Below, piece by piece: positions 1 through 64,000 of a stretch of 64,000 nt of DNA. Under the pieces are notes generated by a model, which did not search any database, was not told where the DNA came from, and worked only from the letters and a program-made list of their open reading frames with translations. Source of the stretch: Cornus controversa (Eukaryota > Streptophyta > Magnoliopsida > Cornales > Cornaceae); NCBI GenBank assembly GCA_026545225.1, contig CM048848.1, forward strand, positions 13,248,853-13,312,852, read 5' to 3'. Position 1 is the stretch's first letter, and each line of letters begins with the position of its first letter. The translations under genes were made by a program, and so were the position numbers.

Positions 1-922
1 AGCCAAGTAACCAATGAGAGCAACCAGCTAGAGTGATCACTAATCTACAAACAAAGAACTCTAAAAAGCCATATATTAAATGAGATTACACAGAATCAAA
101 CTTATCTTCTAATAGAATCAATTACCGATGAAACCAATTAAATTTTAGGGGGGAAGAACATACAGGAAGATGGAAATATAATCAGTCAAATAAGGAATAT
201 CCAAACACATAACTAGCATGGCCGGAGCACCAATTAAGACCCACGGCCAGTCGCGAACCACTATCATTCTGAAGACCGACAACTACAGTTCACGCACACA
301 ATGAGAAGTCCAACTTCCATCAAAGTTTGCCACCTTCACCGGACCATAGCTGCCATTTTCAGCCACCACAGCCACTGTTGTGAGCAGCTGTCACCACCAA
401 TCTTAACTAGAACTGCCGAAGCTCACCGGAGCTATCATAGAAAACCACTGCCACTACCAACTACAGAGCCATTTTTGATCATCCCATGGTGGTGATGTGG
501 AACATCTAATGGAGCTTTGGGTGGGCCTTTTTTGTCACAGTGGTGGCTGACTAATTGTGTTGGCTGCCATGGTGGTGGTGATGAGTTGATGATGGTGACG
601 AAGAAGATGAATAGTGGTGTGGGTGGTCTTTGGTAGGTGCTGGCTCTAAGGAATTGGAAATGATGATGATTGCCTTTAATATATATAATGTGAGAGGCAG
701 TAGAGTTTAAATTTTGAATTTAAGTGGGAGTGAGTGGGTGAAGGTTTAAATTTAAATTTAGGTGAGAGTGAATCATGATCGTTGATTTAAGATAGGGAGA
801 GTAATTTTATACCATAGATAGGCATAGATATTTTGAACCATCAGATTGGTTTTTTAAGCATTTTTGACTGTTAGATGATGAAATTTTTTTGGGGAAAAAT
901 TCAAATGCCAAGCTCAAATGTA

Positions 923-955
<33 letters not shown>

Positions 956-1139
956 CATATCTATGCAATTTAATCTTACAGGTTGAATGCAAGGAGTCTA
1001 AGATAACTTGAACTTTAAGTAGTTCAATGTATTGTGGGAGGGTCGATAGAGTGAAAATAGGAGGCTAGTTGGATACTGTTGTGTCTGGGAAGGATGTTTT
1101 GTAATCAAATTGCAGTTATGAAGTTATATAAAATATATG
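1..1139. other. Unassigned AT-rich intergenic DNA
   Basis: No coding region with recognisable domains is visible. A short open stretch at 301-495 is rich in Ser, His and Pro with no family signature and is not called. A GGT/GAT-rich stretch lies near 520-620 and an (AT)n run near 923-948. Confidence 0.5.
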
Positions 1140-1870
1140 TATATGTAATCTGTGTATACACATGGATAGTTAGTTGAATATGGACTCCTACGAGTTTCGA
1201 CTACATTAGAAGACTCGGTTGAACATGGACTCTACGCAAATAAAGATTTCATGGGATGACTTTGGTTGAGTATGGACTCTTGCAAAGAGATGTTGATATG
1301 CTGCTGAAGATATAGGACATCGGAATGTAGATAATCTATTTCCTTTTGTTATTTTATTTTCTGCATTATCCTTTAATTTAGGATCAAGTACAGTGATGTA
1401 TTTCTTTTTTCTATAAATAAAAGCGGAGAACTCTATATTAAGGGTTCCCAACAACCATAACTAAGCAATTGCATCACGTGTAATCTGTATTTTTCCCTCA
1501 ATATTCTCCAGAATATTGTACTATCTCTCACTCGATCTATATCTCCCTCAACTTTCTTGCTCTCGGCCTCCTCTGTATATCAGTCTATTTCTCCCTCAAT
1601 TTCTACCTCCCTCCTTGCTACGATTTAATCTCGCAATTCTTTGCGCACGGTTAAAAGTCCTCTTAGTTGAGGCAAGGAAAGAACTTAGTAGGGAGTTTCA
1701 TATTCTCTCTCCCTAGCCAATCACCTAATCCAACACGACCTCCAAAGGAGATACTTCTGTTCGACCAACTGTTTATATTGAGCTGACATCACGACTCTTA
1801 CACGCCCGCAAGCAATCAGCCTTCTTGGCTGATCAATTTATAACCGAACAATTATATCAGATGTAAATTC
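1140..1870 (+). repeat. Promoter-like stretch, possibly an old LTR or leader
   Basis: Three imperfect ~50 bp repeats containing the core TATGGACTC occur at about 1178-1285. A TATA box (CTATAAATA, 1411-1419) follows, then a pyrimidine-rich stretch that would suit a transcribed leader. No clean TG...CA ends, primer site or target duplication could be fixed, so the LTR origin is an inference; a host promoter is the alternative. The 40 bases at 1387-1426 recur at 22961-23000, with one difference, directly in front of a ZRK gene. Confidence 0.35.
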
Positions 1871-2103
1871 AATGATTAATAGAGGATGACATTGTCAGAA
1901 TAACAATTCAATGTCAAAGGGTACTTCACAGGTAGCAATTTTTGTTATTTAGGATAAATAATACAAAATGATTAAGAAGTAGAATGTTATGTAACAAGCA
2001 TAATCGGAAGTCAGGAACAATTTGGCAAAGTGGATACAAGTAAGTGGCAGCTCATGTAATATGAAAATATCAAATAGAGTAAAAAGAGAGAATTATAAAG
2101 TTG

Positions 2104-2107
<4 letters not shown>

Positions 2108-2144
<37 letters not shown>
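2108..2144. repeat. (TA)n microsatellite
   Basis: A nearly pure TA run inside duplication copy A. Similar short TA, CA and GA runs recur across the window, for example near 2640-2690, 8085-8115, 33540-33590, 57205-57232 and 57680-57710. Confidence 0.9.
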
Positions 2145-2148
<4 letters not shown>

Positions 2149-2149
2149 G

Positions 2150-4860
2150 AAAATATATGTTTATATGATACTATTTAAGATATAAAACAATTGTACTAAC
2201 ATGTTAAATCACATAAATTTTATATCCTCTTAAAATCATAAAAAAATCTCTTACCATTCCACAATATATATAAAATATTCTATAAGTTTCTATATCATAT
2301 GTTATATAAACCATATCAAGTAATTCATGTTTACTTTATAACTTTAAAAACATTAATATGGAAGAACCTGTAGATTGATGCTAGAGTTTGACTCTGTCCT
2401 TAATACAATTATTACCCCAGAATAGTGTTAAACGGACCCTTGGCGACTATCTCCCAGGATACAATGATCTTCCTCTCAATTGGTAGTAACACTATAAACG
2501 AACTGTGAGCTTCTGCGAACCACCTGTGTGTTAGTACTCTCTTGGACTTGACTCTCCTAATTCGTTGGTGAAGACCAGGCCACTAAGACTCACTAGACTA
2601 CGACTTGATTAGGCTATGTAGGTTTTATAAGGAAGGACACACACACACATATATGTATATATATATAGAGAGAGAGAGATGCAGAGAGAGAAAGGGAGTG
2701 AGATTTGGAGTTTGAAGTGTAAATTTTGGTTGGCCGTAGAATCGCTTTCAGTTGCGATTTTGAGAGAGATGGAAATGTGGGGTATCGCTTCTATAATATT
2801 TCGACAGTCTCTCAGTTGGACGTTACAAGGACTGTTTTGACTTTTCCAATTTAATTTATTTATTTTAATCAAATTTCAATTATAATTCAATTCTGTAATT
2901 TTTTTTACACCACAACATACTTCTACAAGAGTGATATATATATGCGTATCGTGTTCAGATACCGATATTTGTTTTTGGATATTCACATATACGTGTCCGA
3001 TACTTCTTAAACGTATTTATACTTTTAAAATGTATTATTTTATTTATAATGCCAGATAATTCAAAACAAGTTTTAATAATTTTTTAACATTAAAATGTAA
3101 CTTTTTCAACCATAATATCTTAGTATAATTATTAATAAATATATCATGACTTAGTATAAAATTTATCCATACAAATCATGCAAGATGACACTTTGAACTC
3201 TTATTTTGTTTATTAATCATAATATTTTATAGACTTAAAAATTCTAAACTATGCTCCAATTAGCAAATAACCCCATTTAATTAAATGACCAGAATGTCTT
3301 TATAAAAGTTAAAAAACCATAATGGCCCTCTTAACCTAATTTTCCTAATCTATATATTTATGTCGTGTATATGTATCTAGAATATGTATATGTACATATG
3401 TATTTACAATTGATTCTGAATTTGAGCTTTACAATTTGAAATTAAATTTGTTATTTGCCTTATTACCTCCTATACGACGATTTGATAAGTGTCCTTCATG
3501 TGTTCTCATGCGGCAGAATCAAGAAACAAGAACAATCTCAGACTCATTTGCTTGAGAGTCTTCCACTTGGCTCTCTGTATGAAAGACATCTGTAGCAAAT
3601 TTCCAAATGTAACCACTCTCATCGCATGCTCTATCACTTCAATTCTCTTCAAAATTTTACTTTACTAATCAAATTCACAAATATATATATATATATATCG
3701 ATGTATGATGTGGTTGTAGGGTTCTATTTCAAACAGATGGAGATTGTTGTTACTGAAGGCGATCAAGAGGGAGGCAAGATTACTGCGATTGGGGCTTTGC
3801 ACTGGGTTGAGGAATATTGTCCAATTAGGGTTTTTCAGAGAGAGAGAGAGAGAGAATGCGCATGGGGTTTTAGATTGTGGTGCGATAAGTTGAGAGAGAG
3901 AGGGGCTTGTGGCGCGAATGATAACCAAATGGATTATTTGCAAATTGGACATGCTTCAGGAGTTTGTTTTGTTTTTGTTTTTGTTTTTTTTTTTTTGGTA
4001 TTTACTCTATTTTATAAAAAATGTTAGTAACAACATATATAACATAAAATTAAATTTTTTATATATAAAAATATTATTTGTTATTTTTATATTATCATAT
4101 CCTACCGTACTTATTCTATGTTTTATTTTTTTTTAATTTGATATTTGGTGTCCTATTCCCAGGACAATGACCCCATTGATTTACCGGTGTATTTTCTTCA
4201 ATTCAAAATGATTGTTTACTATTTTTCATGTTCACCTCCAAGGCTCTAAAAAAAAATCAAATTATTCGTGTATAGACCGAACTAGACTCTATAAAAGCTC
4301 TACAAAGTAAGGAGTCAGACCATTAAAGTGTTTAAGTTCAAATAATCTATATCTCATATCATTATACTAACAAACATGTTAGTTCATGAACGAATTGCTT
4401 AAAATTCACGCATGATACGCATTTATTATAATTTGTTTGGGTTAATAACTAATTTTTCTGTTTATCAATCTTGATTTGAAACTTTTGTTCAAGTTTTAAC
4501 TCAAGAATGAGGTCAATTTGAGCCCATTTAAATTATTTTGATAGAATGGTGAAGAAGAACAACTATACAAACATATGAAGTTGCTATACATGTAACTTAT
4601 TTTGATAGAATTCCATATTTTTTTCTTTCAAAAGTTTGAATTTGCATTTATGGATATGAAAGAATTATAATTCCCCATTCACATACAAGACATGAATTTT
4701 TATATTATTAAATGTTTAATTTTTAATTTTTATTTTTTGGTAAGCAACTATTTCTTATATTATTTTGGAAAGATTTGAGTTTGTGTCCTATATATTCACC
4801 TACCACAAAAAGGACCTACTTCTAACGTGGAAATTTCCATGCCAACAGAAAAGGAAGACT
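2150..4860. other. Non-coding upstream flank of the ZRK unit, copy A
   Basis: AT-rich flank conserved with copy B but without a supportable gene. Short open frames on both strands at 3626-4027 overlap a microsatellite and a GA tract, differ between the two copies, and match no family I know. One copy of the block that is tandem in copy B lies at 3530-3714. Confidence 0.5.
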
Positions 4861-5056
4861 TTGACTTCCAGTCTTCCTCTAGAAAGATTGGGAGAGAGAG
4901 ATAGAGAGAACTCATGCTAACTCTTGCATCTTCAAATTGAGAAGGTAATGATCTCATAGCCTAAGCTCTTAACAGCATATCGATTTGTAATAAATTCCAA
5001 GGCAAAGATCAGAGTCAGAGCAGATAAAAATTAGTGACAAATTATCTCAAAACCAG

Positions 5057-5464
5057 GTTAGGATATATCTTCTTTCATATCCATACTTGCCTTTGCAAAA
5101 TACGGTTAGCTTTCTTGAATCTTATTTTTGTGAAGTAATTTTTTTTTTAGTCTTTTATGTGTATGTGCATTTATTTATATATTGTCTAATAACTAATAGT
5201 TGGTATACCGAAATCCTACAGCACGCTATACCTGTAAATTATTGATAGGTGTTTTCTGAATTTTTTTGGTTAAAGGATTAATTATTAGGCAGTTTATATA
5301 TATATATATATAAGTTGGTTTAAGAATACAAAAATTTAGTGAATTGATGATGGTTAATCATAAGATGGTTACTGTGAGTAAACTTGTTTAGGATATCATA
5401 TCTTTTTCATAAATTAATTTGTTTGAAGATCATAATAATTAAAGAATAATTTTCTAATTATTAG
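5057..5464 (+). other. Putative 5'UTR intron of the ZRK0 relic
   Basis: The donor context CCAG/GTTAGG and the acceptor ATTATTAG/G are preserved at the same place upstream of ZRK0, ZRK1 (6026-6328), ZRK2 (8726-9176) and ZRK4 (36657-37081). Conservation of both edges in four copies, with an AT-rich interior of varying length, suggests a leader intron that ends 10-20 bases before the start codon. This is inferred from sequence only. Confidence 0.45.
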
Positions 5465-5481
5465 GCTGTTGTTTGTGCTGT

Positions 5482-5812
5482 ATGGGCACCTCATTAAGGC
5501 CCTGTTTGACAGAGCTTTTGTTTCGGCTTTTACACAGAAGAAAAAGAGAAGCAGAAGCTAAATCAGGAAGCTGGTACCCCCAACTTTCTTTAAACGCTCT
5601 TTTTGGACTCCAAAACTCTTCCGCCGTACCAAGTCAAACACTCTCCAAAATGGCTTTTGAGCTTAAAAAGCCGAAAGCCGCTTTTCAAAAGCCAATCCAA
5701 ACAGGGCCTAAGCATACTGAAATTGAGAAGCAATATCTTGAGTAGTAGTAGAGTCTCAGAAAAGGAAAAACAGGAATTTATGTTGCGCAATGGAGGCATG
5801 TTATACATGTAA
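5482..5812 (+). pseudogene. ZRK0: 5' relic of a ZED1-related pseudokinase gene, split by a MITE
   Basis: The relic begins with the same start context as the other copies (ATGGGCACCTCAT). It is interrupted by a 211 bp MITE at 5498-5708, resumes with the conserved N-terminal codons, and reaches the conserved MLRNGGM segment near 5780-5804. There it passes abruptly into sequence that normally lies upstream of a ZRK leader (ACATGTAAATTATTTTGATAG, compare 4590 and 36220). No kinase-fold sequence remains. The join is what unequal crossing-over between neighbouring units would leave, with short homology around ATACATGTAA. No product is expected. Confidence 0.8.
5498..5708. mobile_element. Tourist-like (PIF/Harbinger) MITE
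   Basis: The 211 bp element has terminal inverted repeats GGCCCTGTTTG...CAAACAGGGCC and is flanked by TAA at 5495-5497 and 5709-5711, the three-base target duplication expected for PIF/Harbinger. The body is rich in AGCTTTT/AAAAGC motifs that pair inverted with each other and carries no transposase. The uninterrupted target is visible in sister ZRK copies (TCATCAAGCATACTG), so insertion into the coding start of ZRK0 can be read directly. Confidence 0.9.
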
Positions 5813-6344
5813 ATTATTTTGATAGAACCCTATATATATATTATTTTTCTTTCAAAAGTTTGAATTTCCCCATTCACCTACACGACATGAATTTATATAT
5901 TATTAAATGTTAAATTTTTAATTTTTTTGTTTTTTTGGTAAGCAACTATTTATTATCTCTCTCTTGCATCTTCAAATTCAGAGTCAGAGCAGATAAAAAT
6001 TAGTGACAAATTATCTCAAAATCAGGTTAGGATATATGTATCCAGTTTCTTTCTTATTTATATTATTTCCCTTTGCATTTATATTTAGCTTTCTTAAATC
6101 TGATTGTTGTGAAGTATATAGATATTCACTTGGTTAGTGTTTATGTGTGTGTGCAATTATTTATTTATCCTATAATAAGTAATATATAGTTGGGATACCC
6201 AAATCCTACAGCAATACATGTAAATTATTGATAGGTATTTTCTTTTTTTTGGTTATTGGATAAATTAATTGCTTAATTGTTTTGAAGATGATAGAGAATT
6301 AAGGAAGAGTATGTTTCCTAATTATTAGGGTGCTGTAGTTATAT

Positions 6345-7369
6345 ATGGGCATCTCATCAAGCATACTGAAATTGACAAGTAGAGTCTCAAAAAAGGAAAA
6401 GAAGGAGGAGAGATTGATGTTGCGCAATGGTGGCATGTTATTGGAAGAGCTGCTCCATTCATCTGATGGGAAATATAATTCCTTCCGAATTTTCTCTGCT
6501 AAAGAGATTGCAAATGCAACCAATAACTATGACGAGATGTTTCAGGAGGATTATTGGTTCAAGATGTACAAGGGTTCCTTGAATGGCCGTCAAATATGTG
6601 TCAAGTCTTTTGATAGTACAGGATTTGCTATTAATGAGATTGTGTTTGCATCACAGTTGAACAACCACAACCACATACTCATGCTCTTGGGTTGCTGCCT
6701 TGAAACTGAAGCTCCACTCTCAGTGTACGAGTATGCGGAAAAGGGAGCTCTTTTCGATCATATTTTTAAGTCTTCTACAGCAGAGCATCAGAATCAGCAT
6801 CAACTATTACCTTGGGATTGTAGATTAAAGGTTGCCAAGGAGATTGCTGATGCTTTGGCCTATCTCCACACTGGCTTCTCAATGCCCATCATCCACGGGA
6901 ACGTAACATCAAGCAACATATATTTAAATGGAAATTATGATGCCAAACTATCAGATTTTAGTTTCTCTATATCAATCCCTCCAGGGGAGGAATACGTAGA
7001 AACAGATGAAATACAAGGGACTTGGGGATACGTGGCTCCAGAATACATTCAAACAGGGCAACTAACTGACAAGTGTGATGTTTTCTCCTTTGGATCGCTG
7101 ATGCTTGAAATTTTGTCAGGAGAAAGAATATTCATTTTATTATTTTTGGCATCATCAGTTGGTGGTTCTGAAAAAATGTGCGTCAAGCCTGCATGGAAGC
7201 TGCTGACAAATATATTGGACCGAATAACATGCCTCAAAGTCTAAGGAAACAAGTAACCGCAAGCATAGAACTCGCAATAAAATGCCATAAAGAATCTCCA
7301 GAGGAAAGACCAACCATGAAACAAGCTGCACAAGAGCTTACAAGGATAATAAAAATGGCAGTAAAGTGA
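6345..7369 (+). pseudogene. ZRK1: ZED1-related pseudokinase, frameshifted near the C-terminus
   Basis: Looks like RLCK-XII ZED1-related kinase: a kinase fold without catalysis, which in known members docks on the immune receptor ZAR1 in the cytoplasm or at the plasma membrane. The frame opens with MGISSS, an N-myristoylation-type start, then a Lys/Glu linker and MLRNGGMLLEELL. The glycine loop is degenerate (about 67-75). The beta3 Lys (K87) and a candidate helix-C Glu (E98) remain. The catalytic loop reads HGN (184-186) instead of HRD, and the magnesium site reads DFS (204-206) instead of DFG; APE (231-233) is kept. A one-base loss in the stretch around 7172-7180, relative to ZRK2, shifts the frame. 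The open frame then ends at 7244, while the usual C-terminus (ending IIKMAV) lies in another frame up to 7369. A 299-residue shortened protein is possible. A leader intron is likely at 6026-6328. Confidence 0.8.
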
Positions 7370-7499
7370 AGTGAAGTCACAATCAGATAGATTCCCTCTT
7401 ATATATCGATCTTCCAAATTCCTCCTCAGAATGCATGCATGCATGTCCTTAATGTAATACTTTGGAATTTAGATGTCAATTATTTTAATTTTGAATTGC

Positions 7500-7680
7500 T
7501 TTATATTAATTTTATTATTTCATGTAAATTGCTTTGCCTTTATGATTTTATCATTTTATGTGAATTGCTTGGTCTTTATAGATTATTATTATTTCATGTG
7601 AATTGCTTTGCCTTTATAATTATTATCATTTGTGAATTGTTTGGCCTTTATAGATTCTTTTATTTCATGGATTGTTAATT
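7500..7680. repeat. ~50 bp tandem repeat after ZRK1
   Basis: About four imperfect copies of a unit built on TTTCATGTGAATTGCTTTG with a CCTTTATA tail. The short open frame across it is a by-product. Similar sequence appears inverted at 19190-19430 inside an LTR fragment (AATTCACATAAAATGATAAA), so it may be a scrap of that LTR family. Confidence 0.5.
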
Positions 7681-8083
7681 GCAGTGATTAATTGCAGTGA
7701 TAAATTTGAGGACTTAATTGCAGTAATTAATAATTGAGAGGTTGATGTTGCAACAACTTAATAGTTGAAGAGGTGTTTATTTTATTTTTATTTTTTTGTA
7801 TATCAAAAGTTTAATTTTTTTCATTCACCTTCAAGACGATTGGATACTTCGAAATATCCATAATATAGTATAGTATAATATCCCCAGGGTCAGGTGCAAA
7901 TAACCCTTTATGATATGCAAACTTAAAAGTCTTTAAATTTTACTTTGGGTGTAAACGAGGGCAGACGTTAATTTATAGTTAACAAAGTACTGAAATGACC
8001 AAACTAGCCTTCTGTAATTGAATTAAAAATAAGTAAAAAGCTCAATACATGAAAAATGACAAAAATAAGTAACACCGGTCTGT

Positions 8084-8114
<31 letters not shown>

Positions 8115-8470
8115 GTGCACTGTAGCGATTTTACAGGTTTGATTCTTCATGGCTTTCTTTACCCATGGATGATTGATATTTCGAGAGCTTCTGCTAGCAA
8201 AGATGGTGGCTCCGGCACCGAGGAAGATTGTGCTAGTTGAGGACCCAGCCCCAATTCAATTGCTAACCTTTGATATCCATAAAACCATGTATGAATTTGA
8301 CCCATCAAATGCATACCATTATTATGCACATATTGATTCAACCACCACATCTTAATCATGTGCAATTACTACACAAAAAGAGTTATAACGTGAAAATTTT
8401 CAAGCCAAACTTTACTTCTTCTACCTACCACAAAAAAAAAAGGGAGAAAAAAAAAAGAATATAGAAAAGT
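7681..8470. other. Intergenic DNA between ZRK1 and ZRK2
   Basis: AT-rich, with a TA/CA microsatellite at about 8085-8115. A 60-codon open frame at 8173-8355 (begins MIFRELLLAKM; includes PIQLLTFDIHKTMYEFDPSN) reads more like real protein than its surroundings, but I recognise no family. It is best treated as a possible exon scrap. Confidence 0.35.
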
Positions 8471-8515
8471 CAGACTTTGACTTCCAGTACTCCTCTAGAA
8501 ATGTGAGGGAGAGGG

Positions 8516-8555
<40 letters not shown>

Positions 8556-9188
8556 AGAGAACTCAAGCTCTTTCTTGCATCTTCAAATTCAAAAACTAAG
8601 GATATGATAGCATAAGCTCTTCATCGCATTTGCTATGTGCATGCTTCATCGATTTGCAATAAAATCCAAGGGAAAGATCAGACACAGAACAGATTAAAAT
8701 TAGTGACAAATTATCTCAAAACCTGGTTAGCATGTATCTAGCTTCTTTCTTATTTATTTTATTTCCCTTTCCCTTTGCATTTATTTATATTTAGCTTTCT
8801 TAAATCTGATGGTTGTGAAGTATATAGATATTCTTTTGGTTAGTGTTTATGTTTATGTGCAATTATTTATTTATCCTATAATAACTAATATATAGTTGGG
8901 ATACCCAAATCCTACAGCAATACATATAAATGATTGATAGGTATTTTCTTCTTTTGGTTATTGGAAAAATTATTAGACAGTATATATATTATTTTTAATT
9001 TCTATATAAATATATTAGTTGATTTAGGAAAATATTATTAGGTTTACAAAAATTTAGTGAATTGGTTAGGATATGTTTTTCATTAATTAATTAATTTTTT
9101 TTTGGTTAGGAAACCCTAAATTAATTGCTTGCTTTGAAGATGATAATTAAGGAAGAGTATGTTTCCTAATTATTAGGGTGCGGTAGTT
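8470..9188 (+). promoter_or_regulatory. Leader region of ZRK2 with GA tract and putative 5'UTR intron
   Basis: This block is conserved in front of ZRK0, ZRK2 and ZRK4, and partly ZRK1. It has a (GA)n tract at about 8519-8553, a short exon-like stretch with CTTGCATCTTCAAATTC, and a probable leader intron 8726-9176 (donor G/GTTAG, acceptor ATTATTAG). The start codon lies twelve bases beyond the acceptor. (GA)n tracts in plant 5' leaders are often regulatory; here that is inference. ZRK3 lacks this whole region. Confidence 0.5.
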
Positions 9189-10256
9189 ATGGGCATCTCA
9201 TCAAGCATACAGAAATTTAGTAGTAGAGTCTCAAAAAAGGAAAAGGAAATGGAAAAGGAAAAGGAAAAGGAGAAGGAGAGATTGATGTTGCGCAATGGTG
9301 GCATGTTATTGGAAGAGCTGCTCCATTCATGTGATGGGAAATATAATCCCTTCCGAATTTTCTCTGCTAAAGAGATTGCAAATGCAACCAATAACTATGA
9401 CGAGCTGTTACAGGAAGATTATTGGTTCAAGATGTACAAGGGTTCCTTGAATGGCCGTCAAATATGTGTCAAGTCTTTTAATAGCTTTCTTACACTTGCT
9501 ATTAATGAGATTGTGTTTGCATCACAGTTGAACAACCACAACCACATACTCATGCTCTTGGGTTGCTGCCTTGAAACTGAAGCTCCAGTCCTAGTGTACG
9601 AGTATGCAGAAAACGGAGCTCTTTCCAATCATATCATCACCAGTTATTATCAGCAGCAGGTATTATCTTGGGATTGTAGATTAAAGGTTGCCAAGGAGAT
9701 TGCTGATGCTTTGGCCTATCTCCACACTGGCTTCTCAATGCCCATCATCCACGGGAACCTAGATCCCAAAAACATATATTTAAATGGAAATTATGATGCC
9801 AAACTATCAGATTTTAGTTTCTCTATATCAATCCCTCCAGGGGAGGAATACGTAGAATCAAAAGCACTAGGGACTATGGAATACATGGATCCAATATTCG
9901 CTTTTACAGGGCAACTAACTGACAAGTGTGATGTTTACTCCTTTGGATCGCTGATGCTTGAAATTTTGTCAGGACAAACAATATCCACTTTATTTACTGG
10001 GTACCAGAATTCATGTAAAGAATATCGTTTGGCAACATCAGATGGTGGTTATGAAAAATATAAGCGTCAAGCCTGCATGGAAGCTGCTGACAAATATATT
10101 GGACCCAATAACATGCCTCAAAGTCTAAGGAAGCAAGTAGCCGCAAGCACAGAACTCGCACTAAAATGCCATAATAAGTATTCTCGAGAGGAAAGGCCAA
10201 CCATGAAAGAAGCTGCACAAGAGCTTACAAGGATAATAAAAATGGCAGTGAACTGA
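9189..10256 (+). CDS. ZRK2: ZED1-related pseudokinase, the one copy that looks whole
   Basis: A 355-residue single-exon frame resembling RLCK-XII ZRK adaptors. MGISSS at the start fits an N-myristoylation site (Gly2, Ser6). A Lys/Glu-rich repeat follows at 16-31, longer than in the sister copies. MLRNGGMLLEELL (33-45) and FSAKEIANATNNY (58-70) lead into the kinase fold. The nucleotide loop lacks the GxGxxG glycines (75-85). Beta3 Lys is K95 and the probable helix-C Glu is E107. The catalytic loop is HGN (188-190) with N195 kept, the metal site is DFS (208-210), and the APE position reads DPI (234-236). D248 (CDVYSFG) and R336 (EERPTM) are kept. Without the HRD Asp and with an altered DFG it should not phosphorylate; binding and scaffolding are the likely role. 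Known ZRKs pair with ZAR1 to sense modified RLCK-VII kinases or effectors. The start is supported by equal spacing in ZRK1. Confidence 0.88.
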   Translation: MGISSSIQKFSSRVSKKEKEMEKEKEKEKERLMLRNGGMLLEELLHSCDGKYNPFRIFSAKEIANATNNYDELLQEDYWFKMYKGSLNGRQICVKSFNSFLTLAINEIVFASQLNNHNHILMLLGCCLETEAPVLVYEYAENGALSNHIITSYYQQQVLSWDCRLKVAKEIADALAYLHTGFSMPIIHGNLDPKNIYLNGNYDAKLSDFSFSISIPPGEEYVESKALGTMEYMDPIFAFTGQLTDKCDVYSFGSLMLEILSGQTISTLFTGYQNSCKEYRLATSDGGYEKYKRQACMEAADKYIGPNNMPQSLRKQVAASTELALKCHNKYSREERPTMKEAAQELTRIIKMAVN

Positions 10257-11480
10257 AGTCACAAACAGATAGATTCCCTCTTATATATCTTCCAAACTCC
10301 TCCTCAGAATGCATGCATGCAGATCCTTAATGTCCCACCGGTTTGCCCTTATTCCTCAACTCTTCGAAAATATCCATATGCAATATTATTGGTTTAATCT
10401 TGTGCCAACTCATGGTTGATCATGTCTTTAGCAATCTTATTGGTTTACTGTATTAAATATATATACATACATATTGGCTGACTGTATCATCTTACTGGAT
10501 GTGTTGAGAGTTATCCGAAAATTTAATTAAAAGTGCTTCTGTATTGAACTTATTTCTATAGGTAGTGATCGAGGAACTCTTTAGAGTACTTGACATGCTT
10601 TATATTGGAAAGCATGTCATCAACACAACAATCAAATACAAAATGAGAATGGTGACTGAGGTAACATCAGATGTACCCAATATCAAAGGAAAAGAAAAAC
10701 CTTCTGGAGAAGTAGATGGTAATTATGTTGCCAAATGATCAGATTTTAGAAGAACAACTACACAAACACATCAAGTTGCTATACATGTAAATTATTTTTA
10801 ATAAAACCAGATTCCAGATTTTCTTTTTTCTAAAGTTTGAATTTCCGCCTTCACCTACAGGACATGACTTACATTTGACAATAGAAAAAACATATATATT
10901 AAGAAAGATCTATCTGAACTTTAAAAAAAAAAATTACAAGTGAAAAACAGATTATACAACACCAGCATCAAAGTCCAACTGCTCACGCCTTACAAGAACA
11001 CCTTCTTCCTAAATCTCAAGGCACCTATCATCAGGGAATTCATATGAGAAAATTGATCATTTAACAAGAACTGGATGCTAGTTGCAGTTAGTGTAAGAAT
11101 TCAGAAAAACAGAGAGAAAAACAGAGAGCAGAAAAGTTTATGTGAGATGTTCAGAGACGCAGGAAGTGGTAACTTTTAACAGCAAAAGCATAAGCATTGA
11201 ACGGCATGGAAGTTTTTTTAAATCTATAGTTCTAAAGGTAATAGACTCCAAAATCGCAATGGCATGGATAAAAATTAGTCAAGAGAAAAAAAGAAAAAAA
11301 CTTTAGGGTCTTCAAACCATACTAAAATCTAAAAAAAAACTGAAGTGTCTTCAAACCATACTAAATCTATTGTTTGCTTTTTTGCCAAATATAAACAACC
11401 AAAAGCTGAGAAGACTGTAAAAACTAAAAACAAAACTGCACTTAGCAATTAGAAATTAAAAAAAAAAAAAGAAACACAAC
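10257..11480. other. 3' flank of ZRK2, shared with ZRK3 and ZRK4
   Basis: This flank is collinear with 24003-25260 after ZRK3, and its first ~400 bp with 38132-38525 after ZRK4. It holds a poly-A-like tract near 10921-10932. At about 10711-10749 there is a decayed ZRK scrap, recognisable as a relic of the GNYDAKLSDF segment. No other gene is seen. Confidence 0.6.
10711..10749 (+). pseudogene. Short ZRK relic (DFS-region scrap)
   Basis: The bases read as a damaged form of the NGNYDAKLSDF segment found in every ZRK body, with an in-frame stop. The same scrap recurs at 24493-24529 after ZRK3, so it predates the duplication of the units. Confidence 0.5.
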
Positions 11481-11483
11481 ATT

Positions 11484-11945
11484 AAAATTATAAAGGATTA
11501 TGTCATTAAGGTTTTCCAATACAAACTCGTCCGGATAAGGGTTTGAGTTATCCATTTAAGTGCAGAACAAGACAGAGAGCATGCAGAGTTTGCACCTCCA
11601 CAAGCTTTCAAGACTTCTGTCAAAGACAGAATATCCTTGGTCATATCAATAAGCTTTGAGTTTGTCTCCGACACAAACTTGTCAAGCTTAGCATGTGCAG
11701 TTTGTACCTCCACAGTAGTCCGTTCTGTTTGCACCGTCAACAATACAACATCATCCAATGGAGGAGCGCCAACTTACTCTTCCAAACATGAAACACAATC
11801 TCTCGTTGTTTCAGCAGTATTACCTCAGGCCATCTTGAATCAATTGTGCTTTGAACCAGCAACATTGAGCCAACCTGACTCTGATACCAACTGTCAATTC
11901 AAACCCAAATTTTCGCCGCTGTGATGGCACTAAATATAAATATAG
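11484..11945 (-). mobile_element. LTR-retroelement scrap: leader and gag start
   Basis: Minus-strand sequence encodes a coiled gag-like N-terminus (core LLTVQTERTTVEVQT) next to a Met-tRNA-type primer site seen here as CTCTGATACCA (about 11879-11889). It matches 38530-38985 after ZRK4, and the first 45 bases match 25252-25297 after ZRK3. The scrap therefore travelled with the ZRK unit when it was duplicated. Broken and incomplete; family probably Ty3-like. Confidence 0.55.
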
Positions 11946-11991
11946 GTTTTCGCCGCGTCAATCTGAGTTACACATCATCATATTATTAGGT

Positions 11992-14453
11992 TTACACATT
12001 CATTCTGTCAATGACCACCCATAAATTGGTATCCACATCATCTGTCACTCTAATGGGGATAAAGTGAGCTACCTTCGTCAATCTGTCAACGACCACCCAA
12101 ACTGCGTCGTGACCCTTCCTCGACCTTGGAAGCCCCGTCACAAAATCCATAGTGACATGCTCCCATTTCCACATAGCCACAGGCAATGGCTGCAACAACC
12201 CCGCTGGTCTCTGATGCTCGCCACAAACTGAGCTACATCCTTTTTCATACCCTTCCACCAATACTGTCGGCGTAGGTTATGATACATCTTGGTACCACCT
12301 GGATGTACTGCTAGCCTCGAGTTGTGAAACTCTCTCAGAATCTCATCCCGACAAGCTGAGGGAACAAACATCTTCCCTTGGAATTTTATGCTCTCATCTG
12401 AATGAACTGTCCATCCTTCCACCACTTCACCACCCGAAATTCGTGTGCGAACAGTCTCAGCCTCACTATCCTTCCTTTGCTCTTCAATCACTCTACTCAC
12501 AAGAGTTAGTTGAGCAATAAGAGTAAATAACACCGCCGGTCCATCATCTTCACTGAAATGCAATCCCATTTCTGAGATATCTTCCATCATCTTCCACTCC
12601 CGTATGGCTAAGCTTGCTAAGCTACCATGTGACTTCCTACTCAACGCATCCGCCACTACATTGGCCTTTCTCGGATGATATTGCAAGTCGAAGTCATAAT
12701 CTTTCATGTATTCCATCCACCTCCGTTGCCTCATATTCAAATCCTTTTGTGAGAAAAGGTATTTGAGACTTTTGTGATCCGAGAATACCTCAAACTTCTC
12801 GCCATACAAATAATGTCTCCACACCTTAAGTGCAAAGATCACCGCTGCCAACTCCAAGTCGTGTACCGGATAATTTTGTTCGTGCGTCTTCAACTGCCTT
12901 GAACCATACGCCACTACTTGTTCGGTTTGCATTAGCACACATCCCAAACCAAGTCGTGAAGCGTCACAATAAATTGTATACCCCAACCCACGTTCTGGGA
13001 TGATCAAAATTGGAGCCGAAGTCAGCCGGCCCTTCAATTCCATGAATGCACGCTCGCAAGCATCATCCCACACAAATTTCACTACTTTTCGGGTAAGCTT
13101 TGTCATTGGTGCTGCTAACCACGAAAAGTCCTTCACAAACCTCCGATAATACCCGGCCAATCCCAAGAAACTACGTATCTCAAATACGCTCTTAGGTCTT
13201 TCCCAACTCATCACCGCTTCTATCTTGGATGGATCTACGGAAACCCCTCCTTTGGACACAACATGCCCAAGGAATTTCACTTCCGCTAGCCAAAATTCAC
13301 ATTTCTCATATTTGGCATATAATTGATGTTCTCTTAAGAGTTGCAACACAATCCTCAAATGACCCTCGTGCTCCTCTTCCAAAGATGAGTACACTAGGAT
13401 GTCATCAACAAACACAACCACAAACTCGTCCAAGTAAGCATTGAACACCCTATGCATTAGATCCATGAATGCCGCCGGTGCATTTGTCAAACCAAATGGC
13501 ATTACCAAAAACTCATAGTGTCCATATCGTGTGCGAAAGGCAGTCTTTGGAATGTCCGCCTCTCTAATCCCCAACTGATAATAGCCCGATCTCAGGTCTA
13601 TCTTTGAGAAACACCTCGAACCCTTAAGTTGATCGAACAAGTCATCTATCCTTGGCAAGGGATACTTATTTTTAATCGTTGCCCGATTCAACTTCCTATA
13701 GTCAATGCAAAGCCGCAAAGACCCGTCCTTCTTCTTAGCAAAAAGAACTGGAGCTCCCCAAGGCGATGTACTAGGACGTACAAATCCCTTGTCTAGTAGC
13801 TCTTGTAATTGGTCCTTCAACTCTTTCAACTCAGCCGGTGCCATTCGGTACGGTGCCATAGAAATGGGCGCAGTACCTGGAGCAAGATCTATCACAAACT
13901 CCACTTCTCGTTTCGGAGGCAACTGTGTCAATTCCCCCGGAAATACGTCCATAAACTCACACACTACACGAGGAAGCTCTCCAAGTGTCTCATCCTCACC
14001 ATCAACAAGTAGGCTCATCAAGAAATACCCAAGCCCTTTTCGATCACTAGAACCAAGTGGAGACGACAAGTAGAAGTCATCCCGCTCTCCCACAAAGCAA
14101 ATTCTAACACCTTCCGGCGTATGCAAGGTCACTCTTCCCCTGTAACAATCAATGTTGGCTCTATAGGTCGATAGCCAATCCATACCCAAGATCACATCAA
14201 AACTAGACATCTTAAGAAGGATGAAATCGAACACCAATCGATGTCCTGAAATCTCGATCTCGCAAGATCGGCACACATCACTCAAAACCACTCTACCACC
14301 AACTGGCGTATCAATGGATAAAACTGAGTCCAAAGATGACACCTCCAACCCCAAAGCACAAGCAAATGCATATGATATGAATGAATGTGATGCACCTAAA
14401 TCTACTAAAACCCTAGCCCATGAGCTAGATACAAGAAATATACCTCGGACCAC
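11992..14453 (-). mobile_element. pol region of the Ty3 element
   Basis: Domains in order on the minus strand: aspartic protease ([11 protein letters not shown]), reverse transcriptase with [10 protein letters not shown], RNase H (core [15 protein letters not shown]), the HHCC zinc domain ([20 protein letters not shown]) and the first part of the integrase core ([20 protein letters not shown]). No chromodomain is visible. Fossil, incomplete. Confidence 0.88.
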
Positions 14454-14516
14454 TGACGGCCCTGCTGAGGTCTCTCTTGGAGCAAGAGTAAAGACACAGC
14501 CCGGGGTCCTCTGGCC

Positions 14517-15689
14517 CTACTGTCCTGTACCCTGATATGTAGACTGAAGACTAGGAGCGCTAGATGCGGCTCCTCTAGCAGGTGCCCGTGAACTCTGAAC
14601 TGAAGGCACAGTCTGTGGTAGTGGCAATGCCCTAAAGCCTGACTGTGAAGTCGCAGGCTGCGCAGGACGCTGTTGTGAGCCAACGCCACTCTGTGTACCC
14701 CTCTTCTGTGGGCAATTCCAACTAATGTGCCCCATCTGTTGACAGTGGAAACACTTTTTGTCCGTCACAGGAGTATTATGCTTTTGAGTGCATTCTGCCG
14801 CTTTGTGTCCCAGTTTCTGGCAATTATAGCAAATTACCTTAGGTCGTGTGGTCCCAGTAGGCACAGCCACTGATGGTGTAGATTGGGTTTGTTGTTGCCC
14901 TTGGGAGAACGACCCACCATCCTTTCTCTTCCTTCCTGTACGGTTGTCTGAAAGAGACCCCACGTTTCTCATTTGGTTCCTTGCTTCCCTCTTCTTCCGA
15001 TTATCAATATCAAGTTCCTCAGCCACTAGTGCCCTCTCCACTACCACTGCATAACTAGTCAGCCCCAAGACTGCCACCTTATCTCTTATGAATGTCCGAA
15101 GACCCCTTATGAACTGTTTTATCTTTAGCTCCTCCGTTGGTATTATCTCTCTAGCAAAACGAGCCAAGGAAGTGAATTTGGTCTCGTATTCCATCACCGT
15201 CATTGAGTCTTGTGTCAACTCATAAAATTCCCTTCTTAGATTGTCTTTCACTGTCACTGGAAAGTACTTCTCAAAGAAGAGTACTTGAAACATGTCCCAA
15301 TCCATCGTCTCGATGTCATGGTAGTTTTCGGTGAATTTTCACCAACGACTGGCATCATCTATTAGATAGTGAGTGGCCACCTTCACCCTCAAGTCTTCAT
15401 CTATTTCAAGCACAGTAAGGAGCTTGACAATCTCATCCAACCAGTTTTCTGCCACTATGGGATCGGATCCCCCTGAATAGGTTGGCGGATTGTACTTCTT
15501 GATATGCCCTAATGCCGTTATCATTCGGCTAGGAGGAGCTGCCCTTGGTGGAGCTTGTGTCTCCTCCTGGGTTTCCCTTTGAGTTTCCCTTGCAATTTGC
15601 CGCATGGCAGTGACCATGTCACGCATAAATTGTCCTCCATCTGTGGGAGCTACTGGTGGCACTTCCCCACGAGCTCTACGTGGTGGCAT
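14517..15689 (-). mobile_element. gag region of the Ty3 element
   Basis: Starts MPPRRARGEVPP, carries the retroelement gag core (YSGGSDPIVAENWLDEI and the segment near 15305-15170), then two CCHC zinc knuckles (CYNCQKLGHKAAEC and CFHCQQMGHISWNC) before a Ser/Pro/Gln-rich tail. This is typical of plant Ty3 chromoviruses. Fossil, not whole. Confidence 0.85.
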
Positions 15690-15995
15690 CCTTCTGCATA
15701 GATGACAAGAAGATACCTAAAAATTCAAAGCATGTATGCCATGTCCAATTCACTTCATGCATACACAACATACTTATATACTTCATAAGTAGCATATCAT
15801 ATCAAACAAACAAGCACATAAAATTTTCTATGTAATATGCATTTAACCTTAGCTTACACTCAAAACCTCAAATCTAGGATCAGAACCTAAATTTCAAAAT
15901 CCCATGCATCATCAATCTCCTTCAATCCAACACGTGGCTTAACCATTTCCCGTCGTCCGTAGGTATTCAAACCCGGTTAAGCTCTGATACCATTT

Positions 15996-18825
15996 TGTCA
16001 CGCCCCAGTTTTTGACACCCAGTTAGGAGCGAGGGAAACGGGGGTGAATCCGTAATTTCACCTCAAGTCCCCACACCTTAATCTCATTATAATATATTCT
16101 ATTGCAGAAGCATTCTATATGCACACCCTTAAGGTGGCATTAGATCATCAATGGCCCTTGCAAATGATTTTCATCTTTGGTTCCATACGTATAAACCACT
16201 AAGTTCTGGACCACAACTTTTCACACAGATATAATTTGATTATGAAACCTACACCATTGGATAAAGCTTTCAAAAATACTCAATTTAAAAAAAAACCACA
16301 CTCAATTCCGATTTAAAACGAAGAAATTACATCGAAACGAAGTCTGGACAATTTTTGAACCTTGCTGTGAATAGTAATCTCGATCAATCGAGATTCATCT
16401 CGATTAATCGAGATTTTGACCCCTTTAATCAAAGAAAACAGCCTCTCGGTAACTTGGACCTGCAATATTTCGATCAATCGAGATTGGGACTTCGATTAAT
16501 CGAAATTAAGCCTGGAAAATCATAAAATCTCGCAACCATTTCGATCAATCGAGATGGGCATCTCGATTAATCGAAATGGGCACTTCGATTAATCGAAATG
16601 CATTGCCCAGTTTCTTCCAAACACCTAAATAAGATCAAATTGAATCCAAATCTCAACCAAACCACCTTAGATCATTCATAAATCATATAAATCATCTACC
16701 ATTGATATAAAATCATACTCACACATCAACTTATACATTTGAATCTCAAATCTTGCATAATCATAGAAAATTCATCCAAAGCCCACCATGCACATAAAAT
16801 TTCAAGTGAACCAAACCTCCTCATTTTTTTTCAAAGGTAATCTTCATTAATCCAACCATACAATCTAACTTGTACATTGAGATCCTACAACCATGATTCC
16901 AACATAAATCCACAACTCTAAACATTCATATCCACGAAATTTAAAATACACAAGACAAAAGAATACATTCATCCATTTAAATCCCAAATCCATACATAAT
17001 CCATGGAACCATACATATAAGAATTCAAATGGCCCTTTTTGCATACATTCCACAAGTCTCAAATAAAGGAAGCCATTATACATACATTTCTCAAAAATCA
17101 CTTTCCTACAAGTGTGGCACTTACATTTGGATTTTTCATACATAAAAAGGTACAAATGTAAAGGCAACACCACAACCATTGTCTACATGCCACAAGCCGG
17201 CATGGGCATTTATCTACCTCTCAAAAGAGCAAAAGTCCAAAAATAAGCTCAACACATCCATAGAGCTAATCATACTCCGTCTTCCATTGGCGCCTTATCT
17301 GAAAAAGTTTATATAAATGGGGGGTGAGCAATACTGCGGCTCAGTAGGAATGATCCACCCAACCCCACTCTAACTCAGGCGGCCATGCATGGATGCATAT
17401 GAAATCCCTACATGTCTACATGGCAAGTGTACATGCTTTTAACCCACAAACAAACACGTTTTTCAAATCATGCGTGATGCTTCACATCTCAATGCAATTA
17501 CATACATATATATATACATATCCAATTCAGCAAACCACAATATATACATGTATAACTCACACCACATAAATCCGAAAATCAATTCAACTGAGGACTTCGC
17601 TCGTCACAATCCGTAGTAAGGGTCACGTTAGGACCACATACTCTACTCACGCTTTTCGGGCTACTAACCCGACGGAAGCGACACCCGCTTGGCCAAGTTT
17701 TGGGTCTTGCACCCTAGAGTTCGATACCCTTATTAATTCTCACACATGCCCCAAAAACCTCGCTTTTCATATAATGTACACATATCAAATAAATGCACAA
17801 AATCCACACAATGCAATGCTTTTGTCAAAACAATGCACTTTTCTTTCTTATCTCAAGCTTGTCACAATGTCAACACACTCATACCATGAAAATCATCATG
17901 CTTATGCATTTCACAAGAAAAATCATATTTTTCATACACAAGTCTATAAAACTCACATTTTTCATATTTTCACCAAATGATCACATTTTTCATCAAGAAC
18001 ATTCATAGTCCCATTTGCACATACACAACACATATAGGTTCTAATCAACATGCTAGACATTTACACATGCATAATCACCTTGGTATACATATATACACAT
18101 ATACATGACCCTAAACTCAAGAAATCCCAATCTATCTTTCATGTCACAAGTATGTGACCTATAGAATCAAAGTAAAGATGAGTCTAGCACCCCTACCTCA
18201 AATTGGAAGAGCTCCCAATTGATTTTTCCCAATCTCTCAAAACCCAACTTCCTCCGAAATGATTTTTGAACCGATCAATCTCGAGCCCTTGATGTGTAGA
18301 TCGTTTCTTCCTTTTTCGGTGAAATCAAAATCCCACTCTAAGGCCCTCAAATCTAGTAAAGAAGAAGAGGAGATGAAGCTTGTATGTATATACGTATATA
18401 TCTCTCTCTCTCGGCTGCTGGGATGAAGAATGAGAGAAGAGCTGATCTCTCTTAGTATTTATAGCTAAGTGACCCCCTCTTAATTACTAGTTTGCCATCA
18501 CCTTTTTGCAAAACCTTCTCGGGCTCATTTTCGGAGTTCCGTAACTCAGATTGACGCGAAATCAACTCCGTTGCGCGTCAAATATTTTATTTAAGTCATT
18601 CCGACACTTTTAAAATTTCTGGGCCCACAAGGCCCACGCCCCTAGGTTGACCAAACTCAAAAAAGTCAACTTTTACCAAAAGTTCCCAAAACTTTCGAAA
18701 ACCCTATACCAACCCTCTAAACATGTTTCACACATTCAAAACATGTTAAACATCATTTAAAATATATTTAAAGCAATAAATGACAAAAATTGAAAAACCG
18801 GCCAAAATTGGGCACGGTCTCTACA
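15996..18825 (-). repeat. LTR of the Ty3 element
   Basis: Runs from TGTCACGCCCC beside the primer site (plus orientation) to CTCTACA. The interior holds an array of seven TCGATYAATCGA-type palindromes at 16378-16600. A TATA-like TATTTATAGC and a CT microsatellite lie near 18395-18470, consistent with the promoter side. Confidence 0.75.
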
Positions 18826-19438
18826 GGAAGAGAAGAATCAAACTTGCCTCTTTGACGAATCAACTTGTTCACCCGATCGTCACTCCCTTCTCTCTTTCGT
18901 TTACTCCCTCAGTTCTGTGCGTAAAGTAACGGCAAAAACCCTAATTTCTTCTTTTTCCTTTTTGTCTTAATTATTATTCTATTATTGATTTTTCTAAAAC
19001 TAAATAAAATCAAAATAATAATAATAATAATAACAATAATAATATAATTGTAACCCTGACCCAACAATTTCAACATAACCTTAGCCTAATCATTCCAGCC
19101 CAAATTCCTCCTTAGCCCAAACCAAAGTATTTAAAAGATTTAAATAAAACAACACATAATAAATAACAATTCACATAAAATGATAAAAAATAAATAAATA
19201 GAGAAGTTTACATGAAATGATTGGAATCTATTAAATATAACAATCCACATAAAATGATAACATTCAAACTTATCAATTCACATAAAATGATAAAATGAAT
19301 ATAAAGGAAAATCAACTCACATAAAACGATAAAATATAGAGACAATGCATTTCACATGAATTAATAATAATAAAAATAAAATAATAATAATAATAATAAT
19401 AATATAAAGCAATTCAAATTTCTTTAAAATAATTGCCA
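18826..19438 (-). repeat. Fragment of the TGTAATACC LTR family (outer copy)
   Basis: Matches 22441-22900 of the neighbouring solo LTR, including the stretch starting GGAAGAGAAGAATCAAAC. The copy continues after the nested solo LTR as 22939-22960, ending GGGGTATTACA. Its other half is not found to the left of the Ty3 element. Confidence 0.7.
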
Positions 19439-22400
19439 TGAAATACCCCTCCAAAATTTCGCGCATGAGGTGGCCAGTCTCATACACAAAACCTGGAAGA
19501 TACATACAACTGGTAGCAACAAGCATAGAATACAAAAGATATAATGAATAATTTTCTAATTGCAGAAAAGAAAGTTCCTCTGAATTAAAAATAACTGTTA
19601 ACTAAACAAGTATATGTCCGGTAATATAATTTGGAAGTCCTGTAACCCAAGGACCCCTTAACCAGAATGAACCAAAGTTTTTAATTCTAAAATTAATACC
19701 AACAATCAAAGTCTCAAAAGGTCATAGTATGACTCTTGAAGAAGACAAGTTCCTACCCTGTGATGAGACGTCTGCTACAACCAAACCCTAAAACTCTATC
19801 CTCGCGGTGGAACTTGTCTGAAACCTGAAATATCAACAAAGTGGGTTAAACCCACGAGCAAGTTCTATCTACTACATCCCAATCAGAGAACCAATATACA
19901 TACCCTCAGTATAAGGGACATAAAATAAGTCTATAGATTTAACCTACAAGTTATTCTTTTACCCAGTTTCGTGTTTCCAAAACAACAGTCAATATTTATA
20001 ATATTCCACCCAAACCCTTATTATGCAAACGTGAACACGTTCCTTACGTTCAGCAGAAATAAACATAATATAAAATAATATCAAGTTTAAGCAATCCTAA
20101 CATGCCATCATTAAATCTTTTGATACCTTAATAGGTATAGATATATACATACTAGTCATTTCCTATTTAGATCATGTTTTCAGAAGTAAAATCATCTTAT
20201 ACATTGTTCCAACACACCCTTATCATCCAACAATGAACACATTCTTTAAGTTCAAAATAAAGAAAACATGTGCATACACATATAGATACCTTATTAGATA
20301 TGGGCGATCCTGACACGCCAAATAAAATGTATAGATACTTTATTAGGTATGGGCGATCCTAACACGCCAAATAAAATGTATAGATACCTTATTAGGTATG
20401 GGCGATCCTGACACGCCGGGCAATCCTGACATGCCAAATAAAATGCATAGATACCTTATTAGGTATGGGCGATCCTGACACGCCGGGCAATCCTTACATG
20501 CCAAATAAAATACATAGATACCTTATTAGGTATAGGCAATCCTGACACGCCGGGCAATCCTTACATGCCAAAATAAAATGCATAGATACATTCCAATATG
20601 CAATATAAAATAACAAGGTGCATTATGATTTAAATTTGCACAAACGTTATTTCAAATCATCCAACATGAAATTATCATCATAAGACAAATCGTTCACAAG
20701 TAGACTATAATCAAGTATCCCATGTGCATTTATATATATAATAAACACAATCGATTAAATCAAAATAATTTAACATCCATTAGAGGAAACAATTCCCCAA
20801 ACCAACCTCCAATGCACTCAAATCTCCGAGGGGATCTAAACTTACTCTTATCTAGGTTTCTGGGCCTATTTCACTTCTAAGAACACTAAGAAAATATTCT
20901 AAAATTTTTTGTAATTTAAAAATATTTTTAATAAACCAAAGAAGGTGAAAATCCAACTTTTAGGCACTTTAAAAATTAATTTAATACTAAGGGAAGCTCA
21001 ATTCAAGGTGAAAATTTAAACCCAAGGTCATTTAATCTCTAAACAGTTACAGAAAAATTTTGGAAAATTTGGGAATTTCAGAAGTATTTTCTAAAATTAC
21101 AGAAAGTGAAAAATCCAACTTTTAGACACTTTAAAAATCAATTGAGCAGCAAGGAAAGATTATTTTGAGTTGAAAATTTAAACCCAAGTGTATTTATCCT
21201 CCAGAGAATTACAGTAAAAATTTGGGAATTTTTGGAATTATAAAAGTATTTTTCTAAAATTACAGAAAGTGAAAAATCCAACTTTTAGACACTTTAAAAA
21301 TCAATTGAATAGCAAGGAAAGATTATTTTGAGTTGAAACTTTAAAACCAAGTGTATTTAGCCTCTATAGAGCTACATTAAAAATTTTGGAAATTTTGAAA
21401 ATTTCTAACTATTTTCTAAAATTAAAGAGGCTGAAAAATCCAGTTTTTAGACACTTTAAAAATTAATTTAAAGACAATGGTAAAACATTTTGCTATGAAA
21501 TTTAAACTCCAAGCCCCTTAAGCTCCCATCAAGTTGTCATAAAATTTTTGGAATTTTTAGAATTATAAAAGTATTTTTAAAAAATGATTTTTCCAGATTT
21601 TCAAGTTTTCCCAAAAGTTTCAAAAATACAAAATAAATATCAAAACAATTCGGAATGGGCCCATATTGGGCCCAGAGGCGGGCCCCCGAGAGTGGGCCCC
21701 AAAAATAATTTTCCGGCCACCGGCGCCGGCGGCACGCGCCCCCACGAACCGGCGAACGCGTGGCCCCTTTTCCTTTTCTTTTGTTTTTTTCTTTTCTTTC
21801 TTCTTCCTTCTTCCTCGGCTGAAGCTCCAGCGGCCAACAATGGAGGCCGAGCTTCCCGATCACTTTCCGATCACTTCCGAGCACCGAATCGCGCATATGA
21901 ATATACCATTGAACTCGTATCGATCTAAGCTACGTATTGGTACCAAAATTATCCCCTCTCGCGGACTAAATCAAAAACGCCCAATTTCAAGTTTCAAAAA
22001 TCTAAAATTTTAAACTCAATTTCCCGTCAATCTACCCAACGGTTCATAACAAAACTTTCAAGGATTGTTCTAGGAAGTAAGATCTACCTTTTAATCGGAA
22101 CAAAATCCCTCAAAAATGATAAACACAGTAGACCCAAATTTCATGTTCGTATATATATACACCCGCCTATACAATCATATATACATGTATATACATATGC
22201 AAAAATATTCTAAAACAGTACCAAAACTCCAAAATCCTAATGTTTAATCCACAGAATTATTCTTAGCATGCAAAATCATAAATTTCATAATTAAATGCAT
22301 ACAAATTTCTAGCAACATATCTATACAATTAGCATAATTAATTCTCACAAAATTTATCAACAGAAAAAAAAAAAATTATATACAAATTTCCAAAATAAAC

Positions 22401-22933
22401 ACAATCCTCAAACCTAGACTATGCATACGGATTCAAAGGGGAAGAGAAGAATCAAACTTGCCTTTTTTCTGACGAATTAACTTGTTCACCCGATCGTCAC
22501 TCCCTTCTCTCTTTCGTTTACTCGCTCTTAGTTCTGTGCGTAAAACAACGGCAACCCTAATTTCTTCTTCTTTTCTTTTCCTTTTTGTCTTAATTATTCT
22601 TTTATTGATTTTCCTAAAACTAATTAAAATCAAATTAATAATACTAACAATAGCAATAAAATATTATTTCAACCCTAGGCCCATCATTTTAAACATAACC
22701 TTAGCCCACTCATACTAGCCCAAATTCCTCCCTAGCCCAACCCAAAACATTTAAATAAAATAACACACAATTAATACCAATTCACATAAAATGATAAAAT
22801 GCATGTATAAAAGACAAGCAACTCACCTACAATGATAATTTATATATAAAAAAAAACATTTCACATGAATTAATAAAATAAAGTAATAATATAAAGAGAT
22901 TAAATTGACACCTAAATTTTCCGGGGTATTACA
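19439..22933 (-). mobile_element. Solo LTR (TGTAATACC family), nested in a copy of its own family
   Basis: Plus-orientation ends are TGAAATACCCC and GGGGTATTACA, the inverse of TGTAATACCCC...TTTCA. Flanks are TGCCA (19434-19438) and TGCCG (22934-22938), a target duplication with one difference. Length is about 3.5 kb, with no internal region. It shares order and sequence with 39371-42561 (opposite orientation) and 54513-58005. Open frames in its GC-rich part (21537-22013) are by-products. Confidence 0.82.
20285..20595. repeat. LTR-internal minisatellite
   Basis: Five to six units of about 50 or 67 bp built on TAGATACCTTATTAGGTAT and GGCGATCCTGACACGCC. The same array is in the other two solo LTRs (55380-55830, and inverted at 41340-41900), with different copy numbers. 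TACCTTATTAGGTA is itself an imperfect palindrome. Confidence 0.85.
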
Positions 22934-22960
22934 TGCCGTCCAAATTTCCGGGGTATTACA

Positions 22961-23000
22961 AGTACATTGATGTATTTCTTTTTTCTATAAATAAAAGCGG
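22961..23000 (+). promoter_or_regulatory. TATA-box segment placed directly before ZRK3
   Basis: These 40 bases match 1387-1426 with a single difference and include the TATA box CTATAAATA (22985-22993). On the left they abut the end of an LTR (GGGGTATTACA, 22950-22960). On the right they abut ZRK coding sequence (AAAAAGGAAAAGG from 23001). The normal ZRK leader, intron and first codons are absent. Confidence 0.6.
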
Positions 23001-23021
23001 AAAAAGGAAAAGGAGAGATTG

Positions 23022-24002
23022 ATGTTGCGCAATGGTGGCATGTTATTGGAAGAGCTGCTCCATTCATCTCATGGGCAATATAATCCCTTCCGAATTTTCT
23101 CAGCTAAAGAGATTGCAAATGCAACCAATAACTATCACGAGCAGGTTATGGACGATGGTTTGTCGCAGATGTACAAGGGTTCCTTCAATTGCCGTCATAT
23201 ATGTGTCGAGTCTTTTAATAGCGAGTATGGAATGGATGCAATAGGATATGCTATTAATGAGATTGTGTTTGCATCACAGTTGAACAACCACAACCACATA
23301 CTCTTGTTTTTGGGCTGCTGCCTTGAAACTGAAGCTCCACTCCTAGTGTACGAGTATGCAAAAAACGGAGCTTTTTCCAATCATATCATCATCAGTTATT
23401 ATCAGCAGCAGGTATTACCTTGGGATTGTAGATTTGAGGTTGCCAAGGAGATTGCTGATGCTTTGGCCTATCTCCACATTGGGTTCTCTATGCCCATCAT
23501 CCACGAGAACCTAAAAAGGAAAAACATATTTTTAAATGGAAATTATGATGCCAAACTATCAGATTTTAGTTTCTCTATATCAATCCCTCTAGGGGAGGAA
23601 TACGTAGAAACAGATGACATACTAGGGACTACGGGATACCTGGCTCCAGAATACTTTCAAACAGGCCAAGTAACTGACAAGTGTGATGTTTTCTCCTTTA
23701 GATCGCTGATGCTTGAAATTTTGTCAGGAGAAACAATATTCACTTTATTGTACAATCATTCATGTGAAGAATCTAGTTTGGCATCATCAGTTGGTGGTTC
23801 TGAAAAATATATGCATCAAGCCTGCGTGAAAGCTGCTAAAAAATATACTGGACCGAATAACATGACTGAAAGTCTAAGGAAGCAAGTAACGGCAAGCACA
23901 GAACTCGCACTAAAATGCTGTAAAATTTCTCCAGAGGAAAGGCCAACCATGAAAGAAGCTGCACAAGAGCTTAGAAGGATAATACAAATGGCAGTGAACT
24001 GA
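23022..24002 (+). CDS. ZRK3: N-terminally shortened ZED1-related pseudokinase
   Basis: An open frame of 326 residues from the ATG of MLRNGGMLLEELL to the usual C-terminus. Compared with ZRK2 it lacks the MGISSS start and the Lys/Glu linker, so no myristoylation signal is expected. It is more degenerate as a kinase: beta3 Lys is replaced by Glu (E63, HICVESF), the catalytic loop reads HEN instead of HRD, and the metal site reads DFS. APE is kept (YLAPEY), and the conserved Gly of subdomain IX reads Arg (FSFRSLM). It should not bind ATP in the normal way. A TATA box lies about 30 bases before the ATG, so a normal-distance transcript would have almost no leader; expression from here is uncertain. 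The open frame through the whole kinase fold argues that it is either recent or still used. Confidence 0.8.
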   Translation: MLRNGGMLLEELLHSSHGQYNPFRIFSAKEIANATNNYHEQVMDDGLSQMYKGSFNCRHICVESFNSEYGMDAIGYAINEIVFASQLNNHNHILLFLGCCLETEAPLLVYEYAKNGAFSNHIIISYYQQQVLPWDCRFEVAKEIADALAYLHIGFSMPIIHENLKRKNIFLNGNYDAKLSDFSFSISIPLGEEYVETDDILGTTGYLAPEYFQTGQVTDKCDVFSFRSLMLEILSGETIFTLLYNHSCEESSLASSVGGSEKYMHQACVKAAKKYTGPNNMTESLRKQVTASTELALKCCKISPEERPTMKEAAQELRRIIQMAVN

Positions 24003-25297
24003 AGTGAAGTGAAGTCACAAACAGATAGATTCCCTCTTATATATCTTCCAAATTCCTCCTCAGAATGCATGCATGCAGGTCCTTAATGTCCCCACAGGTT
24101 TGGCCTTATTCAACAACTCTTCAAAAATATCCATATACAATATTATTGGTTTAATCTGTGCCATCTCATGGTTGACCATGACTTTAGCAATCTTATTGAT
24201 TTTCTGTATTAAATATATATACATACATATTAGCTGACTATATCATCTTACTGGATGTGTTGAGTTATCCGAAAATTTAATTAAAAGTGCTTCGGTATTG
24301 AACTTATTTCTATGGATAGCGAGGAACTCTTTAGAGTACTTGACATGCTTTATATTGAAAAGCATGTCATCAACCCAACAAACAAATCAAGTTAGTGAGA
24401 AGTGTGATGTTTACTCTTTTGGATAGCTATTGATTGCAATTTTGTAAGGAGAAAGAATCCTCTCTATGTAATGGGGGGAACGATCATATTTTAGATGGAA
24501 ATTATGTTTCCAAATGATCAGATTTTAGAAGAAATAAGAAGAACTATACAAACACATGAAGTTGCTATAGGTGTAAAATATTTTGATAAAACCAGATTTT
24601 CTTTTTCAAAACTTCGAATTTCCTCATTCACCTGCAGGACATGACTTACATTTGACAATAGATAAACATATATGTTAAGAAAGATGTGTTTGAACTTTAA
24701 AAAAAAAAAAAATTACAAGTGAAAAAAGGATTATACAACACGAACATTAAAGTCCAACTGCTCACACCTTACAAACACCTTCATCTCAAATCTCAACACA
24801 CCTATCATCATGGAACTCATATGAGCAAATTGATCATTATTTAATAAGATCGAACTAGATACTAGTAGCAGGTAGTGTAAGAATTCAGAAAAATAGAGAG
24901 CAGAAAAGTTTATGTGAAAAGTCGAGAGACGCAGGAAGTGAAAACTATTAACGGCAAAAGCATGAGCATTGAACGACATGGAAGTTTTTAAATCCATAGT
25001 TCTAAAGGTAAAATAGACTCCAAAATCGCAATGGCATGGATAAAAATTTGTCGAGAGAAAAAAAGAAAAAACTTTAAGTGTCTTCAAACCATACTAAAAT
25101 CTAAAAAGAACCGAAGTGTCTTCAAACCATACTAAAATCTGTTGTTTGCTTTAATTTTTCTAAATATAAACAAGCAAAAGTTTAGAAGACAATAAAAACT
25201 AAAAACAAAACTACATTTAGCAATTAGAAATTAAAAAAAAAACACATAACATTAAAATTATAAAGGATTATGTCATTGAGGTTTTCCATTACAAAAT
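24003..25297. other. 3' flank of ZRK3
   Basis: Collinear with the ZRK2 3' flank (10257-11520), including the poly-A-like tract near 24700. Contains scrambled ZRK scraps at 24388-24529. No gene seen. Confidence 0.6.
24388..24529 (+). pseudogene. Scrambled ZRK scraps
   Basis: Bases 24388-24462 read as a damaged copy of the subdomain IX segment (form: KCDVYSFG, then a GERI-like end). Bases 24493-24529 read as a damaged GNYDAKLSDF segment. Their order is the reverse of that in a kinase, so this is a rearranged relic and not a gene. Confidence 0.55.
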
Positions 25298-25452
25298 TAT
25301 AAGAGATATTATCGTCCCGATGAGAACAATATTATGATGGAATAATATTGAGAAATCAATCTTGTATGCTCCATGTTTTATATTATCTCTGAAGGGAGAT
25401 TAAAATAAAGCATCATACTATGATTGATAATGAAGGTCATGGGGCTTTGTAT

Positions 25453-26382
25453 TGTAAGACCCCTCTCCCACTTGATATTTTAAAAACTTTGAGGGTTTTA
25501 CAGATTATAATATGTATGCCTATATTAATTTGAATCTTTTGCCCTATTATGAGCAAACATAGACTTCACCAATTTCAAAATTTAGAGGGTTCTATCAAAA
25601 ACAAATTTCCAATACTTCCAAAACAAAACTCCAAATTATCTTAAGAAAATATTGAAGTCTATAATTTTCTTATAAACTTGCAATCATCAAATTAATACAT
25701 AATTTGATTCATGGGTCTTAATGTGTGCAACTACCTTTTAATACATCCATACATCTAATTGCATACATAAGCATATACAAATAAGGAACAAAATTCATGG
25801 ATGAAACATTTTTATAAAAGAAATACAATAGAAATTAAAACTTCTATTTTTGGTCAACTCCCTCAATGGTCTACTCCTTATCTTCTGAGAAATCATCATC
25901 GGGTCCATCGATAAGTAGAAGAAGGTCAAACCACCATGAATGTGCACGTATGGGAATCACCCGGAGGCAACCCATGCATCACAAAGCATGGTGAGAGACT
26001 ATGCACGTGCACATGCACATATGCTGCCATAAGGCAGCACAGTGCACACGCAACACAAAAGTGGCATGTGCGATTATGTATGCATGTATGCGTGGAAAAA
26101 GATGGTAAGAATAATGTTTTCGCTGATCTTGAGGTCACAACATAGATTGATGATCATAGTAGCATTTGGTATGGGACTTGATGTGTTGATGTATATGAAA
26201 AGACTTCTGTTGTATGTAATGACCTCAGTGGTCCGGGTAAAGAATCGAGGGTGATAATGATAACTCGTTATGGCTGTTCAGGTCGTAGAGTGACAATCGG
26301 GCGATCGATCATGACACCTGACAAACTAGAGTTCGGGCTCAAACTAGGGGAATTCCAGCGGTTTGAATTTTGGGGCGTGACA
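25453..26382 (-). repeat. Possible solo LTR (TGTCACGCCCC type)
   Basis: Plus-orientation ends TGTAAGACCCC and GGGGCGTGACA form the short inverted ends expected for a Ty3 LTR. The right end cuts into Ty1/copia sequence. The flanking five bases (TGTAT and AAAAC) do not match, so the left end may be wrong or the copy rearranged. Confidence 0.4.
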
Positions 26383-26385
26383 AAA

Positions 26386-28260
26386 ACAGAAAGATTTTGT
26401 GTTGATGCCCCCAAATGTGTACATGCCTTAACTTGGTTTTCAACCATTGCACAACTCAAAAGAAGTTTTAGGAATTGTTTTAGTGGGAACCCTATTTAAG
26501 ATATACACGTGGTTTTTAAGGTCTCACTCCACAAGAATAATGGGAGATTGGAGTTGTTAAGCATACTCCTTACCATGTCCATTAAAGTTCAATTTCCTTT
26601 TTTAGCTACACCATTCTGATATGATGAGTTAGACATCGTATATTGTGCAACAATTCCATGTTCCTCAAGAAATTTTAAAAAGGGACCCGGCTTTTGTCCT
26701 GTTCTCGTCTACCTGCCATAGTACTCCCCACCTCTATCTAATATCACAATTTTAATTACTTTATATGTTTGTTTCTCTACTTTCACCTTATAGGCCTTAA
26801 AAGCATTTAATGCTTCGGCCTTCTCAAATAGAAGATAGAGATACATATATCGTGCGTGATCATCTTAAAGGTGATGAAGTATTTCTAACCATTTAGACAT
26901 GTTGTAGGAAAAGGTCCACAGTCAGTATGTATGATCTCTAAAGTGTTAGAACTCCTCTTGACACCATTCTTGGTCTTGTTGTTCTATTTGCCCTTAATAC
27001 AGTCCACACAAGTACCAAAGTCAAAGAAATCAAGAGTTTGGAGGACTGCTTCATTCACTAACCTTTTAAGTCTCCCTATGGAGATATGTCTCAATTTCAT
27101 ATGCCATAACATGGAGGAGGTTTCATTCACAATACTTCTCTTTATGCCAATACTTTCAATTGTAGTAAAAAGATTAAAATCACAAACAGGATCTAGACAT
27201 AGTTTATATAAACCATCATCTAGAAGACTAGTACCAACAACAACAGAGTTTTAATACAAGGTTACAGAAAGATCACAAAAACTGAAAGTAAAACCCAAAG
27301 GTTCAAGTCTAGAATAGAAATTAAGTTTTTAGAAAATTATGGAATATAAAAGGTCTTTTCCAAGTCTAAAACAAAACCAATTTTTAAAACAAGTCTAAAG
27401 GTTCCAATAACTTCCACATGTGAACGCATTTGATTTCTTATATAGATGCAACACTCACTTCACATTGGATTCCTTTGGTTTAGAAAATCCTGCATAGTAT
27501 TAGTAACATGGATTGTAGAACCAAAATCAATCCATCAAGTATTATTACTAACACAAACTATATTAGATTCATAGCATACTAATGAGATGAAATTACCTTT
27601 CTTTTTAAGCCAATCTTGAAATTTCGTGCATTCTCTATTAAAATGTACTGTCTTTTTGCAAAAAAAAAAAAATGATGGATTCTTTATTGTCATATTTGAT
27701 AACTGACAGCTTCTTATTCTTCCCATTGTTAGAAGAACTCTCCCCTTTATGTCAATTCTTCCCTTTTCATTTTCCATGAGAGACTAGATGAACACTTTCT
27801 AAACTTTCCTACTTCAACCTCCCTTCCTCTTGAACACACATGATCAGTAACTCATTAATTGACCATTAATCTTTATGTGTGTCATAAAAAATCTTAAATG
27901 GTCCAAATTAATGTCGAAGAGCGTTGAGTATGAAATGAATAAGAAATGACTTTGAAATCTCAATCTCAAAAGACTTTAGTTATGTTGTAATGTCTCTCAT
28001 TCCCATGATGTGCTCATGCACTCCATACCGTTATACATGAATGACAATTCTTTCATTAGGGTCACAGAGCCTTATCAAAACTTACAAATTGTTCCTTTAT
28101 AAATTGAAAGTATTCCTTCACTTTAGTGTCTCCAATGTAAGACTTAATAAGCATGAAACTTGGTTACATCCCTCCCACAATTCATATGACGCTTTCTCAC
28201 CTAACGTACTAGTTTTAGTGGGAAGAGGAGATTATTCACATGTATAGCAAATCAAGATCC
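26386..28260 (-). mobile_element. Ty1/copia remnant: gag to integrase
   Basis: Minus-strand sequence shows, in order, a copia gag tail (form INELLIMCVQEEGRLK near 27810-27870), a zinc-knuckle remnant, a protease-region remnant (DFGSTIHVTNTMQDF near 27500-27540), GAG-pre-integrase and integrase core remnants (forms GEYYGR and GPFLKFLEEHGIVAQYTM near 26610-26760). Heavily broken, more than five breaks, old. Reverse transcriptase is not present. Confidence 0.75.
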
Positions 28261-29303
28261 ATGCACCCTAACGTAAATAGAATTTTCTCATTTCAATCTT
28301 TATAATTGTCACATTTCAGAAACGGGATCTGTGATGATTCATTCGATAAATAGGTAGATGAAATAGCTTCAAAACATTAATAAAGCATGCTTACTAACAT
28401 GTAATGAAAATAATAATATATTAGAAATTCAACCCATGCGTTAAATGTTCCAAAAACAAATTATTGCATCATTGTAATCGTCCTGTGCGTAGGAGCTACA
28501 ACACACTATTGTTTTGTAAAAATATCTTTTATAGCGGAATTATAAAATTTAAGATATTGAAATAGAAAAATTCTATACATGTGGGCATTTAAAATAATTC
28601 TAAAATAATATCTCTTCCATAGATAATCTTTAATGTCATTTACATTTTTCAAAATTCACAATGCTTTGCCTACTCTAAAATCAAACAAAATGTATTAATT
28701 TCATAATGACAGTATTAACAGTCACTCAAAGATAAAATACATTACCCATTTAGCATGATCATCATATATATAAATGCAACATATAACATGTATGTTAGTC
28801 CAGACAATGAAAATCTACAATTAGTTCACTACAATATCATACATATTTTTAGAAAGATCATAAAAATCATACAATCATGAATATCAAAGAATCATAAATA
28901 TCTATTCCAGAAAGTCATATTCTTGTCAGGTAGAATCAATAATCATACACAATGCATTTGAATGTAGAATGCAAGGAATGTGATTTTTGATTTACAACAC
29001 TAAAGATAGTGTTGAAAAGTAAAACAAACTCGTATACTCTCGTATGTCAATAATATGATTGAAAATCATGTATAAAAGCAGCAGTAACTTCATTTCATAT
29101 CTTAGGCATGATAGAGATCTATAACATCATAACAATTCAAATCAAAGACTAAAGTGGGGTTTTTTTTTGCTCTATTTAGCATATGAAAGAAAAACTTAAA
29201 TGCGGAAGAAGATCGAATATACCTACAACCATAATTTTAAATTTAAGACAATACGACAGTGTTTCCATTCTAATCTCTCTAACCTTATGTCTCAAAATGA
29301 TAG
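28261..29303. other. Unassigned AT-rich DNA
   Basis: Between the copia remnant and the next LTR. May include the copia leader or LTR, but no clean ends, primer site or gene could be fixed. Confidence 0.4.
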
Positions 29304-31420
29304 TGTTGACATCAAGGTTTCAACCATAGGTTACTTGATGATTTTGATGATAGTATAGATTTAATAAGTTTACTAGTCTACCCAAGCCACATGATGAAGG
29401 AACCCAAAAGTTTAAAGATTTGAAGATCAAAAGACTTGGGTAGACTAGTCATTGGGTGAGTGCTAAATTTAATGTAAAGTTATTTATGAAGTAACTTCTT
29501 TTGAAAGCTCATCTATTAACCTAGTGGACCTTATGACCAATGCATATCATTCATATATTATCATGGTTCCTTGGACACTTAGAAATGGGCTATGAATTTC
29601 ATTGAATCATCTTGAAGGCCTTCGTTGAGATTGAGTTAGTTCAAGTCATCATAAGCTTTAGAAGAACTCAACTAGTAAGCCATAACTAGGACCATGTCTT
29701 TCAATCATATCATTTATGGTTCTTAGATACATTGATTTAGGTTTTGAACTCAAATGAATCACTATATAAAGTTGTGTTATGCACAGTTACTATTTCAGGT
29801 ACTTAGCACAAAAATTTGGTTAAGTGTTGGATTCTAGGGGCAAAAATGTAAATATGAGTTTTTTAATGAATCTTGACATAAAAAGTCCTGGTAATTGTAC
29901 CCCATGATTTATCATGATCATATGAATTTTCTCAGCCCCAAATGACTTAATTTAGTCATTCATATAGCACGATGAATTTTTATGTCAAAGTTGTGAAAAT
30001 CCATTTTGTACTAAAACTAAAAAATCAGATTTTGATTCACTGAGAATTTGATTTTAAAACTATTTTTATTGAATCCAAATGGGGGGTACTTTGCTTAATT
30101 ACATTGAATAACTTAAAGTAAATAGAAATATAAAGGTTGATATTTCTATTTACTTAAATGTTTTCAATATAATTAAGTGTGCAGTGTATTAATGCACTGT
30201 GCAGGAGAAATTGGCTTAGTCTGAGAACAGATTCTGATTGACCTGGGACTTTCAGTCACCTGATGAACCCATCAATCGACTGATAGAAGCCTTTCGGTCG
30301 ACCGAATCTCTTTATTAGTCGACTGATAGAAACTGGAAATGAATTCCAGTAGGCTTTACAAAACAAGGGAGTTTCAGTCGACCGAAGTATAGCTTCAGTC
30401 GACCGAAACAAGGTTTTCAATCGACCGATAAACTCATCAGTCGACCGAAACTTGGAGATTCAATCTCCAACGGCTAGTTTTTGCACTTAATGTTTCCCAA
30501 CCACTTCCAAACGGCCATAATTCATTCTTGGACTATAAATACACCTTATATATGCATTATACATATGAGAGAGAATACCATAACCCTCCATGATCACATA
30601 TTATTGGTAGATGCTACTTTAGAGCTTAAATCTTCATATATCCATTGGTACCAACACTAGCAACATCCTAGTGAAGAACTTTCAATTGAGTATTTCATTG
30701 CTAACACTAGGTATGTGAGCTATAATTTGTGTATTTATCCATTGAGGGATACTCTCCATTAAGTTATCATTTGTGAATCTATCCATTGAGGGATACTCTT
30801 CATTGTAATCAAACTACTTATCTGCCTTTGAGAGGAAGACTAAGTGATACACTTGGCAATGAAGCCCAAGTCATGAGCTTGGCAAAGAAGTCTTGGTGAG
30901 GTGTTCATTGAGCAAGGAAGCCCAAGTCATGAGCTTAGCAAAGAAGTTTTGGTGAGGTTGTCATTGAGCAAAGAAGTCTAAGTCATGAGTTTAGCAAAGA
31001 AGTTTTGGTGAGGTTTTCATTGAGCAAGAAAGCCCAAGTAATTCACTTGGCAATTGTACGATTTGCTTCCCACCATTAAGGAAGACTCTATAGTGGAAAC
31101 CTCAAGAAATTCTCTTGAGACATGGACGTAGCCAAGAGGGGCCGAACCATGTAAAAATCATGGTCTCACTTAGTTTGCATTTCTCTACCCTTAAACTCCT
31201 TTATTTTACAGCATTTCATATGTTTATATTTTATATGCTTTATATATCAATGCTATGTTTAAGTGCTTCAATTTATATGAGGAGGATGTGATGAATGTAT
31301 GGAGTACATTGATTGAGTTGTGAAATTAATTAATTGTTGATTGATTGAGTTCTTATTTGATTATATATTAATCATCTATTATCAAAACTGTACCAAGGCC
31401 TTGGTTTTGTTTTACAACCA
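29304..31420 (+). mobile_element. Solo LTR, probably Ty1/copia
   Basis: Starts TGTTGACATCAAGG and has the late-LTR signature GACGTAGCCAAGAGGGG...CCGAACCATGTAAAA typical of plant copia LTRs (about 31126-31156). Length about 2.1 kb; no primer site follows, so it appears solo. Contains a cluster of TCRRTCGACYGA palindromes (30271-30450) and a 56 bp tandem repeat (30861-31050). TATA-like TATAAATACACC lies at 30534-30545. A matching target duplication was not found; the right edge is uncertain by about 10 bases. Confidence 0.6.
30861..31050. repeat. 56 bp tandem repeat in the copia LTR
   Basis: Three full units and a partial fourth start at 30861, 30917, 30973 and about 31028. The core is GAAGCCCAAGTCATGAGCTT followed by GGCAAAGAAG. 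Confidence 0.85.
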
Positions 31421-31699
31421 ATTGTTGTCATTTAGGATAAATAATACAAATTGATTAAGAAATAGAATGTTATGTAACAAGCATAATTGGAACAATTTGG
31501 CAGAGTGGATACAAGTAAGTGGCAGTTCATGTAATATGAAAATATCAAATAGGGTAAAAAGAGAGAATTATATAGACCGATTATTACACCAACCATGCAT
31601 GTCATATGGAGTAGAAATGAAAACAAAACAAGAACCATATATCATTTTTCTACGATTACAAAAATGAGCGGAAACTGACAAAACAGTAATTAACTCAAT

Positions 31700-32084
31700 G
31701 ACTAACGGCGGCAAAACTAATTGAGTAAAATGAAACTACTCATCTCATCCATAATTTCCACTCAAAGGTAACAATGAGAGTGCGAAATGGAACTCACTGG
31801 CAGAATAGAAGTAGTTTGGAAACTATAAACCGGCAGAATCGGTGGCTCTATAGAGGACGAAGCAAGAGAGTGAGATGGCAGCGAAGAAGAGAGCGAGGAT
31901 CAGAGTACGACGGAGGGGGAGTCCGGCATCATCTCGCCGAAGAAATTACCAGCGGCGGAAAGGAAAATCGTCATCTGAGGAATGCGCCCAACTCTTCGCT
32001 GTCCCGAGGGTTTCAATCTCAACTAAAATAGGTCGAGATCTGAGGAGCATAGTCGGGTGTGTCAGTGTGCATATATATATATAT

Positions 32085-32129
<45 letters not shown>

Positions 32130-32400
32130 GAGTGAGATTTGGAGTTTGAAGTGTAAATTTTGGCTGGCCGTTGAATTGACGATTCGAATCGCTTTCAGTT
32201 ATGATTTTGAGAGATATGGAAATGTAGTATCGCTTCTATAATATTTCAACACTTTCTCGGCTGGACGTTACAAGGGCTGTTTCGATTTTTCCAAATTAAT
32301 TTATTTATTTTAATCAATTTTTCATTTTAATTCAATTCTATAACTTTTTTTTTTACAACACACCATGCTTCTACAAGAGTGATATATATATACAGATACT
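31700..32400. other. Copy B upstream block
   Basis: A basic, Arg/Lys-rich open frame (31875-32040, begins MAAKKRARIRVRRR) lies just before a TA/GA microsatellite (about 32068-32126). I do not recognise it and could not see the same frame in copy A, so it is not called as a gene. Confidence 0.3.
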
Positions 32401-32663
32401 GTATTTTTTTTTTTAATATTCGCGTTTACAGGTATTCAATACTTTTTAAACCTATTCATCATTTTGAAATGTATTATTTTATTTATAATGTCAGATAATT
32501 CAAAACAAATTTTAATCATTTTTTAACATTAAAATATAACTTTTTCAACCATAATATCTTAGTATAATTATTAATAAATATATCATAATTTAATATAAAA
32601 TTTATCCATACAAATCACGCACTTTTTAACTTTTATTTTGTTTGTTAATCATAATATTTTATA

Positions 32664-33096
32664 AAAGGTAAATTACTTCCACTTTTCCTGGAGTTTGCCT
32701 TAATTATTCTCAGATTAAAGTAGTAAAAAAATTTGGTCAACCTCTCCTCAGGTTTGATTGAGTTTACTTTGACCACCCTTGCCGTTATTTAATTATTAGT
32801 AAAGTTAAAAGTCAGTTAAATATATAAATTGAAATGTCAAAAATGTTGTTATATGATGTAAAAGAATAAAATTAACCTTATTATTAATCATATGAAATAA
32901 CCACTTTAACCATGACATTTTAGACCCAAAAAAAAAATTTATTACCTTCTTATCACTTTTGATTACAAAAAATTAATAATTAATATTTTAATTTTAATAT
33001 TAAATATAATAATTTATCGTTGAATATGTATAATTAATCAAATTATATAAAATATAGTTAATAAATTTATATTATTAAAAACATATAGATAATGTC

Positions 33097-33131
<35 letters not shown>

Positions 33132-33272
33132 TATTATTCATATATTAGCATATGATTAAAATTAATCATAAATTTCATACAATTGGTACACATTAACTAA
33201 TTATATATATAATAAAAATATATATGTTTATATATATATATGTAATATGTGTTAAAATATTACCCTTTATAA
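32664..33272. mobile_element. Non-autonomous DNA transposon-like insertion
   Basis: Present in copy B and absent at the same site in copy A (3229-3236, where ATATTTTATAGAC is uninterrupted). Ends resemble short inverted repeats (GGTAAATTAC and ATATTACCC) flanked by TTTATAAA on both sides, an 8-9 base duplication as for hAT or Mutator-like MITEs. Interior is AT-rich with no transposase. Confidence 0.55.
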
Positions 33273-33550
33273 AATTAAAAATCCTAAAGTATGCCCCCCA
33301 ATGAGCAAATAAGCAAATAACCCCTGAACAAAAAAGTAAATAGAAAATATCTGAACTATTAAGTTTTATTTCAAATTGCCCATTGCACAGTCCATCGATA
33401 TGCCATTTGAATTTTGATGTGAAACGCTTTCATGCCGATCAGGCGACACACCATTTTTAATTAAATAATCAGAATGCCCTTATAAATGTTAAAAGACCAC
33501 AATGGCCCTATTAACCTAATTTTCCAAACCTATATATATATAGATAGATA

Positions 33551-33587
<37 letters not shown>

Positions 33588-33742
33588 GTCGTGTGTATAT
33601 ATATTTACAATTGATTTTGAATTTGAGCTTTACAATTTGAAATTAAATTTGTGATAAAAGATTCAAGATTTCCCTTAATACCTCCGATACAATGATTTGA
33701 TAACTCCTTCATGTGTTCTCATGCACCAGAATCAAGAAACAA

Positions 33743-34295
33743 GAACAATCTTAGACTCATTTGCTTGAGAGTCTTCCACTTGGCTCTCTGTATGAAAGAC
33801 ATCTGTAGCAAATTTCCAAATGTAACTACTCTCATCTCATGCTCTATCACTTCAATTCTCATCAAAATTTTACCTTACTAATCAAATTCACACACACACA
33901 CATATATATGTGTGTGTATATGTATCGATGTATGATGTGGTCGAACAATCTCAGACTCATTTGCTTTAGAGTCTTCCACTTGGCTCTCTCTATGAAAGAC
34001 AACTGTAGCAAATTTTCAAATGTAACCACTCTCATCTCATGCTTTATCGCTTCAATTCTCTTCAAAATTTTACTTTACTAATCAAATTCACACACACAAA
34101 CACACACACACACATACACATATATATATGTATAGGTACCGATGTATGATGTGGTCGAACAATCTCAGACTCATTTGGTTGAGAGTCTTCCACTTGGCTC
34201 TCTGTATGAAAATAACAAATTTCCAAATGTAACCACTCTTATCTCATGCTCTATCACTTCAATTCTCTTCAAAATTTTACTTTACTTATCAAATT

Positions 34296-34338
<43 letters not shown>

Positions 34339-34708
34339 GTATGTATAGGTACCGATGTATGATGTGGTCGAACAATCTCAGACTCATTTGGTTGAGAGTC
34401 TTCCACTTGGCTCTCTGTATGAAAAACATCTGTAACAAATTTTCAGATGTAACCACTCTTAACTCATGCTCTATCACTTCAATTCTCTTCAAAATTTTAC
34501 TTTACTTATCAAATTCACACACACACACATATATAGTATATGTATTTATGTATGATGTGGTCGAACAATCTCAGACTCATTTGCTTGAGAGTCTTCCACT
34601 TGGCTCTCTGTATGAAAGACATCTGTAGCAAATTTCCAAATGTAACCAATCTCATCTCATGCTCTATCACTTCAATTCTCTCCAAAATTTTACTTTACTA
34701 ATCAAATT

Positions 34709-34743
<35 letters not shown>

Positions 34744-35124
34744 GTATATGTACCGATGTATGATGTGGTCGAACAATCTCAGACTCATTTGCTTGAGAGT
34801 CTTCCACATGGCTCTCTGTAAGAAAGACATCTGTAGCAAATTTTCAAATGTAACCACTCTTATCTCATGCTCTATCACTTCAATTCTCTTCAAGATTTGC
34901 TTTACTAATCAAATTCACACACACACACACACATATATATATATGTATATGTATATGTATCAAGGTATGATGTGGTCGAACAATCTCAGACTCATTTGCT
35001 TGAGAGTCTTCCACTTGACTCTCTATATGAAAGACATCTGTAGCAAATTTCCAAATGTAACCACTCTCATGTCATGCTCTATCACTTCAATTCTCTTCAA
35101 AATTTTACTTAATTTACTAATCAA

Positions 35125-35190
<66 letters not shown>

Positions 35191-35211
35191 GTATCGATGT
35201 ATGATGTGGTC
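33743..35211 (+). repeat. ~210 bp minisatellite, seven units
   Basis: Units start at 33743, 33943, 34157, 34370, 34563, 34771 and 34978 (193-234 bp each). Each has a conserved ~150 bp part beginning GAACAATCTCAGACTCATTT and a variable (CA)n(TA)n tail ending ATGTATGATGTGGTC. Copy A has one unit (3530-3714). Most length variation is in the microsatellite tail. Open frames through the units (for example 34742-35215) repeat the same peptide and are judged non-coding. Confidence 0.92.
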
Positions 35212-35696
35212 ATAGGGTTCTGTTTCAGACAGATCGAGATTGTAGTTACCGAAGGCGATCAAGAGGGAGGCAAGATTATTGCGATTGGGGCTTTGCACTG
35301 GGTTGAGGAATATTGTCCAATTAGGGTTTTACAAAGAGAGAGAGAAAGAGCGAGTGCACAGGGTTTTAGATTGTGGTGCGATAAGTTTAGAGAAAGAGAG
35401 AGAGAATGGGGTTCGTTTGGCTTGTGGCGCGAATGAAAACCAGATGGATTATTTGCAAATTGGACATACTTCAGGATATTTTTTTTTTTTCAGTTAACTC
35501 TATTTTATAAAGAAATGTTAATAACAATATATATATAACATAAAATTAATTTTTTTATATATAAAAATATTATTTATTATTTTTATATTATCATATTCCA
35601 CCGTACTCATATTCTAATTTTTTTTTTTTTAATTTGAGATTTGGTCTCCCATGTGCATGCTTTCAAGGACAATAACTCCCTTGATTTACTGGTATC

Positions 35697-35975
35697 TTTT
35701 GTTGGATTCAAATTGTTTACTATTTTTCATGTTCACCTTCAAGTCTTTACAAAAAATCAAATTGTTCATGTACAGATGGAACTAGTTCCGTCTGTACATG
35801 AACAATTTGAATCCAACAAAAGCTCTTTAGTGATCTCACTTTATAGAGCTTTTATAAAGTGAGATTAAAAATCAAATTGTTGGTCCATATAAAAGCTCTT
35901 TTATAGAGCTTTTATAAAGTCTAGACTCTATAAAAGCTCTACAAAATAAAAAGTGAGATCACTAAAGAGTCTAAG
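35697..35975. repeat. Complex foldback (nested inverted repeats)
   Basis: A 54-base palindrome at 35757-35810 has one mismatch and is centred on ACTAGT. The 21 bases at 35697-35717 are the exact inverse of 35801-35821. Bases 35823-35842 are the exact inverse of a 20-base stretch near 35950-35970 (AAAGTGAGATCACTAAAGAG). Copies of AAAGCTCT/AGAGCTTT fill the middle. Copy A has only the simple, single form (about 4240-4350). Confidence 0.88.
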
Positions 35976-36656
35976 TTCAAATAATCTATATCTCATTACA
36001 CTAACAAACATTGTTAGTTCATGAATGAGTTCAATAAAACTCACGCATGAGACACATTTATTATAATTTGTTTGGGTTAATAACTAATTTTTCTGTTTAT
36101 CAATCTTGATTTGAAAAGTGTGTTCAAGTTTTTACTCAAGAATGAGGTCAATTTGAGCCCATTTAAATTATTTTGATAGAATGGTGAAGAACAACTATAC
36201 AAACATATGAAGTTGCTATACAAGTGAATTATTTTGATAGAATCCCTTTATTTTTTCTTTCAAAAGTTTGAATTTATATATTATTAAATGTTTAATTTTT
36301 AAATTTTTGTTTTTTTTGGTAAGCAACTATTTATTATATTATTTTGAAAAAATTTAAGTTTGTGTCCGATAAATTCACCTACCACAAAAAAGGACCTACA
36401 TAGTGGAAATTTCCATGCCAACTTTAGTTATTCTACCTACCAGAAAAGGAAGACTTTGACTTCAAGTCTTCCTCTAGAAAAGATTGGGAAAGGGAGGGAG
36501 AGAGAGAGAACTCAAGCTCTCTCTTGCATCTTCAAATTCAGAAAGTAGTGATCTCATAGCCTAAGCTCCTTACAGCTTATGGATTTGTAATAAATTCCAA
36601 GGCAAAGATCAGAGTCAGAGCAGATAAAAATTAGTGACAAGATATCCCAAAATCAG

Positions 36657-37081
36657 GTTAGGATGTATCTAGCTTCTTTCCTATTTATTTTATATCCCTT
36701 TGTATTTATATTTAGCTTTCTTAAATCTGATTGTGGTGGAGTATATAGATATTCTTTTGGTTAGTGTTTATGCGTATGTGCAATTATTTATTTATCCTAT
36801 AATAACTAATACGTAGTTGGGATACCCAAATCCTACAGCAATACATGTAAATTATTGATAGGTATTTTCTTTTTTTGGTTATTGGAAAAATTATTAGACA
36901 GTGGATATATTATTTTTTCTATATAAATATATAAGTTGGTTTAGGAAAATATTATTAATTAGGTTTACAAAAAACTTTAATGAATTAAGTCTTTTTCATT
37001 ATTATTATTTATTTATTTGGATAAATTAATTGCTTGCTTCGAAGATGATAACTAAGGAAGAGTATGTTTCCTAATTATTAG
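36657..37081 (+). other. Putative 5'UTR intron of ZRK4
   Basis: Donor TCAG/GTTAGG and acceptor ATTATTAG/G occur at the same positions as in the ZRK0-ZRK2 leaders, with a GA-rich leader just upstream (about 36480-36520). Confidence 0.4.
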
Positions 37082-37093
37082 GGTGCGGTACTT

Positions 37094-38131
37094 TTGGGCA
37101 TCTCATCAAGCATACTGAAATTGACAAGTAGAGTCTCAAAAAGGGAAAAGGCAAGAGAATACGCGAGGGAGATGAACATGTTGCGCAATGGTGGCATGTT
37201 ATTGGAAGAGCTGCTCCATTCATCTGATGGGAAATATAATCCCTTCCGAATTTTCTCTGCTAAAGAGATTGCAAATGCAACCAATAACTATGACGAGACG
37301 TTTCAGGAGGATTATTGGTTCAAGATGTACAAGGGTTCCTTGAATGGCCGTCAAATATGTGTCAAGTCTTTTAATAGCTTTCATACACTTGATGTAATAG
37401 GATATGCTATTAATGAGATTGTGTTTGCATCACAGTTGAACAACCACAAGCACATACTTGTGCTCTTGGGCTGCTGCCTTGAAACTGAGTTTCCAATCCC
37501 AGTGTACGAGTATGCAGAAAACGGAGTTCTTTCCTATCATATTTTTAAGTTAGAGTCTAACAATCATCATCAGCAGCAGCAGTAGCTATTACCATGGGAT
37601 TGTAGATTAAAGGTTGCCAAGGAGATTGCTGATGCTTTGGCCTATCTCCACACTGGGTTGTCAATGTCCATCATCCACAGGAACGTACAAAGGAGAACCA
37701 TATATTTAAATGGAAATTATGATGCCAAACTATCAGATTTTAGTACGTCTATATCAATCCCTCCAGGGGAGGAATACGTAGAAACAGATGAAATACGAGG
37801 GACTTTAATAGCTCCAGAACACTTTGCAACAAGGCAACTAACTGAGAAGTGTGATGTTCACTCCTTTGGAGCGCTGATGCTTGAAATTTTGTCAGGACAA
37901 AGAATATTCACTTTATTAGTTCGTGGTTCTGAAAAATATATTCATCAAGCCTGCATGAAAGCTGCTGAAAAATATATTGGACCGAATAACATGCCTGAAA
38001 GTCTAAGGAAGCAACTAAGCGCAAGCACAGAACTCGCACTAAAATGCAATAAAGATTCTCCAGAGGAAAGGCCAACCATGAAAGAAGCTGCACAGGAGCT
38101 TACAAGGATAATAAAAATGGCAGTGAAGTGA
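37094..38131 (+). pseudogene. ZRK4: ZED1-related pseudokinase, start lost and in-frame stop
   Basis: Full-length body collinear with ZRK2. The start codon equivalent reads TTG (37094-37096, TTGGGCATCTCATCAAGC); the next in-frame ATG is at 37172, which would remove the MGISSS segment. A TAG at 37583-37585 follows a CAG run and cuts the frame before the catalytic loop; the same frame continues to the usual C-terminus at 38131. Other features: beta3 Lys kept (ICVKSF), catalytic loop HRN, metal site DFS, activation segment shortened (GTLIAPEHF). A protein of about 137 residues from the inner ATG is possible but would lack the C-lobe. Likely a pseudogene. Confidence 0.85.
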
Positions 38132-38529
38132 AGTCACAAACAGATTCCCTCTTATATATCTTCCAAATTCCTCCTCAGAATGCATGCATGGAGGTCCTTA
38201 ATGTCCCCACAGGTTTGGGCTTATTCCACAACTCTTCGAAAATATCCATATACAATATTATTGGTTTAATCTGTGCCAACTCATGGTTGACCATGTCTTT
38301 AGCAATCTTATTGGTTTACTGTATTAAACATATATACATATTGGCTGACTGTATGATCTTGCTGGATATGTTGAGTTATCCGAAAATTTAATGAAAAAGG
38401 CTTCTGTATTGAACTTGTTTCTATAGGTAGTGAGCAACTCTTTGGAGTACTTGACATGCTTTATATTGGAAAGCATGTCATCAACACAACAAACAGATAC
38501 GAAATGAGAATCGTGACAGAGGTAACATT

Positions 38530-38990
38530 AAAATTATATAGGATTATGTCATTGAGGCTTTCCATTACAAACTCATCAGGATAAGGGTCTGAGTTATCCA
38601 TTTAAGTACAGAACAAGACAGAGAGCATGAAGATTTTGCACCTCCACAAGCTTTCAAGACTTCTGTCAAAGATAGAATATCGTGGTCATATCAACATGCT
38701 TTGAGTTTGTCGCTGACACAAACTTGTCAAGCTCAGCATGTAGAGTTTGCACCTCCACAACAGTCCGTTCAATTTGCACCATCAACAATACAACATCATC
38801 CGATGGAGGAGCACCAACATACTCTTCCAAACGAGAAACACAATCTCTCGTTGTTTTTGTAGTATTACTTCCGACCATCTTGAATCAATTGTGCTTTGAA
38901 CAAGGAAGATTGAGCCAAGCTGACTCTGATACCAAATGTCATAGGGGTTAAATTCAAACCCAAATTTTCGCCGCTGTGATGGCACTAGGA
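38530..38990 (-). mobile_element. LTR-retroelement scrap: leader and gag start (second copy)
   Basis: Same scrap as 11484-11945: coiled gag-like N-terminus (RLEEYVGAPPSDDVVLLMVQ), primer site seen as CTCTGATACCA near 38924-38934, then TGTCATAGGGG, which may open an LTR running right. It follows ZRK4 as the first copy follows ZRK2. Broken, incomplete. Confidence 0.55.
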
Positions 38991-39365
38991 TAGCCATCGT
39001 CTGCCGCTATCTAGTCTCAACCAACACAACACACTTGATGCCTAGGACACACACCAAGTCACTCCCACACACAAGAAGGTTATGCAGAAAATATAAGGGA
39101 CAAACACACACAATTTACAGAAGTCTTACGATTTCCAACCTTTCACTATAAAACAGAATAGTTACAAGGAAATCTGGCCAAGGCCTGCAACAAGCATACA
39201 AATGCACACACTCTCAAAGTGTTTAGCACTCTCTCAAAAATGTCCATATAAGCCCATTAAGTTGGGGGATGACACCCCCATCCATCTAAGGTTATGCTGG
39301 CAGCCACTACTGCCCACAATGTGCAGTTGACACCCCATATCTGCTAGGGTTATGTGTTGGAACTT
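38991..39365. other. Probable LTR remnant, no gene
   Basis: Lies beyond the primer-site scrap and ends at the target site of the next solo LTR. Could be the LTR of the scrap at 38530-38990; no second end visible. Confidence 0.35.
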
Positions 39366-39370
39366 ATTAG

Positions 39371-42300
39371 TGTAATACCCCATAAATTTTGAAGATATTT
39401 AAATTGGTTTCCAATTATTTAATTAGATTTTTATTTATTTATTATTATTTAGTTGGATTTTAGATTATTTAAATGGTTTTAGTTAAAATTTTGTCAATGC
39501 TTGCTTTATTTGTTTAATGTGGATGTTTGAATTGATGCTAAGTGATGATTGATTTTAATTGTGTGTGAAATATTTTTTTTAAATGAAAATTTTCTTTTAA
39601 ATAAAATATATGGGTTTTTGGGCTGCATGTTATTTAATTTTTATCAGGTTGTCCTAGACTGTTGGGTTGGGCTATATATATATATATATATAGGTGGCTA
39701 AATATTTTATATTTATTAATATACTTATTTAGGAATTTTTATTTTAGTTTTCTAAAAAGAAAATTAAAATAAAAGAAAGAGAAAAGGGGGTTAGGGTTTC
39801 TGTCGTTTACACGTATAGAGACCGAAAGAGCATAGACGCAAGAGAGAAGGGAGAGAATGAGCGATTTATCGAGACGGGTTCTTGTTCGTCAAAAAGGCAA
39901 GTTCGAACTCTTCTCTTTCCCTTTGAATCGTAAACATAGATTATATATATATATATATTTTTTTTATGTATATATGTTGCGTGTATACGTATATTCCTGT
40001 ATTTAATTATGAAATTGCATGATTATGCATGCTAAGGGTGTTTATGTGGATTAAACATAAAGAATCTGTGGGTTTGGTACTACTATAGAGTATTTTTGCA
40101 TATGTATATGCATGTATATATGACTGTATAGGCTGGTGTATATATATATATATGTACGAACATGAAATTGAGTTTAATGTATTCATCAATTTTGAAGGTT
40201 TTTGTTCCGATAAATAGGTAGATCTTGCTTTCCCGAACAATCCTTGAAAGTTTGGTTGCGAACCGTTGGGTAGATTAACGAGAAATTGAGTTTGAAATTT
40301 TAGATTTTTAAAACTTGATTTTGGGAGTTTTTGATTTAGGCCGCGAGATGGGGCGATTTTGGTACCAATGCGTAGCTTAGATCAAGATGAGTGGAATGGT
40401 ATATTCATACGCGCGATTCGGTGCCCGAAAAATGGCCGGAAAGCTCGGACTCCATGGTTGTTACATGGAGTTGCAGGAAAAGGGAAGAAAAAAAAAAGAT
40501 GAAGAAGAAGGTGGGGGCAGTGCCCCCCATGCGCGCCACCGGCGCGTGGGGGTGAGTGTTGTCGGCATCGGGGATGGTGGCAACAGGCCCCACTCGTCGG
40601 AGCCCACTGCTGGGCCAACTTTGGGCCAAATCCGGGGTATTTTTTATATTTTTTAATTTGTTTAAAATTATTTTTAAATTGAAAAAATAAGAAAAATAAT
40701 TTTAAAAATTGTTCTTAAATTTCGGAAAATTCTTAAAAAATCTGGATAATCTTTTGGGAACAGAATGCACTTGGGTTTTAAATATCAAGTCAAAATGAGT
40801 TTCCCTCGTGGTTAAATTAGTATAAAAAGTATGCTTTTAAAATTAGAATTTAGTTTTCTTTTATTTTGGAAATACTTTAAAATTACCGAAAAATTCCAAA
40901 AAATTCTCAAACTTTTAATCTAATCTTTTGGGGTCAGAATAGGCATGGAGTTTTTAAATTTCATAACGAAATAATTTTTCCTTGTTATAGAACTAGTTTT
41001 AAAAAGTGTGCTTTAAAATGAGAAATTTTAAATTCTTTCCTTTGTTTTGAGTTTTTATGGATTTTCAAAAATTGCAGAAAATTCTAGAATAATGCGTTAA
41101 GCCTTTTATGACAGTTTATGCATGAAAACCTAGTTTAGAGCTAGGCTTAGGTATCATTGATGCTTAAGTCCCATTGTAGGATTGATTATGTGTTCTTCTT
41201 ATTTTTTTTTATTAATTGTTTTGCTTATGTTTATATTGTGTATTGGATTTAGTTTGATTGAGTTATATTCATTGTGGTGATTGAAATTCCGTTAGATTAA
41301 TTAATGTGCTCAAATAGGTCAAATCTTTTTATTGTATTTAGTAGGTTAGATAGGGAGGCATGTAAGGATTGTCAGGGGCATGTCAGGATTACTAATACCT
41401 AATAAGGTATCTAAGGTTAGTTAGAGAGGCATGTAAGGATTTCCAGGAGGCATGTCAGGATTGCCAATACTTAATAAGGTATTTATGGTTAGTATAGGAG
41501 GCATGTTAGGATTGCCTAGTTTAATAGGATATTATATTTGTGCCTTTGGTTTGAACTTAAAAATATGTTCTAAATTTGTGTGATAGGGGTTGGGTTGAGA
41601 CGGAATACATGACGACTTCTATTTTGGAGAAATAAGATAGATAAGGAAATTATTTGAGTTAACATAGAAAAGGGAGGCATGTTAGGATTGTCAATACTTA
41701 ATAAGGTATTTAAGGATTAATTAGGGAGACATGTCAGGATTGCCAATACCTAATAAGGTATTTAAGATTAACTAGGGAGACATGTGAGGATTGCCAATTA
41801 CATAGTAGTGTACTTAATATATATATAAGGGAGGCATGTTAGGATTCCCAAATATTGATAAGGTATTTTATTTAATAAGGTGTCCGGGCATGTAAGGACT
41901 CTATTTGGTTTGAACTTAGAAAATAGGTTCTGTAATTTGTGTGATAAGGGATGGATTGAGATGGTTTCTATTTTTGGGACAGAGGTTAAATAAGGAAATG
42001 ATACGTGTACATCTATATTTGATAGATTGGGATGGTGTGTGGAGGATGGTTCCTATTTTGAGACAGAGGTTAAATAAGGAAATGATACGTGTACATCTAT
42101 GTATTTTATTATTCCTCATATAGAGGGTATGTTTACCGGTTCTCTGATTATGTTGTAGTAGAGAAAACTTGCTCGTGGGTCTAACTCACTTTGTTGATAT
42201 TTAAGGTTCCAGACAGTTTCCACCTTGAGGTTAGAGCGTGGAGTTCGTAGAGCATGACGATCATCTATTCCTTACTAGACTTTAGTGTAGGAACTTAAAT

Positions 42301-42561
42301 CTTTTCATAAAGTATTTTACATTTATGATTTTTGGTTAAAGGGGTCCTTGAGTTACGGGACTTACAAGTTGTATTGTTCAGACTAGTATTATGTTTATTT
42401 AATGTTATTTATTATTTCAGTTAGACTTTTCTTTCAGCATTTATAATTCTATTCATTCTGTCCTTGTATTCTATGCTTGTTGTTATCAGTTGTAAGTATC
42501 CTTTATGTTTTACGTGTGAGGCTGGCCACCTCATACGTGAAATTTGTTGGGGGGTATTTCA
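39371..42561 (+). mobile_element. Solo LTR (TGTAATACC family), plus orientation
   Basis: Ends TGTAATACCCC and GGGGGGTATTTCA; flanks ATTAG (39366-39370) and ATCAG (42562-42566), a target duplication with one difference. Length about 3.2 kb. Contains the family minisatellite inverted (GGCATGTCAGGATTG units, about 41340-41900), a GA-rich stretch after the TATA region (about 39770-39860), and the GC-rich segment with by-product frames (40387-40656). Confidence 0.85.
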
Positions 42562-42612
42562 ATCAGCACATGCCAACTTGCCTTGGTGGTTACCCATCAC
42601 AATATTCATGTC

Positions 42613-43454
42613 TCAAACCAAAGGAGCTTGTTTGAGACCATATAAAGCCTTTGTAAGTTTACACACCTTTCCAGGATTATGATAAAGACCAAGGGAAGGA
42701 ACCATATAAACTCCCTCAGCCAGATCCCCATTTAAAAAGGCATTTTTCACATCCATCTGTGAAAGTCCCCATTGACGAACCACTACTACAACAATCAACG
42801 TGCAAACAGTCGTCATCTTAGCAACAGGAGCAAAGGTCTCCTCATAGCCAATAACATAATCCTATGTGAATCCCCTTGCAACCAGACAGGCTTTATACCA
42901 CTCTATGGAACCATCAAATTTATTCTTGATTTTATAAACCCATCTGCAAACTGCACGTACATCTGGGGGTAAAGGTACCAAGTTCCATGTGTTAGTCTTA
43001 TGCAAAGCAGAAATCTCTCCATCCATAGTCTATTGCCAATGAGGATCAAGAAAAGCCTCCTTACAAGAGTTAGGTTCAGAAAAAGAATGAATAGATGCCA
43101 AAAAGGAACAATAAGTAGTAGAATAACAAGAATTAGAGAAACCAAAATGATCAGGACACTTATAAACTCACTGAGGATAGCGAGGAGGTGCCGGATCCAC
43201 ATTATTAGAAATCGTTAAAGTGTCAGTTGATAAAGATGGAATTGTACCTGTAGAAGAAATAGATTTGTTCCTGTGATGGTAAGTGTGAATTATAAGTGAA
43301 GGAACAGTAGAAGTGGATGCAAGGTCAGAGGAAGATAGAACATCTGGAAGAGTAATGGAGGTGTCATCAGAAATGGAATCAATGTGAATAAGATCAGACT
43401 TACAAAAGTAGAAGAACTAGCAGGAATAGAAAAGAATGAAATGTGCTCGAGGAA
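42613..43454 (-). mobile_element. Ty1/copia element, reverse transcriptase part
   Basis: Minus-strand sequence encodes copia reverse transcriptase signatures (QMDVKNAFLNGDL, KVCKLTKALYGLKQAP) preceded by a WVYKIKNKFDGSIEW-type segment near 42890-42950. It is the same element as 49633-51969, split by the insertion at 43460-49627. Broken, several breaks. Confidence 0.8.
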
Positions 43455-43459
43455 CACTA

Positions 43460-44973
43460 TGATGAGCAATGAATGTTACGTATTCAATGCCCCTAAAATT
43501 ATATGAATTAGTGTCTCGGTAATATTTATTTCATGTTTTTATTAATAATTTTAATCTTTTCATGATATCAGATGATTAAGGGTAATTCTGATTAATAATG
43601 GCGCAATTGGGCTACAGATGGTGCTATTTTAATAGGAAGCTGGAGTTTGACCCATGAGATATGTTCATATTGAAGATCTAAACTAAATGTACTGAAGAAA
43701 TGGGCTAGAAATGCATTTAAATGATGGAAAGGAGCACGAGCCTATTCATATTGAAGATTAGGCCAATTCAGCCCTAAAAAATTCTGGACCCATTTTGGTA
43801 TTCAAACCATAACTCCGTACATGATTCTCTAAATGACCCAAACTCCATAAAGGTTGAAGGAAATTCAATTCTTTACAATTTCATATTTCTTGAAAATTTC
43901 CTAAAACAGACGTTTACAGCAACTTTCTGCCTTATTTGGGCAGCTGCCACTTTTTGGACACAAATGCCACCTTTGGAGGCGCATGTGCCTTTTTCTTATG
44001 CGCACTTGCCACTTTGGGAGGCCAGGTGTCCCGTGTTTATTTGCTTTGCAAAGTAAAAGGAGAAAAAAGAGAAAAAATGAGGTATTCTCGAGGGGAAAAA
44101 TACAAGGAGATATACAGAGGCGTTTTATGAAGATACGGGCAAAACGATGGCAATTTCATCATCGTTCAAGCCTGGACCTCCGATTATGAGCGGCTAAACA
44201 CCATTCCAGGGAAGTGATGTAACCCTAACCTGTATTTCAATGCTTTAAATTCTATATTAATTTGGGGATGATTTAATTTGTGCATGGATTGTATAACCAA
44301 GACATAAACAATAGTTGTGCTATTGGTTTTAAATTGAATGGATATTATTTCATTGCATATTTACTTTTGTTCTTATAGAATGAATGCAAATTTGCAGTGA
44401 TTAGGGTTTGGTTCTTTTCAACTTCTATGATTTTGTTAAGACAGGTTATACAATAGTTTTCACAAATCATTCAATTTACAGTTTTCATAATTCGTACTAA
44501 GCGAAGATGGGTTATCATATCATTAGTTAGTTAGATGTATAGGCCATAAGTGAAGACGAGTTATGTTTAATTGTATGTTGAATTAATCCTCTTGATAGAT
44601 CTGAATTGGGCTTGTAGCCATTCTTTTCTGAATGCATAGATTAGATATCCCAAATTAATACAATTGTCATTGTCAGAAGGTTAGTGGTGAAATTCATTCC
44701 CAGGACTTTCTCTCCAGTATCTATCATTTATTTATGTTATTTAATTTTAGCAACTTAATTTAAGAATAAAACAAATTCTCTTTCAATTAAATTAAACAAG
44801 ATCTTGATAACTTAACAACACAACCAACACAGTCTCTATGCGTTCGACCCCTACTCATCGCTTTAATAATTTTAGTAGAGTATTTATAGGTTTTTATAAA
44901 TTCTCTTTTTTCGAAATGTAAAACAACAACGACACTATTACATAATATTTTATCACGTTTTGCACATAGAACA
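43460..44973 (+). repeat. LTR1 of the tandem element
   Basis: Begins TGATGAGCAATG just after CACTA and ends CATAGAACA. Its last ~870 bp match LTR2 and LTR3; the first ~650 bp have no counterpart in them. Confidence 0.7.
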
Positions 44974-44976
44974 AAA

Positions 44977-44994
44977 TGGTGCCGTTGCCGGAGA
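44977..44994 (+). promoter_or_regulatory. Primer-binding site, Asp-tRNA type
   Basis: TGGTGCCGTTGCCGGAGA lies three bases after LTR1. TGGCGCCGTTGCCGG-type sites are characteristic of Athila/Tat elements. Repeated at 47305-47322 after LTR2. Confidence 0.85.
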
Positions 44995-46433
44995 CTGCAG
45001 TCACGATTGCGTTGTTAAGTTTAAAGATTAAGTCTAGTTTAATTATAATTTAGCACTTGTATATATTATGATTTTAATTTGTTTTAGGTGTTTTGTGTGT
45101 TTGAATATAGGTACAAGAGCTACTACATAGATGGAAAGAAGTTGGAAATTTCAGGACCTTTCCGAGTTTTTGTATTTTAATTCATGCACTTACATCTACG
45201 ATTGTTAGTTTATTTTAATTTTGAATTTTTTTTTTGAAAACATGTTGGTTGAGTTTGACGACCCTTTGGAAACATGTTTAGATTAATTTGGTTGTGATAC
45301 TAATAATTTTGCATATATGAAAATTTTGAGTGAAAATCGAATGGATTTGTCCAATAAATTGGATGCATTATCATGGAGATTGAACCAATTTATGCCCTTT
45401 AGTCATGCTCCAACTCCTACTCACTCATCCATACCATATGAGTCATGTCTATGTTGCTCTAGTCCTTTTCATCATGTGATAAATTGTCCTATTGTGAGAC
45501 AATATTATGATTTTTATCAAGAACACACACATGCAAATTTCTATATACTGGGAGATGATCCATTTTTCCACACTTATATATTCTTCGGGATTTAAGGACA
45601 AAGTTTTGGCTGCGCTTAGCAAACTTAAGGAACGAATTGGCAACCTTGAGGAACAAACTACATTGTTAAATTCACATTCACAATATAGCTAGGCTATAAG
45701 TTCAAATCGAAGAAATAACCAATGCTTTGAATTGTGAAGATCAGGAGGAACTTGCAAGTCAACCCGTGACCAATATTGAACTCATACAACCAATTGAGTT
45801 AGACCATGCTCCCTTTGTGGTACCATTACTTATACCGGACTCTGACATTTTACATGAAGAACTTAAGTGTGATGACTTAAGTCTTAATGAGAGTCCCTAT
45901 TTTACCTTGGTTTTTGACTTAAGTAGTGACAAATTAGATATGAATGAGAAAACTAATCAAGAACAAGTTAAAGGGTGATGTTCTCCTGAATTGGTCGAAT
46001 TTTATTCGATTGATTCATTTTTCTTAAAACCTCACATTGATATAGATAAGAGGTGCCTAAAAATTGATTGGATTCTGACACAAGAAAGTGAGGACAAAAT
46101 AGGGGGGACACTCTTAGATCTCCTCAAGAGATGTGGTATAGGGTGAACCTTCCATCAAAAGTAGTCGTTAGGAAGTGTGTTTTTCTTTTCATTTATTTTT
46201 ATTTATTTTTGTTTTTGTTTGAGTTGATTTTTCTTCATTTTAATTATTATTTGTGTTTGTTTTTCATTTCGTTGCATTCTTTTTTATTATTATTGTTATT
46301 ATTTTTTTCATTTTAATATGCGTGGTGTGTAGTTGTGTTTCTTATGACAGGTTCTTGCATCCAAGTTTAGGGGGATGGTCAACCTTTATTCATGTTAATG
46401 CTTTGCCAAATTTTGACAATTCTACCACCACAG
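44995..46433 (+). mobile_element. Internal region 1 of the tandem element
   Basis: Contains a gag-like frame at 45317-45595 with a Cys/His cluster (CLCCSSPFHHVINCP) and a second acidic frame at 45727-45978 (83 codons, starts MNCEDQEEL). Both recur at 47640-47925 and 48060-48311. A purine tract (TTTAGGGGGATGG, near 46365) precedes LTR2 and could prime plus-strand synthesis. Confidence 0.7.
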
Positions 46434-47301
46434 GGAGATATACAGAGGCGATTCATGATGATACGGGCAAGATGATGGCGATTTCATCATCGTTCAAGCC
46501 TGGACCTCCGATCATGAGCAGCTAAACACCATTCCGGGGAAGTGACGTAACCCTAACCTGTATTTCAATGTTTTAAATTGTATATTAATTTGGGGACAAT
46601 TTAATTTGTGCATGGATTGTATAACCAAGACATAAACAATAGCTGTGTTATTGGTTTTAAATTGAATGGATATTATTTTATTGCATATTTACTTTTGTTC
46701 TTGTAGAATGAATGCAAATTTGCAGTGATTAGGATTTGGTTCTTTTCAACTTCTGTTATTTTGTTAAGACAGGTTAGACAATAGTTTTCACAAATCATTC
46801 AATTTACAGTTTTTATAATTCGTACTAAGCGAAGATATGTTATCATATCATTAGTTAGTTAGATGTATAGGCCATGCTAAGCGAAGACGAGTTATGTTTA
46901 ATTGTATGTTGAATGAATCCTCTTGATAGATCTAAATTGGGCTTGTAGCCATTCTTTTCTGAATGCATAGACTAGACATCCCAAATTAATACAATTGTCA
47001 TTGTCAGAAGGTTAGTGGTGAAGTTAGTTCCCAAGACTCTCTCAATAGTATCTATCATTTATTTATGTTATTTAATTTCAACAACTTAATTTAAGAACAA
47101 AACAAATTCTATTTCACTTAAATTAGACAAGATCTTGATAACTTAACAACACAACTAACACAGTCTCTGTGGGTTCGACCCCTACTCACCACTTTAATAA
47201 TTTTAGTAGAGTATTTGTAGGTTTTTATAAATTCTCTTTTATCGAAGTGTAAAACAACGAAATTATTACATAATATTTTATCGCGTTTTGCACATCGAAC
47301 A
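46434..47301 (+). repeat. LTR2 (central LTR) of the tandem element
   Basis: From GGAGATATACAGAGG to CATCGAACA; followed by a primer site. It serves as right LTR of unit 1 and left LTR of unit 2. Confidence 0.75.
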
Positions 47302-47304
47302 AAA

Positions 47305-47322
47305 TGGCGCCGTTGCCGGAGA
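47305..47322 (+). promoter_or_regulatory. Primer-binding site after LTR2
   Basis: TGGCGCCGTTGCCGGAGA, one base different from the site after LTR1. Confidence 0.85.
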
Positions 47323-48756
47323 CTGCAGTCATGATTGCATTGTTAAGTTTAAAAATTAAGTCTAGTTTAATTATAATTTAGGACTTGTATATATTCTGAC
47401 TTTAATTTGTTTTAGGTGTTTTGTGTGTTTGAATATAGGTACAAGAGCTACTACACAGGTGGAAAGAAGTTGAAATTTCAAGACCTTTTGTGAGTTTTTG
47501 TATTTTAATTCATGCACTTATGTCTAGGATTGTTAGTTTATTTTAATTTTGAAATTTTTTTTTTTGAAAACATGTTGGTTGAGTTTGATGACCCTTTGGA
47601 AACATGTTTAGATTAATTTGGTTGTGATATTAATAATTTTGCATACATAGGAAATTTGAGAGAAATTTAAATGGATTTGTCCAATAAATTGGATGCATTA
47701 TCATGGAGATTGAACCAATTTATGCCCCTTTAGTCATGCTCCTACTCTTACTCACTCATCCATACCATATGAGTCATGTGCATGTTGCTCTCGTCCTTTT
47801 CATCATGTGATAAATTGTCCTATTACGGGACAATATTATTATTTTTATCAAGAACACACACATGCAAATTTCTATATACCGGGAGATGATCCATTTTTCC
47901 ACACTTATATATTCTTCGGGATTTAAGGACAAAGTTTTGGCTGCACTTAGCAAACTTGAGGAACGAATTGGCAACCTTGAGGAACAAACTACATTGTTAA
48001 ATTCACATTCACAATCTATAGCTAGGCTATAAGTTCAAATCGAAGAAACAACCAATGCTTTGAATTGTGAAGATCAAGAGGAACTTGCAAATCAACCCGT
48101 GACCAATATTGAACTCATACAACCAATTGAATTAGACCATGCTCCCTTTGTGGTACCATTACTTATACCGGGCTCTGACATTTTACATGAAAAACTTAAG
48201 TGTGATGACTTAAGTCTTAATGAGAGTCCCTATTTTACCTTGGTTTTTGACTTAAGTAGTGACAAATTAGATATGAATGAGAAAACTAATCAAGAACAAG
48301 TTAAAGGGTGATGTTCTCCTGAATTGGTCGAATTTTATTCGATTGATTCATTTTTCTTAAAACCTCACATTGATATAGATAAGAGGTGCCTAAAAATTGA
48401 TTGGATTCTGACACAAGAAAGTGAGGACAAAATAGGGGGGACACTCTTAGATCTCCTCAAGAGATGTGGTATAGGGTGAACATTCCATCAAAAGTAGTCA
48501 TTAGGAAGTGTGTTTTTCTTTTTATTTATTTTTGTTTTTGTTTGAGTTGATTTTTCTTCATTTTAATTATTATTTGTGTTTGTTTTTCATTTCATTGCAT
48601 TCTTTTTTATTATTATTATTATTCTTATTTTCATTTTAATATGCGTGGTGTGTAGTTGTGTTTCTTATGACAAGTTCTTGCATCCAAGTTTAGGGGGATG
48701 GTCAACCCTTATTCATGTTAATGTTTTGCCAAATTTTCACAATTCTACCACCACAG
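47323..48756 (+). mobile_element. Internal region 2 of the tandem element
   Basis: A near-copy of internal region 1 in the same order, with the same acidic frame at 48060-48311 (a few residues different) and the same purine tract near 48690. Confidence 0.75.
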
Positions 48757-49627
48757 GGAGATATACAGAGGCGATTCGTGACGATACGGGCAAGATGATG
48801 GCGATTTCATCATCGTTCAAACCTGGACCTCCGATCATGAGCAGCTAAACACCATTCCGGGGAAGTGACGTAACCCTAACCTGTATTTCAATGTTTTAAA
48901 TTGTATATTAATTTGGGGACAATTTAATTTGTGCATGGATTGTATAACCAAGACATAAACAATAGCTGTGCTATTGGTTTTAAATTGAATGGATATTATT
49001 TCATTGCATATTTACTTTTGTTCTTGTAGAATGAATGCAAATTTGCAGTGATTAAGGTTTGTTTCTTTTCAACTCCTGTGATTTTGTTAAGACATGTTAT
49101 ACAATAGTTTTTACAAATCATTCAATTTATAGTTTTTATAATTTGTACTAAGCGAAGATGGGTTATCATATCATTAGTTAGTCAGATGTATAGGTAATGC
49201 TAAGCGAAGACGAGTTATGCTTAATTGTATGTTGATTGAATCCTCTTGATAGATCTGAATTGTGCTTGTAGCCATTCTTTTCTGAATGCGTAGATTAGAC
49301 ATCGGAAATTAATACAATTGTCATTGTCATAGGATTAGTGGTGAAGTTAGTTCCCAGGACTCGCTCTCCAGTATCTATCATTTATTTATGTTATTTAATT
49401 TCAGCAACTTAATTTAAAAACAAAACAAATTCTCTTTCAATTAAATTAGACAAGATCTTGATCGTTTAACAACACAACCAACGCAGTCTCTGATGGTTCG
49501 ACCCCTACTCACCGCTTTACTAATTTTAGTAGAGTATTTGTAGGTTTTTATAAATTCTCTTTTGTCGAAGTGTAAAACAAAAATGACACTATTACATAAT
49601 ATTTTATTGCGTTTTGCATATCGAACA
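48757..49627 (+). repeat. LTR3 of the tandem element
   Basis: Matches LTR2 over its length and ends CATATCGAACA, followed by CACTA and then copia sequence. Confidence 0.75.
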
Positions 49628-49632
49628 CACTA

Positions 49633-50880
49633 CATAGCGAGATATGTACAACGTCTGTTCTATAGGATCATAACATCGATAACCCTTTTGACCCTCACAA
49701 TAACTACGAAACACACACAGCTGAATAAGCAGATAACTTGGTACGCTGACCTTTAGGAAGAAGAACAAAACAAGTGCAACCATAGACTTTCAATGAAAAG
49801 TAATCAGGAGGCTTACCACACAGTTTTTCAAAAGGAGAAATACCAGAAGTAATAACAGTTGGTATTCATTTAATAATATGAACGACACTAAGAACTGAAT
49901 CCCCCCAAAAGGCACTTAGAACACTAGCAGATAACAAAAGAGATCGAGTAGTCTCCATGACGTGCCTATGCTTTCACTTAGCAAAACCATGCATTTTGGT
50001 CAGAAGATTGTAGAGCCATCAGATTTTAGCAAATCGAGAAAGCCACTGTAATGACATTCACCACGCAAATCACAGCTAAAACACTTGATGATAGATGAAT
50101 ATTGGGTGTGAACCATGGCCCGATAAGCACTAAAAACATAAAAGAATTGAGAACGACATTTCATGAGAAAATTCCAACAATAGTGAAAGTAATCATCAAT
50201 AAACGAAACATAATACCTGGACCCTCCTTTAGTAGAAATAGGAGCAGCTCCCCAAACATCAGAGTGAACTAAATCAAAAGGTGCCATGAAAGTAGTAGAA
50301 CTTTTATCTAAAGGCAAAACAAAAACTAAATACTATAAACACGAACTAGAAACATGTCTAAGATGAGAATGCCATAAATAAAAATTAGAAGACGTAGGAC
50401 TCAAACTAAAGGAAGACAAGTCAACCCAAGAAGCAACAATAACGGGAACATGAAGCTCCTCTAACACATACAATCCACCCTCTCTGCGGCCTATTCCAAT
50501 CGGCTTCTTAGAACGAGGATCCTGCACAACACAACCAATTGAAGAGAAATAAATAAAAAATCCAGAATCACACAATTGACTAACAGAAATTAAATTTAAA
50601 GTGATTTGAGGAATACAATAGATGTCTGGAAGAGACAAATAAGGAGAGATAATAGTTCCAACTCCAGCCAATGACATAGGAGTACCATTGGTAGTTGAAA
50701 CTGAAACTGATGAGGGAGGAGACAAAATAGATATGAACAAAGAAAAATAACTAGTCATGTGGTGGGTTGCACCAAAGTCAAAAACCTAAGTTGTCCAAGA
50801 TATACCTAAAGAAGTTAAAGATGACAAACCTATCAAGGGAGAGACTGAAAGAGCTTGAAGAGAGTCTATATGACCAGTAG
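49633..50880 (-). mobile_element. Ty1/copia element, protease-edge to integrase part
   Basis: Minus-strand order: end of protease region, GAG-pre-integrase (LYVLEELHVP, then LWHSHLRHVSSSC), then integrase core (FDLVHSDVWGAAPISTKGG and YYVSFIDDYFHYCW). Continues across the inserted element to the reverse transcriptase part at 42613-43454. Fossil with several breaks. Confidence 0.82.
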
Positions 50881-51969
50881 TCATCTTAAAATAAATCAAC
50901 CAATTATTTTGTTAATCCAACTAATCAGTGTACTGGTCGTTTCACACGAAGACCAAATAAACTATACTAGGTGAGCAACTCAAACAATAAGTCAATAAGA
51001 AGTGAGAAACTGAATAGACGGAGAATCCAAAAAATCAGCCAAGATGTTACTGGTGAGATTGCGATATGGGCTGATGTAAACTGAGTCCAAATCGATGTAA
51101 CAAGTCACTGCAAAGTCAAGAGATGCAAACTGATTCTAAATTACAATCAATGCCAAGGCGTTCACAGCAAAGTCGAACAACAAAACTGTGAAACCACTGT
51201 GCACTGATAATTACCAAAGTATTGGGATTTGCAGAGTTGCAAATGAAGAGGAGATTATATAGAAAGAGGAGAACAAGCTGATGCTTTGCGATTAAGGTTT
51301 GTGAGCTCCTGCGATTGCGAAATGCTGCTGCGATTAGAATTGCGATTAAGGTTGCGATGATGTTACGATGCAAACTGTACTGCGAACAGAGAGCAGATAA
51401 AGATTTGTACGAACAGCGGAGATGTAGTTGATGTTGCTACTGTCAGATCTGATTACTATTGCGAATTGATACAAACAGATAAGAACTAATTCTGTGATGG
51501 AGATGAGAAATAGGGTTTGCGACTTTACAATGGGCTGCGACTAGGTTGCAATGAAGCCAGGAGTTAAGACTGTGCTACGACTGTCAAGTGTTTATGAAAT
51601 TGTGATTAAACTTCAAGCTGTCAGCGATAATGCAATTAGGGCTAAATGGGTGATGCAATAGCTGAAGCGATTTCAAAAACAGATACAATTGATGCGATAG
51701 GGTCGAGAAAAATAGAAGAGAAGAGAATATAATGCGATGCAAGTTAATTGAAGGTGAGGTCAAGCAAAATCTAGCAGTGATTTGCGATTGCGATCTTAAG
51801 TTTGTGCAAAGAGTAAGCGAGTAATAAAGAGAAGAAGAACTTGATGTATTATTCAATCGTATATCTCTAAATCATATACAGTACAAGAAATATATAATAA
51901 ATCATAAACTAAAAAACTAAGGAAAAGACAATACTACCCTCAAATAATAAAATAAATCATACTCTAACA
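50881..51969 (-). repeat. LTR and leader of the Ty1/copia element
   Basis: In minus orientation the LTR opens TGTTAGAGTATGATTTAT at 51969, a common plant copia LTR start. The stretch to 50881 is rich in GCGATTGCGA-type repeats and has no gag that I can see. The edge between LTR and leader was not fixed. Confidence 0.6.
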
Positions 51970-52117
51970 CATCCGTGCCCATGCATCCTCGCACATGGGG
52001 CTTGCAAACCACAACCAAGCCACAATACATATCTTTGAGCCAATACCTTGCCCAATGACAAGTTTCTAACCAATGGGCCCATATGCACATGACATACCTG
52101 CCATGCACACAACTTAG
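51970..52117. other. Short unassigned spacer
   Basis: Rich in CATGCA/TGCATG and CCATG words; nothing coding. Confidence 0.4.
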
Positions 52118-54512
52118 TGTAACACCTTTAAACTATGATTCCTTTTTGTCTTCATCTCATTAGGATTCAAAGGTAATTTTTGGATTTTGTAGGGCTATAA
52201 GTGTAGTTATGCATAAGGATATATATATGTATATTACATAGATATGTAATATTGGTTTCTCTGATGCATGTATTTGAGTTGGCACGTGGGATTTCTTTGA
52301 CTAGCCTTGACTGGTCCAATATTGCTATGCAACTCTCTTTTATTTGTGTGTTTGTGATAGAAAAGGGAAAGAAAAAATAAGAAAATGTAGCAAGTGGCAC
52401 AAACTGGTGTGCATGGGTGACAGGTGCCATTTGGTCAGCCTTGTAAACTGTGGGTGGTATAGTAGAATACTTACCTCAAGCTTCTCACAGAAGCTTTGTT
52501 GCTTCTCAAAATATTAGATTTGTAAGTATAGGCTGAAAAAAAAAAGGGTTGTAGAGGGTCCGGCAGAAGAGAGAGAAAGGGAAAAAAGGCACAACTAGAG
52601 AGAGAAAGAGAGAAGAAGACGAATGAGAGAAGAAGAAGGAGAAAAGAAGAAGAAGAGAAGAAGAAAAAAAAAGAAAGAGAAGAAGAGGAGGAGGAGAAGA
52701 AGACTAAATCAGTAGCTAACAGGCACGTTGATTCTTGCCAAATTTTCTTACATATATACTTAGGTTTAATCTCAGCATGATGCATGTGTGTACTTGAATC
52801 CCATGCTTTCTTTAGCTAATTACTATTTATGTTTTCAAATAGTGTTATGTGCCTACATGCATCCGTTTATGTAGGAATAAGGAATAACATGTTTCATTGA
52901 TGGTTTAACCTTTATAGGTAGTTGTTGGTAGCAGTATACATTTTATAGGAACTTAGTTGTGGGTCTTTAAAGAAATAATGTATTTCTTTATGTATGGTTG
53001 ACTGGAAAAGTGTAGGCACTTTTTATGCTAGTATATATATATAGGATCTATCAATTTTTATTAAGGTTTTTTGATCCATATCTCTGCCCATTTCATTTAG
53101 ATTGATCCTTGCATAACTTTTGTTTTTTTGTTAAGCTTAGTTAAGAGCCTGAGATCATTACACATAGATATGAGTAGTTTTGTAGTATAATGTATTTAAT
53201 GTTTTGTTATATATATATATATATATATATATTGGCGAAGGTGAGTGAGGTGCTCACAACTTGGTATTCACAAGGTGGTTAGCTTGGTATCAAAGTACTT
53301 GATTGTTCATGGGTTGAACAAAGAAGAAGGTGGGTTATGGCAGTGGAGTTGCTGGATCTCTAGGTTGTGCATGGCTTCCATTAGAGCTTGGTCACACACG
53401 GCTTGAGTGAGTTGGTGGTGGCAGTATGGTTATATGGGTGGAGTTCCTTTCGGCTGCCATGATGAGTCTCCTTGGTAGCGTGGACTATTGGGTCACTAGG
53501 TGACATGGATTGTTTTGAGTTGGTGGAGTGATAGCAACCATGGTTTGGCAGATTAGCCGTGCATGGTGGTGACTGGTGAGCCTCATGGTTGTGGGTCTTG
53601 TTTGGGTAGCTATGAGTTTGGGTTGTTTGAGGCTAGGTTGGTGGTGGAATTAGTGAACCCATGGAAATTGATTGGTCCACAAGACTTGATGTTTTTAGCT
53701 GCCATGGATGCTAGTATAAAGGAACCTTGAGGTATATTTGGTGTGGTAGTTGGCTGGCTTGGGTTATAGTTAAGAGGTGTTGTTAAATGAATCAATTAAT
53801 TGGGTTGATTCACAGTTTTTGATTTCGGTTGGATTGAGTTAGTTTCAAAAGTCAGTTTGTTGGGCTCATTGTATATGGTTTGGAATTGGGCTTGGTGAAC
53901 TGGATTGGGCCAAAATTAAGAGTAGGCCCAATAATATTTAAAAGAGATAGAATGGTTAACTTGACCGGGGCTGGGCTAAATTTATGGACTGGGCAAAAGT
54001 AATTAAAAGAATATGGGGTTAAGTAACATTCTTTTGGGCCTATAAAAATTATGATCTCTATTTATGTTTTTTTATTTCAATAAGGTTGCTAAAGGTTTAA
54101 ATTGGAAAAAAAATGTGTTTGTGCCATAAATTACATTAAATTTATGAAAATCTATGTTTATGCATAATAGGACTAATTATGTTAGAATAGTTGGTTCTAA
54201 GAATTAAAAAAAATCGGTTAGCGACATTTTAAGCATAATGAATGCGCACAACTTGCTCATTAATTTATTAAATATGAAAAGCATGTAATAAATTATAAAA
54301 AATTTTATGTTGGTATAACAATGCTTGTTTCCTTTTTGTTTCAATTTAGAGAAAATTGGAGAAAAATATCATTTGAAGCTCTAAAAATTACGAAAAATTC
54401 TAGAGTGGTACATTTTGGCATAATAAACTTAATTATGCTAAAATAATTAAGTTTATAAAGGATTTAAAGGGTGAAATCCTAAGGTGATTAATTAATGTGA
54501 TTAGGGATCACA

Positions 54513-57202
54513 TGAAATACCCCCCAGAAAATTTCGCGCATGAGGTGGCCAGTCTCATACACAAAACTTGAGGAATACTAACAACTGATAGCAAACAAGC
54601 TTGGAATACAATGACAAAAGAAAAAGAATTATAAATGCTGAAAGGAAAGTCTAACTGAAATGAATAATCATGTTAAATAACATTGTATTATTCTGATTGA
54701 TACAACTTGGAAGTCTGGTAACCCACGGACCCCTTAACCAAACAAAAAACATAAAAGTAAAACTTTATGAACAGATTTAAGTCCCTACACTAAAGTATGG
54801 TAAGGAATGGATGACTGTCACGCTCTACGAACTCCACGAGCAAATCTCTAGGTAGAAACTGTCTAGAACCTGAAATATCAACAAAGTGGGTTAAACCCAC
54901 GAGCAAAATCTCTCTACTACAACCCAATCAGAGAACCGGTAAACATACCCTCTATATGAGGACAGTAAAGACATATAGATATAATTATACCATTTAGTCA
55001 TTAAATCTCCTATCTTAGAAGTAACTAAACCCATCCATTATCACAATATAGATAAAACAAATTTCTAAGTTCAAACCATAGACAATCTTAACATGCCTTC
55101 ATTCATATATTCTACAAATGCCTTACAAGGTATTAGGCAAAACTATCCTGCCTCCACCAATAATCATTTTCCAAGACAACAAATTTATGTTTATATACAA
55201 TTAAAGATAACCCACCAGCTTATAAATATATATACCCAATTAACCCTGTGACCTAAGAATAGACCCGCCTCACACCCTACACTAACACATCAGTTATCTT
55301 AATGCAAGTGCAACTAGTTTTAAGTTTACACAAGAAACAATCGTAACAGGCTCGAATATATAACGAGAAACGTTCTTCCTAGACATTAGGCAATCCTGAC
55401 ATGCTCCAAATAAAATATAAAGATACCATATTAGGTGTTTGGCGATCCTGACACGCCTTGGCAATCCCAACATGCCAAATATAATGCATAGATACCTTAT
55501 TAGGTATTAGGCGATCCCGACACGCCTTGGCAATCCCAACATGCCAAATATAATGCATAGATACCTTATTAGGTATTAGGGAATCCTGACACGCCTTGGC
55601 AATCCCAGCATATCAAATATAATGCATAGATACCTTATTAGGTATTAGGTGATCTTGACACGTCGGGCAATCCTTACATGCCAAATAAAATGCATAGATA
55701 CCTTATTAGGTATGGGCAATCCTGACACGCCGGACAATCCTTACATGACAAATAAAATGCATAGATACCTTATTAGGTATGGGCGATCCTGACACGCCGG
55801 GCAATCCTTACATGCCAAATAAAATGTATAGATGCATTCCCAATATGAAACATAAAATAAAAAAGGTGCATTATGATTTTAATTTGTACAAACAAAGTAA
55901 TTCAAATTATCCGACATGAAATTATCACCATAAGACAAATCGTTCACAAGCAAACTATAATCAAGTATTTAATGGGCATTTATATCCTGAAAGGAAAATA
56001 CATTCAAGTAAATCAAGTAATACAATTTAACCACTTTAGAAGCAAACACCCAATCCAACCCCCAATGCACTCAAATCTATGAGGGAGTCTAAACCAAACT
56101 CTTATCTAGGTTTCTGGGCCTATTCTACTTCTAAGAACCCTCTTAAGTCATTCTGGAATTTTTTGAAATTTTAAAAATATTTTCAACAAATAAAAGAAGG
56201 TGAAAATCCAACTTTTAGACACTTTAAAAATTAATTGAACACCAAGGGAAGCTCATTTCGAGATGAAAATTTAAATCCAAGTTTATTTAACCTCCAGAAA
56301 GTTACAGCAAAAATTTGGGAATTTTTGGAATTATAAAAGTATTTTCTAAAATTACAGAAAGTGAAAAACCCAACTTTTGGACACTTTAAAAATCAATTGA
56401 ACAACAAGGGAAGATCATTTTGAGTTGAAAATTTAAACCCAAGTTTATTTTGCCTCCAAAAAGTTACAGTAAAAAGTTTGGAATTTTTGGAAATTTCTAA
56501 TTATTTTCTAAAATTAAAGAAGCTGAAAAACACTGCTTTTAGACACTTTAAAAATTAATTTAAAGACAATGGTAAATCATTTTGACATGAAATTTAAACT
56601 CCAACCTCCTTAAGCTCCCAGGAAATTGAAATAAAATTTTGGGAATTTTTAGAATTATAAAAGTATTTTTAAAAAATGATTTTCCGAATTTTCAAGTTTT
56701 TCCATAAATTTCAAAAATTCAAAACAAATACTAAAATAATTCGGAATGGGCCCATATCGGACCCAGAGGTGGGCCCCCGTGAATGGGTCCGAAAAATACT
56801 TTTTCGGCCACCGGCACCGGCGGCACGAGCTGGCGGAACGCGTGGCCACCTTTTTTTTTTTTTTTTCTTTCTTCTTCCTTCTTCTTCTTGAAGCTCCAAG
56901 CAACAACAATGGTGGAAAAACTTCCCGATCACTTCCGGGTACCGAATCGTGCATATGAATATACCATTGAACTCGTATCGATCTAAGCTACGCATTGGTA
57001 CCAAACTCATCCCCTCTCGCGGACTAAATCAAAAACACCCAATTTCAAGTTTCGAAAATCTAAAATTTCAAACTCAATTTTCCGTCAATCTACCCAACGG
57101 TTCACAACCAAACTTTCAAGGATTGTTCTAGGAAGTAAGATCTACCTTTTAATCGGAACAAAAACGTTCAAAAATGATAAATACAGTAAACTCAATTTCA
57201 TG

Positions 57203-57236
<34 letters not shown>

Positions 57237-57674
57237 CGCCTATAAAGTCATATATACATGTATAACCATATGCAAAAATACCCTAAAACAGTATCAAAAC
57301 TCCAAAATCTTCATGTTTAATTCACAGAAATATTCTTAGCATGCAAAAGCATTTAGTTTCATAATTAATTGCATACAAATTTCTAGCAACATGTCTCTAC
57401 AATTAATATATATATATATATTATATATATATTCCAGCAACATGTATATACAAATATTATATATGTAAACAGATTCAAAGGGGAAGGGAAGAGTTCGAAC
57501 TTGCCTTGCGATGTTGAGCAAAAATTACTTTTTTTCTCTTTTCCTGGCGTCTACCGTTTTCTCCCTATCTGTGCGTAGGAATCCTCTGTACATAGAAACT
57601 ACTCAACCCTAATTCCTTTTCTCTTATTTAATATTCTTAAATAATTAAACTAATAAATATAAAATATTTAGCCC

Positions 57675-57717
<43 letters not shown>

Positions 57718-58005
57718 TAGCCCAGCCCAGCAGCCTAGCCCAACCTAATAATAATAATAATAAAACAAGAATAAAGAAAATGCAGTCCAAACCAACATAT
57801 TTTTATTTAAGAAAAAAAAACTATATTTAAAGCAAATATTTAACACACAATTAAACACAATCAACACTTAGCAACAATTCAAACATCCACATTAAACATA
57901 TAAAAATAGGCATTGACAAAATTAATTAAAGCATTTAAATAATTAAAAACTCCATGAAATAAATAAAAACCCAATTTAAATATCCTCAAATTACGGGGTA
58001 TTAGA
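54513..58005 (-). mobile_element. Solo LTR (TGTAATACC family), perfect target duplication
   Basis: Plus-orientation ends TGAAATACCCC and GGGGTATTAGA; flanked by TCACA at 54508-54512 and 58006-58010. Length 3.49 kb, same order as 19439-22933: edge, minisatellite (55380-55830), a set of ~150 bp repeats with CAACTTTTAGACACTTT (56190-56560), GC-rich segment, leader with GGGGAAGGGAAGAG, AT-rich end. Confidence 0.88.
55380..55835. repeat. LTR-internal minisatellite, about six to seven units
   Basis: Units of ~65-67 bp with ATAGATACCTTATTAGGTAT and GGCAATCCYRACATGCC. Copy number differs from the array at 20285-20595. Confidence 0.85.
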
Positions 58006-58784
58006 TCACATTAAAAGAACGATCTGATTTATTAAATGTTAACAATATTTGGTAAATCCTAAAAGCTTGAAATCTTGAAAACGAGATAAAATTCTTAAAG
58101 AATTTTTGAGGTATGGTCAGGGACCTACCTATGGGGTGTGTACTAACCTTTTGTTATGGCCATTGGGCGGAGCGTGCCCTTATTGTGTGGACGTGGTTTG
58201 GGACCATCTGGGTGAGTAGACGTACAAGCTCAGCCACATGTGCGAGCTTCCTTAGTCTAGGACAATGCGATGCGCACCACTTGTTGGCTAAGCATGCCAT
58301 ATATTTGAGGGGAGCCCGGGGCTCATGTGAGGTTATGTTAAGTTAATCTAAACGATTAGCTTAATAAGGAATTGTTGAGAATACGGTTCCTGTGTGTGAA
58401 AGAAATTGTGGATATGATAATTAACTAGAGTTTAATTATCATAAGAAAATTATGAATCTAATCAATAAAGATTTGTTGTACAAGTCCTTATATATAGGAA
58501 TTTAAGGCAATGTCAATTTGTTGAGTAATGATAGTGTTTTGCAGTTCTTGCTGAGCTTGTTGAGCTCACCCCATTTTATTTTCAGGTATCGAGTGAATGG
58601 AGGTGCGGTACAGGACAGTGGTGGCCATTTACATGTAAATCTTTTTGGCATGTAATTATTTTGTTGTTGTACATAGATATGCTCAAGATGAGGGATGAGG
58701 TCTCCGGATAAAGTTTTTGTAATGGATGATCTAGATGATCATATTTTGATTGTAATATGTAAATTTCTGGATCAATGTAAGGTA

Positions 58785-59045
58785 CACTACAAGAAAAAAG
58801 ACTTTCTATGGCGGGCAAAAAGGACTTTTACCACGGGCTTAGCCCGCCGTGGTATCCGGTGTCGTAGTTTCCAATAGACTTTCTACCATGGGCTAAGTCC
58901 ATGATAGAAAACATACTTTCTACCATGGGCCCAGCCCGTGGTGAAAAACAGACTTTCTACCCCGGGCTCAGCCCCAGGTAGAAAGTCTATTTTCTACCAT
59001 GGTTTTGGCCCGTCGTGGTATTCGGTATCATAGTTGCCAACAAAC
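58785..59045. mobile_element. One end of a CACTA (En/Spm) transposon
   Basis: Starts CACTACAAGAAAAAAGACTT, the hallmark CACTA terminus. Five subterminal repeats of the form TTTCTACCAYGGGCYYAGCCC follow, alternating in orientation as palindromes. The other end and a transposase are not in view, so this is a partial copy. Confidence 0.8.
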
Positions 59046-59054
59046 TTTTTATGT

Positions 59055-59157
59055 ATTTTATATAATAGTGTCGTTGTTGTTTTACACCTCGACAAAAGAG
59101 AATTTATAAAAACCTACAAATACTCTATTAAAATTTGTAAAGTGGTGAGTAGGGGTC
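59055..59157 (-). repeat. LTR scrap of the tandem-element family
   Basis: About 100 bases are the inverse of 49500-49590 (and of 44840-44940), including the GACCCCTACTCACC edge. It is cut at 59157 by the next element. Confidence 0.7.
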
Positions 59158-60515
59158 TGATGTGGCTAAACTCGGATTAAATTGTAAGCTTAATTTTTGC
59201 CCTTTTTATCAAAATATAATTTAACCACTCGCAAGAGCACGAATCTTTGTAGATAAGGTTCTATATAGAGGGTATCGATCCCACGAGGACTAGTCGTAAT
59301 TGTCTTAAAGAAAGATTAATTCTACTTTAATTCTAAAAACAGGTTTTTGGATTTTCGTTTATAATCTATTGCATGAATGAAATGACAATAAAATTAAAGA
59401 GTTAAGTTGGGAGAGAGAGCTAGGGGTGGTTTCCACCACTAGCCATTCACATGTTCATAAGTGTAGCAAGCATGGGATTCATAAATTAAATGCCTAACAA
59501 TGTCATTAGGCTTGTGACCTCAATGACATATCAAAAGATCAATGTGTGTGCTAACCTATCATAATCCATCTTCAACAAGCATAGCTCTTCAACCTAACTA
59601 ACTACCTAATTACCCTACTCTCTAAGTGAACACTACATGCATCCAAACTACCTTGTCTTGGCATGGTCTATACAAGCAAACATCACACATTCATTTAAAC
59701 ACCATTATCTATCCATCATTTGCACTTCTTGTGGAATATGCAAATGTTGTGCATTCAAGTGACAAAATCTACTCTATGACAAGAATAAATTCTAAATCAA
59801 ATGAATATATATAAGAAATGTATTTGTGTACATAGTCACTAGGCTAAATAATCAACATTTAACTACAAATTCCCAAGTGCTACAAAAATGAACAAGTTTA
59901 CATGGCTAGGTGTGTCAACCACACCCTAGTGGAGAAGTTAGTTGGTCATGGCAGCCTTGCACCCTTCCATTGATGAAGAAAGTGAAGTTTCTTGGTCTGG
60001 TTCAGCTCCTCTTCTTCCTCTCCCGAAGGTCTCTCCTTGGATGGTCTGATGTGTCTTGAGAGATATGTGAGATATGAGAGATAGATGGCCCTTTTTGTGC
60101 TTTTTGGCTTCCTTTTCAACCTTGGGGCCTACCATATATATATATATATATGACTATATATATCCCTTGTATCAAGAAGGTCCCCAAGGGTCTTGTTCAA
60201 GTCAGACAATCCCCCTAAGTCGTGCAAAAAGGGGGATTTTGTTGCAAGTGGGAAAGCAGGTGAGCAAGTGGCCAAGTGGGTTCTGCAGAATCTCGATTAA
60301 TCGAGATCAACATCTCGGTTGATCGAGATGCCTTTGGCTGCAATTTTGACTTTTTCTCTTCAGCTGCAAAAAGCTTCAAACTTTGCTCCATGTACTCTAA
60401 TATCTGCAATACATCAAAAACACAAAAATACCGTAAATATATCTCGGTAAACGCAAAAACGGAACTAACATAAGCAATAAAGAGGGTTCAAATGCATAGA
60501 ATTGAACACTTATCA
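59158..60515 (-). repeat. LTR of the minus-strand element
   Basis: 1.36 kb. Contains two TCTCGATTAATCGAGA-type palindromes (60290-60329) and a TA run at 60136-60150. The segment near 59270-59300 (CGATCCCACGAGGACT) is common in LTRs of this group. Confidence 0.65.
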
Positions 60516-60530
60516 CACCCCCAAACTTAC

Positions 60531-62340
60531 ATATTGCTAGTCCCTTAGCAATACGATATTACAAAAATGAAATTAACTATTTTATACAAAAGTTTAGTCA
60601 TGCTCAGTCATCAACTAGATAAAGGGCGATCATCCGTTCATTTCATAGTCGGCAAATGCAAAAAGTATTACAGAACTATGTGGTCATTAGCAAAAATGGA
60701 CTTGCACAAGCTATAAATAAACGACGGTCCCCACATAATGGCCAGTCCGAACAAACATACCAATTCCGACCCCAAAATCCTCTTTGAAAAGTGAACATGC
60801 ATTCTAACGCGTGGCTTTTGTCATATTCGGAGAAGAAAACGAACAAATCTATTTTTAAGAGAAAAACTCATTGAAAACGTTCGACACCGCTGTTCATTAT
60901 CGCAAAACATTCATGATTGCTCATGTGCGGATGACCGTGCAATGCTTAGCTCTTTTTGCTTTCTTGCAAGCCCATGTAGCGGCATTGGGCCAATGACTCC
61001 CAAACCAATTGATTTTAGGGCATTAGGTGAAGAAACACCCCTCGGACTTAATAACCGAGCTTACAAGACGATGAGCTTAAGCAAACCACCCGCTTATTAT
61101 TGCTCAACCTTGCACACTTATACGCGAATATTCCCTGCTTTGAGGCATAGAAATCCGGTTTATTGAGTGAGAAGGCTTATTGCAAATTTTCTCTTTTTCT
61201 CTCTTTTTCTTTTTCTTTTTTTTTTTTTATAACAACCGGAAGAACTTATTCTTTAAGTTGTTCAGATAAAAACAGAAATTTACAAAATTCTCCCTCAGAC
61301 TTATACCCCACAGTTTAAAATGCATGTGTGCGAATTTGTGCGGTTAAGGACAAATTTAGGGCAAGAACCACGTGTTCAAATTTAGACAAAAATGTAGACC
61401 GTTCTAGCCTACTATATAGCTTGCAAAAGTGCGGGTATTTACAATGTTAAAGTTCTTAACTACCTGCTGCATTTACCTCAGACATTTATTCGAATGAACT
61501 TCCTTTAAAAAGAAATCAAGACATCATAGCAAGCATGCAAAAATATCAAGAAAACTGCTCTACAATGACACTCAATACTAAGACTGAACATTGCATGCAT
61601 ATGCAAGTAGTATAGCATACCGCACCCCCAAACTTATATGCAACATTGTCCTCAATGTTTGGACAAGAAGAATAAGGAAAGAAGTTACCGGGATTGCTGA
61701 ATGCGACAAAAATGGTATTCCACAGTAGCAGTCATCCTGCAAATAAGAAAAACCTGCACAGAACACCAACTGGATACCACGAGCATTAAAGGGAACAAAA
61801 GTGTATGAAAAGAGCATAATAAAATAAGTATGCACAAAGAGACACTGGCAAAACACTGCATATCTAAGAGTCTGAACTGGTGTTTCCCAATTGTCTAAGA
61901 GGTCTATGCGATAAGATATTGACTATCCAGGCACGCTAACGTATAGCATGCAAAGGGGCTGCCTTTCTTTATTAACGCCATACTGTGTTGAAGCAATCTC
62001 AACAGTATTGGGAATTTAAACCAGGCGGTAATAAATGGAAATCATCAACTGAATCGCATATAACAATTAGACAAGTGGTACTACATACATAGTCAAAGTA
62101 TAGAGAACAGAGATATTGACAGAAAGCAAAAATAAAGACAGTAAAGATAACACATGGTAGAACAGAAAAAAAAACTATATTCCATAAATGTGAAAATGAG
62201 TTTAGTACACGGTGTACATATAGGTAGAATACTCAAAAAGAAACTAAAAATGAAAGAAAATATGGCCAACATGGCCTATCCAACATAAAGAAAGAACAGG
62301 AAATACAGAAAGTAAAACAGAAAAAACACATAAAAGTAGC
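60531..62340. other. Non-coding internal region of the minus-strand element
   Basis: No domain-bearing frame. A second purine-tract-like site (minus strand TAAGTTTGGGGGTGCGG) lies at about 61620-61636. Confidence 0.5.
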
Positions 62341-62543
62341 TACTCGAGGGCGGGTGGTGGTGGTGGTGGCTCGGTGGGAGCAGAAGTGGAGGTGGAAGCT
62401 CGTCCTACAAATAGGAACTACAGGTCCTGTCGGAAGGCTCGAAACTCGTCGAGAATCGCCCTCTGACCCTGTGCCAGAGAAGAAATGTACGAACGAATGC
62501 CCTCCAGCTGACTCTGCGTCACTTGGACGTGCTCATCAAAACC

Positions 62544-63563
62544 CTATTGGAGCCGCTCAACATCAGCCGCCAGGCAGGAATAGCCCGTCGCCAGGATGTC
62601 GTGCCGCTCTGCAGCCATATCCATCTCCTCCTCCTCCATCTCCTCGTCCTCAGACCCATCCCCTGCAGGCTCTCCCTCCTCCATCTCCACTGGGGCATCC
62701 ATATCTACATCGTCTGGTGGATCACCCTGGTGGTCCTGTCGCTCTAAGTGTCGCCTCACCCGCTCCCACTGAGAAGATGTGAAGCAGGTGGGCGGTGCCA
62801 ACTGGATGTCAGTATCACTGACCGGTATGCTGGCACGACTAAGAAAAGCTGCGACCAGGAAATGAAAGGGAAGCCACCAGCTCACTGATCACCTCATCCT
62901 CTTGTTGACAAGGTCGTCCCAAACTTTAAACATCTGCCCCCAGATCAGTGATGGGACAGAAACCCACGTGCCCGTGTGGAAAGAATAAAGGCAACGGAGG
63001 AGGTAGCCCCTACGCTCTACCACGTGCTGCAGGGGACACGCGTTCTTGATGAGAACGGTGTCCAGGAACCACAATCTGCTCGGGCACATCGATTTGGACG
63101 TGCAGTTGTGACTGGGTGTGGTAAACGCCCCGCCACACATGTCCATCATGATGGAGAACAGTGTCGTGTCTGCTGGAAGTGCGGCCCTAAAAAGCGGTCG
63201 ACCGTCCTGGTCAACCATGTCTGGCGGCTGCTGGTGAGGAATGCCGAGCATCTGCACAATCTGGCTCAGCGTAATCGTAATAGTCGTGGTGCTCACGACC
63301 GTCTCTAATGTGTCCGGCGCTGTGCAGGAGTAGGTCATGCGCTCGTAGAAGACCTGCACTAAGCGCTCGTGTGCCACATCAGTGGGAGGCACACATAGTC
63401 GGTCGAGGCGACGCCTCCTGAGCTCGGCGACAGTCCACGCACTGTCGGGACGCGACTCGAACTCTGCTAAATCAAAAATCTGCTCTGGGTGAAACTTTCG
63501 AGACCGGAAGGCTCGCCCGGGCACGTCTCTAACTAAACCGGGGGCATTCTTCACCCTCGCCAT
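62544..63563 (-). mobile_element. ORF region of the minus-strand element, putative plant transposon protein
   Basis: Frame 62889-63563 (224 codons, begins MARVKNAPGLVRDV) followed by 62544-62885, which ends in an acidic Glu/Asp/Met-rich stretch. The VFYERMTY...TITLSQIVQMLGIP pattern resembles the 'putative plant transposon protein' domain found inside Athila-like non-autonomous elements. The assignment is from pattern only. No protease, polymerase or integrase follows. Confidence 0.6.
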
Positions 63564-64000
63564 GATCTCGGAGCAGTCTGCACTTTATTCTAAAAATTAC
63601 GTAAATAAAAAGAAAATAAAAGGAATAACAAACTAAGAATAAAAATAAAGGAATAAAAATGAAAATGAGGCCCTAGTCCATGGTGCTGACATGAGTTCAA
63701 AAAGTCGCTCTGCAAAGAGGCAGCGTGAGCGGATTCAACCGAAATGAAGAGTCGCGGTCGCAAACTATGCAGAAAGCATTTGAAATAGAGAGAATGCAAT
63801 ATCTCACCCATACATGTATTCCTACCCCCCCGAAACGCACAAAATCTCATTACGAATATTGCAAATGCACCAATCCCACCCAACATCATCTAACTATGTT
63901 TATTATGCCGTAGAACTATCAAAAATAGCGAGAAAATACGCAAAAATGTAGCTATGCATCACTTACCTCAAGGTGAAGAAGATGAACGGCACACGAAGAT
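63564..64000. other. Upstream internal sequence of the minus-strand element
   Basis: No gene seen. Probably the leader side of the element, continuing beyond the window. Confidence 0.4.

Follow-up and report, generated by a model that had tools for sequence, protein, structure and literature searches.

The stretch of DNA analysed here (the window, 64,000 nucleotides, C4:13.249-13.313 Mb of a 772-Mb plant genome) belongs to a larger cluster of ZED1-related kinase (ZRK, RLCK-XII-2) genes in which copies keep arising, varying around a dead active site and disappearing. This birth-and-death cluster probably supplies pseudokinase adaptors, diversified at the cleft, to the single ZAR1 of the plant. 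Family membership, an intact ZAR1, the loss of catalytic motifs, the copy number, the layering of the breaks and a frame kept through most of the cluster's history were shown from the genome sequence.

By analogy with the work on ZED1 and RKS1, the copies would bind ZAR1, dock PBL kinases and sense effectors. A whole member such as ZRK2 would sit on the ZAR1 LRR and phosphorylate nothing. The cleft of its inactive catalytic site, made up of the degenerate G-loop, the catalytic loop and the activation segment, would dock PBL-type kinases or effectors upon effector modification, and this docking would trigger the ZAR1 resistosome. New copies would be produced by tandem and segmental duplication followed by divergence at the cleft, and would be lost when a frameshift, a stop, the loss of the start or an inserted transposon breaks them.

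Gene copies in the window and in the wider cluster

The five bodies ZRK0 to ZRK4, which an earlier note had described as five copies in different states of decay, were all found in those states, along with a sixth fragment (Table 1). As ZRK1, ZRK3 and ZRK4 share 72-75% identity with the ZRK2 protein over their main stretches, and the top kinase matches in Pfam for the five pieces searched had E-values from 1e-30 to 3e-5, these bodies are not chance. Only one of the five, ZRK2, is whole. ZRK0 ends abruptly near 5800 and runs into sequence resembling the upstream DNA of other copies; its 211-bp insert is, by its features, a Tourist/PIF-Harbinger-like MITE. About the first 25 codons of ZRK3 and its upstream region have been swapped for LTR/retroelement-derived DNA, and a 2.95-kb TG..CA element of the LTR-like family adjoining it, flanked by a 5-bp target duplication, is inserted in another copy of the cluster, at C4:13228781. 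The birth-and-death cluster proposed for the locus was observed beyond the window as well, over about 277 kb with 14 bodies, of which three, ZRK2 and the copies at 13373224 and 13504401, are whole, eight are without frame, start or large parts and three more are truncated or deleted yet open. Counting broken ones, the genome holds at least 37 loci of ZRK type.

Table 1. Positions of ZRK bodies and associated elements, numbered from the first letter of the window
Feature	Position	Strand	Description
ZRK0	5482..5800	+	5' coding relic: ATG at 5482, first residues, then MLRNGGML region
Inverted-repeat insert within ZRK0	5498..5708	.	211 bp; ends GGCCCTGTTTG, target duplication TAA
ZRK1	6345..7369	+	ATG 6345; one-base loss near 7175 leading to stop 7242-7244; catalytic loop HGNVTSSN
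ZRK2	9189..10256	+	Whole single-exon ORF, 355 aa; N-terminus MGISSS; degenerate G-loop, HGN, DFS
Ty3-type retrotransposon	12138..15716	-	gag and pol (ends inside integrase), between ZRK2 and ZRK3
LTR-like sequence	19439..22933	-	Adjoins ZRK3
Duplicated segment	22775..44939	.	ZRK3 to beyond ZRK4; copy at C4:13408656-13431000 or further; ~97% identical
ZRK3	22995..24002	+	Open from 22995; first usable ATG internal, 23022 (= ZRK2 Met33); beta-3 Lys to Glu; HEN
Sixth ZRK kinase-domain fragment	24388..24475	+	~90 bp; 79% to ZRK2; in-frame stop
ZRK4	37094..38131	+	TTG at start position 37094; TAG 37583-37585; rest open to 38131; HRN

Family membership and the ZAR1 of the same genome

Sequence comparisons support the assignment of the window copies to the ZRK (RLCK-XII-2) family. 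The best solved-structure match of ZRK2 was Arabidopsis RKS1/ZRK1 (212 bits, E 1.1e-61), followed by SYMRK (118 bits), and its alignment with RKS1 spans residues 22 to 349, taking in the stretch NGG..LLEELL..GK.NPFRIFS. When the genome was searched with RKS1 (123 matches), ranks 1-21 were all taken by the family of ZRK2 at 36-44% identity, with ZRK2 itself second (210.6 bits, 42% identity); the first WAK-like kinase stood at rank 22 (33%), and beyond rank 21 ZRK and WAK-like kinases interleave. In a tree, RKS1 and 16 family rows were split 100/100 from 17 other receptor-like kinases, RKS1 being the sole outside ZRK and on a long branch (1.6); 18 kinase loci had been fetched and L061, a truncated near-duplicate of L059, was omitted. 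The ZRK2 frame passes from MGISSS directly into the kinase domain, and a cytoplasmic protein is predicted. The ZRK/ZED1 identity given in the earlier note, which had counted a best match to another kinase family or a missing ZAR1 orthologue against its reading, was borne out on both points. The genome encodes one clear intact ZAR1 at C2:15857542, a single open frame of 859 aa with 62% identity over residues 1-847 of 852, and the further NLRs among the matches listed are 24-34% identical to ZAR1.

Degenerate motifs and layered breaks

The HRD position reads HGN in ZRK1 and ZRK2, HEN in ZRK3 and HRN in ZRK4, and DFS replaces DFG in all four copies keeping the region, exactly as first read; the glycine-rich loop is likewise gone in these four, and ZRK3 has also lost the beta-3 lysine (ICVES). 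ZRKs are marked by one or more degenerate kinase motifs, and here all three are altered. Both HRD and DFG were intact in 17 of 17 other receptor-like kinases sampled from the genome. The proposal that catalysis was lost long ago holds for the serine of DFS, which is common to RKS1 (DLS), but not for the HRD aspartate; since the latter persists in RKS1 and in 4/16 family rows, its loss is younger or repeated.

The proposal that the breaks are recent also stood in part. The TAG of ZRK4 and the 5' loss of ZRK3 are present in the twins of the 22-kb duplicate too and are therefore older than the duplication, so for these two the idea was dropped, whereas the start loss of ZRK4 and the K-to-E and HGN-to-HEN changes of ZRK3 came after it. 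Differences between twins, as replacement to silent, were 18 to 7 in ZRK3 (0.67) and 3 to 0 in ZRK4, both small counts.

Selection on the cleft

Codon models support, but do not prove, diversifying selection focused on the cleft, the part that faces PBL kinases in ZED1 and RKS1. For the codon alignment, the first 31 codons were dropped and codons within two of a gap were masked, which kept 254 codons; the 13376 relic was excluded from codon and gap work and the deleted stretch of 13403 was treated as missing data. Comparison of M1a with M2a over the cluster gave an LRT of 70.7, against at most 4.78 in 16 simulations, and the result persisted in each half with its own tree. The LRT was 23.8 for the three whole copies alone and 52.2 for 11 open-frame rows of the wider family, in contrast to 0 for WAK-like controls (11 and 4 tested), which had an omega of 0.17-0.22 and no positively selected class. 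In the cluster, 13 of the 17 high-posterior kinase-domain sites fell in cleft elements (G-loop, catalytic loop and activation segment); in the wider family it was three of six (73, 230 and 238), the others being 103, 152 and 266. A five-row test of the 15-Mb subfamily gave an LRT of 16.3, and its site list was discarded because the fit was degenerate (neutral class zero, about 70 sites flagged).

Omega outside the cleft was about 0.99 in the cluster, so that even the whole copies show little sign of purifying selection. With a separate rate for the cleft, its omega of 1.94 differed only marginally from 1 (LRT 3.91), and a narrower cleft gave 1.62 (LRT 1.65). The pairwise dN/dS between ZRK2 and the whole copy at 13504401 was 2.64 (46.2 replacement and 4.8 silent differences, not gap-masked), and we preferred the model tests because the lack of gap-masking and multi-hit codons blur the silent and replacement counts.

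Sites were placed by sequence only, and the AlphaFold2 model of ZRK2 built with the window copies as alignment (pLDDT 39.6) was left unused. According to excerpts of PMC6634424, residues N173, T177 and V212 of ZED1 lie at its interface with PBL kinases. T177 maps to M195 of RKS1 and to residue 194 of ZRK2, which has a posterior of 0.87, and the counterpart of V212, T229 of ZRK2, is almost invariant in the family. According to excerpts of PMC8813719, the RKS1 residues required for PBL2 are not conserved across other ZRKs, while the LRR-contact residues likely are.

Alternative explanations

The copies could be regarded as decayed receptor kinases of the WAK-like type whose outer domain has been lost, as the NGG..LL juxtamembrane motif also occurs in the WAK-like kinases of the genome, the best of these match ZRK2 at 33-43% identity, and GUB_WAK_bind has 150 matches listed, of 205 candidates. 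None of those listed, however, lies near C4:13.0-13.5 or 15.0-15.2 Mb; 11/17 sampled non-family kinases have one of the listed matches 1.1-2.8 kb upstream. Among the 150 scored matches, then, this ectodomain was not found next to the window copies, and these do not have the catalytic HRD and DFG of WAKs. Together with the alignment along RKS1 and the placing of RKS1 in the tree and the genome ranking, this led us to dismiss a WAK identity as highly improbable. The 22-kb duplicate with its twin broken copies might be an unmerged haplotype and not a real duplication. Its collinearity and 97% identity fall within the range of allelic divergence in an outcrossing plant, and the DNA upstream of the ZRK3 twin is also related to the window (89% to the region downstream of ZRK2). 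We consider such an artefact improbable, as both segments lie on one contig, 137 kb apart, and the DNA upstream of them is less alike (about 84-90%), one segment being preceded by ZRK2 and the other by the 13403 body with its internal deletion.

It is also conceivable, but unlikely, that the whole cluster is dying, with the three whole frames as chance survivors and the cleft variation a product, not of selection, but of weakened constraint or of older divergence that gene conversion has spread. The omega near 1 outside the cleft, the marginal free-rate partition test and the many disabled or shortened bodies speak for this, as do path-counted synonymous differences, which were higher in the cleft in all four pairs examined. 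Same-amino-acid codons, on the other hand, show no rise of synonymous differences in the cleft (5/201 vs 45/1333, seven pairs summed), and the M2a result in each half and in the whole copies goes against mere decay. Moreover, the frame was preserved over most of the history of the cluster: 27 of the 32 distinct gap intervals among 12 bodies are multiples of three, and of the other five just two shift the frame within the coding rows compared. This count covers part of the breaks: in ZRK3, 13408, 13395 and 13384 it begins at alignment column 200, and the element inserted in 13228 had been removed; its P value takes overlapping gaps as independent. We tentatively suggest, at somewhat less than even chances, that the dead ATP cleft (G-loop, three post-HRD residues and P+1 segment), freed from catalysis, may be a hypervariable recognition surface on which diversifying selection acts as on an antigen-binding loop, with ZAR1 remaining single, and that dead copies riding segmental duplications could donate cleft variants.

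Comparison with known systems

NLR birth-and-death clusters combine tandem and segmental copies, a diversified recognition surface and many pseudogenes. Here, in contrast, it is the adaptor that multiplies, and the receptor ZAR1 is single and conserved. One genome presents a single conserved immune receptor beside many pseudokinase adaptors with a rapid turnover; the candidate specificity residues pointed out bear on how one NLR could see many effectors, and the layering of the breaks allows events inside an adaptor cluster to be put in order. The WAK-like kinases of the genome have a kinase ancestry and the juxtamembrane motif in common with the copies, but differ in their intact motifs, upstream GUB_WAK_bind (among the matches listed) and low omega.

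The Arabidopsis cluster with RKS1/ZRK1 and ZED1 resembles the window copies in its cytoplasmic pseudokinases, clustered genes and unrecognisable G-loop, and Arabidopsis ZRKs have the N-terminal motif NG..L.EL..C.GK..P.R.FS in common with them. RKS1 has a serine in the DFG position like the DFS of the window, and ZED1 an asparagine (N173) at the HRD aspartate (excerpts of PMC6634424). Yet ZRK2 is just 42% identical to RKS1, and positions +2 to +4 of the catalytic loop are highly variable here. The loci here also outnumber the 13 ZRKs reported for Arabidopsis in excerpts of PMC9539561. As given in excerpts of PMC12382012, the ZRK13/ZRK14 orthogroups of Arabidopsis are in the top 20 RLK orthogroups by positively selected sites per base; that selection was seen across accessions of one species, whereas here candidate sites were compared among copies and mapped relative to the cleft.

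Family identity and the ZAR1 orthologue

The copies under study, which include the five plus-strand bodies ZRK0-ZRK4 of the window, are protein kinases by Pfam and belong to the ZED1-related pseudokinases (ZRKs). Against solved structures, the whole copy ZRK2 matched Arabidopsis RKS1 best (212 bits), which is chain ZRK1 in the ZAR1 resistosome structure, and SYMRK second (118 bits). When the Cornus controversa genome was searched with RKS1, ranks 1-21 of the 123 matches were all of the ZRK family (36-44% identity, ZRK2 second) and a WAK-like kinase came first at rank 22 (33% identity), beyond which ZRK and WAK-like matches interleaved. A maximum-likelihood tree of 34 proteins, with RKS1 as the sole outside ZRK and on a long branch, split RKS1 and 16 family members from 17 other receptor-like kinases with support of 100/100. 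HRD and DFG are intact in all 17 of the latter, and for 11 of them the matches listed include GUB_WAK_bind at 1.1-2.8 kb 5' of the kinase; none of the 150 listed of 205 GUB_WAK_bind candidates lay near the ZRK loci at C4:13.0-13.5 or 15.0-15.2 Mb. WAK-like receptor kinases, some of which served as controls, form large clusters at C10:34.0-34.5 Mb, C5:9-10.6 Mb, C5:44 Mb and C5:56 Mb.

Catalytic motifs have been lost in the family. The G-loop is unrecognisable in 16 of 16 members, the Ser of DFS is found in 13 and is common to RKS1 (DLS), and the HRD Asp is replaced by Asn in 11 and by Ser in one, being retained in RKS1 and in four members (C4:14949, 15160, 15084 and 15165). Asn at this position is likewise the state of Arabidopsis ZED1 (N173; PMC6634424).

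The genome encodes one clear orthologue of the NLR receptor ZAR1 at C2:15857542-15860085. The query, the Arabidopsis ZAR1 sequence, identical to PDB 6j5t_G across 852 residues, matched it with 62% identity over 1-847 (1165.8 bits); among the 55 matches the runner-up reached 293 bits at 30% identity and the remainder showed 24-34%. The orthologue is a single open frame of 859 residues with a readable N terminus (MVDAVVTVFLEKLL), and the P-loop and an MHD-type motif can be read as well.

Selection on the copies and the putative role of the cleft

Among 12 bodies, 27 of the 32 distinct gap intervals counted had lengths divisible by 3 (binomial P 3.8e-9, with independence assumed for gaps that overlap and with the N-terminal gaps of four copies left out), and the frame was therefore preserved over most of the cluster history. 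Among the remaining five are the frameshifts of ZRK1 and 13384 and a pair at the stop codon; the fifth traces to an insertion in 13376, a row that was excluded. Using our own codon-model script (M1a vs M2a, masked codons), the 12 bodies gave an LRT of 70.7 over 254 codons, 13% of which had an omega of 6, and 16 data sets simulated without positive selection gave at most 4.78. The LRT was 19.1 and 42.0 for the gene halves, each on its own tree, a split by which alone gene conversion was addressed; 25.6 for the five less broken rows, 45.5 for seven rows, 23.8 for the three whole copies alone and 52.2 for 11 open-frame family members (281 codons). WAK-like controls of 11 and 4 kinases gave an LRT of 0 with omega of 0.17 and 0.22.

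At a naive empirical Bayes posterior of 0.8, the cluster sites were 48, 73, 75, 76, 78, 81, 191-194, 211, 237-239, 250, 266, 318 and 331. Selection focused on the cleft (degenerate G-loop, catalytic loop and activation/P+1 segment) is supported but not proven. These segments, a wider definition drawn post hoc with the sites already seen, make up 40 of the 229 codons retained and hold 13 of the 17 kinase-domain high-posterior sites (P 3e-8), and a narrower definition of 32 codons holds 8 of the 17 (P 6e-4). From the whole-copy list, five of six sites fall in the wider cleft (P 7e-4) and two in the narrower (P 0.2), while in the wider family three of six sites above 0.9 lie within the wider cleft (73, 230, 238). 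Counting against such a focus, the cleft given its own overall rate had an omega of 1.94, only marginally better than 1 (LRT 3.9); the narrower cleft had 1.62 (LRT 1.65) and the rest of the gene 0.99.

According to PMC6634424, the interface of ZED1 with PBL-type kinases includes N173, T177 and V212, and the RKS1 cleft is occupied by activation-loop residues of uridylylated PBL2. ZED1 T177 corresponds to RKS1 M195 and ZRK2 194, adjoining residues 192 and 193, which are highly variable, and the V212 counterpart in the Cornus controversa family is a nearly invariant Thr. From these contacts and matching positions we infer that the whole copies are adaptors which would bind ZAR1 and whose dead cleft would determine the modified kinase or effector to be recognised.

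Turnover of the cluster and order of the breaks

ZRK clusters (PMC6634424), variation of ZRK family size across plants (PMC9539561) and strong positive selection on ZRK13/14 (PMC12382012) are already in print; the history of the Cornus controversa cluster is instructive. Stop-to-stop frames, repeats and sequence reading agree on the five bodies, which lie where the earlier note had placed them.

Features of the window, by window position
Feature	Position	Description	Basis
ZRK0	5498-5708 (insert)	5' relic carrying a 211-bp inverted-repeat insert, target duplication TAA	
ZRK1	near 7175	one base missing	
ZRK2		whole frame, 355 residues	
ZRK3		open frame; first ~25 codons and upstream region swapped for retroelement-derived DNA	
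ZRK4	37583 (TAG)	start reads TTG; TAG	
Sixth ZRK fragment	24388-24475	~90 bp	
Conserved leader	8700-9180	equivalents 5' of ZRK1 and ZRK4; includes, directly before the ATG, what resembles a 5' UTR intron (CAG/GTTAG.. to ..TTATTAG/G)	by eye only
Tandem repeats, 67 and ~163 bp	20334-21516; 55581-56608	first place within LTR-like sequence adjoining ZRK3	
Three tandem repeats, ~2.33 kb	44102-49500	90-98% alike; frames short, ~100 aa or less	
Pol_BBD fragment	50333-50785 (-)	copia-type	Pfam
Open frame	62889-63584 (-)	231 residues; no match at E 0.001	Pfam

Positions 22775-44939 of the window match C4:13408656-13431000 collinearly at ~97%, with 377 mismatches in the two long blocks, and we consider it improbable that the second segment is a false duplication in the assembly. 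Taking the duplication as genuine, the ZRK4 twin has the TAG in common with ZRK4 and the ZRK3 twin the 5' loss in common with ZRK3, so the ZRK4 stop and the ZRK3 truncation predate it. The ZRK4 twin retains its ATG and the ZRK3 twin the beta-3 lysine, HGN and SFG, for which ZRK3 has Glu, HEN and SFR; the start loss of ZRK4 and the extra motif losses of ZRK3 therefore postdate the duplication, the state common in other copies being taken as ancestral.

The window covers C4:13248853-13312852, and copies have turned over beyond it as well. At least 37 loci of ZRK type, whose main match to ZRK2 is at least 52%, were counted in the 771.7-Mb genome: 15 lie within C4:13.02-13.51 Mb, a further 17 within C4:15.08-15.19 Mb, and single loci at C4:10.38, C4:14.95, C4:15.03, C8:17.36 and C9:7.62 Mb. 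The cluster at C4:13.228-13.505 Mb comprises 14 bodies, ZRK0 included, of which three are whole: ZRK2 and two copies named by their C4 positions, 13373224 (372-residue frame) and 13504401 (350-residue frame). The copy at C4:13403035-13403928 has had its activation segment removed by a 198-bp in-frame deletion and is open from the ATG for ~299 residues, and the 13228781 copy is interrupted by a TG..CA element, 2.95 kb long, whose target duplication is the 5-bp TTATG. Three copies at C4:15096647, 15149848 and 15178547 have equal score and identity to ZRK2 and therefore either arose by duplication very recently or reflect a repeat in the assembly.
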